Part shown: positions 1 to 64,000 of the stretch, piece by piece | How the letters are laid out: every line of letters starts with the position of its first letter | Numbering within the stretch: the first letter of the stretch is position 1 | Assembly (NCBI GenBank): GCA_949358305.1 | Contig: OX442318.1 | Span: 10,956,517-11,020,516 of the forward strand | DNA: 64,000 nucleotides | Source of the DNA: Strigamia acuminata | Taxonomy: Eukaryota; Arthropoda; Chilopoda; Geophilomorpha; Linotaeniidae | Reading direction: 5' to 3' | Translations under genes and position numbers: made by a program | Notes under the pieces: generated by a model | What the model saw: the letters and a program-made list of their open reading frames with translations, nothing else | Database searches by the model: none | What the model was told of the DNA's origin: nothing

Positions 1-395
1 AGGAGTAATGCGGCTCGGCCAATGGGAGAAGGCCACCCTTTTGAGTCGAACAAGAGTATAGTTCTCAACCATTTCACGCGATATCACGTTCGATACAGAC
101 CACGTGACTATCTTGGACCAATGAAAAGTTGAGTTTGGTAAATTGTTTCCATTGGCTGAGATTTTTCACCACTTGCAATAGAAAAATTAATTCAAAAATT
201 TCTGAAAAAAAATTGAAGGAACTCAACATTTATTTCTTAATTTGCGTACATTTTCCGATACTAATGTTGATGTTTATTTCAACTTTTTTTAGCAACCTGT
301 TTCCTAGACATTCGAGCAGCCATTTTGAAAATGTGCCAGTGACGTCACCAGCAACCTCTCACATGAAAATGGCAAAGCGAAGCTCCATTGTAAAT
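1..395. other. Gene-free AT-rich DNA
   Basis: I see no supported gene here. Reading frames are short and lack signal peptides or recognisable motifs, and base composition is AT-rich like the rest of the intergenic DNA. Confidence 0.5.
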
Positions 396-399
396 TTAA

Positions 400-994
400 A
401 GCCTAGTACTCATACGCTTTCAGAGTCTAAATATTTTTACAGTCTTAATTTTTCAACAGCACCATTTCAAGCGGAATGTTTTATCCTCTTATTATTCAGA
501 GTCTGATAAATTTGTGGTACTCATGAAATTGTCACCAGAAAGTTTCCGTACACTTAAACTGTGTGAGTCATTGTTGCTTGTTTTGCAAATGGCTGGCAAT
601 GGCAATGAAGCTTTGTCCGACTTTTCTGACTTAAATAATTTTAAAATCAGTTTTGGTCTTTTTGCAATTAAAAAAGCATTTATTTTGTCTGAAATGCAGG
701 CAAAAATATAATTCTACTAACCTTCAACAAACAACGTGTTCAATTGTAGTAGTTGGGTGTCTTTGTTTGCAACCGGCGGTGACCAGTTGCAAATTTTAGA
801 TCAAAAACAAGGGAATTCTGGGTAGACAAAATTTATTCAGAGTCTGAAACAATTAAATTTTTCAATTCGTTTCCACTTGCAAGGGTGATTCAGAGTCTAA
901 ACAATATTTTTATGAGTAGCACCCTTGGCAGGAAACTTAAGACTTTGATTCCTGTTACCATTCCAAGGACGGAATGGTGTTATGAGTACTAGGC
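400..994. mobile_element. piggyBac-type MITE (TTAA-flanked)
   Basis: A 595-bp non-coding segment is bounded by the inverted repeat GCCTAGTACTCAT (401-413) and its complement (982-994). TTAA stands immediately outside both ends (396-399 and 995-998), the target duplication of piggyBac-type elements. The left end carries one extra A. Inside, the motif TCAGAGTCTRA occurs four times (about 420, 496, 837 and 890). No transposase is encoded, so it would depend on an element elsewhere. The TTAA match could be chance in AT-rich DNA, but it coincides with the inverted ends. Confidence 0.55.
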
Positions 995-1298
995 TTAAGC
1001 AAGAAAACCGCGCGTGAAAACTTTAAAGTGGCGCGATAGAAAAAAAACCTTTACAGTGCATCTTACAATTGATGAATCTAAGAAAACCATATTTTTCAAT
1101 TTAAATATTAAAATTTAAATCTATCAACCATTTCCTTTCAAAAAAATTTAACAGGCAGTTAAATTTTAACCAGATCTTGCTGAATCATTCCACGAGGCCA
1201 TAACCCAGGTGCTTTTAACAAAAGCTCTTTTTCTAAAAATTTCATACAAATTTCTCTATAAAATCTCCTCCAACAACCCAAAATCGAACATACCGTCC
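995..1298. other. Upstream region of secreted-protein gene
   Basis: No gene is seen. This AT-rich stretch must hold the promoter and 5' UTR of the gene starting at 1299. A TATA-like CTATAAAAT at about 1256-1264 lies some 40 bases upstream of the start codon and is a reasonable core promoter candidate. Confidence 0.35.
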
Positions 1299-1899
1299 AT
1301 GATGCACAAGGTAAACGTAAGTACACAATTCAAATAAATTCTAAACCACAAATACTTAACCAACTTCCATTTAGACTTTCCTGTTCGGTCTCTTATTGCT
1401 GCTTGTTGTCACTGATGCCCATTCAGTGGCAGATTCATCCAGCACTAATGAAACAACTGTGGGAGAAATCCTAACTGATTTAAAACTACTATGTCAAAGT
1501 TTAAAATTACTTCAAGAGTTTAAATTGCTACCAACGGAGGACAAAACAAACGATGATTTACCAATTCCTCATATGAATTTATTTTTTGATCTTGCTGGCG
1601 AAGTTGGAGGACTTGCTAAGAGATTTCAACATGGAAATGAGTTGAATTCCGAACGAAAAAAAAGATCAAAAGGAGATTTTTTGGACAAACAAAGTACCGT
1701 AGATGATGGACCAGAAGACGATTTCCTGATCAATACCGGTAAACAATTGTTGGAACAATTGCCTAAGCTCTGTCCATGGTTAGATTTTGCTGACGACTTT
1801 CTTCCAAATTCTATCAAAAATTTTGCTATACCAGGTGACCAAATGAAGCAAGTAAAAGAATCCATGGCTTACTTAAGGAACTTAGGCTATGAACAATAA
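1299..1899 (+). CDS. Small secreted protein, unknown (178 aa, 2 exons)
   Basis: Exons are 1299-1310 and 1375-1899. The first encodes only four residues (MMHK), followed by a GTAAAC donor and a TTTAG acceptor. Joined, the start is a clear signal peptide: hydrophobic MMHKTFLFGLLLLLVVTDAHS with probable cleavage after DAHS. The mature chain is acidic with amphipathic helices and only two cysteines. A basic KKRS site near residue 92 could be cut by a furin-like protease and split it into two chains. An AATAAA lies at 1964-1969, and another overlaps the stop codon. The tiny first exon is why the start is 1299 and not an internal codon. I do not recognise the family; a secreted peptide precursor or effector-like protein are both possible. 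The gene model is good, the function unknown. Confidence 0.7.
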
Positions 1900-2030
1900 A
1901 AAAAAAATCGAAATTTAATGTATTTGCTCATTCTAACATACGGTAACTAAAAATTACCTGAAAAATAAAAAATGTGAAACAAGTTTAGCCACTTAATACA
2001 TTAATATGATTAATACATACGAGTTGTTTA

Positions 2031-2340
2031 GGGGCCGTCCATAAATTACGTAATGCTGATTTTTCGATTTTTAGACACCCTCCCCCCCCCCCTTGTAACA
2101 AGATCGTAACAAATCCACAAACCTCCCCTAGAATATTACGTAACAAAACTTATCACCCCCCCCCCACCAGAAAAAAAATTTGATACATGCTTATAATATA
2201 AAAATTTACAAAAATTTTAATTTTTTTACAAAAATTTCAAAAAAATTTAAAAAAATTTCAAAAATTTTCAAAAATTTTCAAAATTTTTTAAAAATTTTCA
2301 AAAAAATTTCAAAAATGTTAAAAAAATTTTGTTACGTTCC
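2031..2340. repeat. Poly-C dispersed repeat with A-rich tail
   Basis: The repeat starts GGGGCCGTCCATAAATTACG and holds two C-runs (11 C at 2082-2092, 10 C at 2156-2165), two ATTACGTAA motifs (2045-2053 and 2135-2143) and two GTAAC-rich stretches between them. It then runs into about 150 bases of alternating A-runs and TTTC. From memory, this opening with C-tracts is common in insect intergenic DNA; I cannot name its family. No coding capacity is seen. Confidence 0.5.
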
Positions 2341-2470
2341 AATACCGTACTTTTGCAAAAATACGCTATTCTTGGTGTCTCAGCCGCAACTACTATTCGA
2401 GGGCGACTCTTAATCGCTAAAATACGCCATTTCTTTACCTTACAAGCGCGAACAAAACACAAGACCAACT

Positions 2471-3334
2471 TCAAACCAAATCAGTTTTATTTTCCTTAAA
2501 CAAATTATCTACAAACCCATTCCAAGAAGCCGAAATCTCTCGAGTCCTATTCCTCAAACTACTATAAATCTTTCTAGGAATCTCCCTCACACCCCACGGA
2601 TCCACCAACCTAACCACATCCAGCGGAAACCTCCTATCCCTCACCGGTATCCAAGTATTGCCCACCTGCAAAAACCCCAAAATCCCCTTCCCCTTCCCAT
2701 CAAACACCGCTTCATGTTTCTTCAACTCCACGCACGCAAAAGCAGCACCCCTCATCAGTTCCTCCAAAGTGAGAAAAGCACCGCCCGGATTGTTGTAAAC
2801 CGACGTAGGCTTAGCCTTGCGCACGCTCAGTAGCGCCAAATGAGCAAAAAGCTCGTTCGCCGCATCGTTGCCCTTCAAAAAGTCCACAATCTCTTCGGCA
2901 CAGTTCTTGTTCTCCAGAATCTCGCTACAATTGCTCACTTCCGGACTCCTCGTCTTCTCCAACGTGCTCAGATGATCCTTCACCGACTCCTGGACCTCGT
3001 CCGGCGTCAAACCGGGCGCGTGGGCCAACCGGTTGAGGAAGCGCGTGCTGTTGAACACCGTCTTGGCCACATAGCGCATCACGCCGAGCGGATCCACGAC
3101 CAGAGCCGGGTTCGGTATCGGAGTCACCATGTTGTGGATCAGTTTGTTCACTCCCAGAACTCTGAAGGCCGGGGTCTTGAGCAGGGCGTTCAACCTGGCT
3201 AAGGTGGTGCACATGTTGTTACTAACCTTGACAACATCTTTGATAGTTATCATTCCACTGTCATCTCGGTTTGTCGGTCCTCCGCCGGACGCGAGCGTCG
3301 CGCAGCACAACGTCAACACAACCGTCCACAGCAT
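2471..3334 (-). CDS. Secreted protein, unknown (287 aa, single exon)
   Basis: The start at 3334 is chosen because it opens directly into a signal peptide (MLWTVVLTLCCATLASGGG). An upstream in-frame Met at 3388 would bury that peptide. The mature chain has at least four cysteines, several N-glycosylation sequons (for example NST and NCS) and a high share of helix-forming residues. It has no transmembrane segment after the signal peptide. A repeated short theme, VDPxGV, appears near residues 75 and 245 (VVDPLGV and LVDPWGV). The gene faces the plus-strand secreted gene at 1299. No intron is needed. I do not recognise the family; a lineage-specific secreted arthropod protein is the most that can be said. 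Confidence 0.65.
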   Translation of the reverse strand: MLWTVVLTLCCATLASGGGPTNRDDSGMITIKDVVKVSNNMCTTLARLNALLKTPAFRVLGVNKLIHNMVTPIPNPALVVDPLGVMRYVAKTVFNSTRFLNRLAHAPGLTPDEVQESVKDHLSTLEKTRSPEVSNCSEILENKNCAEEIVDFLKGNDAANELFAHLALLSVRKAKPTSVYNNPGGAFLTLEELMRGAAFACVELKKHEAVFDGKGKGILGFLQVGNTWIPVRDRRFPLDVVRLVDPWGVREIPRKIYSSLRNRTREISASWNGFVDNLFKENKTDLV

Positions 3335-3822
3335 CGTTGAGTCTTCTGCGAAAGTCAAAGCGAAATGAGAACAGGCACAAAGCGGCAATTATATCTGCAT
3401 TTTTCACCATCCAATCGCATTCCAGAGCTCGCAAATCCCCTCCAGATGAATTTTTTAGGCTCAAAGTCAAGCTAGAATTGATTGAAATACTGGGAAAAAA
3501 TATGTGTGTCAGTAGGAGGCGTGAGAGCGGAGAAAAAAAATTTTTTTTTTTGTCTGAGCTCACTGCAGCAAAAAGTTAAATCCTTTTCATGAGGAAGCGA
3601 AAGTTAATCTGACACTAGCCTTGGGTCACTATTATAAATTTAAAATTAAAAAAAAAAAAAGTGAAAAATAATAATTTTTTTTTTTTCAGGTTAACTTTAT
3701 GTTTTATTGGGTACAGAGTTTAAAGTTGGAGGAAAAAAAAGAATGGAAATCTTGAATTTTAAAGAAATGAAAACTTGATTAAGATTGAGTGGTTTTCATT
3801 TTCTCTTCGTTCAAGCGACATT
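3335..3822. other. Spacer: promoter of minus gene and RBM42 3' UTR
   Basis: No gene is seen. The left part is upstream of the secreted gene ending at 2471, with A/T runs near 3531-3550. The right part is the 3' UTR of RBM42 on the minus strand, whose likely poly(A) signal AATAAA reads as TTTATT at 3703-3708, about 115 bases past its stop codon. Confidence 0.5.
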
Positions 3823-6800
3823 TCATCGTAAACCGAGTTTCGTTTTCTCCTTGTTCTTTTTCCTCACTATGTCGATGTTCCTTTCGCGCCAGGTGCTTTT
3901 TCGTAGTTTTATCGGCCGGCTTCCCACGTATTTAGCTGGAACCAAAAGAATAAAAAAAATTAACTGGTTTTATTTGAACTGGATTACTTAACTTTTGGTT
4001 TGTGCATGCACAGAATACCAATTAATTCATTTATTAAATCAGACTGGTCAAATTCATCCATAATTGGACAAAAATATTAAATTTTTCCTCACAAAATAGC
4101 TGACAACAGCTTAAAACAAAACAATACTCATTGAAACAATTGTTTAAAAAAAATTCAATTGTTTTCGTAAAAGCGAAAACAATTATTTTATTTATTCAAA
4201 ACAATTTCAATGAGTATTGTTTAATTTTAATTTTTTCAATTGTTAAAAAAAAAAATTAAACAATTGTTTTCATTTGTTAGAAAAAAATTAAACAAATGTT
4301 TTCGATTGTTAGAAAAATTAAACAATTGTTTTCATTTGTTAGAAAAAAATTAAACAAATGTTTTCGATTGTTAGAAAAATTAAACAATTGTTTTCATTTG
4401 TTAGAAAAATTAAACAATCGTTTTCGATTGTTAGAAAAAATTAAACAATTGTTTTTGATTGTTAGAAAAAATTAAACAATTATTTTTGATTGTTAGAAAA
4501 AATTAAACAATTGTTTTCGATTGTTAGAAAAAATTAAACACACAAAAACTCAACGTAAAAATAGCAAAATAAGGAAACTTCAAGAAAGCCGTTGGTTTCG
4601 CCACATTTAATCAAAAAGTATGACCACGAAGACACTCTACAGGTTTCTTTCCTCTTTCCAACATAAAAATATCAAAACAACATTTCCCTCCATTTTTAAA
4701 AGAAAAAAAGAAAATAATCAAATGTGAACTTATTATATCCCAAATCCAACTCACAAAAAAAACCAAAAAAAAAAAACATTCTTTCCTGACAACTACTTTA
4801 CCTGCCATGACAACCCCAACTCTCTGCTATTGAAAATAGACCACCCACTCGATTACTACCTACAATTCGAGCCAAAAATATTGACCAATAATATCTCTTT
4901 TTCACCTATGGTAGGTGGAGCCTTCTATTTCCCCATAAATCACTTTACCAAATGACTTATTCCACACCAAACCACCACAAGAGCCAATTCCAGCAGCAAT
5001 CTCAGGTAAAAAGAGCCAAAAACCACAAAAAAAAACCCAAAACAACCAAAATCAACCTAAAACTACTGAAAAACCCAAAATCCTCACTCATTCCTCTATT
5101 CCAGCTATGTGTGGCATCATCCTAAGCCTCCTGCTGCTTTCTCACAGTCTAATGCCCAGCCAGGAATCCAAGCCAAACCCTCTGGGTCGATCTTGCATCA
5201 GCAAAGACCACTGCCAGTACAAAAGCTTCTCGAGGATGTTCGACCTGCCCAACCTCTACAATTCCATCCGGCTTTCCAAGCAGCGGGGCCCGGCAAAGCC
5301 GCTTTTCCTCGCGCACGCCGACCACAAGCGAAACATCTTTTACAGCAGAGGTTGGGGTGCGAGCGGATCTCCGCAAGTGGCCATGGAAACCAAGATCAAC
5401 GAGCTCCAGCAGGCCAGTAATCAGCTGAAATATGCCTTCACGTCGAACCATTGGGGCCCGCTGGGTAAGCGGGCCGAGAAGCGACCGATGTATGGGAAGT
5501 TGATGTAACGGATTTGTTTTGTTGTGTTCGGTGTTCGTTTGATCGTGTGGTTTTTTTGTGGACCGGTTGTGTTTGTTGCTGCTTTTTTTGATGGAATAAA
5601 GGTTGGATTTGGGATTTATCCGCTTACCGTTCATTTCGCGCATTGCTTTGATGAAATCTTGCGGGTCTTTGAAGCTGACGAAGCCGTAGCCTTTGGTTTT
5701 GTTGTTTCGCTTGTCGCGTACTACTTTAGCTTTCAGGAAAGATGGGTATTTGCTGAAGGCGCGAGTCAGAACCTCATCCGTTACGTCGTTACCGAGGTCC
5801 CCGCAGAAAATTCGAAAATCATCTACAAATTTAATTTTTACTTAGTTTGCATTCTTGCTCAATTCACACTATTTTCATCGATTTCATGCACAATTTCGTT
5901 CGTTTTCATCGATTTTATGCACAATATCGTTCATTTTAATCGATTTTGTACACAATTTCGTTAATTTTAATCAATTTTATACACAATTTTGTTAATTTTA
6001 ATCGATTTTATGCACAATTTCGTTAATTTTAATCGATTTTATGCACAATTTCGTTCGCTTTAACCGATTTTATGCACAATTTCGGTCATTTTAATCAATT
6101 TTATACACAATTTTGGTCATTTTAATTGATTTTATGCGTAATTTCCATCGTTTAAATCGATTTTATGCATAATTTCCATCGTTTAAATCGATTTTATGCG
6201 TAATTTCCATCGTTTAAACAGATTTTAAGCATAATTTCCATCGTTTAAATCGATTTTAGCACAAAATTGTTTTATATTTGATTTTTCAATCGTAAAAATG
6301 CATTTTTCTAGTTTTGTAATCAACGTTTACCTAATTCCCACTCCAAGAGCGAAGTATCTTCCCACGATTGTCCACCTGCCGTTCGGATACATCTGCGACG
6401 TCTCTCTCTTTCCTTCTTCTTAGAAAGGCTGTAACTGTCTTCGTATGGAATAACAGTTGGAGCCTAAAACAATAAATGCAACCAATCAACAAAAATAAAA
6501 CATCAAAATTAAATTAAAATCAAAATCATACCTTTTTAACTGGCAACGGCGGAGGAATAACAATCTGTGGCTGTTCGATCGGTTGTGGTATATAAGTCTC
6601 GACTTTCGGCGGTGGAATAGTAACGATTGGCTGCTCAATCTTGCGAACCTTAACCGGAGGTGCAGAATACACTGCTGGTGTGGCTAATCAAATTAACAAC
6701 AACATCCTAAAATTAACAACTTATTCAACATGATATTCAAATATAATAACAAAAAATCTCAATTTAACATAATATTCGACCTAAAATGATAAAAAAACTA

Positions 6801-7712
6801 GCCGTTTATCGTAAATTCCGCCCAAAATGATACAAAAAAATGGCTATTAAGCCGAAACCCGACCAAAAATCGATTTTATGCACAATTTCGTTCGTTTTAA
6901 TCGATTTTATGCACAATTTCGTTTATTTTAATCAATTTTATGCACAATTTCGTTCGTTTTAATCGATTTTATGCACAATTTCGTTTATTTTAATCGATTT
7001 TATGCACAATTTCGTTTATTTTAATCGATTTTATGCACAATTTCGTTCATTTTAATCGATTTTATGCACAATTTCGTTCATTTTAATCAATTTTATGCAC
7101 AATTCCGTTCATTTTCCGTTCGTTCTCCCGAAAATTCACTTTTTAATCAATTTTAACACCTGAAGCAGTCGACGGAAACGGTCCGCCCGACGATATAATC
7201 TCTTCGACAGCATTCTGCGGCTGCATATTCATCATAGCATCACCCATATCCATCGAGGAATTCTGCATGGCGATTTGCTCTTGTTGCGGTTGGTGAATTT
7301 GGAGCTGATGCGGGATAAATTGCAGCGCCGTCTGGCTCTCCGCTTGCTCCTGCGGGTGAACGGCTACACAAACAAATAAATTCTTAGTTTTGTCGATTAT
7401 TTCGCTCAATTTCTTCGCATTTCCTCACCTATACCTTCAGCGTACATGCCAATCATAGCACTCATACTGTACGCCTGGTGTTCCATTTGTTGTTGTTGTT
7501 TGTGCAGTTGTTCGGCTATTCGATTGTAGGTATGAGCGCCTATGACTGGTCTCGAAGCTTGTGGCATCACGTTTGGAAAAGCGATTTCCTGTTCGAACCT
7601 AAACGACGAAAAAATTGAAAAAAATGTTCAATTTGTCAATTTTTCGGGTTTTATTTTTTTACCTGTTCATTTCCGCTTCCATTTCCTTTAGTTTCTCCAT
7701 CGAAAGCGCCAT
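3823..7712 (-). CDS. RBM42: RNA-binding protein 42 (7 exons, 338 aa)
   Basis: Exons on the minus strand: 7663-7712, 7429-7598, 7160-7363, 6532-6683, 6331-6463, 5628-5822 and 3823-3935. All junctions are GT-AG and the sum, 1,017 bases, is exactly 339 codons. The product begins MALSMEKLKEMEAEMNRFEQ, has a Gln- and Pro-rich middle, then the RBM42 signature CIRTAGGQSWEDTSLLEW. A single RRM follows with RNP2-like FRIFCGDLGND and RNP1 KGYGFVSF, and the basic tail ends KEKTKLGLR. It is shorter than human RBM42 (480 aa) because the Pro-rich middle is reduced. The family binds RNA and has been linked to hnRNP K and pre-mRNA splicing. The last intron (3936-5627) contains a complete gene on the other strand, and three introns are filled with 31-bp minisatellites. 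It shares a promoter with NDUFS2. Confidence 0.95.
4190..4540. repeat. 30/31-bp minisatellite in RBM42 last intron
   Basis: About eleven tandem copies of a unit built from TTAGAAAAAATTAAACAATT plus GTTTTCGATTG, with period 30-31 bases. Many units contain the palindrome ACAATTGT, so each could fold or bind a dimeric factor. Flanking sequence from about 4140 is a looser version. Units near the right end are the most alike. Confidence 0.85.
5107..5508 (+). CDS. Small secreted protein nested in RBM42 intron (133 aa)
   Basis: The start lies three bases after an acceptor (TATTCCAG, ending 5104). A donor at 5005/5006 would join a 5' UTR exon to it. The product has a signal peptide (MCGIILSLLLLSHSLMPSQ), two cysteines in GRSCISKDHCQY, and three KR pairs: DHKR, GKR near the end and AEKR. 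The segment after DHKR reads NIFYSRGWGASG and shares YSRGW with the neuropeptide corazonin. However, it lacks the N-terminal Gln and the amidation signal GKR, and corazonin normally follows the signal peptide directly. A GPLGKR site could release an amidated peptide ending HWGPL. AATAAA at 5595-5600 is the poly(A) signal. It lies antisense inside the 1.7-kb last intron of RBM42. A peptide-hormone-like precursor is plausible; the family is not recognised. Confidence 0.65.
   Translation: MCGIILSLLLLSHSLMPSQESKPNPLGRSCISKDHCQYKSFSRMFDLPNLYNSIRLSKQRGPAKPLFLAHADHKRNIFYSRGWGASGSPQVAMETKINELQQASNQLKYAFTSNHWGPLGKRAEKRPMYGKLM
5865..6260. repeat. 31-bp minisatellite in RBM42 intron 5
   Basis: About thirteen tandem copies of a 31-base unit of the form ATCGATTTTATGCACAATTT followed by CGTTMATTTTA. 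Later units drift to TTCCATCGTTTAAATCG. It fills most of the intron between the two exons that encode the start of the RRM and the sequence before it. Confidence 0.9.
6865..7112. repeat. 31-bp minisatellite in RBM42 intron 3
   Basis: About eight copies of the same 31-base unit as at 5865-6260 (ATCGATTTTATGCACAATTT core), in a separate intron of the same gene about 600 bases away. Two exons with unique sequence lie between the arrays. Confidence 0.9.
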
Positions 7713-8051
7713 TTTTGTTTAAATCGTTTTTCAAATTAATTTATCGGAGTTTTTCGGGATTAAACAGTACACGCGGTAAACGTCAATACATAAGAAATGA
7801 AAATACATCTACCGCCGCCATTTTGTGTCGTATCTGTCTACCGTCGCTGTCCGGAGTGATTGGTTGGCGATAGTCACGTGGAACGAAAGATCGATTCTAG
7901 AAAATATATATTTTTTTATTTTTCTATGTGGTAATCATTAGTTTAATTTTTAGAACAAATAAAAACATTACAATTTGTATTTACAATTGTTTTATTTCAT
8001 TCAATTCACTCTACTGGCAATTTTCGGAAACCCCCGCTGCCATAATCCAAA
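7713..8051. promoter_or_regulatory. Bidirectional promoter RBM42 / NDUFS2
   Basis: The start codons of the two divergent housekeeping genes are 339 bases apart. The segment has no clear TATA box for either gene. It holds GCCGCCATTTTG (about 7813-7824), a YY1/Pho-like core, and CACGTG (7875-7880), an E-box. A second AAAATGG overlaps the NDUFS2 start codon. These are typical of TATA-less housekeeping promoters; binding is inferred from sequence only. Confidence 0.6.
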
Positions 8052-11982
<3,931 letters not shown>

Positions 11983-12052
11983 ACGTATTGTATATAAACA
12001 TTGTACAGATTGTATTCATGTAGGAATAATTTAAAATCTTTGAATCAATAAA

Positions 12053-13139
12053 TTTGATAATTGAAAACCAAGAATCACGAAGAAATTGGCTAAATGAAAT
12101 AGACAACACCTTGTTAAATACTTTTCTTTTCACAAATTTTAATATGATGCATTATTCGTTATAACAAACAAGTTTTTTCTGCATTTTGTTGGGTTGGAGG
12201 CGGTGGTTGAAAAATCCCTCACACTGAGTTGCAGCGCCGCTCTGGTGGGAAAAACTTGTGACGCTTGCTTTTCCGTCGCATAACAACGGTCGCGTGTTTC
12301 TGCTCTCCATTCTATTTCGCATCGTTTGCGTCGTTTTCGTCCGCTATTTCCTCTGATTTCCATTCCTTTTTCCTTATTTATGCAGAATTTTATTGATGTA
12401 CCACCAAGGAACTGGGTTAGGATTGTATTTCCAGTCGATGGTTTGATTTTAATCAATATTTCTTCGATTTTTTTATGTCTCAAAATGTTTCCATTACATT
12501 TTAGGCCTAATCTAAACTCTATTCGAATTTAAATAGGCTGTCTTTTTCCAAGTTTCTTTGTCATTTTCTAGGGATTTTCATTTGAATTTGAGCTCAAGCT
12601 TTGTATATTTTTTTAGTTTGTGATCTAGATCAATTGGATTTAACGAAATCTAGGAAATCCCAGAGATAATTAATGTTTCTTTTGAATTTTTACATTTACT
12701 AACTGTTCTGTTGATTTGGGATAGTAATCCAACTATTTCCACTATGGTCAAATATATTTCTCTTTCTTATTTATTGCTGTCTAGTTTTGGCTCTGTATGG
12801 TCGGTTCTTCCTTCACTGCTTTGCTTCCATATTTCATATTCTCTCTTTCTCTTTTTTTCAATTTTGCAGTTTGCAATATTTTAAAAATATTTTACAATTC
12901 CTATCCTCTTCAAATTTCTGCCCGTTTTTCTATTTCTCTGGTTGAATTTCTTATTCTGTGGTTGAAATTGACAATCGGTTGGATCTGTTATATTTTGTAA
13001 TGCAGTTATCCTTTTTCTGTCAGAAAATATTTTTTCTACATAGGTTTTTCAAAATAGCCAGCAATTCTTTGTCAGTTGTGTGGTCCAAACCTTTTCCCGC
13101 TTGTTTAATCACCAAGTGCATTGAAGAACGGGTCTTAAA
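12053..13139. other. Gene-free stretch with a CpG-containing segment
   Basis: I see no supported gene. At 12225-12350 the AT-rich background gives way to CpG-richer DNA (GCGCCGCT, GTCGCATAACAACGGTCGCG). That could be a promoter or first exon of an unseen plus-strand transcript, followed by a TTTATGCAG acceptor-like site at 12377-12385. The rest is T-rich and intron-like. Confidence 0.35.
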
Positions 13140-13268
13140 ATGGAGAAAAATGAAACGAAAGAACGGAAAGTAATTACACCAAAGGACGAAATATTGTCAC
13201 TGATGTGCGAATGGGAAACGTGCAGTTTCAAAACACACACAATTGCTTGGCATTTTTTTAAAATCTGA
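13140..13268 (+). CDS. Possible micro-ORF with C2H2-like spacing (42 aa)
   Basis: A short ATG frame encodes a charged N-terminus (MEKNETKERKVITPKDE), then CEWETCSFKTHTIAWH, whose Cys and His residues have the spacing C-x4-C-x4-H-x4-H. That is too compact for a classical zinc finger. It may be the first coding exon of a larger gene, a decayed fragment or chance. No downstream exon was found. Confidence is low. Confidence 0.2.
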   Translation: MEKNETKERKVITPKDEILSLMCEWETCSFKTHTIAWHFFKI

Positions 13269-13660
13269 AATTTCGCCTCTTCTCTATCTTTAAGAAAATG
13301 GACGAAAAATTAACAGTCTAGTTAATTTGTAGTAGACATGCTTGAAATTGTTGTTTTGAGTTTGTTGACATGTTACAAACCTTTTGGATTTGTTTATAGT
13401 CATCACTGGTCTAACTTGTAAGTCTTTTAACAATGAGTCAATAAAGTGATTGACTTTTCGTTTGATAAATGTCAGGATGGCTTTCAGCACAATTCTTTTG
13501 GCTGTATTTCGAAATCCCCCTACACCACTCTGAAATACTCAAACCAAATGCTAATAATATAAAATTAAAAAATGGACGGATAAAATTGCATGGATTGTTT
13601 ACATCTTGCTTTCTACGGGATCTCACTGTCCCAGCTGTGGGATGGTCCGTATACACCATG
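13269..13660. other. Gene-free stretch left of hAT MITE
   Basis: Several overlapping frames of 65-90 codons are open on both strands, but none has a recognisable motif or start context. It may be old transposon-derived sequence. No gene is called. Confidence 0.3.
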
Positions 13661-13668
13661 GTATAGTA

Positions 13669-13926
13669 CTGGTGGGGCGCGAGCTGATTATTAGTGGGGC
13701 GCACCCATCATACATGCCTAAAGAAAACAAGCTTATTTTGCAAACTTTTATAAATTTTTAAGCAAAATTATATAAAATTATATAAAAAATTATACAAAGT
13801 TTTATGCAAAATTATATAAAAATTTCTTTTTTTCTTTTTAGTAGTATATTTTTTAAAAATTGAATGCACTGGTAGATGAAGTGGGGCGCAGAAGATCGCT
13901 TTGCTTAAAAAGTTTGGGAACCCCTG
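13669..13926. mobile_element. hAT-type MITE with 8-bp target duplication
   Basis: The right end reads AAAAGTTTGGGAACCCCTG, the complement of CAGGGGTTCCCAAACTTTT, which is typical of hAT inverted ends. GTATAGTA occurs exactly next to both ends (13661-13668 and 13927-13934); 8 bp is the hAT target duplication length. The left end (CTGGTGGGGCGC) matches the right only partly. GTGGGGCGC recurs near both ends. At 258 bp it has no transposase. Confidence 0.75.
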
Positions 13927-13934
13927 GTATAGTA

Positions 13935-14854
13935 GTTTTTGCATTACGATGAAATCACATAAAAAGTTTAGCATTGAAATTCCGTATGCTAGCGTAATGG
14001 TACCCACTACCACACCAAATGTAATGAATTACTACTACGCAAATGTTGCCGATTGTCCAAAAGCCATGCAAAGTCGTTTGTCTTAGTCGTTGAACTCGTG
14101 GAGTAGAACACATCATCACGCGGACATTTTGTCGAGCCGAAAACAGGAAATTATTACGTTGTGACGGTTACGCCTCCTTATTAAACACAAAGCCAATAAG
14201 TGCTATATCCCTTCTAAGGTGTGGAACCTTCATCCACCTTTTTTAGGCTCAGTTTGAGCCCCTCACAAATCAACCAAAATGGCGACAATGCATATGCAAT
14301 TTCTAAATAGTTTCTTGGATATTATAAAAGTACATAACAAAAAACAAAAATAATAACTTGTCTAAAAGGTAAAAAAAAAAAAAGAACTTCCGTTAAATAT
14401 TGGATATAAAAGATAAATTTAAGAAAGAAAAGTTAAAATCTGAACCGGTTGGTTGTTTCAAATCGGCACAATGGCAGTGCATCAGAGGTTTAATAAATAT
14501 TGATTTAGCATACTATTTGTGTTTAGAAGCCTACCTAATCTGATTAGTAAATGGAATACTTTCTCTGTAAGACTGCTGATAAAACCATTTTACGAATAAT
14601 AAGCTGTGTGCTGGAATGTTTCCTGTGCAAAATATATATATTTATTTTCGCTCACTCCTCCACCAATTTGGCAGACAATTTGCCAATACTATTCTATTCT
14701 ATATATAAGTCTGTTTAATGGAACAAAGTGGTGGGTTCCTATTAAAAAAAGGAAACGACAAGTTAAATTTAAACCAAAACATTTTTCCCCAATTCCAAAC
14801 AAATTTAATGAAAACAATGCCCTTTGTACAACTTTTCCAAATATATCACAGTTT
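13935..14854. other. Gene-free stretch
   Basis: No supported gene. It holds short open frames, a TATATATTTATTTT segment at 14633-14646 that could serve as 3' processing signal for the minus-strand ORF to the right, and GCTCAGTTTGAGC, a small hairpin, at about 14248-14260. Confidence 0.35.
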
Positions 14855-15064
14855 TTACTTAAATTCTAACTCTGGAATTTCTACCGGAAGTCCGTCGTCG
14901 TTTTGTAAAAAGTAAGTAGTACGAACTTGTTCTCTGGGTTGGCTCCCTCGTAGGGCTAAGAACCAAAATAACATGTTGACCACCATAACTACGACGAAGG
15001 CGATCAACGTCCTGTTGTGAACGCTCGATAAATTCTGCAGCACTGCATTCGAGATATTAGACAT
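14855..15064 (-). CDS. Small single-pass membrane protein, N-terminus uncertain
   Basis: From the Met at 15064 the frame encodes 69 residues: a short N-terminus with NLSS and NRT sequons, one hydrophobic span (TLIAFVVVMVVNMLFWFLAL), then a polar tail ending IPELEFK. The same frame stays open upstream for about 36 codons without a Met. It encodes an acidic EYEYEVDEYC followed by the cysteine cluster CHCCHCCCC, so the real protein is probably longer. Further upstream lies a 21-bp repeat that would encode heptads (LEQDLQA) in another frame. Either a base was lost or gained, or an intron is missed. It could be a membrane-anchored cysteine-rich protein; family unknown. Confidence 0.4.
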   Translation of the reverse strand: MSNISNAVLQNLSSVHNRTLIAFVVVMVVNMLFWFLALRGSQPREQVRTTYFLQNDDGLPVEIPELEFK

Positions 15065-15164
15065 TAAATTAGTTTGGTTTCCACAACAGCAGCAATGACA
15101 GCAATGGCACAGCGTCGGACAATATTCGTCAACTTCGTATTCGTATTCTAAATCTTTGAAAATC

Positions 15165-15245
15165 TTGTTCTAATGCCTGTAAATCTTGTTCTAAAGCCTG
15201 TAAATCTTGTTCTAAATCCTGTAAATCGTATTCTAAATCTTCGTC
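15165..15245 (-). repeat. 21-bp tandem repeat encoding heptads
   Basis: Three to four copies of a 21-base unit (GTAAATCTTGTTCTAAAGCC plus T on the plus strand). Read on the minus strand in one frame it encodes LEQDLQA repeats, a heptad pattern fit for a coiled coil, next to the small membrane-protein ORF but in a different frame. Confidence 0.6.
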
Positions 15246-15573
15246 TTCTCTTTACGTGGCCAAACTGACAACTGAATGACCACGTAGATTTAGATTATAC
15301 TACTTCTAAATATTAATGTTAAACTGCATTTAACTAACTAGGGGTGTTGTAAGAAGGACTCATTGTTTTATATATAAAATATCACAGTATCTTTATTCAG
15401 TTATAAAACATAAAGCACTTTAATAAATAATCAAACTTAAGAATAACTTAAACCTAACTTAAAACTAAAGAGCATGAATAACACTTGAAATCAGATCAAC
15501 TTTGAGATGCCGCAGCAGTCAGTGCCCGACAACCCCTCAGTATCACTCTCTAGAAAGAACTGACAATTCAGCT
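15246..15573. other. Gene-free stretch left of the MULE
   Basis: AT-rich DNA with no supported gene. It is the left flank of the Mutator-like insertion and ends in the first copy of its target duplication (CTCTTCATC, 15574-15582). Confidence 0.4.
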
Positions 15574-15582
15574 CTCTTCATC

Positions 15583-15682
15583 AGTAGCGCCTGGCGACAG
15601 AAAAGCTCCGCGTGCTCTGCGCATGCTCCCGGACATTACTTTTCCAGCAATAAAATAGAGCAGTCCAGGAGCAACTAATGCA
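15583..15682 (+). repeat. MULE left terminal inverted repeat
   Basis: About 100 bases, from AGTAGCGCCTGGCGACAGAA to GCAACTAATGCA. They match the reverse complement of 19682-19791, except for roughly ten bases missing after AAAGCTCC and scattered substitutions. Confidence 0.9.
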
Positions 15683-15740
15683 GACCGGTAAAGTGAAACC
15701 TTCCACTCGTTCTACTATTTATTTCCTTATTTTCTGCAAA

Positions 15741-15960
15741 ATGTATTTTATAATGTGTTTTGGTGAGTAAAAATCATGGACAAGTAAGCTTAATTAGGCT
15801 TAAGTTACACATTTCCAACTGAAATAAGTCGCATTGTGCCTAATATTCAACTGATTATTTTATTTTTTATCTTTTAGATACATGTCCTCTGAATATTTGC
15901 TATTCCTGCGACTGTCGTAGATCCTGGGATTGGCTGGAGTTTGCTAGTCTGTACTTGTAA
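15741..15960 (+). other. Exon-like segments inside MULE, possible micropeptide
   Basis: 15741-15762 opens with ATG and ends at a strong GTGAGT donor; 15878 follows a strong acceptor (TTTTTTATCTTTTAG). Joined, the frame runs to TAA at 15958-15960 and encodes 34 residues with CPLNICYSCDC. If a weaker donor at 15957 is used instead, further exon-like blocks (16037-16088 and from 16148) keep the frame open to 56 residues. It could be a second gene of the element, a captured host fragment or a non-coding transcript. There is no protein match I recognise. Confidence 0.3.
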
Positions 15961-16399
15961 TGATATTGATTTAAATTTTTTATTTTATATTTATTTCATT
16001 ACTTTTTAATGGACGGTTGAATTATTATTCTTTCAGTGTCAGTGGTTATCCATTTTTGCCGTTTGCACGAGTGGAATGCTAAAAGGAGGTAAAAATTTGG
16101 CATTTTGGAATTTGATTGAGTAATTTTTAATTGTTTGTTTGGCGCAGATGGTGCTTTGGTTTGATTCCTCTTTGCTTGGGATCTGAAGTTTGGGGATTCG
16201 ATGTAAGGCTGATTTTCTCTAAAGCTTCACTGCTCAAAGTAATTTGCTAAACATTTAGAAAATATTTTTCTTTTAGTTTATTTTATTTTTAATAATTTTT
16301 AGGGTTTAGACCTACCTGTAATCGGGGATCGTTGGAGGAATTATTTTAGTTTTTTTGCTTCCAATTACCGTTGTTGGGATGGAATGAAAATTGAAAGTA

Positions 16400-16800
16400 T
16401 TAATTTTTTTTATTATTATTATTATTTTTCATTAATAAAAGGAAATTTTTTCATTCTCCACTTCGTTTTGATTCATTTAAAAACTAATGAAAAATTTTAA
16501 AAATTCCTTTGAATCATTTATATTTATAAATTTTTTTTTAAACTGATACAAAATTAAAAATTACCACAATTTAAAAAATTACCACAATTTAAAAAATTAC
16601 CACAATTTAAAAAATTACCACAATTTGAAAAATTATCAAGATATGATAATTATTTATGATATTTATGAAATATTATGAAATATTACGATATTATTTATGA
16701 TATTTATGAAATATTACGATATTATTTATGATATTTATGAAATATTATGAAATATTATGATATTATTTATGATATTATTTATGATTTATGATATTATATA
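16400..16800. repeat. AT-rich tandem repeats downstream of transposase
   Basis: Four to five copies of the 18-base unit TTACCACAATTTAAAAAA (about 16559-16635) are followed by an array of ATTTATGATATTTATGAAAT-type units (about 16640-16800). It lies inside the MULE between transposase stop and left end, in the likely 3' UTR. Confidence 0.8.
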
Positions 16801-16839
16801 TAAATTATGAAATCAAAAAGTCAGATATCAAACAAACAT

Positions 16840-19188
16840 TCATTTTTCATATGCCGCTTGCATTAGTAGCCTATTAGCAATTGCTAATTCTTCTTCTGCT
16901 GATGGTTTTTCTAATGCTAATTTTCTTCTTTTTGATGCCTGCTTTTTTGTGCTCTTGAAATACAGCTGTGGTTGAATGTTTTTATTAGCTGGCTCTCTCA
17001 AAAGATTTTTAGTTTTTTCAGCATTATTTGGGATGATAACACTATGATCACTTAATGCCTTTATTTTCGTAATTGCTTCTAGTAAAATTTTCCCTGCCAT
17101 TTGCTGTTTATTAGGTGACATAGATTTACACTCATCTAATGTTGAAATCAGTGCAACACGATTTTGCTGTAGAAAATCACTTTGCTTGGTTTGAATATTT
17201 TCTTTTCCCAGAACTTTGATGTGCCAATCCATTTCCTCAGTATTTGTGTTTTTACTTGTCTCATCAATAACTAAGAGATTGGAATCTTCTGTGCTTACTT
17301 TTAATGAAAAACTTGAACATTCTTCAGAGATTTCCTTTTCCTTAATGAATGTACAAACTAAATGTATGTGTTTACACATGTTGGCTCGGATGCTTGCATC
17401 AATACAACTGCACTCAAATCGATGTAAACAGTTATTGCACAGGCTACACATTAAGGGACAATCAGGCATACAGGTTGCACGTTCTGAGACAGCATGAAAT
17501 TCTCCAACTGTGGATGACGATTTCACCAACCATACATTTTCTCCATCTTCCATCACATCTTGAAGGCTCAAAGTTGTACTGGTTACGTGCCTGTTTCGTA
17601 AAATTGACTGTTTGGTGGATATTTTTCCTTTGCACATCGATATAAGTCTGTCAAACTGCTTGTCGGCTGTAAATTTTTGGATTGCATGAATTGCCTTATC
17701 AAGTCTCTTCACTTTTTTTCCATCCAAATAGTTGTACTTTATCGTTTTGTGCACCCTTTCTAAAGACATGTTTGTGTTGATACCTAGCCCTATGCGATAG
17801 CAGAAGGCCCATTTCTCACTGTGGCTCATGTAATATTTTTTAAAATAATCAGAAAATTCATTTAATCCTTTAGAGATTAATTCATGATTAAATTCAATTA
17901 TCATTCTTTTAAATGCTTCTTTATCTGTTTGCTGCAGAAGGCACCGAAGAACTTTATACACCATCACTTGATCTTCCTGATTGTTCACATGTCGAAGTTG
18001 CTTTCTCCAAGCCTGATCAACGTGCCATGTGCACCACAGACGAAATTTTGGAGTTTCAAAAGCTTTAATCCATGCATTGTAAAATGAATTGTCAATGTCT
18101 GACATAAAAGTTTTCACCTTAACTTCAATTCCACACTCCTTAATTTTTCGAAGGGCTACTTCTATGGTAAGATGATCTTGCTTGTTTGAAATAATGAAGC
18201 ACACCGGAAAGCCTTCATTTTTATCATCCAACACTAAAATTGTTGTCAAGGGAAACTCATATGCGTTTGTGCCATGTGTTGAATCCATGCACACAACATT
18301 GTTACCAAATTTTTTTAACAATTCTTGCTGTGCGTAATTCATTAGCACCAACAAAAAGTCATCTTTTTGAAGAGAAATATTCTCAAAAACTGTTCCCTGT
18401 GGCTTATAAAATATCACTGGAGACTCTGCACCACTAATCTTTTTTATCCACGTATCCACACTCACTGCATCATTAACATGATAAATACCATCTCTCTTTA
18501 AATTGAAAGAGGCAGCAACATTCCCGACATCTTTGCGGGTTAACAAATGTATTCTTTCTAATTCTCCAGAAACAGTACTTCTAACATCATCTAAGATTGA
18601 TGAAATCGGAATATTTTGTGCTAATTTAACTGCAATTGATTTTCTTTCTTCCTCAGTTAAATGCATTCGACCTAATTGCATCGCATGTCCAACATGAGTC
18701 TTTATGTAGAGCACTTCCACGTGATCATCAGGAAATCTTTTTAATTTCAGTCTCGCTGGACATTCTGCATTAATTTTGTTTGAACCCAAAATTTTCATGT
18801 GGCGTTTGCCTGTGCTTTTTGACTTAAATTGTCCACTTCTGTGACAGTAATAAGTTTCTGTGATTATGCTGTCCACATTTTTTGATGACTCAGATTTACC
18901 ATGTTGTTTCACAAACATACATTTTTTGGATTTTTCTTCTTCTTGCTTCCAATTGATGAATTCTTGGAAATTCTTAAAGGTGTGGCTTTCTTCTACAATT
19001 TGTACATCGTGGTCAGAATTTAGATGGTTTAGCAAAGCACTCAAACCGTGAAATGTGTTTTCATGGCACAGTGGACATTTTTTAGGAAGATTAAATGCAA
19101 CCTGTTGCTGGTGAACATTGTGTAGATGACGCTTCAAATTAAATTGCTTCGCAAACATTTTGTTACAAATGTTACATTCAACAGACAT
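16840..19188 (-). CDS. MULE transposase with zinc fingers and SWIM domain (782 aa)
   Basis: Two C2H2-type fingers open the protein (C5-C8-H21-H26 and C38-C41-H55-H60). A WRKY/FLYWCH-like zinc domain follows (C115, C143, H165, H168). The MULE catalytic core comes next: MDSTHGTNAYEFPL with D302, MSDID with D364/D366, CTWH at 386-389, and an ERVHKTIK motif for the glutamate near residue 480. A SWIM zinc finger (CSCIDASIRANMCKHIH) lies near residue 600. These domains bind the element ends and cut and join DNA. The frame has no stops and starts at an ATG leading straight into the first finger. Its position between matching inverted ends makes it the autonomous transposase of this element. Confidence 0.93.
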   Translation of the reverse strand: MSVECNICNKMFAKQFNLKRHLHNVHQQQVAFNLPKKCPLCHENTFHGLSALLNHLNSDHDVQIVEESHTFKNFQEFINWKQEEEKSKKCMFVKQHGKSESSKNVDSIITETYYCHRSGQFKSKSTGKRHMKILGSNKINAECPARLKLKRFPDDHVEVLYIKTHVGHAMQLGRMHLTEEERKSIAVKLAQNIPISSILDDVRSTVSGELERIHLLTRKDVGNVAASFNLKRDGIYHVNDAVSVDTWIKKISGAESPVIFYKPQGTVFENISLQKDDFLLVLMNYAQQELLKKFGNNVVCMDSTHGTNAYEFPLTTILVLDDKNEGFPVCFIISNKQDHLTIEVALRKIKECGIEVKVKTFMSDIDNSFYNAWIKAFETPKFRLWCTWHVDQAWRKQLRHVNNQEDQVMVYKVLRCLLQQTDKEAFKRMIIEFNHELISKGLNEFSDYFKKYYMSHSEKWAFCYRIGLGINTNMSLERVHKTIKYNYLDGKKVKRLDKAIHAIQKFTADKQFDRLISMCKGKISTKQSILRNRHVTSTTLSLQDVMEDGENVWLVKSSSTVGEFHAVSERATCMPDCPLMCSLCNNCLHRFECSCIDASIRANMCKHIHLVCTFIKEKEISEECSSFSLKVSTEDSNLLVIDETSKNTNTEEMDWHIKVLGKENIQTKQSDFLQQNRVALISTLDECKSMSPNKQQMAGKILLEAITKIKALSDHSVIIPNNAEKTKNLLREPANKNIQPQLYFKSTKKQASKRRKLALEKPSAEEELAIANRLLMQAAYEK

Positions 19189-19681
19189 ATCTGAAAATAT
19201 TGTTTAAATTAACAAAAATAATTCTTGAAACAAAATTAAAGCTACACTACTTGTAGAGTGAGAAAAGTGCCAGTGCAAATATTTTGTGAGAACCGTGAAC
19301 ACTGACGCCAGTAAAATAACAACGCAAGGTTTCTCTAATGACTAATAAAAGAGTAAAGAAATAAAGAAATAAAAATAAAAATAAAATTATAAGTTATAAG
19401 TTTATTTTTCAAAATTGAAAAATAAAAATTAAAAAATTACATACATTGACTTAAAAATTCCTGAATGACGATACACAATGTAGCATTACATCCCAAAATG
19501 TTTAAAAGCCATCGTAACTACAAGACAAAAAATACAATTGTATGAAATACAAAACGAATTATTTCAGTTAACAATAACAAGTACAACAATAATTAATAAA
19601 ACCTACGATAAAACCGAGGGGATACCAAGGGAGTGCGGATGGGTTTCAGTTTTCAATTTTGGCGCATTTTCCAATAAAAGA
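19189..19681. other. MULE transposase promoter side
   Basis: AT-rich DNA between the transposase start and the right inverted end; no other gene. It should hold the transposase promoter and 5' UTR, reading leftward. Confidence 0.4.
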
Positions 19682-19791
19682 TGCATTAGTTGCGCCTGGA
19701 CTGCTCTGTTTTATTGCTCGAAAAGTTTATGTCCGGGAGCATGCGCAGAGCACAAAATTGGCGGGGAGCTTTTCTGTCACCAGGCGCTACT
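19682..19791 (-). repeat. MULE right terminal inverted repeat
   Basis: About 110 bases, the inverted partner of 15583-15682, ending CCAGGCGCTACT next to the second CTCTTCATC. Confidence 0.9.
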
Positions 19792-19800
19792 CTCTTCATC

Positions 19801-20964
19801 TACTAAGAAACCTTGGCACATTCTATTATTAATTGATAGGTAAAACAATTACGTTAGTTCGCTTATGGCGAACTCTAGTGAGGGTCTAAGGAATTATTTC
19901 GAATAAGTTATTACGGTAGCGCGGAGACGACAGCTGGTTCACAGCATGTTCGCTAACCGCGTAACAGTTCTTTGAGCGAAGCACGGTAAAGTCGGGTTTC
20001 CTTTCCTTTAGGGGTCAAAGTATTAAATTTCTTTCTCGGTCTGCCTGGTTGATTTCTATCTAAATACGTGTTTTAATTATAAAGTGTTAAGTTAAATCTG
20101 AAAAAGATTACTTACTGTTTCGTCAAAACATCTATTTTTAATTTTTAACTTAATTTTTTTTTTCTTTTTAAGAAATTAAAAAATTTTTTTCACGTGGGAA
20201 TGCGTTATTATCACAAATTGTTATAACGAACCGATTTTTCGGGGTCCCTTGCGATTCGTTATAACGAGGTTCGACTGCATACCAATTCAGACTTTGCATG
20301 TATAATTACTTAGCCTTGATGTTCCAAAGAAAAGGTATCACTTTTCACACATCAGACATCACACACGACAAACTGATACTTAATAAAATATGATAATACA
20401 TGATAGATAACTTTATCTTGAAAATATATAAAAAAAAAGTAATGACCTTGGAAAATATACTCCGCAAGATCTAGGTGTCTGAAAGTTTGGAAACTGTCTG
20501 GAAAACCACGTTTGCAACCCCCAGACTTCACAGCAAAGGAACGACATGAAGTCACCGAAAGACCGAAGTATATTTCATAATTCTAGTACAAGCTTCCCCA
20601 ATGTTTTAAAATCTGATTTTACCAAAATTACTCAATTCCACACTTCCTGTTTATTACAATCGAATTTTGTTTTATAAAAAAACATAAAAAAAAAATAAAA
20701 AAACTGTATCTATAATTTTCTGAAAATCATGATTTCTGTTGTGTTGATTTCAAACTATTTCCACGTACCTAATGTTTATTTTTACTCTTCAAAACAAAAT
20801 CCTTTCACAAAACAAGCAAGTAAATAAACCCCCGGTGATAATATTTCAAGAAATCAAATATCTTATCTAAATAACTTAATATATTTTTCCCAAAAGAAAA
20901 AAAAAAACACGAAATAAGACGAAACAAAGTCTAGAAATGACGAAACACCTGATAAAACATCAAA
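19801..20964. other. Gene-free stretch between MULE and lipocalins
   Basis: No gene is supported. A GC-richer block at 19850-20040 looks transposon-derived but was not identified, and a pogo-like terminal motif lies at 20221-20277. The rest is AT-rich and includes the distal promoter of the first lipocalin gene. Confidence 0.4.
20221..20277 (-). repeat. pogo/Tigger-like element end (partner not found)
   Basis: Read on the minus strand it begins CAGTCGAACCTCGTTATAAC and contains a second inner GTTCGTTATAAC. CAGT-GAACC-CG-TATAAC ends are typical of pogo-group Tc1/mariner elements. I did not find a matching opposite end within about 1 kb, so it may be a truncated copy. Confidence 0.45.
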
Positions 20965-20969
20965 ACCCT

Positions 20970-20976
20970 TATATAA
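20970..20976 (+). promoter_or_regulatory. TATA box of lipocalin A
   Basis: TATATAA lies about 50 bases before the start codon at 21026. The initiator-like TTCATC near 20998-21003 is at the right distance for a transcription start. Confidence 0.6.
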
Positions 20977-21025
20977 ACTCAACCAAACCGATTCCAATTC
21001 ATCTTCGTACAAGATACAAACCAAG

Positions 21026-21998
21026 ATGCTTCGCTCTACTCTCTTCTTCCTAGCACTTGTCCCGTTCCTAACTTACGCTAACATACACGAAGACGTACTC
21101 CACGATGGCCCCTGTCCGACTCCACCAGCAGCTGCACACGATCTTAACCTCGACGACGTAAAATAACATCCTAAAACATAAATAATATAATATTAATTTG
21201 CATTTTTAGCTAAACGGAAGATGGCTCGCTGTCCACAGCAACTACGAGTTGCTCAACGATCCCCTCACTCGAAGAGAATGCTTCGAAGTTGAAATTACAA
21301 AAGACGGTGACAGTTTCCTTACGACCACTCGCTACAGGGACCCAAACACGTAAGTAAATTGGCGAGGAAATTGGCTTCACTGTGGATCTTGAACCTGCTC
21401 TAAAAGTCACTCGGACCCGATTGAATTCAGCGTTATCCTTTACTCGATTTAGGCTTAACGCCGTACAAGATGGCGTCCGGTTCCGCTTTTGTGGCTCGCT
21501 TGATTTTTCTATTCAAGTGTTGCGGTAGTTTTTCAATTTATTTATACTTTTTCAGATTGGCCGGTCTGCTAAACAAGAAATATGTTCCGGTTGAAAACGA
21601 TCCCGGACGTTTCCACGCGTTCAAAAAAAGTATTATTTATTTATTTCTAAGTGATTATAGAAGTTTGCTATTTATTATATTCGTTAAATAGATCAAATAG
21701 ATGGCACTTATTTCCCCTGGGACTGGACCTATTCAGTCATCAAAGTTCAAGGAGATGCACTTCTTGAATACGCTTGCAAGAACACTGGAAGCAAACACAG
21801 AAGTAAATCATTTCATAACTTTTAATACCACTTTTTACATTATTCTGCCTTTTTCAAATAGCATTCTATCGTACTTGGGCTCGAAGCATTCCCGCAGCGC
21901 ACGAAGAGCACGAATTGGTGCAAATTGTCAAAGATAACGGCGATAACCGAGTAATGGCTCCGTACATCCACACAAACTGCGACTACAAATTGGTTTAA
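21026..21998 (+). CDS. Lipocalin A, apolipoprotein-D-like (5 exons, 197 aa)
   Basis: Exons: 21026-21157, 21210-21349, 21556-21629, 21692-21802 and 21862-21998, all GT-AG, summing to 198 codons. A signal peptide (MLRSTLFFLALVPFLTYA) is followed by GPCPTPPAAAHDLNLDDLNG. The lipocalin GxW motif GRWLAVHSNYELL comes next, then Cys-bearing strands (RRECFEVEI, LEYACKN, HTNCDYKLV) in the order expected for two disulfides, and a conserved ARSIP segment near the C-terminus. Lipocalins are secreted beta-barrels that carry small hydrophobic ligands such as lipids or pigments. The opening resembles arthropod apolipoprotein D and bilin-binding-like proteins. The ligand cannot be told from sequence. A poly(A) signal lies at 22011-22016. 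A tandem paralogue with the same exon phases follows 270 bases downstream. Confidence 0.88.
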
Positions 21999-22265
21999 TT
22001 CTTCAAATCGAATAAAACTGTATAGAAAATGTGAAAACAAATAAAACACTTCAAATTTAAATATTTTTCCTATTGAGGTTTATTGTTTGTCATTTACAAC
22101 TCAACACTTTCCCGACCTTGTTATTCAATCCATCGTGACCCCTGTACTTTGATATTGATTTTTTTCCTTGAAATTTAATGACACAAAGTACACAAAATAG
22201 CTCATCAAACTGCTTCTATTCAGCAGTCAAAGGCATAATCGAGTGATTCCAGTTCCTCAACCAAC

Positions 22266-23133
22266 ATGCTTCACTCTCTTCTCTTTTTCCTCGCCCTTGT
22301 CTCATTGTCAGCACACGCCAACATGCATCCGGAAGTTTTCCATGATGGCCGCTGCCCATCTCCACCAGCAGCTGCACGAAACCTTCAACTTGACAAGGTA
22401 GGATTAAATTCACAACAGTTTAAAGGTGGAAATACAACAAATTACGACGCATTTCGTTATTCTTTGATATCAGCTCACCGGACGATGGCTCGCATTTCGC
22501 AGTAACTATGAATTGCTAAAACATTCGCGGATAACAAAACAATGCATAGAAATTGATGTTACTACGGGCGGCGATGACTATTATGTGAGATCTTATTTTA
22601 GGGACTCGTCTTCGTAAGTTGAATTTGGAAACAAATATCGCACGTTTTTTCTCTAATTTTATATTTATTTTTAGAAATTCTCGCCCGACGTTTAAAAAAT
22701 TTATACCGACTCCGAACCACCCTGGAAGTTACAGCGCTCTGAAAAAGAGTAAACAAAAATGAATCACTTTTTGTTACATTTTGTTATTAGAAATGATTTC
22801 ATTTTTAATTTTAGTGTTGGATGGCAGTTATTCGCCGCTTGGTTGGACCTACACAATTGTGAAGTTTCAAGGAAACAGTCTGCTTGAATACGCTTGCAAA
22901 AACACTGAGCCAAACAAACACAAAGGTATGAAATATAAACCGCGCAGAATTCGAGTTTGAAATTTCATGGAATTCAATTTCGTTTGACTACAGTTTTCTA
23001 TCGTTCGTACGCTCGCAGCATCCCTTTATCTCAAAAGGACGACGCCAAGTTAATGAAATTTGTCAAAAATAATGGAGACGAAAGAGAAATGCTTCCGTAC
23101 AAGCACGAAAACTGCGAATATAAATTGACTTAA
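22266..23133 (+). CDS. Lipocalin B, tandem paralogue (5 exons, 198 aa)
   Basis: Exons: 22266-22397, 22474-22613, 22675-22748, 22815-22925 and 22994-23133. The first four have the same lengths (132, 140, 74 and 111) and phases as in lipocalin A, clear evidence of tandem duplication. The protein has a signal peptide (MLHSLLFFLALVSLSAHA), CPSPPAAARNLQLDKLTG, the GxW motif GRWLAFRSNYELL, LEYACKN, ARSIP and the final Cys in ENCEYKLT. The middle of the barrel (residues 75-115) has diverged strongly from lipocalin A, so ligand preference may differ. Poly(A) signal AATAAA lies at 23182-23187. Decayed copies of its last exon recur at 28671 and 46898, after the NLR genes. Confidence 0.87.
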
Positions 23134-23224
23134 TACCAAGTTTCCTTATTCTAGAAAATGTTAAAACGAGTCAAAAAAAGCAATAAAACTGGAGGAAAAT
23201 CCATTGGGTTACCTACGTCAAATA

Positions 23225-23636
23225 CTCGATTTTCTTTCCCCGCAACCAGGTGGAGCTGCGGGCCCTTGATTTGTCCAATCGGGCCCACTGAAGTGACCCT
23301 CCGGAAGTGGGTGGGCCCTCTAGCGACCCACGAGTTGTTCAGCAGCCAGCAAGTCACTTATCCAAAGTGACTGTGATGGCGACCCGACTGATTGGCGTGG
23401 CAAACTTGTCGCATATTGGGACCTGAGCGCCCGTGTAAGTCGCGTGATCGCTGAAGCAGCCATCACATTGGGAAATGCACTGTGAGACACCCATCATACC
23501 CCTAGACATCAATAAAGCCTTAACCAAAACTAAACTTGTGTCGCTTGTGTATTTTGTGGTTAATTTCACCGTGTATGTTGTGTCCAGCGTCTCATGGCCC
23601 TCCCCTGACCACGGTGCGTCCGTCCGAACACTCAAA
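23225..23636. repeat. GC-richer insertion, candidate LTR fragment
   Basis: This block is absent from the otherwise matching region after the lipocalin remnants at 28750 and 46977, so it is an insertion or replacement. 23371-23634 begins TGTGATGGCG and ends CCGAACA, contains AATAAA, and so has the TG...CA frame of a short LTR. The 140 bases before it encode an open frame of about 50 codons that stops just before TGTGATGG, as the 3' end of a retroelement would. No target duplication is clear, so the identity is tentative. Confidence 0.35.
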
Positions 23637-24197
23637 TACTGACTAATTTTCTAAATTCAAGCCTCAAGTGTTTTATAAAATATGTTGATTAGAGAAAATG
23701 AATTTCTGAAGCGTCATAAAATTTGTCACACTTGATAAGATAAAAGTGAAAACCAACAAACACCCACTCTGAGGCAATTGTGTCAACATTCGAAGACCGC
23801 TACTTTTGTTAGCAGCGAAAACACAGTACAGGAATACAACATGTATGTACATCTCACATGTTTCACTCTAAAATAAGAAATAATTGAGGGGAACTATAAA
23901 CAATTTAGTTAATGATCATTGAGATCATCATCGGTATCTGCAATTCACGATCCTTCCCTCCCGAGTTAAGCGGCCATGTTTGCTATAGGACAGTGTCAGG
24001 CAAATATTTTCATGATAAAATGGTACAAGCTTAGGAAGCTATGGGCGAATAAGTAAAAGTTACACCATTGATGTAATGAACATGAGGTGTAAATATTACT
24101 GTTTTTGCAGGTATACGTAGTGTGAGTTTTACCGGCATCTTGTTTTAAGTGAGATAATTTTTTCAAATTATTTTTAGTAATTTTGAATGTACAGGTA

Positions 24198-24624
24198 CAC
24201 TAGAGCTCTGATTATCCAAACATTGGTTATGCAAACGACCGGTTATCCGAACAGCAGTTTTTCGATTTCTTATCGAGTTTTTATTTTCATGTACACACGT
24301 GGACAAGAAAAACTTCCCTGCAGTACAGTTGTTTTAAGTTTGTCCACGAGGACTCGAGGAGGCGTTGAGATAGGATGGCGTCAACATTTGCCCGGTCTAT
24401 CTTTTAATAGTGTTGTTAGGGCAAGACGAGAGACCGGGTCAGACTGATGTCATTAAATCTCAATCGATTTATATGCCACCTGGTAGATAAACTTACAACA
24501 GCTAAACAGAAGGGAAGTTCTTTTTGTTTACGGTTGTGCATAAGCCTAATGTCCAATTATGCAAACAAATCGTTGTATGAACACCCATGTTTCCCGATCA
24601 GTTCAAATAATCGACGCTCTTCTG
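24198..24624. mobile_element. pogo/Tigger-type MITE (TA target), unit 1
   Basis: The left end CACTAGAGCTCTGATTATCC and the complement of the right end (CAGAAGAGCGTCGATTATTT) form imperfect 24-bp inverted repeats. TA lies directly outside both (24196-24197 and 24625-24626). GATTATCC/GGTTATCCGAAC themes are typical of Tigger-like elements. At 427 bp it has no transposase. Copies occupy the same relative place in units 2 and 3, so it was inserted before the duplications. Confidence 0.7.
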
Positions 24625-24729
24625 TAGCAAACTCCTGCCGGTAAGATTAAACGAGGAAAGCAAATACGCAATATTGCAGAGACGAGAGTTCAGCAGTTGG
24701 TGGCATTTAAAGACCACGCCCTACTTCCG

Positions 24730-24993
24730 TTAGATATGGAAGTAACACAAAACATTCATAATAATAATAATGCAGTAAGAATATAAATAACAAAAAAAAT
24801 CACCCCTTTTCATTATATTAATAATATACACATACAGGGCTCTGCCCCCCTTGAATAAGAAAAGAAAAAGCACATGCATAACAATGCTGACAGCTAATAA
24901 TGCAATTAAGAAATTTAAATCATGGGCCATATGAGGGCAGTTGTGTAACTGGTTGTTAATCTCCTGATTTCTGCTTTCGTTTTCATTTGCCAT
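24730..24993 (-). CDS. Small transmembrane ORF, head to head with NLR copy 1
   Basis: The frame from ATG at 24993 encodes MANENESRNQEINNQLHNC, then one hydrophobic span (LNFLIALLAVSIVMHVLFLFLF) and a short tail. Units 2 and 3 keep this frame with an 18-base in-frame insertion after the first two residues, and mostly synonymous or mild changes. That suggests coding constraint. The tail after YVYIIN differs: here it runs on, in units 2 and 3 it stops at NEKE. It might be the 3' exon of a gene transcribed away from the NLR. Family unknown; could still be chance. Confidence 0.4.
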   Translation of the reverse strand: MANENESRNQEINNQLHNCPHMAHDLNFLIALLAVSIVMHVLFLFLFKGGRALYVYIINIMKRGDFFCYLYSYCIIIIMNVLCYFHI

Positions 24994-25131
24994 TCGATTC
25001 CCCACCCTTGACTACCACTAATTCCAAATTTTGGAGATGATCTGAGAGGTGGCCCATAAAGTATAATTGTTCCTTTACAATATATTACACTCAAATGCAA
25101 TTGATATTTTATAGATTTAACATTTTAAGTC

Positions 25132-28100
25132 ATGGGTGACATCGCAAATACCGCAGACAGCCACAAAGGCAGCGGAAGTGTTCAGCAAAACATTGAAGGT
25201 GTAAAAAACGTACAAAATGACATTCACACACTATCGCAGACAATTACCAACTCCAATGTCTACTTCGTACAAGGACAAGGATGTAAGTGTTGACATACAT
25301 TTTGCATGAAGCATTGAATGACACGTAATTTACACTTTGCAGTAAATAAGGATCACGTTAAATCTAGCGGCAGTGGATTTGCTGTAAAAATAGATGACAC
25401 AAACTCTGAGGGCGCTGGGATTTTGCCAGAACGAGTTGGGCAGCCAGATGCAGTCACTGATGTTCGGCTGAGTGCAAGTTAGTGATATTACATTGACAAA
25501 AGGTATATTTTCTCTAGTCATAAAATAAAACTTTCCATTTCTGCAGCACACTCATCAAACACTAGAACTGAAACCGGACAAAACAAATCGCTTACGAGTT
25601 GGTTCAAAAGTTTTTTCACAACTGATTCATCCCATTATGCGTTAAAATGCAGGTTGCAACAATTGTACAAAAATTTCACACTGGCCAAGGTCGCTTGGCT
25701 CGACGAGGGACAAGACCTTCCGATGCGCTATTTTGTCAATCTTAAACTCACTCAATCAAATGGAATCATAACGATGAGAAATCTTTTTAAAAGAGTGGAA
25801 TCCGGAAAACCTGTGCGGATATTGATAGAAGGGCAACCTGGATTTGGAAAAACAACGCTGGCAAATAAACTGGCGTATGATTGGGCGAGAAATGAAAGAT
25901 ACATCAAGCACTTCAAACTCGTTTTCTTTGTGCCGTTGCGGGAACTCCACGGACGAAACATCGTAGATGCAATTGACGAAATAGGAAAACATTGTGGGTA
26001 TCGACAAGGTGACATTGTTCAAATAGTAAATGACCACGAAAAAGATATTCTATTTCTGCTGGATGGGTTAGACGAAGTGAATTCGGAAGAACGAGACAAA
26101 ATTATAGAAATACTATTCAGGATAACATTTAGTGACGCGACTGTCGTGGTCACTTGCAGAACCGGTTTGTACGAGTTTGGAAAAAGCGAACGGACAAAAG
26201 TATTTGGACTAGCCAATGTGAGTCAGAATTTCAGCGACAAGCGCATATCGATATTAGGAATTCAAAGTCACATGGACAAACAACTATTCCTGGAAGAATT
26301 CCTGAACCTCCCAAAACCAGCGGTTAAGAATCTATTTCAACAATTATCGAAGCACTTGAAGATACTCGACTCGCCGTTATTTCTAACGCTCCTACCGGTT
26401 ATTTTAGAACAGGATGAAAACCTCGGACAAATCTCCACCAAAATTGAGTTCTTCAAAAAAATTTTTAATTGCAGCATACAGCACAGTTATCTGAAACGAC
26501 AACAGCAAATCGATGTTAGTTTTGACCTATTTTCTTTTAATGGACGACCCAGCAATATTCAGGAGCAAATACGAGATTTTGGAATATTATCAGCGCGAAA
26601 AATACTTCAAACTGAACTAACGTTTGCGAGTGATGATCTGACAAAAGAGATTTATGAATTAGGTTTTCTTATAAATCACACTGAAATGAAATGGTTTTCG
26701 TCAGAAAATCATTACGAGGGGCTGCATCTATCGATTTTGGAATTTGCTGCGGCATTTGCCTTGTGGACGGAACTCACTTTTGAGGACAATGGTGCAGGCT
26801 CAGAAATCTTTTTGCAAACAATTGTAAATCATTTCTTGGACAGAAAGGGAACATCTCTGGTATTGCCGTTTCTTGCCGGCTTAATGCAGGAAAATGTGGA
26901 TCATTTGTTATCCAAAATTCAATCATTTAGTGCGTGGTTTTCATTAGATTTTGCATTGACTGAGATACTCATGTCAGAATGTTCAACACAGAATATTCAT
27001 AAGAGCAAATGTCTGATAAATTTTATTCCAGTCCAGATATACCTTCACCATTCTGCTAATGGAGTGCAATGTCTGATATATGGAATTAAATTTGAGAAAA
27101 TCAAATCAATTACAATTACTAAAAAAACTTCGTTAGAATTATTCGTAAATATAATAACTAGCACAAGTGATTACAATTATGAAATTGTGACTGAATTTGA
27201 GCTGGACCCGTTTGTCCATTTTGTTGCATTCTCAAGTGTACCGTGCGAAGAACCAAGAATTTTTTTCCACCCAAATCTACAACAAGGAACATTAGAAAAG
27301 CGTTTAAATTTTGTCGCATCATCATCCATTATCGAGTCATGTGAATTTAACTCTTTTTCCGGTATTGCAGAAGCATTTTTTAAATCTATTAGCAGTCAGA
27401 AAAGGTTAAGTAAAATCAAATATCGATACTTAAACGTTAATATTAGCACCGAATTTTCATTAAACGTTATTACAAATCTTCTGGAAAACGATCAGATTCA
27501 GTCCCTAGATTTATGCGTACAGGAGTGGCAAAATATGAGTAGTTTTTCCCGCGCTGCTGGTCAATCAGTGTACTTGAAATCCCTGGAAATTCGTTTATGG
27601 TCGAGTTTTAATAGCATTGATTTGTACGATCTTACCGATGGTGGAAAAAAGAAATACTTTCGATTATTTGTTAGTGGTAATTTGACTTGTAGACAGCCAA
27701 CTTCACTTAAAAATTGTGTCAAAATTTTGAAAACTAATAGCATTCGACGAGCCGATATCGAATGGATAACTGCGATGAAACCTAAAATTTTGCACGTGTG
27801 TGATATAAAAATAAGTTATTTTATTAGCAGTTTAAATGCAAATGAAGATTATATCTTCAAGTTGCGAAATTTACAAACATTATGTATTGATCTCTATGAT
27901 GATGACCAGGATATGGAAACGATAGCAAAGGGCATCCTAAGTCTTCCGATTGTGGAATTGATGATAAATACCAATCGGAGAAGTCAGTCAAGAAATCTAT
28001 TCCAATACATGAATAGTATGATACCCAATCGAATCAATTTTCCTTTAACAACGATCAGTTTGTACAAGTTGCATTTCGAAGATTTATCTGAATTGTCTGA

Positions 28101-28299
28101 ATTAACAAAAGGACTGGAGTGCCACCATTGGAATACAGTACATTTAGAATCACAAGCCATATATTTGTCTTATCTGAGGAAAGCATTGACCAATTTTAAT
28201 GTAACTCATGACATGAACCTAGAGCATGTGAGCAGGATGTTCCGACCTCATGAATTACGTTTTAATGTTTGCAATGTATTGTCAATAACGCTAAAATAA
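25132..28299 (+). CDS. NLR-type NACHT protein, copy 1 (3 exons, 1012 aa)
   Basis: Exons: 25132-25282, 25343-25477 and 25547-28299; the sum is 1,013 codons. Residues 1-130 are a Gly/Asn/Gln-rich segment of unknown type containing NSNVYFVQGQG. The pre-NACHT segment (DLPMRYFVNLKLTQ) follows. The NACHT NTPase has Walker A GQPGFGKTT (about 191-199), Walker B LFLLDGLDEV (about 264-273) and the sensor VVVTCRTG (about 295-302). A winged-helix motif HLSILEFAAAFA (about 489-500) matches the HxSxxEFLAA motif of NLRs. From about 560 on the chain looks like degenerate leucine-rich repeats (QSLDLCV, LKSLEIRL, LQTLCIDL). NLRs are cytosolic sensors that oligomerise after ligand sensing and start immune or death signalling. 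No death, CARD or TIR domain is visible. The poly(A) signal is AATAAA at 28614-28619. It heads a three-copy array. Confidence 0.9.
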
Positions 28300-28343
28300 T
28301 TGCAGGTTGTACTGCAAAGTTATCTTTGTTTGGAACAAAGTAA

Positions 28344-28503
28344 TTTTGGTGTCATATTTCAAAAATTTGAGTGTCCTCAGCAAAGAGTTGTCCAATTTCA
28401 ATGTAACCCACGACCATGACACAAACATGGAATATGTGAAAGAAATAATAATGAATCATAAACCATGGGTTATGAATCTATTGTCAAAAACGCGCAAATA
28501 ATT
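28344..28503 (+). pseudogene. Remnant of an additional NLR C-terminus
   Basis: The frame encodes YFKNLSVLSKELSNFNVTHD and ends in LLSKTRK before a stop. It parallels the true C-terminus of copy 1 (LRKALTNFNVTHD ... VLSITLK). This indicates a former neighbouring NLR of which only about 50 codons remain, or an internally duplicated last segment. No NACHT part is nearby. Confidence 0.6.
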
Positions 28504-28670
28504 TGAACTTTTACTAGTAGTGTAATGTCATTTTTTTTTGTAGATGCAGCTACTGTATTCAGAAAAACGCTTAATACTGCATCTTTACACATTACGAATG
28601 TCATAAAGTCATTAATAAAGCTCGTCTTACTTGCTGATTCACAGTCCCATTCTTTCCTCATGCAAGTTTA

Positions 28671-28750
28671 TACAATTTGTCAAAGATAATGGAGACGAAA
28701 GAGAAATGTTTCCAAACAAGCACAAAATCTCCGAATATAAATTGACTTAA
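28671..28750 (+). pseudogene. Decayed lipocalin last exon (unit 1)
   Basis: 80 bases match the end of lipocalin B exon 5 (QFVKDNGDEREM ... EYKLT then TAA) at about 85-90% identity. The conserved Cys codon has changed (ENC to KIS), and no upstream lipocalin exon is present. The matching sequence continues past the stop codon, into the AATAAA-bearing flank shared with lipocalin B. Confidence 0.75.
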
Positions 28751-29057
28751 TTCATGATGCTGAGCAATACCATATTCAATTATTAAAGATAATGTTAAAA
28801 CGAGTAAAAAAAAAGCAATAAAACTTAACTTAATAACTTGGGTTACGTCAAATACTCCATTTTCTTTACCCAAACATCAAAATTACCATACAAATATAAA
28901 ATCAATCCATTTTAATCTGTACCACGAAAAGTTTTTCCTTCATTGTCATGACTGAAAGTGCTGAAGTGAAGCGTCACAGAAATACGTAAAAATTTCCAGA
29001 TACTGACTAAATTACAGTGTTTTATAAAATATGTGGATAAGAAAAAATGAATTTCTG

Positions 29058-29061
29058 AAGC
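29058..29061. other. Target duplication of Gypsy element 1, left copy
   Basis: AAGC directly precedes the LTR here and directly follows the other LTR (41928-41931). The unoccupied site with a single AAGC is at 47285-47288. Confidence 0.85.
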
Positions 29062-29882
29062 TGTCGCGTCCTACTTGGTATAGGTTTAAATAGCGCTAAC
29101 GTGTAATACTTTACCTGTGATCAATTATGTAAATACCCAAATGAATACCAAATGTATGTAAATAAACAGGTAATTTATTCACCAGGCTTTATGCCTTTAA
29201 AATACACTCAGTAATAATTCTAGAGTCGACGTGGTCAGCGTCGAACAAAGGATTTCTCAAGATGGCGTCGTCGATTCCGCGTGGTCGGCGGAACAAAGGC
29301 GGCGTCTCGAGTTGTCGTTAATTCGTCACGGATTCGTCTTCACGGACGCGGTGGAATGCTCTTTCGAGTCTTCTATCCGTGCCTGTTGTCTAGGTTTTGG
29401 TTTAGCGTCGCAGAGGCCTCGTCTAGGAACTTTGGGGTTCCCTACAAAGCACTCGGACACTTACTTCGGCGAATAATCGTCTGGGCGATTATTCTGGGTG
29501 ATTTCACAAGGGCTATTCTCGTGCTTTCGCAGGAATAGCTCGCAAGTGACTTCGTGAGAGTTACAGTTTGCACTTTACTCAGCGATCCTCGATCAATCCT
29601 AACTTGTAGTTGAAGTTGGCCTGACGGTGAGGTAGTTGCTGTGTTCTTGGTGTCGTTTGTGTAAGTTCTGTCTTTAGGCGGGAAACACAGCCTTTTATGC
29701 AGTGGGGTGAAGGGCCGGCGATCAACCAATGGGGGCTGACCACCAGCCGCTTCCTCCCCCTCGGGGCACACACCTGCCATGGGGAGGTGGAGCCAACTCG
29801 GGGGGGAACGACTCTTTAATCATAGTGACTCATAGGACAAGTATCCGCCCTGGGGGGACACTTATCCAACTGGGTCACCACA
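29062..29882 (-). repeat. 3' LTR of Gypsy element 1
   Basis: 821 bp. Read in the element's sense it starts TGTGGTGACC and ends GCGACA. The element's poly(A) signal AATAAA reads as TTTATT at 29174-29179. A GCATAAAAGG core at about 29690-29700 may be the promoter TATA element. Confidence 0.95.
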
Positions 29883-29929
29883 CGTCCCTCCTCCAGCTTC
29901 GATCTCGGATCGGAGCGATCTCAATTTTC

Positions 29930-32900
29930 TCATCGCTCTCCTCTGCGAAGAGCCGGCAGCACTCCTCTGCATGGGCGGAGGATCACGGGTGGCACTGCCG
30001 GTGGCGGCGGTGGTAAATCCGGGGGCAGAGAGGTTGTCAGATCCGCAGGATTTTGTCGCTCGTTGATGAAGTACTGCGGGTGACTGCCGGCTGGCTCGCC
30101 AACCAACCCCGTACGCTCATGGATCCAAATCCGGGTAGACGCGGGGAATCGATCGGGGACGAGTCGGATCCTTCGCGACTCGGCGCTCGATCCGGGTTTC
30201 CTGTGGGCCCGTAGGATACGGCGATGGAAGACGGCGTCCATGGTGGATCGGGCTTCTCTGTTTAGCCATTTGAGGATTGATTCGCCGTGATCGTCGGAGT
30301 CAATGATGCGTTGTCGCGTGAACTCCGACATCTGAAGGAAGGGGTATTCCACTCCCAGCCTCAAATAAAGCTGCGCTGCTGGGGGCGGCGGAGGCGATGG
30401 TGGGAGCGGAATCTCCATTGGGCTCTCCAACGGTGGCGTAGCCGGCTCTGCAGAGAGAGCGGCCAGCCCTGCCGCTGGTGGTGAAGGAGAGGGCAGCGGA
30501 GGAGTTCGGGGTCCTCGCTTGGAACGCTTCGGAATCAATATGGGTCGATTCGCGTGTCGCTTCTCCTTCGGGAATACCGGCTTTGGGGTCGGTATGTATG
30601 GTTGGACCGCCGCCTCTGGGGGGGCGGTCTCGATGGCCTGTGGAAGGCTCGCCGCCGTTCCCGGTATCTCCGGAACCTCCCGAATTGTTCGCAACAAGGA
30701 AGGGTGGACTCCGGGGTTCCGGTAGCGGAATGCTAACGAACGCATCTTTGAAAACTGTAGGCCTGGGTTTTCCGTATTTCTGGCCAGGTCGAAGCGCAGC
30801 GAGGCGGGCTCAGGAGTCCATCCGGCCCATACCTGGTACAACGCCCGAGGAAGGTGAACTCCCTCACGGTCGACGATTGTCCAGGCCGCCATAGCTTGCC
30901 GACTGTCCAAGAAGACGCCCAGGGATAGCAGCTGGGCCAGTACGTTCGTCACAGCCAAATTCAAACTGCTCCGATGGCAGGGGTGAGCGCGGTCCGGATT
31001 GTCACTGAATTGTTGTGACAACGTCCGCATCTGTTTGATCGCCCAGTTGATGTGGTGAGTTTGGGCGGCGTCGGCCTGTCGTATGGCCAACTCGGCAATC
31101 GCGGGGTTCTCGTATTCGGCCAGATATTCTTGTAACTCGCTGAGTGGGGGATAGGCCGCTTCACGCCGGCATCTGGCGTCCATCTCCCGCTGCGTGTACC
31201 ACTCGGCGTTGCGATGAGGATGGTACACTCGTGGCGTCGGGGGTGACGGTGGACGGCCCATCCCTGGTAGGTCGTCGTATCTGACCCGTTTGGGAGTTGG
31301 ATCTCCCACCGGAATCATCCGGGGAGGGGTCCACGTGGTCACTGCTGGGTTTGTACCCTCGAGGAGTGGCGGCCATCGCGATTGCGCCTGTGGGGGCACA
31401 AGCGCGGTGGGCACAGCCGGTGTTGAGCCCGACGGCCGGTTGGCCGCGTATCCTCGGAAGGCGTTCTTCAATGCCATGGCCAGATCTTGTTTCGTGACCG
31501 GTCCATCCTTGTCCGACTCTTCTTGGGATATTTGTTCTTCCGTCAATTCTCCCAAATCAATCTCTGCCTGGAGCCTGGACGGCCCAGCCGCGGATCCGAG
31601 ACTTCGGGGTTCGGACCTTTTTGCGGCGGCCATCTCTCGCTCTTTCTCCAATCCTTTCGCGATCAGAGACCGCGCACGCGTCTTCTGTCGTACTTTACGC
31701 TTCCGATTCCTCCTGGTGTTGGCTGCGACGGATCTTCGTTGGACCGTCCTCTGGGGGACGTCCGTCGGGGAATCAGGTCTCTGGTGTGTTGAGACGGTTC
31801 GTCGCGACGAGGATTGATCTGACGACTGTGTGGTAATCGCCATAAACAACGAGGATCTTTTCTTTCCTCGATCTTGGTGTGTCTCGGTCCTCGCAGCCCA
31901 GTGGGCGGAAGATTCGACCGTTCGCTCAGCCCGCGCGTCGTCTGGCGAGGCAGGCTCGAGCGTTACTACTCGGCGACACTCCGAGCGCACGACAACTCGA
32001 GTTCGGGAACTGGAGCTGCTCGAGCGGCTGCGGTAGTCGCGACTCGTTGACGGGCCGGCCTCTGTTGGGGAGACGGCCTGTCTTCTTCGTGCGGGTCCGC
32101 GTGGGGCGGACTCCGCCGGACGCTTCGATCTTCTGTGATGGCGGCGACTTCCCAGGATACCAGCGTGGTATAACTGCCACATCTCAGACTGCGTGGCCGT
32201 AAAATTCGCCGGTGGTATCCATCTGGGTGTCAAATGGTCTTCTTCGATGTCGCGAAGCCATCTACGGATTTCTTCGGGGGAGAAACCGTTTCTCTCGAGA
32301 ACTCGGGTTACTCCGTGAGTCTCGGTGCGCTTTAAGCGTTCGATCTCGTCGTCCACTATTTTCTGGCGGGCTGCCAAGGTCGGGGCCTCGCTCCACCTGT
32401 GGGAGGTGTGCAGCTCGGCCACCGTGCCTGGGTAAGCCTCTTCCAGGTACCCGGAGTAAACGGGGCTCGGCGGATCCGCATCGGGTGGGATCCGCGGCCC
32501 CACTCGCTCCCTCATCTCCTTCGTCATGCACTCGACCAGCGTTTTTGATCGCTCGAATTTTTCCTCGAGGGTCCTGGAATACATCAATCGGATTTTCCAG
32601 GCGCTGGTCTCTGCAGGATAGGCCTGCCGCAGGTAAATCGGCAGGGCTCCGCGAAAGATGTTGTTGGCGGTTGACGCCGTCGGAGGCAGGGCGTCCCACG
32701 ATTCTAGCGGGTCGACCTGAATAATTTTAGATCACAAGATTAATATAATAAATCCCAGTTAACGATGGGGATCAGAAATATGCTCAAGATCGACGGTGGC
32801 AGCAACTCCTTTCTTTTGTTGCGGCCGTCGGTCTTATTTTCTTGTTTCGCAGTTCTGCGATGATCTCCGCCGTCGTAGCGCTGATCCAACACTACTTTTG

Positions 32901-33394
32901 AACTCAGGTGATCCGCTTTTTTGGAAGGGGTCGCAGGCAAAACCGATCGTTAAATTTTAATTTCTTACGCTAAACTTTTTTATTTTAACTCTAATCGTAT
33001 TTTAATTTATTACGATGTTTAAATTTAAAAGAAAGAAAACCTTTAGTTTTGGTTTTGGTTTGCCACGACGCCATTCCGCGAACACTTCCTTTGTTCTAGT
33101 TTTTTGGCGGCCTTGACTCCGAGGTGAATCTGGGTCCACTCTCGGGTTTTTAGCCAGCCTTAAATCAACAATAAAACAGAAAGAAATATATCAGTCACAA
33201 GTCACGCTCCAATCTGGGTTGGATGCAACAGATTCAAAGAATTATGTGATTTCTCTGGGGAAATCACACTAATTTACCTGCAACGGCGGTTGTTCGTCCC
33301 AATTCTCATCGTCTTCTGCATTTACGATTAGGCCGTCGCTCTCGTCTCTCGACGATGCGCTCGGCTCTAATCGTGGGTTGCGTCGATCGGCCAT
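29930..33394 (-). CDS. ORF3 of Gypsy element 1, spliced accessory protein (967 aa)
   Basis: A leader exon (33278-33394) encodes 39 acidic residues from MADRRNPRLEPSASSRDES to DEQPPLQ and ends at a CAG/GTAAAT donor. The acceptor TTATTCAG precedes 32716, and the frame continues without break to the stop at 29930. The protein is rich in Arg, Pro and Ser. It has an RS-like run near residue 270, basic RxRxR patches that could target the nucleus, a helical middle (about 530-700) and Pro-rich segments near the C-terminus. No signal peptide or transmembrane span is seen, so it is not a typical envelope. Its position after pol is where errantiviruses carry env. A regulatory or RNA-export role is only a guess. 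Element 2 has a related leader. Confidence 0.75.
32717..33277 (-). other. Intron of ORF3
   Basis: A 561-base intron between the leader exon and the main ORF3 exon, GT at the right end and AG at the left end on the minus strand. It is AT-rich in its middle and holds no ORF of note. Confidence 0.6.
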
Positions 33395-33768
33395 TTCAAT
33401 AAATGAAGTTTTGTTTGAGAGGTCTTTGTCTTTCTCTTTGGGGGAGAAGCAAAAACACGTCTCGTCGTGTTAAAAACAGTCGGAAACTGGGCCTATCGAC
33501 GCTGAGAATTGTGGGTCTCGAACGCGTCTCGTATTTTGCGAGATCCGCCATGCTGGCAATGACGCTACGGGGTCGACCGCGTGGTTTCGTTGTCACGTGG
33601 TCGCCCGCTACGTCATAACTTCTCGTCTGTTAGTGGTGACTGCGACAATTCGTTGCGAAGTTTGGACTTAGCCAAATTTTCGCGTCTCAACATGTGCAGC
33701 AGCTCTCGTAAGTAAATCTTTTTATTTTACAAGGCCTCCGCTCCATGTTATCACATTTTCTTTTATTT
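33395..33768. other. Spacer between pol and ORF3 leader
   Basis: No gene. It contains CACGTGG (33595-33601) and ACGTCA (33611-33616) next to each other and CpG-rich sequence. It may hold a splice acceptor or an internal promoter for the ORF3 mRNA. Confidence 0.4.
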
Positions 33769-36700
33769 TTAGTTCTTCCCCACGACTTTGCCGTCCCGAA
33801 TGAACGGATTATTGCTTCGTCGTGGTCGAAGGTTGATTTTCGACGTGCTCGTAGATCGTGACTCTACTTGCTCGTTCATCTCCGATGTGTTGGCATTTTT
33901 CTCATTACTAATTTTTTTATTTTCCATTTCAGAAGTACTTTCTTCTGCTTCCTCCCTCTCCGAAATTGCTTGCTCCGGCTGTGCTGGAGCCTCGTCGGCC
34001 GGAGATTCGGCGTCGAAGAATTCATCCTCGTCCTCCGCTATATTTTCAGCTTCATTTGTTTTTTGGAACGTGTCGACCACGGTGCCCCCTTGGCCGCTGT
34101 GTGTCTGACCTTCCAGCCAGATTTCTTGGGGAAACTCTGGCAGATATGGCCTTAAATCTCGGCCATGTATCGACTGAAAATTTTTGTTGTCCTCTAAGCG
34201 GCGTAGTTGGTATGCGTTGCCGCCGTGTTCGGCCACAATTACATAGGGACCGTCCCTCTTGTCGGCTAAACCTGCGGCGATGCCCCTCGCTGCATTGGAC
34301 AACGTGTGTGCCTCCTTCCACACTAGATCATTCACTTTAAAGTTCGCGAAAGCGAGATCGCCTTCTTTATCTGCGATTCTTTCTCTCATGTTGAAAATAT
34401 GCGCCATCATATGCTGGTATGTGTCGGATATAGTCTGTTCCAACCGGCACACGTACTCGTGTGGGCTCGATGGGTCTAATACGTTAACAGCTTCGGCAAC
34501 GCGTGGGTCCCATGGCATCCTTAATTCGCGGGCGAAGTTGAGGTACGCCGGTGAGAATTCGCGTGTTCTTGACACGGTTGAGCGAATGCTGAAAGCGATT
34601 TCTCGCAGGTATTCGTCCCATCGATTGTGAATATCGGTGAATACTGTCAGCGCATATTTTATGTCTTTATTTAATCTCTCGACTGGGTTTGTCTGAGGAT
34701 TATACGTGGAGGTGTTTGATGCATCCATTTTAAATTTTCTACAGAAGTCCTTATATATTCTCGATCGGAATTGGGGGCCGTTATCCGAAATGAGTTTTCT
34801 GGGAAACCCAAATCGCATTGCCACGTCGTAAAGGCACTCGACTATGTTTTCAGCCGAGGGCTTCGCGAGGGCGTACAGCTCCGGCCATCGGGTGGCCACG
34901 TCCATAATTACGAGAATATACATGTTCTTGTTTCCCGTTGTGGGCTTGGGGCCCATCAAGTCTATGCTTAAGCAGTCAAACGGTGCGTAGGGTCCGAGAG
35001 ACATGGCGTTTCTGGCCACTTTATCTCGCGGTCTGCACGCTTGGCACCGGGGGCAGTGTCGGATAAATTTCGTTATCTTTTGCCGCGCGCCCGGCCAGAA
35101 GAAAAGTTGTTTTACTCGATAAAGGGTCCTCGCCACGCCAGAATGGCTGGCGAGCGGGTGTCCGTGCATCAGCCACAACAGCCGGGTGTGCAGCGATGCC
35201 GGCACGACCACTTTAACCGAGTTTCCCGCTCCGCTGAGGTCATCTTGAAACGTCGGGTGGTATTTTACCAGGAGTTCATCATCTATGAGGTAGCTTGTTG
35301 CTTCTTTGACGAACTGTTTCCGGCGGTGTGGGTTTGTCATCCCTTCCGGAAATTCGCCGTTCAGCAAATATTGCGTTATAATTTGACATTTTGTGTCTGC
35401 TGCCTGGTGTTCGACGAACTCACGTCTCGTGGGTGGAGCGTATTGTGTTTTTTCTTCAATTTTTGCTGTGAAGGCGCGTAGTAGTGTTTTGTGGGTTTCT
35501 CCGGGGGGCGGAGATTGAATTTCGGATGTTGAATTGTTTGTCCCAGCTGGCTGGTATGTTCGAGTCCAAAAACCACAAAACGTTCTATCTTCAGGCTCCA
35601 TCACTGGTAGCTCGTTCGCCTTTCGCAAACGCCATATTCTCCGTGGAGTCGGGCAGTACAAGAGGTGGGTGTCGTCCTCGCCGTCGTCGTCTGGTCCTTG
35701 GGGGTCAGAGGCTGGGGCTCTCGAGAGGGCGTCGGCCACATGATTGTACTTCCCGGGGCGGTACGTAATTGTTATATCGCACGCCATTAACTCCAGTTGC
35801 CATCGTGCGAGTCGGCCGGAGGGTTCCTTGAGCTTCATCAACCAGCTTAGTGCCTGGTGATCTGTCTGAACCTCGAAGTTCGTGTACTCCAGATAGTCGC
35901 GAAATTTCCGAACTGCCCAAATTACGGCTAGGCATTCTAGTTCCGTTGCCGTATAATTTTTCTCCGCGCCCTGTATTTTTCTGCTTATAAACATACAGGG
36001 TACTTCTTGCGAGATTCCGTTGTACACGTGGGTCTGCAGAAGGGCTGCACCCAGTCCGATTTTACTTGCGTCGGTGTGCAACACGAACGGTCGGTTTAGG
36101 TCCGGCAATGGCATCTTTTCGACGTCAGCCAGCATTTGCTTGATAGTGCTAAATGCGGCCTCGCACTGGACCGTCCACTCAAACTCTTTATCCGTTCGTA
36201 AGAGATCCGTTATAGGCGCGGCCACTTCAGCCAGACCAGAGAGTAGTCGGCCGAAGAAATTGACCATGCCCATGAATCTCTGGACACCTTTTATATCTTC
36301 GGGGGCGGGGAATCCGTTTATTGCTTTGACTTTTTCGGGGTCAATCGCGATTCCCTCGACTCCTATTCGATATCCTAGGAAGGCAAGCTCTTTCCTGCAA
36401 AACTTGCTCTTCCCTGGATGGATGTGGAGTCCTGCCTTGGCTAGGCGAGAGACCACTCTATCGATGTGGTCTATATGTTCTTCGAATGTGTCCGACGTTA
36501 TTATGATGTCGTCGAGATACGCCCACACGAAGTCGTGCAGCATATCTCCCAACACGCTTTCGATCAGTTTCTGGAACGTGCTCGGGGCGTTTACAAGCCC
36601 GAACGGCATCACGTTGAACATTAGTCTTCCTATCGGGGAGTAGAAAGCCGTTTTCAGTTTGTCTTCGGGTTTTAGCTCCACTTGCCAATACCCCTTTGAC

Positions 36701-37899
36701 AGGTCCATGGTGGTTACCCACTTGAACGGGCTCAGTTCCCGGAGGATCGAGTCTATAGACGGCATCTGAATCGGGTCTATAACCGTTATCGCGTTCAGGG
36801 GGCGATAATCAATGCATAGTCGAGGTTCCGAGCCTGGACGCATCACCAGGACGATCCGCATGGCGTATTCGCCCAGGGCTTGCGTTACTATGCCCTTGTC
36901 GAGCATGTCTTGGCACATTTGCGTCACGATGTCTCTTTTCTGGGGGTTCATCCCCTTGTAAGGCACTCGAATCGGCTTGTCTGTGGTTAAGACTATTTCG
37001 TGTGTTGCTTCCGTCGTTCGACCAGGCGTCTTGGTCAGAATTCTTTCATGCTTTCGAAGCACTCGCCTTAGTAGTGATGCCTCGTTAACACGCAGTGCTG
37101 CCTCCTCGACCAGGGTGTCCACGACGTTACTCCTCTGTAATTCCAGGGTGAAGGCTGCGAAATCGTAATCTTGGACGAATTTTCGCAATCCTCTTCCGTA
37201 TTCCTCTTTGTCCTTGGCTTCGTCCAGTAATTTTTGGGGAACTACGGGGACTGACCGTTCTCCCTCGGGACTTATCCAGTTCCATGAACGGGTTATCGGG
37301 TTTGGCTGAATTTTCAGTTTCGCCATGATGTCCATCCCTAGGAGGAATACTTTGTCGTGGGATGGCAAGACTATGAAGGGGTGGGACAGGTTCCCCCCCG
37401 TCCAGTCGATCATGATGCGAACTACGCCCTTCGGCTTGACGTAGCCGTTGGCGGTGAGCAATTCTACGTTCGCGTTCACTTGTGCCACCTTCTTTCCAAT
37501 ATCCAAGTCTTTTACTATATCTTCGGATATGAATGAACGATCCGCTCCTGAATCCAGTAGACCGAACAATTTTTGGTTTTCTATCTCCACTGGCAGCATA
37601 CACAGAGTTTCGCAATGTGCTTTCGTGACATTGCAGTGAAATACGCGTAATGTCTGGGGCTCAACCTCCAGATTGAACGGAAGGTCCGTCCAATCCATGT
37701 CGACCTCCGGTTTCGTTCTCACTTGCATACTCGTTAACGTCACTTTTTCCTCCTTCTTCGGAACGATCTGTATGCGGTCTTTGATCTGTGCCTCTGCCAA
37801 GGCATGACCTGCGGGTCCAGTGTGATATTTCTTCTTTTTAATTTCCGCGGCTGGCGCAGACGAAGCTGAATTTATTTCGGCGACGCCTGCGCTTGGAAG
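33769..37899 (-). CDS. pol: Pol polyprotein of Gypsy element 1 (protease-RT-RNase H-integrase)
   Basis: Made as a gag-pol fusion by -1 frameshifting at 37899-37905; the frame is open from there. Counting from the first downstream TTG at 37800, the protease motif LLDSGADRS is at 81-89. The reverse transcriptase has LCIDYRPLNA, VMPFGLVNAP and YLDD (428-431). RNase H has HTDASKIGLGAA (from 575). The integrase zinc site (HPLASHSG ... CPRCQAC) lies near 870-915, followed by the core with DLMGP, SDNGPQF and NPVERLN. The C-terminal domain ends in an acidic and then basic tail. All catalytic aspartates seen are intact. The product cuts the polyprotein, copies the RNA and inserts the DNA. It is closely related to pol of element 2. 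Confidence 0.95.
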   Translation of the reverse strand, partial: LPSAGVAEINSASSAPAAEIKKKKYHTGPAGHALAEAQIKDRIQIVPKKEEKVTLTSMQVRTKPEVDMDWTDLPFNLEVEPQTLRVFHCNVTKAHCETLCMLPVEIENQKLFGLLDSGADRSFISEDIVKDLDIGKKVAQVNANVELLTANGYVKPKGVVRIMIDWTGGNLSHPFIVLPSHDKVFLLGMDIMAKLKIQPNPITRSWNWISPEGERSVPVVPQKLLDEAKDKEEYGRGLRKFVQDYDFAAFTLELQRSNVVDTLVEEAALRVNEASLLRRVLRKHERILTKTPGRTTEATHEIVLTTDKPIRVPYKGMNPQKRDIVTQMCQDMLDKGIVTQALGEYAMRIVLVMRPGSEPRLCIDYRPLNAITVIDPIQMPSIDSILRELSPFKWVTTMDLSKGYWQVELKPEDKLKTAFYSPIGRLMFNVMPFGLVNAPSTFQKLIESVLGDMLHDFVWAYLDDIIITSDTFEEHIDHIDRVVSRLAKAGLHIHPGKSKFCRKELAFLGYRIGVEGIAIDPEKVKAINGFPAPEDIKGVQRFMGMVNFFGRLLSGLAEVAAPITDLLRTDKEFEWTVQCEAAFSTIKQMLADVEKMPLPDLNRPFVLHTDASKIGLGAALLQTHVYNGISQEVPCMFISRKIQGAEKNYTATELECLAVIWAVRKFRDYLEYTNFEVQTDHQALSWLMKLKEPSGRLARWQLELMACDITITYRPGKYNHVADALSRAPASDPQGPDDDGEDDTHLLYCPTPRRIWRLRKANELPVMEPEDRTFCGFWTRTYQPAGTNNSTSEIQSPPPGETHKTLLRAFTAKIEEKTQYAPPTRREFVEHQAADTKCQIITQYLLNGEFPEGMTNPHRRKQFVKEATSYLIDDELLVKYHPTFQDDLSGAGNSVKVVVPASLHTRLLWLMHGHPLASHSGVARTLYRVKQLFFWPGARQKITKFIRHCPRCQACRPRDKVARNAMSLGPYAPFDCLSIDLMGPKPTTGNKNMYILVIMDVATRWPELYALAKPSAENIVECLYDVAMRFGFPRKLISDNGPQFRSRIYKDFCRKFKMDASNTSTYNPQTNPVERLNKDIKYALTVFTDIHNRWDEYLREIAFSIRSTVSRTREFSPAYLNFARELRMPWDPRVAEAVNVLDPSSPHEYVCRLEQTISDTYQHMMAHIFNMRERIADKEGDLAFANFKVNDLVWKEAHTLSNAARGIAAGLADKRDGPYVIVAEHGGNAYQLRRLEDNKNFQSIHGRDLRPYLPEFPQEIWLEGQTHSGQGGTVVDTFQKTNEAENIAEDEDEFFDAESPADEAPAQPEQAISEREEAEESTSEMENKKISNEKNANTSEMNEQVESRSTSTSKINLRPRRSNNPFIRDGKVVGKN

Positions 37900-40800
37900 T
37901 TTTTTGCCAGATCAGTTCTTAACTCCATCATCATTTTCATCATGGTTTGCATGATGTCCTTTTCTTTGACGGTTTTCTCACATTTATCTGAGTAGTGGCC
38001 GTATTCTCCACAGCTGTAACATTTGATGTTACTTTTATCCCCTGTGGGAGTGAATCCCGGTTTTTTCGGGACGAAGGGCGTCGGGAATCGTCTTTTTCCT
38101 CCCAATGCTCCTCTCGCTTTTGTTGCTTGCACGTGTGCTCTGAATTGTGTGATTGCCAAGGCCCGGTGTGCATGGTGCAAATAGGGACCTTGATCGTCGC
38201 ATCCCGTCGATAAGTTTTCGAGGTGCTCATTTAGGGCTTCCTCGTCGCTCGATGCTGGCTCCTCTTCTTTAGCCGTGGCGAGAGGTGTTGTCTCTTCGAC
38301 TTTCTCCATCTGGGTGGAGTCCGTCGAGGTCACCTGCATCGCCGTCGCTGCCGGTGCTTTCTTTGGGGCAGCTATCGGGTTGGCTGGAAGAATACTGCCT
38401 GCTTTAGGCGTCAGCATTCGTCCGAAGGATGCTTCGGTGAGACTCATTATGCCGCTCAAATATTCACTTGGCCTCATTAATTTTTCTGAGGTCTTGTGGC
38501 GTTCGGCGCTCGTCTGCAGCCGCTTCTCGTGCGCGTCAGCTTCTTCCGGGGGCAGAGTGGCGTAATACCGCTGTTCTATTTCTAACGTGTTTGTTAGAAG
38601 ATAGTTACTGACATCTTGGTAATCGCCAGTGCGGGGTGCACGCATGTCTAGCAGAATTCTTTGCGAGTGGGCCGATAATCCTCCGTAAAAGATCATCGTA
38701 AAACCAGCGGGGTTTATTTCGTACGGCGCTCTTGCAAACAGGAGTTTCGCTCGGGCGTCGTAGTCGGCTAATGTTTCTCCTGGGGCTTGCCGTAGACCAC
38801 GTAATTTGTTACTGATCTCGTCTGGAGTCTCGCCGTATCGGAGATCGAAACGGACGAGAAAATCGTCCCAGGTTGGGTTTTTCAGTCCCTGATACCATTC
38901 TCGAGCTGACCCCGTGGTTAGCTCCACTAGACCGTGGGTTAGCATGTCGGCGACGGTGGCTTTTGTCGCTTTCTTGATACGCATTACTTCGTCTAGGAAG
39001 CGGTCTCCGGCCTTCCACGAACCGTCGAATCGTGTTTGTATGTAGTGTTGCCAACGGATGTTACCCGTGGCTTCGCTGCTTGGTTCGTTTCGTACGCCAT
39101 ATTTGCGCTTAACCCTCTCTCCGGCGCGATTATGTTCGTCGCCTGGATGGCCTAGATCTATTCCTTCTCTTCTGAAAGAGTTCAGCAGGGCTCGGCCTAG
39201 CTCAGACATCGTGTAATGTCGGCCAGATGAGTCCTGAAAGTTCCCTTCCTCCGAACGAGGGTTGGAGCTCCGGGAGGAGCGGTCTGAAGCATTCGGCCGG
39301 TTCGACCGGTGCCCATCGCTGTCTTCTTGACTCCTCCCTGTAGACGGTCGACTCGGATGGTCGTCGTCCGACGAATCGGAGGGCTCGGAGGGATCTCCTT
39401 GGGGGTGAAACCTCGGCCCTCTCGGTGGGGTCTCTCCGCCAGCCTTCTTCTGTTTCGAGCCTCCGGATGGCGGCGGCTCCCCTCCGTCGTTGTTCTCGTA
39501 AAAAGAATGCCATCTGTTTTCCTCGCTTTCGGGGCGTTCCCGATTTTTATTTGCGTTTTTCTTTTCGAGTAACGCGTCGATGGCTGCTCCCGTCTCGGAT
39601 CTTTTTGAGGGGTGACGGTCCTTTGTTTTTGGGACCGACTCGTCTCTCTTTTGAGATTTCCCCCTTTTCGCCGTTTTTGCCGGCTTTGTTGCACCTTCTC
39701 CTGTGTCGGTATCAGAGCCGCTGGGGGGTTCTGGTTTCCGTTTCAGGTTTTCTTCATTTTTCTTCCTGTCCGAGACGTCTTGTGCGTACTCTTTCTGGAA
39801 CTTTTCTGTCTCCTTCTCCCAGTTTTCGGCTTCCCATCTTTTTTGCTCATCTATTATAGCTTGTTTCTTCGCTTTGTACTCTTCGGTCCATCTGACTCGA
39901 TCCCACTCTTCTTTCTCTTTCAGAAACTGTTCTTTTTCTTTTCTGGCTTCCTCTTCTCTCAACCTCTCGCGATGTTGTCCTTCCCATTTCTGATGTTGTA
40001 GAATGGCCTCTTTTCGCAACATTTGTAGTTTTTCTGTTTTTCTTTGAGCTATTAGCGCTTGAAATTGGTCCTCGTACTCTTGAGCTTCTCGATGTCGCCC
40101 TTCTACTGTTGCGTTCCATTCTTTTCGAATTTTAGCTTCTCGTTCTTCCCTCATTTTTTGGACCAGTTTCTCTGTTCTCTCGGTGGTTCTTCTCTCGCGT
40201 TGCTCCCTTTCTTCCTCTTCCTTCCAGAGTTCTCGCCGCTCTGCGCTCAGCCTTCGTTGACGACTAGTCGCTTCTTGTCTGGCTTCCTCGCGGGCCTTCT
40301 CTCTGGATTCGTGAAGTGTTCGGTTGGGGTCTGGCGCGAAACCTCCGGTGTCACTGGGCGTTACCTGGGGCATGGGCGTCTCCGCTGCTGGTCTTGCGAC
40401 CGGCGTCGGGGCTTGTGCCGCACAGATAGCGTCAGTGAGTAGGGTAATCGATTCCCAGACTGACGTTCCTACTGGAATGTCTATCATCGCTTTCAGTTGG
40501 GCAGCTTGCCGTGTCAACCGAATTAGGTGAGATACCTCGAAGGAAACAACCGCAGGACTCGCCGTAACTCGGGGGGTTATCGGGGTCCCGCCGTCGTTTT
40601 TTCGTGGGGTTTGCTCCACGGACGTCTGAGCCGTGGGTGGCGATGGGTTCGTGCCGACCGTGACCGTTATTTTCGGAGCTTCATTCGTCTCCTCGGTCAT
40701 CAATATCGATACTCGTCCTGGCGATACGTCGCGAATTTCTTCTCGATTTTCTATGGCTTCCGGATCGGTATCCTCGAAGGGTTGCATATTCAAGGGAACC

Positions 40801-41012
40801 CGCTCTCGCTCTGGCCCGTCTAGGGCCGCGAGCGATGCAGCTTGCTCCTCTTTCTGCGCCTTCGCTCTCCTTTTATTCGCTCGGGCTTTCGCTTTTGCGG
40901 ACATTTCAGGGACGGGACCATCCGATCTCAGGTGGTAGTCGGAGGTCCTTTTTCCCTTCTCGGGCATTCTCTGCTCGGTTTCAGACGTGGATTGCTCGTC
41001 TTTGTCTGACAT
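37872..41012 (-). CDS. gag: Gag of Gypsy element 1 (1046 aa)
   Basis: The start at 41012 (MSDKDEQSTSE) follows a 90-base leader after the 5' LTR. The first half is disordered, then a very long charged coiled coil (about residues 230-420: runs of E, R, K and Q), then an Arg/Ser/Pro-rich stretch. The retrotransposon gag core comes next (RFDGSWKAGDRFLDEV ... AREWYQGL ... GETLADYDARAKLLF), and one zinc knuckle near the end (CYSCGEYGHYSDKC). Gag coats the RNA and forms the particle. At 1,046 residues it is about twice the usual length; the coiled coil accounts for most of the excess. Its last codons contain the frameshift site. Confidence 0.92.
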   Translation of the reverse strand: MSDKDEQSTSETEQRMPEKGKRTSDYHLRSDGPVPEMSAKAKARANKRRAKAQKEEQAASLAALDGPERERVPLNMQPFEDTDPEAIENREEIRDVSPGRVSILMTEETNEAPKITVTVGTNPSPPTAQTSVEQTPRKNDGGTPITPRVTASPAVVSFEVSHLIRLTRQAAQLKAMIDIPVGTSVWESITLLTDAICAAQAPTPVARPAAETPMPQVTPSDTGGFAPDPNRTLHESREKAREEARQEATSRQRRLSAERRELWKEEEEREQRERRTTERTEKLVQKMREEREAKIRKEWNATVEGRHREAQEYEDQFQALIAQRKTEKLQMLRKEAILQHQKWEGQHRERLREEEARKEKEQFLKEKEEWDRVRWTEEYKAKKQAIIDEQKRWEAENWEKETEKFQKEYAQDVSDRKKNEENLKRKPEPPSGSDTDTGEGATKPAKTAKRGKSQKRDESVPKTKDRHPSKRSETGAAIDALLEKKNANKNRERPESEENRWHSFYENNDGGEPPPSGGSKQKKAGGETPPRGPRFHPQGDPSEPSDSSDDDHPSRPSTGRSQEDSDGHRSNRPNASDRSSRSSNPRSEEGNFQDSSGRHYTMSELGRALLNSFRREGIDLGHPGDEHNRAGERVKRKYGVRNEPSSEATGNIRWQHYIQTRFDGSWKAGDRFLDEVMRIKKATKATVADMLTHGLVELTTGSAREWYQGLKNPTWDDFLVRFDLRYGETPDEISNKLRGLRQAPGETLADYDARAKLLFARAPYEINPAGFTMIFYGGLSAHSQRILLDMRAPRTGDYQDVSNYLLTNTLEIEQRYYATLPPEEADAHEKRLQTSAERHKTSEKLMRPSEYLSGIMSLTEASFGRMLTPKAGSILPANPIAAPKKAPAATAMQVTSTDSTQMEKVEETTPLATAKEEEPASSDEEALNEHLENLSTGCDDQGPYLHHAHRALAITQFRAHVQATKARGALGGKRRFPTPFVPKKPGFTPTGDKSNIKCYSCGEYGHYSDKCEKTVKEKDIMQTMMKMMMELRTDLAKNFQAQASPK
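37899..37905 (-). other. -1 frameshift slippery site A_AAA_AAC, element 1
   Basis: Near the end of gag the codons GCA AAA AAC form the heptamer A_AAA_AAC in the correct register. Pol lies in the -1 frame and is open from this point. It is eight codons before the gag stop. The same heptamer in the same place occurs in element 2. Confidence 0.85.
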
Positions 41013-41086
41013 TTTCTTTCGGTAATTCTACGATTTGGGTTATCTTATTGAGAGATCACAAGTTCAGATTTGAGATTTATTTCTAA

Positions 41087-41104
41087 ATCCCGGACAGGCC
41101 CCCA
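41087..41104 (-). other. tRNA-Pro-like primer binding site, element 1
   Basis: Two bases after the 5' LTR, the minus strand reads TGGGGGCCTGTCCGGGAT. It differs at two positions from TGGGGGCTCGTCCGGGAT, the complement of the tRNA-Pro 3' end used by murine leukaemia virus. Confidence 0.75.
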
Positions 41105-41106
41105 CG

Positions 41107-41927
41107 TGTCGCGTCCTACTTGGTATAGGTTTAAATAGCGCTAACGTGTAATACTTTACCTGTGATCAATTATGTAAATACCCAAATGAATACCAAATGT
41201 ATGTAAATAAACAGGTAATTTATTCACCAGGCTTTATGCCTTTAAAATACACTCAGTAATAATTCTAGAGTCGACGTGGTCAGCGTCGAACAAAGGATTT
41301 CTCAAGATGGCGTCGTCGATTCCGCGTGGTCGGCGGAACAAAGGCGGCGTCTCGAGTTGTCGTTAATTCGTCACGGATTCGTCTTCACGGACGCGGTGGA
41401 ATGCTCTTTCGAGTCTTCTATCCGTGCCTGTTGTCTAGGTTTTGGTTTAGCGTCGCAGAGGCCTCGTCTAGGAACTTTGGGGTTCCCTACAAAGCACTCG
41501 GACACTTACTTCGGCGAATAATCGTCTGGGCGATTATTCTGGGTGATTTCACAAGGGCTATTCTCGTGCTTTCGCAGGAATAGCTCGCAAGTGACTTCGT
41601 GAGAGTTACAGTTTGCACTTTACTCAGCGATCCTCGATCAATCCTAACTTGTAGTTGAAGTTGGCCTGACGGTGAGGTAGTTGCTGTGTTCTTGGTGTCG
41701 TTTGTGTAAGTTCTGTCTTTAGGCGGGAAACACAGCCTTTTATGCAGTGGGGTGAAGGGCCGGCGATCAACCAATGGGGGCTGACCACCAGCCGCTTCCT
41801 CCCCCTCGGGGCACACACCTGCCATGGGGAGGTGGAGCCAACTCGGGGGGGAACGACTCTTTAATCATAGTGACTCATAGGACAAGTATCCGCCCTGGGG
41901 GGACACTTATCCAACTGGGTCACCACA
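41107..41927 (-). repeat. 5' LTR of Gypsy element 1
   Basis: 821 bp, apparently identical to 29062-29882. It ends at the second AAGC (41928-41931). Confidence 0.95.
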
Positions 41928-42415
41928 AAGCGTCACAAATTTGTCACACTTGATAAGATAAAAGTGAAAACCAACAAACACCCACTCTGAGGCAATTGTG
42001 TCAACATTCGAAGACCGCTACTTTTGTTAGCAGCGAAAACACAGTACAGGAATACAACATGTATGTACATCTCACATGTTTCACTCTAAAATAAGAAATA
42101 ATTGAGGGGAACTATAAACAATTTAGTTAATGATCATTGAGATCATCATCGGTATCTGCAATTCACGATCCTTCCCTCCCGAGTTAAGCGGCCATGTTTG
42201 CTATAGGACAGTGTCAGGCAAATATTTTCATGATAAAATGGTACAAGCTTAGGAAGCTATGGGCGAATAAGTAAAAGTTACACCATTGATGTAATGAACA
42301 TGAGGTGTAAATATTACTGTTTTTGCAGGTATACGTAGTGTGAGTTTTACCGGCATCTTGTTTTAAGTGAGATAATTTTTTCAAATTATTTTTAGTAATT
42401 TTGAATGTACAGGTA

Positions 42416-42846
42416 CACTAGAGCTCTGATTATCCAAACATTGGTTATGCAAACGACCGGTTATCCGAACAGCAGTTTTTCGATTTCTTATCGAGTTTTT
42501 ATTTTCATGTACACACGTGGACAAGAAAAACTTCCCTGCAGTACAGTTGTTTTAAGTTTGTCCACGAGGACTCGAGGAGGCGTTGAGATAGGATGGCGTC
42601 AACATTTGCCCGGTCTATCTTTTAATAGTGTTGTTAGGGCAAGACAAGAAACCGGGTAAGACTGATGTCATTAAATCTCAATCGATTTCTATGCCACCTG
42701 GTAGATAAACTTAAAACAGCTAAACAGAAGGGAAGTTCTTTTTGTCTACGGTTGTACGTAAGCCTAATGTCAAATTATGCAAACAAATCGTTGTATGAAC
42801 ACCCTTGTTCCATCCCCGATCAGTTCAAATAATCAACGCTCTTCTG
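42416..42846. mobile_element. pogo/Tigger-type MITE, unit 2
   Basis: Duplicate of the unit 1 copy, with TA outside both ends and the same inverted ends. Small differences (for example AATCAACGCTCTTCTG at the right end) are shared with unit 3. Confidence 0.7.
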
Positions 42847-43014
42847 TAGCAAACTCCTGCCGGTAAGATTAAACGAGGAAAGCAAATACGCAATGTTGCA
42901 GAGACGAGAGTTCAGCAGTTGGTGGCATTTAAAGACCACGCCCTACTTCCGTTATATCTGGAAGTAACACAAAACATTCATAATAATAATATAAGAATAT
43001 AAATAACAAAAAAA

Positions 43015-43221
43015 TCACTCCTTTTCATTAATAATATACACATACAGAGTTCTGCCCCCCTTGAATAAGAAAAGAAAAAGCACGTGCATAACAATGCTGA
43101 CAGCTAACAATGCAATTAAGAAATTTAAATTATGGGCCATATGAGGGCAGTTGTGTAACTGGTTGTTAATCTCCTGATTTCTGCTTTCGTTTTCGTTTGC
43201 CCCTAAAACAGCCAACGCCAT
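43015..43221 (-). CDS. Small transmembrane ORF, unit 2 (68 aa)
   Basis: It encodes MALAVLGANENESRNQ, the same hydrophobic span as in unit 1 and the tail YVYIINEKE. It is identical to the unit 3 copy. Compared with unit 1 it has six extra residues near the start without loss of frame. Confidence 0.4.
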   Translation of the reverse strand: MALAVLGANENESRNQEINNQLHNCPHMAHNLNFLIALLAVSIVMHVLFLFLFKGGRTLYVYIINEKE

Positions 43222-43359
43222 TTGATTCCCCACCCTTGACTACCACTAATTCCAAATTTTGGAGATGATCTGAGAGGTGGCCCATAAAGTATAATTGTTC
43301 CTTTACAATATATTACACTCAAATGCAATTGATATTTTATAGATTTGAAATTTTAAGTC

Positions 43360-46300
43360 ATGTGTGACATTGCAAATACCACAGACAGCCACAAAGGCAG
43401 CGGAAGTGTTCAGCTAAACATTGAAGGTATAAAAAACGTACAAAATGACATTCATCCACTATCGCAGACAATTACCAACTCCAATATCTACTTCGTACAA
43501 GGACAAGGATGTAAGTGTTGACATACATTTTGCGTGAAGCATTGAATGACACGTAATTTACACTTTGCAGTAAATAAGGATCACGTTAAAGCTAGCGGCA
43601 GTGGATTTGCTGTAAAAATAGATGACACAAACTCTGAGGGCGCTGGGATTTTGCCAGAACGAGTTGGGCAGCCAGATGCAGTCACTGATGTTCGGCCGAG
43701 TGCAAGTTAGTGATATCGCATTGACAAAATGTATATTTTGTCCTGTCATTAAAAAAAATTTCCATTGCAGCAGCGCACTCATCAAACACTAGAACTGATA
43801 CCAGACAAAACAAATCACTTATGAGTGGGTTCACAAGTTTTTTCACAACTGCTAAATCACATTATGCGTTGAAATGCAGGTTGCAACAAGTGTACAAAAA
43901 TTTCACACTGGCCAAGGTCGCTTGGTTCGACAAGGGGCAAGACCTCCCGATGCGCTAGTTTGTCAATCTTAAACTCACTCAATCAGATGAAATCATAAAG
44001 ATGAGAAATATTTTTAAAAGAGTGGAATCCGGAAAACCTGTGCGGATATTGATAGAAGGGCAACCTGGATTTGGAAAAACAACGCTGGCAAATAAACTGG
44101 CCTATGACTGGGCGAGAAATGAAAGATACATCAAACACTTCAAACTCGTTTTCTTTGTGCCGTTAAGGGAACTCCAAGGACGAAACATCGCAGATGCAAT
44201 TGACGAAATCGGAAAACATTGTGGATATCGACAAGGTGACATTGTTCAAATAGTAAATGACAACGAAAAAGACACACTATTTGTACTGGATGGGTTAGAC
44301 GAAGTGAAGGCAGAAGAACGAGAAAAAATTATAGAAGTACTATTCAGAATAACATTTAGTGAAGCGACTGTCGTGGTCACTTGCAGAACCGGTTTGTGCA
44401 AGTTTGGAAAGAACGAACGGACAAAAGTATTCGGACTAGCCAATGTGAGTCAGAATTTCAGTGACAAGCGCATTTCGATATTAGGAATTCAAAGTCACAT
44501 AGACAAACAACTATTCCTGGAAGAATTCTTGAACCTCCCAAAACCAGCGGTTAAGAATCTATTTCAACAATTATCGAAGCACTTGAAGATACTCGACTCG
44601 CCGTTATTTCTAATGCTCCTACCGGTTATTTTAGAACAGGATGAAACCCTCGGACAAATCTCCACCAAAATTGAGTTCTTCAAAAAAATTTTTAATTGCA
44701 GCATACAGCACAGTTATCTGAAACGACAAAAGCAAATCGATGTTAGTTTCGACCTATTTCGTTTTAATGGACGACTCAGCAATATTCAGGAGCAAATACG
44801 AGATTTTGGAATATTATCAGCGCGAAAAATACTTCAAACTGAACTAACGTTTGCGAGTGATGATCTGACAAAAGAGATTTATGAATTAGGTTTCCTTATA
44901 AATCACAATGAAATGAAATTGTTTTCGTCAGAAAATCACTACGAGGGGCTGCATCTATCCATTTTGGAATTTGCTGCGGCATTTGCCTTGTGGACGGAAC
45001 TCACTTTTGAGGACAATGATGCAGGCTCAGAAATCCATTTGCGAGCAATTGTAAATCATTTCTTGGACAGTAAGGGAACATCTCTGGTATTACCGTTTCT
45101 TGCTGGCCTAATACAGGAAAATGTGGATCATTTGTTATCCAAAATTCAATCATTTAGTGCGTGGTTTACATTAGATTTTGCATTGACAGGGATACTCATG
45201 TCAGAATGTTCAACACAGAATATTCATAAGAGCAAATGTCTGATAAATTTTATTCCAGTCCAGATATACCTTCACCATTCTGCTAATGGAGTGCAATGTC
45301 TGATATATGGAATTAAATTTGAGAAAATCAAATCAATTACAATTACTAAAAAAACTTCGTTAGAATTATTCGTAAATATAATAACTAGCACAAGTGATTA
45401 CAATTATGAAATTGTGACTGAATTTGAGCTGGACCCGTTTGTCCATTTTGTTGCATTCTCAAGTGTACCGTGCGAAGAACCAAGAATTTTTTTCCACCCA
45501 AATCTACAACAAGGAACATTAGAAAAGCGTTTAAATTTTGTCGCATCATCATCCATTATCGAGTCATGTGAATTTAACTCTTTTTCCGGTATTGCAGAAG
45601 CATTTTTTAAATCTATTAGCAGTCAGAAAAGGTTAAGTAAAATCAAATATCGATACTTAAACGTTAATATTAGCACCGAATTTTCATTAAACGTTATTAC
45701 AAATCTTCTGGAAAACGATCAGATTCAGTCCCTAGATTTATGCGTACAGGAGTGGCAAAATATGAGTAGTTTTTCCCGCGCTGCTGGTCAATCAGTGTAC
45801 TTGAAATCCCTGGAAATTCGTTTATGGTCGAGTTTTAATAGCATTGATTTGTACGATCTTACCGATGGTGGAAAAAAGAAATACTTTCGATTATTTGTTA
45901 GTGGTAATTTGACTTGTAGACAGCCAACTTCACTTAAAAATTGTGTCAAAATTTTGAAAACTAATAGCATTCGACGAGCCGATATCGAATGGATAACTGC
46001 GATGAAACCTAAAATTTTGCACGTGTGTGATATAAAAATAAGTTATTTTATTAGCAGTTTAAATGCAAATGAAGATTATATCTTCAAGTTGCGAAATTTA
46101 CAAACATTATGTATTGATCTCTATGATGATGACCAGGATATGGAAACGATAGCAAAGGGCATCCTAAGTCTTCCGATTGTGGAATTGATGATAAATACCA
46201 ATCGGAGAAGTCAGTCAAGAAATCTATTCCAATACATGAATAGTATGATACCCAATCGAATCAATTTTCCTTTAACAACGATCAGTTTGTACAAGTTGCA

Positions 46301-46526
46301 TTTCGAAGATTTATCTGAATTGTCTGAATTAACAAAAGGACTGGAGTGCCACCATTGGAATACAGTACATTTAGAATCACAAGCCATATATTTGTCTTAT
46401 CTGAGGAAAGCATTGACCAATTTTAATGTAACTCATGACATGAACCTAGAGCATGTGAGCAGGATGTTCCGACCTCATGAATTACGTTTTAATGTTTGCA
46501 ATGTATTGTCAATAACGCTAAAATAA
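43360..46526 (+). pseudogene. NLR-type NACHT gene, copy 2: hybrid with one nonsense codon
   Basis: Exons as in the other copies: 43360-43510, 43571-43705 and 43771-46526. The product would start MCDIANTTDSHKGSGS as in copy 3. At 43956-43958 a TAT codon (Tyr in PMRYFVN) has become TAG, just before the NACHT domain. Everything after it is open: Walker A, LFVLDGLDEV, the winged-helix motif and the full C-terminus. Up to about 45190 the sequence equals copy 3, and from about 45200 it equals copy 1, so the gene is a recombinant. A downstream Met at 44001 would give an 841-residue protein starting 30 residues before Walker A. A truncated functional product therefore cannot be excluded. Confidence 0.88.
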
Positions 46527-46570
46527 TTGCAGGTTGTACTGCAAAGTTATCTTTGTTTGGAACAAAGTAA

Positions 46571-46730
46571 TTTTGGTGTCATATTTCAAAAATTTGAGTG
46601 TCCTCAGCAAAGAGTTGTCCAATTTCAATGTAACCCACGACCATGACACAAACATGGAATATGTGAAAGAAATAATAATGAATCATAAACCATGGGTTAT
46701 GAATCTATTGTCAAAAACGCGCAAATAATT
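46571..46730 (+). pseudogene. Remnant of an additional NLR C-terminus (unit 2)
   Basis: Identical in appearance to 28344-28503; duplicated together with the 3' half of copy 1. The poly(A) signal follows at 46841-46846. Confidence 0.6.
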
Positions 46731-46897
46731 TGAACTTTTACTAGTAGTGTAATGTCATTTTTTTTTGTAGATGCAGCTACTGTATTCAGAAAAACGCTTA
46801 ATACTGCATCTTTACACATTACGAATGTCATAAAGTCATTAATAAAGCTCGTCTTACTTGCTGATTCACAGTCCCATTCTTTCCTCATGCAAGTTTA

Positions 46898-46977
46898 TAC
46901 AATTTGTCAAAGATAATGGAGACGAAAGAGAAATGTTTCCAAACAAGCACAAAATCTCCGAATATAAATTGACTTAA
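46898..46977 (+). pseudogene. Decayed lipocalin last exon (unit 2)
   Basis: Same 80-base remnant as at 28671-28750, with the same lost Cys codon. It marks the 3' end of unit 2. Confidence 0.75.
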
Positions 46978-47772
46978 TTCATGATGCTGAGCAATACCAT
47001 ATTCAATTATTAAAGATAATGTTAAAACGAGTAAAAAAAAAGCAATAAAACTTAACTTAATAACTTGGGTTACGTCAAATACTCCATTTTCTTTACCCAA
47101 ACATCAAAATTACCATACAAATATAAAATCAATCCATTTTAATCTGTACCACGAAAAGTTTTTCCTTCATTGTCATGACTGAAAGTGCTGAAGTGAAGCG
47201 TCACAGAAATACGTAAAAATTTCCAGATACTGACTAAATTACAGTGTTTTATAAAATATGTGGATAAGAAAAAATGAATTTCTGAAGCGTCACAAATTTG
47301 TCACACTTGATAAGATAAAAGTGAAAACCAACAAACACCCACTCTGAGGCAATTGTGTCAACATTCGAAGACCGCTACTTTTGTTAGCAGCGAAAACACA
47401 GTACAGGAATACAACATGTATGTACATCTCACATGTTTCACTCTAAAATAAGAAATAATTGAGGGGAACTATAAACAATTTAGTTAATGATCATTGAGAT
47501 CATCATCGGTATCTGCAATTCACGATCCTTCCCTCCCGAGTTAAGCGGCCATGTTTGCTATAGGACAGTGTCAGGCAAATATTTTCATGATAAAATGGTA
47601 CAAGCTTAGGAAGCTATGGGCGAATAAGTAAAAGTTACACCATTGATGTAATGAACATGAGGTGTAAATATTACTGTTTTTGCAGGTATACGTAGTGTGA
47701 GTTTTACCGGCATCTTGTTTTAAGTGAGATAATTTTTTCAAATTATTTTTAGTAATTTTGAATGTACAGGTA

Positions 47773-48203
47773 CACTAGAGCTCTGATTATCCAAACATTG
47801 GTTATGCAAACGACCGGTTATCCGAACAGCAGTTTTTCGATTTCTTATCGAGTTTTTATTTTCATGTACACACGTGGACAAGAAAAACTTCCCTGCAGTA
47901 CAGTTGTTTTAAGTTTGTCCACGAGGACTCGAGGAGGCGTTGAGATTTGATGGCGTCAACATTTGCCCGGTCTATCTTTTAATAGTGCTGTTAGGGCAAG
48001 ACAAGAGACCGGGTAAGACTGATGTCATTAAATCTCAATCGATTTCTATGCCACCTGGTAGATAAACTTAAAACAGCTAAACAGAAGGGAAGTTCTTTTT
48101 GTCTACGGTTGTACGTAAGCCTAATGTCAAATTATGCAAACAAATCGTTGTATGAACACCCTTGTTCCATCCCCGATCAGTTCAAATAATCAACGCTCTT
48201 CTG
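47773..48203. mobile_element. pogo/Tigger-type MITE, unit 3
   Basis: Third copy, with TA flanks and the same ends as in unit 2. Confidence 0.7.
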
Positions 48204-48371
48204 TAGCAAACTCCTGCCGGTAAGATTAAACGAGGAAAGCAAATACGCAATGTTGCAGAGACGAGAGTTCAGCAGTTGGTGGCATTTAAAGACCACGCCC
48301 TACTTCCGTTATATCTGGAAGTAACACAAAACATTCATAATAATAATATAAGAATATAAATAACAAAAAAA

Positions 48372-48578
48372 TCACTCCTTTTCATTAATAATATACACAT
48401 ACAGAGTTCTGCCCCCCTTGAATAAGAAAAGAAAAAGCACGTGCATAACAATGCTGACAGCTAACAATGCAATTAAGAAATTTAAATTATGGGCCATATG
48501 AGGGCAGTTGTGTAACTGGTTGTTAATCTCCTGATTTCTGCTTTCGTTTTCGTTTGCCCCTAAAACAGCCAACGCCAT
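48372..48578 (-). CDS. Small transmembrane ORF, unit 3 (68 aa)
   Basis: Same protein as in unit 2. It lies about 140 bases upstream of NLR copy 3 on the opposite strand, so the pair could share a promoter. Confidence 0.4.
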   Translation of the reverse strand: MALAVLGANENESRNQEINNQLHNCPHMAHNLNFLIALLAVSIVMHVLFLFLFKGGRTLYVYIINEKE

Positions 48579-48716
48579 TTGATTCCCCACCCTTGACTAC
48601 CACTAATTCCAAATTTTGGAGATGATCTGAGAGGTGGCCCATAAAGTATAATTGTTCCTTTACAATATATTACACTCAAATGCAATTGATATTTTATAGA
48701 TTTGAAATTTTAAGTC

Positions 48717-51700
48717 ATGTGTGACATTGCAAATACCACAGACAGCCACAAAGGCAGCGGAAGTGTTCAGCTAAACATTGAAGGTATAAAAAACGTACAA
48801 AATGACATTCATCCACTATCGCAGACAATTACCAACTCCAATATCTACTTCGTACAAGGACAAGGATGTAAGTGTTGACATACATTTTGCGTGAAGCATT
48901 GAATGACACGTAATTTACACTTTGCAGTAAATAAGGATCACGTTAAAGCTAGCGGCAGTGGATTTGCTGTAAAAATAGATGACACAAACTCTGAGGGCGC
49001 TGGGATTTTGCCAGAACGAGTTGGGCAGCCAGATGCAGTCACTGATGTTCGGCCGAGTGCAAGTTAGTGATATCGCATTGACAAAATGTATATTTTGTCC
49101 TGTCATTAAAAAAAATTTCCATTGCAGCAGCGCACTCATCAAACACTAGAACTGATACCAGACAAAACAAATCACTTATGAGTGGGTTCACAAGTTTTTT
49201 CACAACTGCTAAATCACATTATGCGTTGAAATGCAGGTTGCAACAAGTGTACAAAAATTTCACACTGGCCAAGGTCGCTTGGTTCGACAAGGGGCAAGAC
49301 CTCCCGATGCGCTATTTTGTCAATCTTAAACTCACTCAATCAGATGAAATCATAAAGATGAGAAATATTTTTAAAAGAGTGGAATCCGGAAAACCTGTGC
49401 GGATATTGATAGAAGGGCAACCTGGATTTGGAAAAACAACGCTGGCAAATAAACTGGCCTATGACTGGGCGAGAAATGAAAGATACATCAAACACTTCAA
49501 ACTCGTTTTCTTTGTGCCGTTAAGGGAACTCCAAGGACGAAACATCGCAGATGCAATTGACGAAATCGGAAAACATTGTGGATATCGACAAGGTGACATT
49601 GTTCAAATAGTAAATGACAACGAAAAAGACACACTATTTGTACTGGATGGGTTAGACGAAGTGAAGGCAGAAGAACGAGAAAAAATTATAGAAGTACTAT
49701 TCAGAATAACATTTAGTGAAGCGACTGTCGTGGTCACTTGCAGAACCGGTTTGTGCAAGTTTGGAAAGAACGAACGGACAAAAGTATTCGGACTAGCCAA
49801 TGTGAGTCAGAATTTCAGTGACAAGCGCATTTCGATATTAGGAATTCAAAGTCACATAGACAAACAACTATTCCTGGAAGAATTCTTGAACCTCCCAAAA
49901 CCAGCGGTTAAGAATCTATTTCAACAATTATCGAAGCACTTGAAGATACTCGACTCGCCGTTATTTCTAATGCTCCTACCGGTTATTTTAGAACAGGATG
50001 AAACCCTCGGACAAATCTCCACCAAAATTGAGTTCTTCAAAAAAATTTTTAATTGCAGCATACAGCACAGTTATCTGAAACGACAAAAGCAAATCGATGT
50101 TAGTTTCGACCTATTTCGTTTTAATGGACGACTCAGCAATATTCAGGAGCAAATACGAGATTTTGGAATATTATCAGCGCGAAAAATACTTCAAACTGAA
50201 CTAACGTTTGCGAGTGATGATCTGACAAAAGAGATTTATGAATTAGGTTTCCTTATAAATCACAATGAAATGAAATTGTTTTCGTCAGAAAATCACTACG
50301 AGGGGCTGCATCTATCCATTTTGGAATTTGCTGCGGCATTTGCCTTGTGGACGGAACTCACTTTTGAGGACAATGATGCAGGCTCAGAAATCCATTTGCG
50401 AGCAATTGTAAATCATTTCTTGGACAGTAAGGGAACATCTCTGGTATTACCGTTTCTTGCTGGCCTAATACAGGAAAATGTGGATCATTTGTTATCCAAA
50501 ATTCAATCATTTAGTGCGTGGTTTACATTAGATTTTGCATTGACAGGGATACTCATTTCAGAATGTTCAACACAGAATATTCATAAGAGCAAATGTCTGA
50601 TAAATTATATTCCAGTCCAGATATACCTTCATCCCTCCGTTGATCACGAAGTGCAATGTCTGATATATGGAATTAAATTTGAGAAAATCAAATCAATTAT
50701 AATTACTGAAAAAACTCCGTTAGAATTATTCGTAAATATAATAACTAGCACAACTGATTACAATTATGGAATTGTGACTGACTTTTATCTGGATGATTAT
50801 GTATATTTTGCAGCATTCTCAAGTGTACCGTGCAAAGAACCAAAAAATTTTTTCCACCCAAATCTACAAAAAGGAACATTAGAAAAGCGTTTAAATTTTG
50901 CCGCATCATCATCAACTATCGAGTCATGTGAATTGAACTTAAGTTCTTCCGGTATTGCAGAAGCATTTTTAAAATCTATTAGCAGTCAGCAAACATTGAG
51001 TAAAATCAAATATCGATACTTAAACGTTAACATTAGCACCAAACTTTCATTAAACGTTGTTACAAATCTCCTGGAAAACAATCAGATTCAGTCCCTAGAT
51101 TTGTGGGTAAAGGAGTGCCAAGATATGAGTAGTTTTTCCCGCGCTGCTGGTCAATCAGTGTACTTGAAATCCCTGCAAATTCGTTTATGGTCGTGTTTTA
51201 GTAGCGTTGATTTGTACGATCTTACCGATGGTGGAAAAAAGAAATACTTTCGATTACATGTTGGTGGTAAATTGACTTGTCGACAGCCAACTTCACTAAA
51301 AAATTGTGTCAACATTTTGAAAACTAATAGTCGACTAGCCGATATCGAATTGATTTCTGCGATGGAACTTGTAAATTTGCACGTGTGTGATTTATATTTT
51401 CTTAGCAGCTTAAATGCAAATGAAGATTATAGTTTCAAGTTGCAAAATTTACAAACATTATGTATTGATCTCGACTATGAAGACCAAGAAACGGTAGCAA
51501 AGGGCATCCTAAGTCTTCCGATTGTGGAATTGATGGTAAATGCCAATCGGAGAAGTAAGTCAGGAAATCTATTCCAACACATGAACAATATGAAACCCAA
51601 TGGAATCAATTGTCGTTTAACAACGATCAGTTTGTACAAGTTGTATTTCAAAGATTTATCTGAATTGTCTGAATTAACAAAAGGACTGGAATGCCACCAT

Positions 51701-51877
51701 TGGAATACGGTTCATTTAGAATCACAAGCCAGATATTTGTCTAAACCTAAACTGAGGAAAGCGTTGTCCAATTTTAATGTAACTCATGCCATGAACCTAG
51801 AGCATGTGAGGAGGATATTCCGACCTCATGAATTATGTTATACTGTTTGCAATGTATTGTCAATAACGCGGAAATAA
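48717..51877 (+). CDS. NLR-type NACHT protein, copy 3 (3 exons, 1011 aa)
   Basis: Exons: 48717-48867, 48928-49062 and 49128-51877; the sum is 1,012 codons. Domain order is as in copy 1: N-terminal Gly/Asn/Gln-rich segment, pre-NACHT (MRYFVNLKLTQ), Walker A GQPGFGKTT, Walker B LFVLDGLDEV, VVVTCRTG, the winged-helix HLSILEFAAAFA, then leucine-rich-like sequence. The NACHT half is very close to copy 1, while the C-terminal third has many replacements and small indels (for example HPSVDHEV against HHSANGV). That is expected if the repeat surface diverges in what it senses. Gypsy element 2 starts 8 bases after the stop, so the native 3' UTR is lost and the transcript may end in the LTR. Confidence 0.9.
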
Positions 51878-51885
51878 TTGAAGGT

Positions 51886-52495
51886 TGTGGTGACCACGAG
51901 GTCACAAAAGTGTTTTAATTAATCATAACTTAATAAATAGTAATTTTAATATTGATAGTAAAATGATTGTCAGATTATTGCGGGAAAACTAGCTATACTA
52001 GTTTTACCGTTTCTGCGGGACTGACGTGACAACGTCATAGATTTGCATAATTCCCCGAATTTATGCAAATACGTCATTTCCGGTCCAGCCACTATTTAAA
52101 CCCGTATCTGACCGGAAACCCCCACTATATAGATACCAGAGCAACATTAGCATCACCACCTCACCGTCAGGCCGTTTTACCGGATTGATAGAGGATCGAT
52201 GCCCGTTGCCAAATTCATCTATAAATCACAGTCACAGATATTTATCGTAGCAATACTACGATAGTAATATCTACCGAAGCGAAGCGTTTGCGAACACGTG
52301 TTTCGCCAGACGCCATTACCCTAGACAACAGAAACCACGTGTAAGACTGCCGTGCAGCAACAAATCGTATCCGCCGACAAGGATCCGAGACCACAACATT
52401 GTTAAGTATATTTGTATTATATTACAAGTGTGAAATAAAAGGTTATTATTGTAAGATATTGTGTAAGTTTATTTACCGGAATCAAGGTTACGACA
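51886..52495 (+). repeat. 5' LTR of Gypsy element 2
   Basis: 610 bp from TGTGGTGACC to TACGACA. A poly(A) signal AATAAA lies at 52434-52439. It differs in length and most internal sequence from the element 1 LTR, so the two are separate families. Confidence 0.9.
52022..52131 (+). promoter_or_regulatory. LTR core promoter with inverted octamers
   Basis: ATTTGCAT (52041-52048) and ATGCAAAT (52063-52070) form an inverted pair of POU octamer sites. CRE-like half-sites lie outside: TGACGT at 52022, ACGTCA at 52032 and 52071. TATTTAA (52093-52099) and TATATAG (52126-52132) are TATA candidates. Confidence 0.55.
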
Positions 52496-52497
52496 CG

Positions 52498-52515
52498 TGG
52501 GGGTCTGTCCGGGAT
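52498..52515 (+). other. tRNA-Pro-like primer binding site, element 2
   Basis: TGGGGGTCTGTCCGGGAT, two bases after the LTR. It has two mismatches to the tRNA-Pro complement and one difference from element 1. Confidence 0.75.
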
Positions 52516-52581
52516 AGTTTTGAACATTCAAACTATTTTAAATAAACATATCTTACGGTTTGAACTTTGCAAACTATCGAA

Positions 52582-55122
52582 ATGACGAAAAGCGGGAAAA
52601 ATCGAAACCCTTCAACCGCAAGCGCCCGAAGAAAAGCCATGGAATCCGCCAAGGCAAGGGCCGAAGCATTAGCTAGTCCAGCGTTAGAAAAGCAGCCACC
52701 GGAGCCGACGAGGGAAAAGACGACTGGAAAGACACCAGTCAACGAAAACCACGCGGAAAAACCACCCGAGAATGTGCCGACCGGAAAAACGCCGGCTAGT
52801 AAAGTACCCGCTAGCAAAAACCCAACCAATAAAACGCCGATAAATCAGCGAATCGAAGAAGAAGTCGAAGAGGAAGAAGAAGAATCCGAACAAAGTCAGA
52901 ACGGGTATAACCTATTCGACAATCAGGATAATCGCCAGAGTAATCGTGTCACGATCACACACGGTTATAATTCGAAGAAATCCCAGATCGATAGCTGTAA
53001 AGAAGCGTACGAACTCGCTCGACTGGAGGGAATCCCTTACAACGAAGAAGGGGACCCGCTAGCACAGATGAACATGATCATTCGTCTTGCCAAAGAGCGA
53101 GCGGAAAAACGAGCCCTTAGAAGAGGTCGAAAAAACGTAAAACGTCAAAAAACGAATAACCAAACGACGGACTCCTATGATTCCACCCGAACATCCGACG
53201 CCGACGACGAAAGCGAGGCCGATTCCCTCAGCTCGAAAGGAATCAACGTTCAAGGATGGGATAGTATAGTGGACGAGCCAGTCGAAATCCAGAACGAATT
53301 CCTGGAAGCCTTCCAGCAGGACCGTCGAAATAATAAGGATCAACAGTCGTGGGCAATCGCCCAATCCTTTGCTACGAGAGCTGGCCACACCAGTCAAACC
53401 CCAAAGGACCCTAACGCAGAGATGATTAGACTGATAAATCAGCGAAACCACCTCAGAAACCAGCAAGGACGGAACAGGTTGGCAATGCCAAGCCTCGAAG
53501 ATATCCAGACGGTACAAGCCAACGTCGAAGCCGCAAACGAGGCGGAAAGAATTAAAATACAAGCCGCCAACGAAGTCGACCGAGAAGCCGCAAGACTAAA
53601 GACACAACTTTACGGCGGGAGAGGGTCGACCATTTTGATCGGACAGAAGAACGGGGTCCTAAATGGAACAGCCATAAACGGAATTTTCCCCCCCGGAACA
53701 CAACTGACCGAGTCGCAGCCAAACTCGACAACACCGACCTTGACCGACCCGAACTCAACCAACGGTAATTTCCAACGATTTGCGCCCCAAAATGGAGCTA
53801 CGTCCCCGAACTGTGGGAATCAATACCAAGCCGATCCCATAATGGAAGCTAGATTAAGAGCACTCGAGGAACGAGCACGCGCCGACTCCCAGGTCAACCA
53901 AAATCGAAATCTGAGAAATCGCCCAAGACAAAACGAGAGCCTTCTTCGAAAATATTCCGCCGATCAATGGGCTTTAGAACAAAAGGACCGAAACATAAAA
54001 TGGTCACAGTTGCGACTGATGAGATTCGACGGAACCTGGAGGGCCGGCAATAACTTCTTAGACGAAGTGGCACTCACCATTTCACGACTCGGAGCCGAAC
54101 CCGACGAGATGGTAACAAAAGGGCTACCCGAAATGTTAATAGGGGAAGCCAGAGCCTGGTATGTGGAAGCAAAATTAAAAACTTGGGAACAGTTTGTCGT
54201 CGCTTTCAACAGTCAGTACGGCGAGACCCAAAAAGAAATTAGACAGAGAGTCAGTCTCATGCTACAAGCCGCAGGAGAAGAGTTACGAGCCTATTTCCGA
54301 CGAGCGAAAAGTTTGTTCAACGAGTTGGATACGCCACTCGACGAATATGCGCAAAACGTGATTTTCGAAAAGGGGTTAAACGACACCTCAAAGAAAGTAC
54401 TGAGAGATATGAACGCTCCCACAGCAGATAGTTTCGAACAGCTGCTAAAATTTGTAAATGACTATCACGAAGAAGTAGACGATCGTTATACGGAAGCCCT
54501 GACGCCCGAACAGAGGACACAAACGCAACTCCGCATACAGCGTATCCATGCGAAAAATCATGACGCAGGGAGACTGATCCAGTCGCGTAGCTTCCTGAAC
54601 GGGGAAATCGAGGCCGCACCTCCGAAAAAGGCGAACGATAAAGCCACCTCGAACCCGATACCGGCTCCAAAAGCTTACAAAGCCAGTACAAACTCCGACG
54701 CAACTAATCTCGAAGAAGGGAGGGAAAGTGAAGACAATAACTCCGAGCAAAACTCAGGAGGGGATACCAGCGATAGCCAACAAGAAGAAGAGACTCTCCA
54801 CGCTAACATGGGGAAAGAAATCGCCCCAAGCTACCGACCCCGAATGAAGACCGCGAATAAAACGGAGCACCACAATCCAAAAAGCGACAAACCCTACGAG
54901 AAAAAAGAGTTCGTGAGACGACCGTACCCGAAAACAGATAACTCCACCACAAAACCTTGTAATTATTGTAACGAGGTGGGACACTGGAGAAGAGATTGTC
55001 CAAAACGAAAGAAGAGGAAAGAAGAGAAGGAAGCCGCCAAAAACGACGCATTGTTAGAAAAGCTAACAGCCAAATTCGAAGAACTGACAAAAAACTGGTT
55101 AAAGCAGACAGAGAAAAAATAA
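52582..55122 (+). CDS. gag: Gag of Gypsy element 2 (846 aa)
   Basis: The start MTKSGKNRN at 52582 is the first ATG of the frame after the primer site. A Lys/Pro/Thr-rich N-terminus leads to an acidic stretch, then a basic patch (KKRALRRGRKNVKR-like) and an Asn/Gln-rich middle. The gag core follows (RFDGTWRAGNNFLDEV ... ARAWYVEAK ... GEELRAYFRRAKSLF), then a zinc knuckle (CNYCNEVGHWRRDC) near residue 795. It lacks the very long coiled coil of element 1 gag. The frame overlaps pol, which is read by -1 frameshifting at 55089-55095. Confidence 0.92.
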   Translation: MTKSGKNRNPSTASARRKAMESAKARAEALASPALEKQPPEPTREKTTGKTPVNENHAEKPPENVPTGKTPASKVPASKNPTNKTPINQRIEEEVEEEEEESEQSQNGYNLFDNQDNRQSNRVTITHGYNSKKSQIDSCKEAYELARLEGIPYNEEGDPLAQMNMIIRLAKERAEKRALRRGRKNVKRQKTNNQTTDSYDSTRTSDADDESEADSLSSKGINVQGWDSIVDEPVEIQNEFLEAFQQDRRNNKDQQSWAIAQSFATRAGHTSQTPKDPNAEMIRLINQRNHLRNQQGRNRLAMPSLEDIQTVQANVEAANEAERIKIQAANEVDREAARLKTQLYGGRGSTILIGQKNGVLNGTAINGIFPPGTQLTESQPNSTTPTLTDPNSTNGNFQRFAPQNGATSPNCGNQYQADPIMEARLRALEERARADSQVNQNRNLRNRPRQNESLLRKYSADQWALEQKDRNIKWSQLRLMRFDGTWRAGNNFLDEVALTISRLGAEPDEMVTKGLPEMLIGEARAWYVEAKLKTWEQFVVAFNSQYGETQKEIRQRVSLMLQAAGEELRAYFRRAKSLFNELDTPLDEYAQNVIFEKGLNDTSKKVLRDMNAPTADSFEQLLKFVNDYHEEVDDRYTEALTPEQRTQTQLRIQRIHAKNHDAGRLIQSRSFLNGEIEAAPPKKANDKATSNPIPAPKAYKASTNSDATNLEEGRESEDNNSEQNSGGDTSDSQQEEETLHANMGKEIAPSYRPRMKTANKTEHHNPKSDKPYEKKEFVRRPYPKTDNSTTKPCNYCNEVGHWRRDCPKRKKRKEEKEAAKNDALLEKLTAKFEELTKNWLKQTEKK
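55089..55095 (+). other. -1 frameshift slippery site A_AAA_AAC, element 2
   Basis: Gag codons ACA AAA AAC place A_AAA_AAC in register, nine codons before the gag stop. Pol is open in the -1 frame across this point. A downstream stimulatory structure was not verified. Confidence 0.88.
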
Positions 55123-58100
55123 TAAATCTGTCTGCACGCCCGGAAGACCAAACCCCAAAATTTACCACGAATACGACAATTAACCAGGCAATTAACGAAG
55201 TAATTACGGAAGAAGTAGTCAAATTAAAACTCGAATTAAAAGAGAAAAAATCGAAAGAAATTGAAACGAATAATAAAGAAATTAGCGACTCAAGTTCGGA
55301 AGACGAATTAAAAGCCAAATGGATAAACACCAATTGGTTAGAAAAACAAATAAAAGAATTACAGAAAAAGGTCGTTTATTTCACTACGGCTTACTTCACC
55401 ACAGAAAAACGCGAATATAGTGGCCCAACCACTAATACGGCGGACGGCGAAAAAATAGCCGAAACATTCCAAGAATTACCTCACGCCTACGAGGAGGCCC
55501 CACCTCGAAAGAAACGCATTTTACATTGTAATTTGGCTAAAGAGCGGAAGGACTCACTCGCAATGTTAACAATCAAGTTTAACGACAAAAAATTCATCGG
55601 TTTGTTGGATTCGGGAGCCGACCGGTCCTTTATCTCTTCAGATCTATACGAGTCGTTGGACAAAAAACAACGCGACAAACTACGGGGAATAAGCGAAAAT
55701 GTGGCCGTAAAAACCGCTGCTGGAGAAGTGCGTCCAGTAGGAGTACTGACAACAAAAGTCATATGGGAGGGAGGCGTAATAACCCATCCTTTCATCGTTT
55801 TACCAACCTACGACACGGTCCTACTCTTGGGTATGGACATCATGGCCATAATGGAGATCCAGCCCAACCCCATAACGAGGTCCTGGAACTATATCGATAA
55901 ACGCGAGGACCCCCGACTAATGACAGTACCTACCGAACTCCTAGATTCGAACGACGAAGAGGACGAATGGAAAGGCGGAAATTTGAAGCAATTCGTACAA
56001 GATTACGATTTCAAATCTTTTAACGCCCGACTCCAAGAAGGAAATTTGGCTCACAATTTGGCCATGGACGCGAACCTAGGAGAAACCCAGACTAAATTAC
56101 TTGAAGAAATGCTACAAAAACATCGAAAAATCCTGACTAAAGAACCGGGAAAGACAAATTACGTAAAACACGAAATAGAATTAAGTACGGATAAGCCAGT
56201 ACGAGTTCCATTCAAGGGCATGAACCCCCAAAAACGCGAAATCGTCAAGACGATCTGTCAAGACTTACTGGACAAGGGGATAGTGTCCGAGGCATTAGGA
56301 GAATATGCGATGAGAATCGTGCTCGTCATGCGTGCAGGATCGGAACCCAGACTGTGCATCGATTATCGACCTCTAAACGCCATTACCGTTATTGACCCCG
56401 TCCAGATGCCATCAATCGAAGCCATTCTTCGAGAATTAGCCCCATTTAATTGGGTAACAACGATGGATCTGTCGAAAGGATATTGGCAGGTCGAACTCCG
56501 TGCCGAAGACAAAGAAAAAACCGCTTTCTGGTCCCCGATGGGCAGGTTAATGTTTAATGTCATGCCATTTGGCCTAGTAAATGCCCCGGCAACATTTCAA
56601 CGTTTAATCGAAAAAGTTTTGGGCGACGCGCTACATAAATACGCCTGGGCGTATCTGGACGATATTATTATTGTCTCCCAGACTTTTGACGAACACATCA
56701 GACATATCGACGAAGTAATACGTCGTTTAGCAGAAGCCGGACTCCACATACACCCCGGAAAGAGCCAGTTTTGCCGAAAAGAACTTGCGTTTCTTGGATA
56801 CAAAGTTGGAGTCAATGGCTTATCCATAGACCCAAAGAAAGTACGAGCAATCACCAATTTTCCGGCTCCTACGGACGTGAAAGGAGTACAACGTTTTTTA
56901 GGAATGGTAAATTTCTTCGGCCGACTCCTACCACATTTAGCGGAAGTCGCGGCCCCAATCACCGATCTTTTAAAGACTGTCCAGAAAATAAATCCAAAGG
57001 AGGACCCGCCGAAAGACCCCGAAATCAAATTTAACTGGACCAGCCATTGCGAAGCAGCGTTTGACAAAATCAAACAAATGCTAATCGACACCAAAACCAT
57101 CCCTCTCCCCGACTTGAATCGCGAATTTATCTTACATACGGATGCGAGTAAAATCGGATTGGGGGCTGCGTTGATGCAAATGCACGAAATCGACGGCATA
57201 CATCAAGAAGTACCCACGATCTTTATCAGCCGGAAAATTCAAGCCGCCGAGAAAAATTACTCAGCGACAGAGCTCGAATGCTTGGCAATCGTATGGGCAG
57301 TTCGTAAATTCAGGCCTTACCTCGAGTTTACAAAATTTACCGTCCAGACCGACCATCAGGCTTTAAGGTGGTTCATGGGCCTGAAAGAACCTTCGGGCCG
57401 GATGGCTCGATGGCAATTAGAGCTCATGGCTTACGACTTACAAATCGAGTACAAGCCAGGGAAGTATAACACAGTCGCCGACGCGCTCTCTAGAGCTCCC
57501 GCCTCAGAACCCGACGAGCCAGACGACGACGGCGACGACGATTCTCGGATAGCTTACTGTCCCACCCCGATCAGGAAGTGGGAATTCAGAAAACAGAATG
57601 AACTGCCGAAAGAAAAGTTGGAATCTTCCGATGAAAAATACGTCGGATATTGGATGAGGGCATATCAATCGGCAAAAGATGCCAGACCAAATTACGACTT
57701 ATCCATCGAACCCAGAGTCTCGGATAAATTTGTGCGAGCTTTCGTTACACACGTGAGTAAAGGCACGAACTGTGTCCCACCTACTCGCGAGGAACTCGTC
57801 GAAGCTCAGAAGAACGACACCGCCTTCTGTAAAAGGTTCTATGACTACTTGACCAACGAGACTTTCCCTGGCGACGTCTACAGCAGAGAATCCAGAGAAG
57901 AGTTCAAAATTAAGGCTTCCGCTTATCTGATAGACGATGGCCTACTTTTAAAGTACCATCCGAACTTTCGGGACGACTTGACAGAGTCAGGGAGTTCAAT
58001 TAAAGTCGTAATTCCGAGAAAAGTTCGAACACAAATTCTGTGGATGGTACACGGCCACCCTCTAGCCGGACACGCCGGCGTGGCAAGGACTCTCTACCGG

Positions 58101-59423
58101 GCCAGTCAACTGTACTATTGGCCCGAAATGAGGAGGGACATCGTACGATTCATACGACACTGTCCACGATGCCAAGCCTGCAAGCCTCGGAATAAGGCTA
58201 ACTACGAGAATTTATCACTTGGACCGTTCGCCCCTTTTGATTGTTGGAGCGTAGACCTTATGGGTCCTAAGATAACAAGTGCAAATAGCCACAAATACAT
58301 ACTCGTGATCATGGATGTCGCAACAGGATGGCCAGAGTTGTATCCGATGGCCCACCCGACTAAGCAGAAAATAATCCAGTGCCTCTACGAAGTCGCGTTA
58401 CATTTTGGCTTCCCGCGAAAATTAATTTCCGATAATGGCCCACAATTCGCATCAAGGTTATACAAGGATTTCTGCAATCAATTCGACATTCAACCATCAT
58501 TTACTTCAACGTATAACCCACGGGCTAATCCCGTGGAGCGACTCAACCGCGACATAAAATATGCGCTTGCTATTTTCACAGACGTACATTCCAAGTGGGA
58601 CGAGTTCCTTAAAGAAATAGCATTTAGCATCCGAACGACCATTTCGAGAAACCGCGGCTTTTCCCCGGCTTATCTCAACTTCGCTCGAGAGCTACGAGTG
58701 CCCTGGGATCCACGCATCCCAGAAGGAATTCGAAAAGTCGATCCAAAAAATCCTCACATTTACGTACATCAATTAGAACAAGCAATTTCGGCAACCTACC
58801 AACATATGATGTCACATGTGTTTGACATGCGCGAACGAGTGAAAAAGTCTGAAAAGAACACACAATTTTGTAATTTCAAAATCAACGATCTCGTATGGAA
58901 GGACACTCACATTTTATCCAGTGCAGATAAAGGGATTCATGCCGGCTTAGCCGACAAACGAGACGGCCCATACGTAATTACCAAGGCCCACGGCGGGAAC
59001 GCATTTTCTCTGCAACGTTTGGCCGATAATGTAAATTTTCGATCAATCCACGCTCGAGAACTGACGCCTTACTTGCCGGAATTTCCACAAGAAGAATGGG
59101 CCGAGGACCAAACGCAGCCATCTCCATCGCCCACAATACGAGATATGTTCGACGACATCGCCACTGTTTCAGACTTGAACGAAAATACGACTCACGCAAC
59201 TCCAGACAGCGCCGAACTAACTAGCGCCCCAGATGGAAATTTAGGAGGGGAGGAAGCAGCAGTTAACGAAGAAACTCCTAAAACTCCTGAAAAAGAAAAA
59301 GAGATTACTAAAAGATCCACACGATCGAGAAGTAAAATACCGAAACCTATAACACGACAAAGTACAAGAAAAAAGGCACCAAACCCGTTTATAAAGGACG
59401 GTAAAATCACCGGGAGGACATGA
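55095..59423 (+). CDS. pol: Pol polyprotein of Gypsy element 2
   Basis: Open in the -1 frame from the slippery site to 59423, about 1,442 residues. In order: an acidic/basic linker, protease LLDSGADRSF, reverse transcriptase (LCIDYRPLNA, VMPFGLVNAP, YLDDIIIV), RNase H (HTDASKIGLGAALMQ), integrase zinc site (HPLAGHAG ... CPRCQAC), integrase core (DLMGP, SDNGPQF, NPVERLN) and a C-terminal domain ending NPFIKDGKITGRT. The end parallels the NPFIRDGKVVGKN end of element 1 pol. No inactivating change was noticed. The long linker before the protease is about 150 residues, more than in element 1. Confidence 0.94.
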   Translation: MVKADREKIINLSARPEDQTPKFTTNTTINQAINEVITEEVVKLKLELKEKKSKEIETNNKEISDSSSEDELKAKWINTNWLEKQIKELQKKVVYFTTAYFTTEKREYSGPTTNTADGEKIAETFQELPHAYEEAPPRKKRILHCNLAKERKDSLAMLTIKFNDKKFIGLLDSGADRSFISSDLYESLDKKQRDKLRGISENVAVKTAAGEVRPVGVLTTKVIWEGGVITHPFIVLPTYDTVLLLGMDIMAIMEIQPNPITRSWNYIDKREDPRLMTVPTELLDSNDEEDEWKGGNLKQFVQDYDFKSFNARLQEGNLAHNLAMDANLGETQTKLLEEMLQKHRKILTKEPGKTNYVKHEIELSTDKPVRVPFKGMNPQKREIVKTICQDLLDKGIVSEALGEYAMRIVLVMRAGSEPRLCIDYRPLNAITVIDPVQMPSIEAILRELAPFNWVTTMDLSKGYWQVELRAEDKEKTAFWSPMGRLMFNVMPFGLVNAPATFQRLIEKVLGDALHKYAWAYLDDIIIVSQTFDEHIRHIDEVIRRLAEAGLHIHPGKSQFCRKELAFLGYKVGVNGLSIDPKKVRAITNFPAPTDVKGVQRFLGMVNFFGRLLPHLAEVAAPITDLLKTVQKINPKEDPPKDPEIKFNWTSHCEAAFDKIKQMLIDTKTIPLPDLNREFILHTDASKIGLGAALMQMHEIDGIHQEVPTIFISRKIQAAEKNYSATELECLAIVWAVRKFRPYLEFTKFTVQTDHQALRWFMGLKEPSGRMARWQLELMAYDLQIEYKPGKYNTVADALSRAPASEPDEPDDDGDDDSRIAYCPTPIRKWEFRKQNELPKEKLESSDEKYVGYWMRAYQSAKDARPNYDLSIEPRVSDKFVRAFVTHVSKGTNCVPPTREELVEAQKNDTAFCKRFYDYLTNETFPGDVYSRESREEFKIKASAYLIDDGLLLKYHPNFRDDLTESGSSIKVVIPRKVRTQILWMVHGHPLAGHAGVARTLYRASQLYYWPEMRRDIVRFIRHCPRCQACKPRNKANYENLSLGPFAPFDCWSVDLMGPKITSANSHKYILVIMDVATGWPELYPMAHPTKQKIIQCLYEVALHFGFPRKLISDNGPQFASRLYKDFCNQFDIQPSFTSTYNPRANPVERLNRDIKYALAIFTDVHSKWDEFLKEIAFSIRTTISRNRGFSPAYLNFARELRVPWDPRIPEGIRKVDPKNPHIYVHQLEQAISATYQHMMSHVFDMRERVKKSEKNTQFCNFKINDLVWKDTHILSSADKGIHAGLADKRDGPYVITKAHGGNAFSLQRLADNVNFRSIHARELTPYLPEFPQEEWAEDQTQPSPSPTIRDMFDDIATVSDLNENTTHATPDSAELTSAPDGNLGGEEAAVNEETPKTPEKEKEITKRSTRSRSKIPKPITRQSTRKKAPNPFIKDGKITGRT

Positions 59424-59669
59424 TAAAGCAAGAAAAATCCAAAATGGTTGGCATAACCAATCAAAAGCGATAAAACAATATGACGTAATTACCCCGACCT
59501 CCTAGGGACAAAAACAATCACAAGGAGACTCCAACAATCAACTACGTATTACATACGAAAGCCAATCAAGATACTTAACCTCGACTACCCTTTCAACTTT
59601 GCACTCCGCGTTCTGTCACGACGACAACAGGTGCTTGACAAAAATCGCAACCAACAAATCGAATCAAAA
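59424..59669. other. Spacer between pol and ORF3 leader, element 2
   Basis: No gene. It corresponds to 33395-33768 of element 1. Confidence 0.4.
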
Positions 59670-59771
59670 ATGCGAAGAAACTGGAAGCAATCACCCGACA
59701 ACGAAGAGGAAGAAATGGATCGGGACCCAAGCGAAGACGAATGGAACGATCCCGCAAGATGGGACGAGGTT
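59670..59771 (+). pseudogene. ORF3 leader exon of Gypsy element 2, cut by Copia
   Basis: It encodes MRRNWKQSPDNEEEEMDRD and then an acidic WND/WDE stretch, the same style as the element 1 leader (NAEDDENWDEQ). The frame is broken at 59772 where the Copia LTR begins, so the third protein of this element cannot be made from this copy. Confidence 0.6.
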
Positions 59772-60081
59772 TGTTGGGCTTTTTATTCCCCGAGATTGAT
59801 TGTTTACTGTTTATTCTCAATGTTCATTTTGCTGTTTTGATATTTATCAGTTTGTAAATTAGTGAACATTGATTTCTGTATGGATCAAATGAGATCCCGT
59901 ATTTGACATTGTTTTGTTTGTTAGATTTCGTTTATCGGGTTTTGTTTAACCCAAGTTTATGTATCGCCTTTTAAGTTTTTTTTTATCACTTGTAAATTTT
60001 TCCTTTACGTGTGCAAAGCTGCACTTGCAAATAAACGATGTTTATTTTGTTTTTCCCGCCTCATCTCTTCTAAAAACAACA
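59772..60081 (+). repeat. 5' LTR of Copia element
   Basis: It starts TGTTGGGC and ends ACAACA, with the 5-base inverted termini TGTTG/CAACA, directly followed by the primer site. AATAAA occurs at 60031-60036. Confidence 0.82.
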
Positions 60082-60095
60082 TGGTAGCAGAGGAT
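60082..60095 (+). other. Initiator tRNA-Met primer binding site
   Basis: TGGTAGCAGAGGAT is complementary to the 3' end of animal initiator tRNA-Met (ATCCTCTGCTACCA) over 14 bases and abuts the LTR. Confidence 0.88.
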
Positions 60096-61399
60096 ATGGA
60101 CTAAACATCATCTGTGAGTGCTTTTTGAGTCGAATTACTCCATTTTTTCGAGTTGTTACAGTGATTTTCGGCCACCTCATTCGCGCTCATCGATTGCTCA
60201 TTCCTGGAACAATGGCCGACCTCGTTTCTTCACGCCCGCTCACCCGACGAATTTGATGCTTTTTCCGCAATTTCCAACGGATTTTAATGCAGAAAATTTT
60301 CGTGGGTGCTGTCCTAACCTTGTTGAAGAATCGTGGGTACTTTTTCCGATGAATTTCCGTGGATTTTCGCCGATGATCACCGCAGACGCGCCCGATCGAG
60401 ATGAACCGAGTTCGCGATGATTTTCGCCGCCCGATTCGACGTTTCTCACCGTGTTTTCGTCCGAGTGCGACGGAGTTCTGCTTGTATTTAGCAGTATACG
60501 TGTTGTGCACACAATTGTGAGTACTTTTCGTGGTAATTTCTGATTTTTTCGAGCCGATTTTCATCGTTTTTGCGCCGTAAGCCCGTGCGCATTGCGAGGA
60601 TTTCCGAGTCGACATTCATCGAGATCTTCACTGTGTTTAGTGCTTTTGTGTTGTGCCAGGGATTGTTGGATTGTATGCTTGTTTTCACAAGCATTTGTGA
60701 GTACTGTCGAATTTATTTTGTGCATTTATCGTCGATTTTTCGTCGTTTTTCCGTGTTCGCCCCGGTTACGAACACGAGGCGGCCGTGTACGACGATTTTT
60801 TGAACTTTTCGACAATTTCCCAGCACATGAACTTTTGTGAACTTATTTCTAATGTTTTCATATGTTTTTCTAGCTGTTTTCGGTTGGATTATTCCCGCAC
60901 GACGTGTGCGAAGCGGCTGACGATTGCCGAGGATTTTCAACGATTTCGAAGGATTTTCGCACCCCGGTGTGCGCAACAGAGAATCTCCTGCGAATTTTGT
61001 TTAATTCGCCTCTTTTGTTTTCTTATTTTCATATTTTTCGCCTTCCCAGTCGTGAAACTTTGTGAAACTTTTGGGGGACCCTGTGTAGGATCCTGGGATT
61101 AATTCTGCAAAAGTTTAATTATTTTTGCAGATTTGATTCCTTGCCTTGGTCATTGCACTTTGACCATTGTATTTATTTTGCCGTGCCCGACAGTGGGGTA
61201 TCCGGGGGCCACAGGGCCGTTAATTCCCGACAACTCCTAAACGGCCATTGTTTAGACGGGTTAACTAGTAACCTGTATAGCCCATTCGTTGGATATCCGC
61301 CTCGAACATCGTCATCGGTTCCCAGCGCGTAATTGCATTTTTCTTTGCCACGGTTGACATTTCTCAAAGTGACACCGCTCTTCATTACCGCTCTTCGAG
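60096..61399 (+). other. Long Copia leader with repeated donor-like motifs
   Basis: 1.3 kb without a convincing ORF. TGTGAGTAC/G recurs three times (about 60113, 60514 and 60697), each followed by related TTTTCG/CGATTTTC-rich sequence, as if the leader grew by internal duplication. A strong acceptor-like TATTTTTGCAG ends at 61130, so the leader may be spliced. Such a leader is much longer than in Drosophila copia. Confidence 0.5.
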
Positions 61400-64000
61400 A
61401 TGGCTGAATCTGACAAATCAACCACGCATCATTTCTCCATTGCACGACTTAATTCGGACAATTACGAATCGTGGTCGAGGAATATCCAGTTTTTATTACT
61501 GGAGAAAGGCGTGGACCAGTTTATTGACGAAAAACCTCCCGTGAAGGATGATACGTGGGATCAGACCAGGAAACAACTTCACGATGACCGCTCCAAACGC
61601 GCCAAAGCATTGCTTGGCCTATTTGTTGAGCCACAGTATCAGGACATCGTTCTCGCTGCGGACACCGCTCGCGACGCCTGGGTGGCATTGAAAGCCACAT
61701 TTCAACCGACTTCTCTTGCCCGAATTGCGAAACTTCGCCGTGATTTCCTCATGATGCGATTACTTCCAAATGAAGATATGTCAGTCTTCGTAAGCCGCGT
61801 GACCAAAGCCCGTACGGTTTTGGTTGAATTGGATGTCAAATTTTCGGATTCGGATGTCGCTTATCAACTTCTGGATTTTTTACCGGATTCGTACGAAGCG
61901 ACAGTACAGACCATTTATCATTGGTCTAAGGCAGATTTCACCTTAAAGGCAGTCACCGACCATCTTCTCTCGGAATTTAATCGTTTAAAGATGAAGAATG
62001 CGGATTCGGGATCATCGACTAGTTTGCAGTCTACTAGTTCGACTTCGGGTACGCCGAATAAGCCTTTTCGGCCGTTATCGCAAATTCAGTGTTTCAATTG
62101 CAAGGAAATGGGACACTACGCGAACAAGTGCCCCAAACCCCGTGTCCAAGGCGCTGCCTCTTCCGCTCCATCCGCCAATCGTGGTCGACGCTCGAATTCG
62201 CGCAACCGCAAGCGTGGACGCGGTGGTGGTGCTTCGCAGACGGCTACTGTTTCTTCGAATGTGGTGACCGGGATCAATTTCTTCGCGCGATCGGAATCGA
62301 ATGTGTCTTCAGCTTCATCGAATGAGTGGCTCATCGATTCGGGTTCTTCCGACCATGTGTGTCCAGTGCGTGATCGTTTCACCAATTACAAGCCGGTCTC
62401 CAATTATTTCATCATTTTAGGTGAAGGTCGTTCTCGAGTGGATGGTATTGGAGATGTGGTGTTGCGTGTTGGCCGTGGCGGCGCTGGGGGGTCTAATTTT
62501 CCCGTGACTATGCATAATGTTTTGCATGCCCCTGCTTTCGCGCGTAATTTGGTGAGTTTGTCGAAGATCGACCGTGCCGGACTGCATTTGACAGCCGCGA
62601 ATGGTATTATGTCCATTTATCACCCTAATGATAAAGCCAAACAATTTCTTTTGACGGCCAAACTGAAGGGTGATTTATATTCCCTTCAGAATATTTTGCC
62701 CGCGGATCTTACATCTGCGAAGCCTCCTGCGGCTACATTCGCCCCAGTTCCCAAACAGGTTCTTTCTGCGTCGACTTTGCAGTCACCTGTCCGGCATGTC
62801 ACTTTTGCCGAGGAACTTGTTTCAACCTCTTCTCCCAAACCCCCGAAGGGAAAGTTGTCTGATTTGGAGCTTTGGCACCGGAGATTTGGGCATTTTAATG
62901 CCGACGGTATCCGTCACTTGGCGAAATCTCCGAATGCATCCGGAATAGAAATTTCTACTTCCGCATTGCCAGCATGTGCTGTGTGTGCCCGCGCCAAATC
63001 CACCCGTGCTTCATTTCCAAGCATTAAGGAAGGTATTTCTTCCAAGAAGCCTTTAGATTTGCTTCATATGGATGTTTGGGGTCATTCAAATACCACATCC
63101 ATCGGTGGCGCTCGTTATTTGTTGACGATCGTAGACGACTTTTCCCGTTACTCCTTTGTTGTGCCCATGAAAACGAAGGGGGAAGTTTTCGAAGTTTTTA
63201 AGCTATTCCATGCTCGGATGGAGGTTTTATGGGGGGCTGGCTGCATTAAAGCAGTCAGGACTGATAATGGCATGGAATTTTGTTCCAAAAATTTCGAAAA
63301 TTTCCTAGTCCAGCGCGGCATCAAAGCACAGCGCACGAATGTCTATACACCAGAGCAGAATGGCGTCGCGGAACGCCTTAACCGCACCTTACTTGAGGGC
63401 GTGCGTTCTTTCTTTTTGTCGACGTCTTTGCCTCGAGTGCTGTGGGCTGAGCTCGCGGTTACTATGATTTATTTGAAGAACCGCTTCCCACATAAGTCAC
63501 TGAACAATCTTGTCCCCTATTGTCTGTGGTATGGCAAGACTGTTCCACTCAAACACCTTAAGGTGATTGGGTCACGGTGTTTCGTGCACATCCCGAAGCA
63601 AGTCCGTGGTTCGAAATTCGAATCCCGAGCCTGGACTGGCGTCGTGGTTGGCTATGCTTTTCGCACGCGGGGTTATCGCGTGTGGTGCCCTAAGCGCAGA
63701 GAGGTTTTCGAGTCGAAACATATCCGTTTCGATGAGGAATGTATGTGGGGACATCCTCGTTTTTATGAGGGCACCGAAATCACTGATGAAGGTGCGATAT
63801 CGGTGGAGCTCGAGCCGGATTTTGGTTCTGACCCAATTCCTCCTCCACTTCCTCCGCGTCCTCCTGTGGGTGGTCTTCCACCGCCTACAATTCCTCCTCC
63901 GCCTCCTCCTGGACTTCCACCTCCTGGACTTCCACCTCCTGGACCTCCACCTCCTGGAATTCCACCTCTAGGTTCACCTATTGCTATGCAACCCCCATTG
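61400..64000 (+). CDS. Copia gag-pol polyprotein, N-terminal 867 residues
   Basis: The frame opens at ATG 61400 and is open to the window edge, 867 codons. The gag domain (ARLNSDNYESWSRNIQFLL ... MRLLPNEDMSVFVSRV) is the Copia UBN2 type. A zinc knuckle CFNCKEMGHYANKC lies near 231-244 and the protease motif DSGSSDH from 313. The integrase has a zinc site (WHRRFGHFN ... CAVCARAK) near 492-535 and the triad D558 (HMDVWG), D622 (RTDNGMEF) and E658 (NGVAERLN). A proline-rich run made of GLPPP/GPPPP-type repeats ends the visible part, between integrase and the RT outside the window. No stop or frameshift is seen, so the element may be intact. Confidence 0.93.
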   Translation, partial: MAESDKSTTHHFSIARLNSDNYESWSRNIQFLLLEKGVDQFIDEKPPVKDDTWDQTRKQLHDDRSKRAKALLGLFVEPQYQDIVLAADTARDAWVALKATFQPTSLARIAKLRRDFLMMRLLPNEDMSVFVSRVTKARTVLVELDVKFSDSDVAYQLLDFLPDSYEATVQTIYHWSKADFTLKAVTDHLLSEFNRLKMKNADSGSSTSLQSTSSTSGTPNKPFRPLSQIQCFNCKEMGHYANKCPKPRVQGAASSAPSANRGRRSNSRNRKRGRGGGASQTATVSSNVVTGINFFARSESNVSSASSNEWLIDSGSSDHVCPVRDRFTNYKPVSNYFIILGEGRSRVDGIGDVVLRVGRGGAGGSNFPVTMHNVLHAPAFARNLVSLSKIDRAGLHLTAANGIMSIYHPNDKAKQFLLTAKLKGDLYSLQNILPADLTSAKPPAATFAPVPKQVLSASTLQSPVRHVTFAEELVSTSSPKPPKGKLSDLELWHRRFGHFNADGIRHLAKSPNASGIEISTSALPACAVCARAKSTRASFPSIKEGISSKKPLDLLHMDVWGHSNTTSIGGARYLLTIVDDFSRYSFVVPMKTKGEVFEVFKLFHARMEVLWGAGCIKAVRTDNGMEFCSKNFENFLVQRGIKAQRTNVYTPEQNGVAERLNRTLLEGVRSFFLSTSLPRVLWAELAVTMIYLKNRFPHKSLNNLVPYCLWYGKTVPLKHLKVIGSRCFVHIPKQVRGSKFESRAWTGVVVGYAFRTRGYRVWCPKRREVFESKHIRFDEECMWGHPRFYEGTEITDEGAISVELEPDFGSDPIPPPLPPRPPVGGLPPPTIPPPPPPGLPPPGLPPPGPPPPGIPPLGSPIAMQPPL

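Follow-up and report, generated by a model that had tools for sequence, protein, structure and literature searches.

A tandem array of NLR-type genes in the centipede Strigamia acuminata belongs to a large NACHT family with recurring short, predicted N-terminal exons

The stretch of DNA analysed here, hereafter the window, spans 64,000 nucleotides of the Strigamia acuminata genome (C6:10956517-11020516) and carries three consecutive NLR-type genes, as the initial annotation had proposed, arranged as head-to-tail units of 4.6-5.4 kb that are 93.5-97.0% identical to one another in self-BLAST comparison (Table 1). All three genes match the NACHT model PF05729, and the landmarks on which the proposal was founded, namely Walker A (GQPGFGKTT), Walker B (LDGLDEV), the VVVTCRTG stretch and the winged-helix stretch HLSILEFAAAFA, are all present. 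Each gene is predicted to possess two additional 5' exons: our gene model has three exons and introns of 60-69 bp with GT-AG ends, and the predicted spliced products of genes 1 and 3 are 1012 aa and 1010 aa long, respectively. For the window genes the computed splicing is in frame and of phase 1; other members of the family show candidate splice sites. The array itself turned out to be larger than the three genes first described, with five NACHT genes within C6:10,982,335-11,044,929, and while genes 1 and 3 are intact, gene 2 is recombinant and contains an in-frame TAG, which is codon 157 of its predicted spliced frame. Up to position ~45270 gene 2 is 99-100% identical to gene 3 (a single 5'-flank bin stands at 98%), and downstream of that position it is 100% identical to gene 1; it is therefore a recombinant of genes 1 and 3. 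Gene 2 is probably a pseudogene. It is flanked on both sides by intact copies. The 12.9-kb LTR retrotransposon that lies between the first two units is bordered by the 4-bp sequence AAGC (read by eye), and the identity of its two 821-bp LTRs (29062-29882 and 41107-41927) implies a recent insertion.

Table 1. Features of the NLR-type gene array, in window positions; exon structures are predicted.
Feature	Position	Strand	Evidence
Three head-to-tail units, ~23667-29061, 41928-47290 and 47291-51888	23667..51888	+	self-BLAST; LTR element intervenes
Gene 1 exon 1, type A N-terminal motif exon MGDIANTADSHKGSGSVQQNIEGVKNVQ	25132..25282	+	tblastn/profile match, itself a profile seed; phase-1 donor GTAAGT; open spliced frame
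Gene 1 exon 2, probable degenerate second motif-exon copy SSGSGFAVKIDDTNS	25343..25477	+	acceptor TTGCAG, donor GTTAGT; exon-1 profile matches corresponding exon of L011 and L028
Gene 1 exon 3: pre-NACHT, NACHT, winged helix, HD2-like, C-terminal LRR-like region	25547..28299	+	open frame
Gene 1 NACHT match	25819..26169	+	PF05729 E 1e-19
Gypsy-type LTR retrotransposon (gag-pol domain order) between units 1 and 2	29062..41927	-	LTRs; RT/RNaseH/integrase matches
Gene 2, recombinant, probable pseudogene; exons 43360-43510, 43571-43705, 43774-46526	43360..46526	+	in-frame TAG 43956-43958
Gene 2 NACHT match	44046..44393	+	PF05729 E 6.1e-21
Gene 3 exon 1, type A N-terminal motif exon	48717..48867	+	
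Gene 3 exon 2, probable second motif-like exon	48928..49062	+	
Gene 3 exon 3, NACHT to C-terminus	49131..51877	+	open frame
Gene 3 NACHT match	49403..49750	+	PF05729 E 6.9e-21
Gene 3 C-terminal LRR-like region	50588..51874	+	

The initial annotation had raised the concern that the contig might be contamination from a non-arthropod, and several lines of evidence speak for the centipede itself. The searched genome of S. acuminata comprises 237,517,015 bases in 157 contigs, among which C6 (16,154,901 bases) holds the window; the accessible part of the S. acuminata genome note gives 16.15 Mb for chromosome 5 (PMC10556566), and the window was placed on this chromosome. The genome contains 54 matches to the cuticle-protein model Chitin_bind_4, some frames holding several, and the portion of the S. 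maritima genome paper available to us quotes 32 to more than 150 Chitin_bind_4 proteins per arthropod. One Chitin_bind_4 cluster (C4:9.648-9.682 Mb) shares its contig with an NLR cluster (C4:9.710-9.720 Mb) that begins ~28 kb further on, which argues that the NLR genes are not contamination. The mitochondrial contig, C157, carries cox1, cox2 and cox3 consecutively and a distant atp6 on the same strand, together with a small-subunit rRNA match beside cox1 on the opposite strand that is weak (26.7 bits, below the gathering score). In its COX1 frame TGA stands at bovine tryptophan positions in 13 of 13 codons, and AGA at serine positions in two of four. This gene order agrees with that of S. maritima, as far as the available text of the S. 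maritima study describes it, and was called unique among metazoans by the authors of that study (PMC4368715). A chaetognath source, considered in view of the mitochondrial arrangement, was rejected because C157 carries atp6 and its order fits Strigamia. COX1 compared with the PDB ranked mammalian chains first and did not resolve the phylum, and stretches of 501 bp from each of 20 unplaced contigs, one of them N, yielded neither rRNA nor mtDNA.

A further question was whether the ATPase would group with STAND proteins other than NLRs, and the comparison with solved structures points to animal NLRs. We built a family profile from 22 aligned members, all of which, like the three window genes, match PF05729, and in which the residues G115, G117, K118, D189, G190, D192, E193, R221, G223, H410, E415, F416 and A419 (gene 3 ORF numbering) are invariant. 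When this profile was run against the PDB, 36 of 37 matches were animal NLRs, with NLRC4 as the best (4.9e-20), and a single sequence gave 32 animal NLRs among 35 matches at E values up to 10. Each list holds two rows named "uncharacterized protein"; the entry 5irm is titled rabbit NOD2, and 5irl we also take to be rabbit NOD2. Bacterial defence models matched weakly, the best PADLOC model being mad8 (E 0.0051), and in NCBIfam the best E value was 1e-4 (orc1/cdc6), with the EruA NACHT model at 0.006-0.013; all of these fell far under the cut-off where one is given, and the genes do not find their best match among non-animal STAND models. Beyond the ATPase, the models NLRC4_HD2 and NOD2_WH matched five and one of the 22 members, respectively (E<=0.01; best E ~0.002), NLRC4_HD2 scoring below its curated cut-off in the window genes, and one NLRC4 alignment from the PDB covers positions 94-439 of the family profile. 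Accordingly, it seems reasonable to regard the window genes as genuine animal-type NLR genes of a centipede, a likely assignment that forms part of the overall explanation weighed below.

The window genes are a small part of a large family. At least 95 NACHT matches were found in the genome, 105 of 116 candidates having been scored; 69 of the matches sit in open frames of at least 850 aa and 26 in shorter ones. Taking neighbours under 60 kb apart as clustered, 71 of the 95 matches fall into 19 clusters; when 95 places were drawn at random in 500 trials, the mean number clustered was 4.4 and the maximum 16. The largest cluster, at C6:12.48-12.62 Mb, consists of 15 genes that share the + strand. 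We read 43 of the 95 genes, that is, the three window genes and the 40 best-scoring further loci. In a tree of their NACHT regions the window genes group together (95/89), adjoining L023, a gene of the same array, and two large clades stand out (99/96 and 98/98); L012 and L030 have long branches, and their joining was flagged by the tree tool. The family probably evolves in the manner of birth-and-death, growing through tandem duplication and recombination while certain copies decay.

The two ends of the large exon differ in constraint. We estimated dN/dS in 28 pairs, 21 of which come from seven C6 genes and seven from others, so that the pairs share ancestry and are not independent. Omega is 0.11-0.42 from the NACHT to the winged helix and 0.39-1.26 in the C-terminus (the top value of 1.26 rests on four changes), and the C-terminal value exceeds the NACHT value in each of these 28 non-independent pairs. 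The NACHT region is under purifying selection and the C-terminus under weaker constraint, in agreement with the conserved ATPase and divergent repeat part that had been suggested from the first reading of the array. As to the nature of this C-terminus, the leucine-rich-like character ascribed to it at first found no backing in Pfam, where no LRR model matched the window genes or the 22 members, nor in hydrophobic or LRR periodicity, which was not significant (p 0.52 for residues 520-931 and p 0.074 for residues 600-931), but it drew some from modelling: the best fold resemblance of a low-confidence AlphaFold model of the C-terminus is to the LRRs of NLRs. The pLDDT was 44 for the C-terminus alone and 32 for the full-length protein, modelled with three sequences.

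Upstream of the large exon, a short predicted exon of one of two types occurs in 37 of the 43 genes read. Exons of type A were first picked by pattern, and a profile built from 20 of them recovered, upstream on the same strand at E<0.01, 29 genes, namely the 20 seeds and nine more; in the reverse-strand control the sole match below E 0.01 was the exon of a neighbour, L038, reached through the overlapping locus L019. Type B (MSNLEC...SDTNYxxQGM), which was first noticed by eye in L036, precedes eight genes, the same exon being carried by L040 and L043. The remaining six genes (L012, L027, L030, L032, L033 and L042) have neither type, L033 showing a weak type A-like match (E 0.16). The exon-1 profile also found exon 2 of L011 and L028, from which it had not been built, and the motif is therefore duplicated in some genes. 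It occurs in one or two copies, two being present in L028, L013 and L017 and probably, through their second exon, in the window genes as well: by its position, splice site and shared SGSG..V.I pattern this exon is probably a degenerate copy of the motif.

Four genome searches, each with a single NLR-derived peptide, returned 44 motif places, 40 of which lie within 4 kb upstream of a NACHT match on the same strand. Two of the other four are strong matches, C6:11039267 (E 7.5e-13) and C8:3301462 (E 1.4e-10), and have their next same-strand NACHT match at 5.7 kb and 10.4 kb, respectively; the other two, C6:6648740 (E 1.9) and C8:3760403 (E 0.8), may be due to chance. A stop is present in two of the 25 motif places from one genome search. 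No death-fold match was obtained in the complete gene 1 N-terminus, in four further motif exons or in eight upstream ORFs of five loci lacking type A. The Pfam RHIM model matched none of five N-termini scanned and nothing in the genome at E<=1, though degenerate RHIMs of the insect type may escape this model, and a PDB search with the motif profile retrieved no solved amyloid structure, only weak matches without visible link (best E 0.064). The alternation score of the motif group was 4.61, as compared with 3.65 (sd 0.18) for shuffles and 4.46 for segments drawn at random from the same proteins. Most of the scored genes at 12.5 Mb on C6 show strong beta-arch-like alternation, but the window gene does not, its copy being unremarkable (p 0.68). 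As the group lies above shuffles but hardly above the random segments, we make no claim of amyloid patterning in the N-terminal exon.

As a protein, exon 1 appears loosely constrained, given its omega of 0.30-1.45 over the 21 C6 pairs. In 12 pairs between two C6 sub-clusters its dS is only 0.11-0.34, far below the 0.75-1.16 of the NACHT region, which suggests, for an exon of only 45 codons, that gene conversion homogenises the 5' exon.

How does this family relate to known NLRs? With vertebrate NLRs (NLRC4, NLRP1/3/6/9, NOD2 and NAIP), which supply the best PDB matches in both sequence and fold, the centipede genes share a NACHT with Walker A and B motifs, the sensor arginine, the winged-helix histidine and EF pair, and a pre-NACHT region; they differ in that no CARD or PYD was detected in the N-termini scanned, that no Pfam LRR is matched, and that a single large exon, preceded by two introns of 60-69 bp, encodes most of the protein. 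Lineage-specific expansion is also known from the large NLR families of other invertebrates such as sponges, cnidarians, amphioxus and sea urchin. Arthropod immunity is usually described without NLRs, and NLR-type genes are commonly regarded as scarce or lacking in most arthropods. "Absent from arthropods" would nevertheless be too strong, because crustacean NLRs have been published, judging from the accessible parts of two articles (PMC12370184, PMC11508797). Among these crustacean NLRs (LvNLRC, LvNLRPL1/2 and others), LvNLRC is described in the available text as having a NACHT and a C-terminus of LRRs, with no function known for its N-terminus (PMC12370184). In contrast to these, as far as descriptions allow comparison, the centipede family comprises at least 95 NACHT matches, tandem clusters and recurring motif exons. 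Neither NLR nor NACHT is mentioned in the main text of the genome paper on the sister species S. maritima, in the part available, nor, by word counts on the available text, in two later myriapod genome papers. Likewise, among the matches listed in the open-licence literature, supplements aside, none dealt with NLR or NACHT genes from a centipede or any other myriapod, which is weak evidence of absence. Seen against the published crustacean genes, this silence of the myriapod genome papers leads us to regard the family, large and with unusual N-terminal exons, as an apparently undescribed myriapod kind of NLR. It suggests that NLR repertoires can escape notice when annotation starts from insect genes, and it provides an arthropod for studying how NLRs can function when CARD and PYD are lacking, a question that the motif exon makes testable.

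Taken together, the explanation we favour, with a probability of roughly 70% for the whole of it, from the animal-type NLR identity of the genes to their birth-and-death evolution, is that these genes encode a large family of putatively cytosolic NACHT sensors that would serve immunity. The C-terminal LRR-like region would detect microbial or danger ligands, either directly or via a partner; the switch formed by NACHT, winged helix and HD2 would then exchange nucleotide and oligomerise, and oligomerisation would gather many copies of the short N-terminal peptide, encoded by its own exon or exons if splicing proceeds as predicted, so that the clustered peptides might relay the signal. For the N-terminal exons of such a sensor the likeliest use, to which we give slightly less than an even chance, is that of a disordered leader or of a short linear motif on which an adaptor docks, the protein acting through its NACHT and LRR as has been reported for the shrimp LvNLRC with STING. 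Exon 1 is short and polar, comes in two dissimilar types and evolves at an omega of 0.30-1.45, which would suit such a role; arthropod NLRs have been reported without N-terminal effector domain (PMC11508797), and binding of a NACHT to STING has been reported in shrimp (PMC12370184), according to the accessible portions of these articles. Yet type A is shared by the two large clades, some genes carry it twice, and one might expect more drift in a mere leader. This argument from drift is not strong: two further copies of the motif carry a stop.

It is tempting to consider a bolder alternative, which we hold to be unlikely, whereby the type A exon, clustered by oligomerisation of the NACHT, would nucleate a beta-arch fold and template the same motif in an effector downstream, as happens with fungal NLRs of the NWD2 type. 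The motif lies at the predicted N-terminus of genes without recognised effector domain, once or twice per gene, and combines glycine, asparagine and alternating hydrophobic residues (as in GSGNVPIQIHDAKNVTVKVKTHV of L010); 40 of its 44 places are upstream of a NACHT, and two of the other four are strong matches. Fungal NLRs of the NWD2/HET-S type that have no effector domain bear in its place short N-terminal motifs with the same kinds of residues, in the part of the text available (PMC5485727); in contrast to them, the centipede NACHT is of animal type, the C-terminus is LRR-like instead of made of WD repeats, and no adjacent effector gene was found. Against the templating idea stand the lack of RHIM or solved-amyloid matches in the five N-termini, the genome and the PDB, the alternation that hardly exceeds random segments and is ordinary in the window copy, the different appearance of the type B exons in eight genes and the exon-1 omega of up to 1.45; nor was a motif-bearing effector identified, the four NACHT-less motif places being known by position alone. 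In its fullest form, in which a large NLR repertoire would share one exon as a signalling amyloid unrelated in sequence to RHIM that templates effectors as in fungi, gene conversion keeping the exon homogeneous as the sensor ends diverge, the idea strikes us as slightly less probable still. If it were true, the type A exon would join RHIM as the second signalling amyloid of animals, and would be the first non-RHIM one on animal NLRs.

The favoured reading as immune sensors also has to be set against quite different functions for the family as a whole. Mammalian oocyte NLRPs act in reproduction or development, and the centipede family might do so as well instead of sensing pathogens; several PDB matches are indeed to oocyte NLRPs (NLRP5, 2 and 14), but these reflect only the content of the PDB, and the faster divergence of the C-terminus and the birth-and-death clusters fit host-parasite conflict better, without being decisive, so that we consider this function improbable. 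That the genes are mostly decaying relics of a dying multigene family amplified with transposons, as the stop in gene 2, the 26 shorter frames and the retrotransposons flanking the array might suggest, is very improbable in view of the 69 long open frames among the 95, the NACHT omega of 0.11-0.42 in the 28 pairs and the splice signals that the window genes have kept.

Elsewhere on contig C6, at C6:12581939-12623541, an NLR pair occurs twice, with the two copies about 25.7 kb apart, and the proteins encoded by the repeated genes (L020/L021 and L046/L047) are 100% and 98% identical. This repeat is a recent segmental duplication or else a residual haplotypic duplication.

The motif exon, the short N-terminal exon upstream of the NACHT exon, has additional or disrupted copies 5' of the main one in seven loci (L013, L014, L017, L039, L041, L046 and L047), which suggests exon duplication or the use of alternative first exons. 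Four matches to the motif have no NACHT on their own strand within 4 kb, two of them strong (C6:11039267 and C8:3301462) and two weak (C8:3760403 and C6:6648740); candidate explanations for these four places are partner genes, pseudogene remains or chance. At another NACHT locus, L012, an ORF 5' of the NACHT ORF has a match, at E 2.4e-16, to the ABCA1-like R1 regulatory domain and is presumably the last exon of an adjoining ABC transporter gene.

Within the window itself, the two ORFs with a signal-peptide-like start possibly encode secreted lineage-specific proteins. For the second gag-pol-like element, no LTR pair was found within window positions 51900-64000.

Further features of the window
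Feature	Position	Strand	Remark
ORF	1375-1899	+	hydrophobic signal-peptide-like start; no Pfam family above its cut-off
ORF	2471-3388	-	hydrophobic signal-peptide-like start; no Pfam family above its cut-off
Tandem repeat array	5871-6285		self-BLAST
Tandem repeat array	9193-9911		self-BLAST
Tandem repeat array	10529-11634		self-BLAST, shift 31 bp
MULE/ZSWIM-type transposase ORF	16840-19203	-	787 aa; weak C2H2 finger match
ORF inside the Gypsy-type LTR element	29930-32731	-	933 aa; no Pfam match
Second gag-pol-like element	52564-59423	+	directly 3' of gene 3, the third NLR gene of the array
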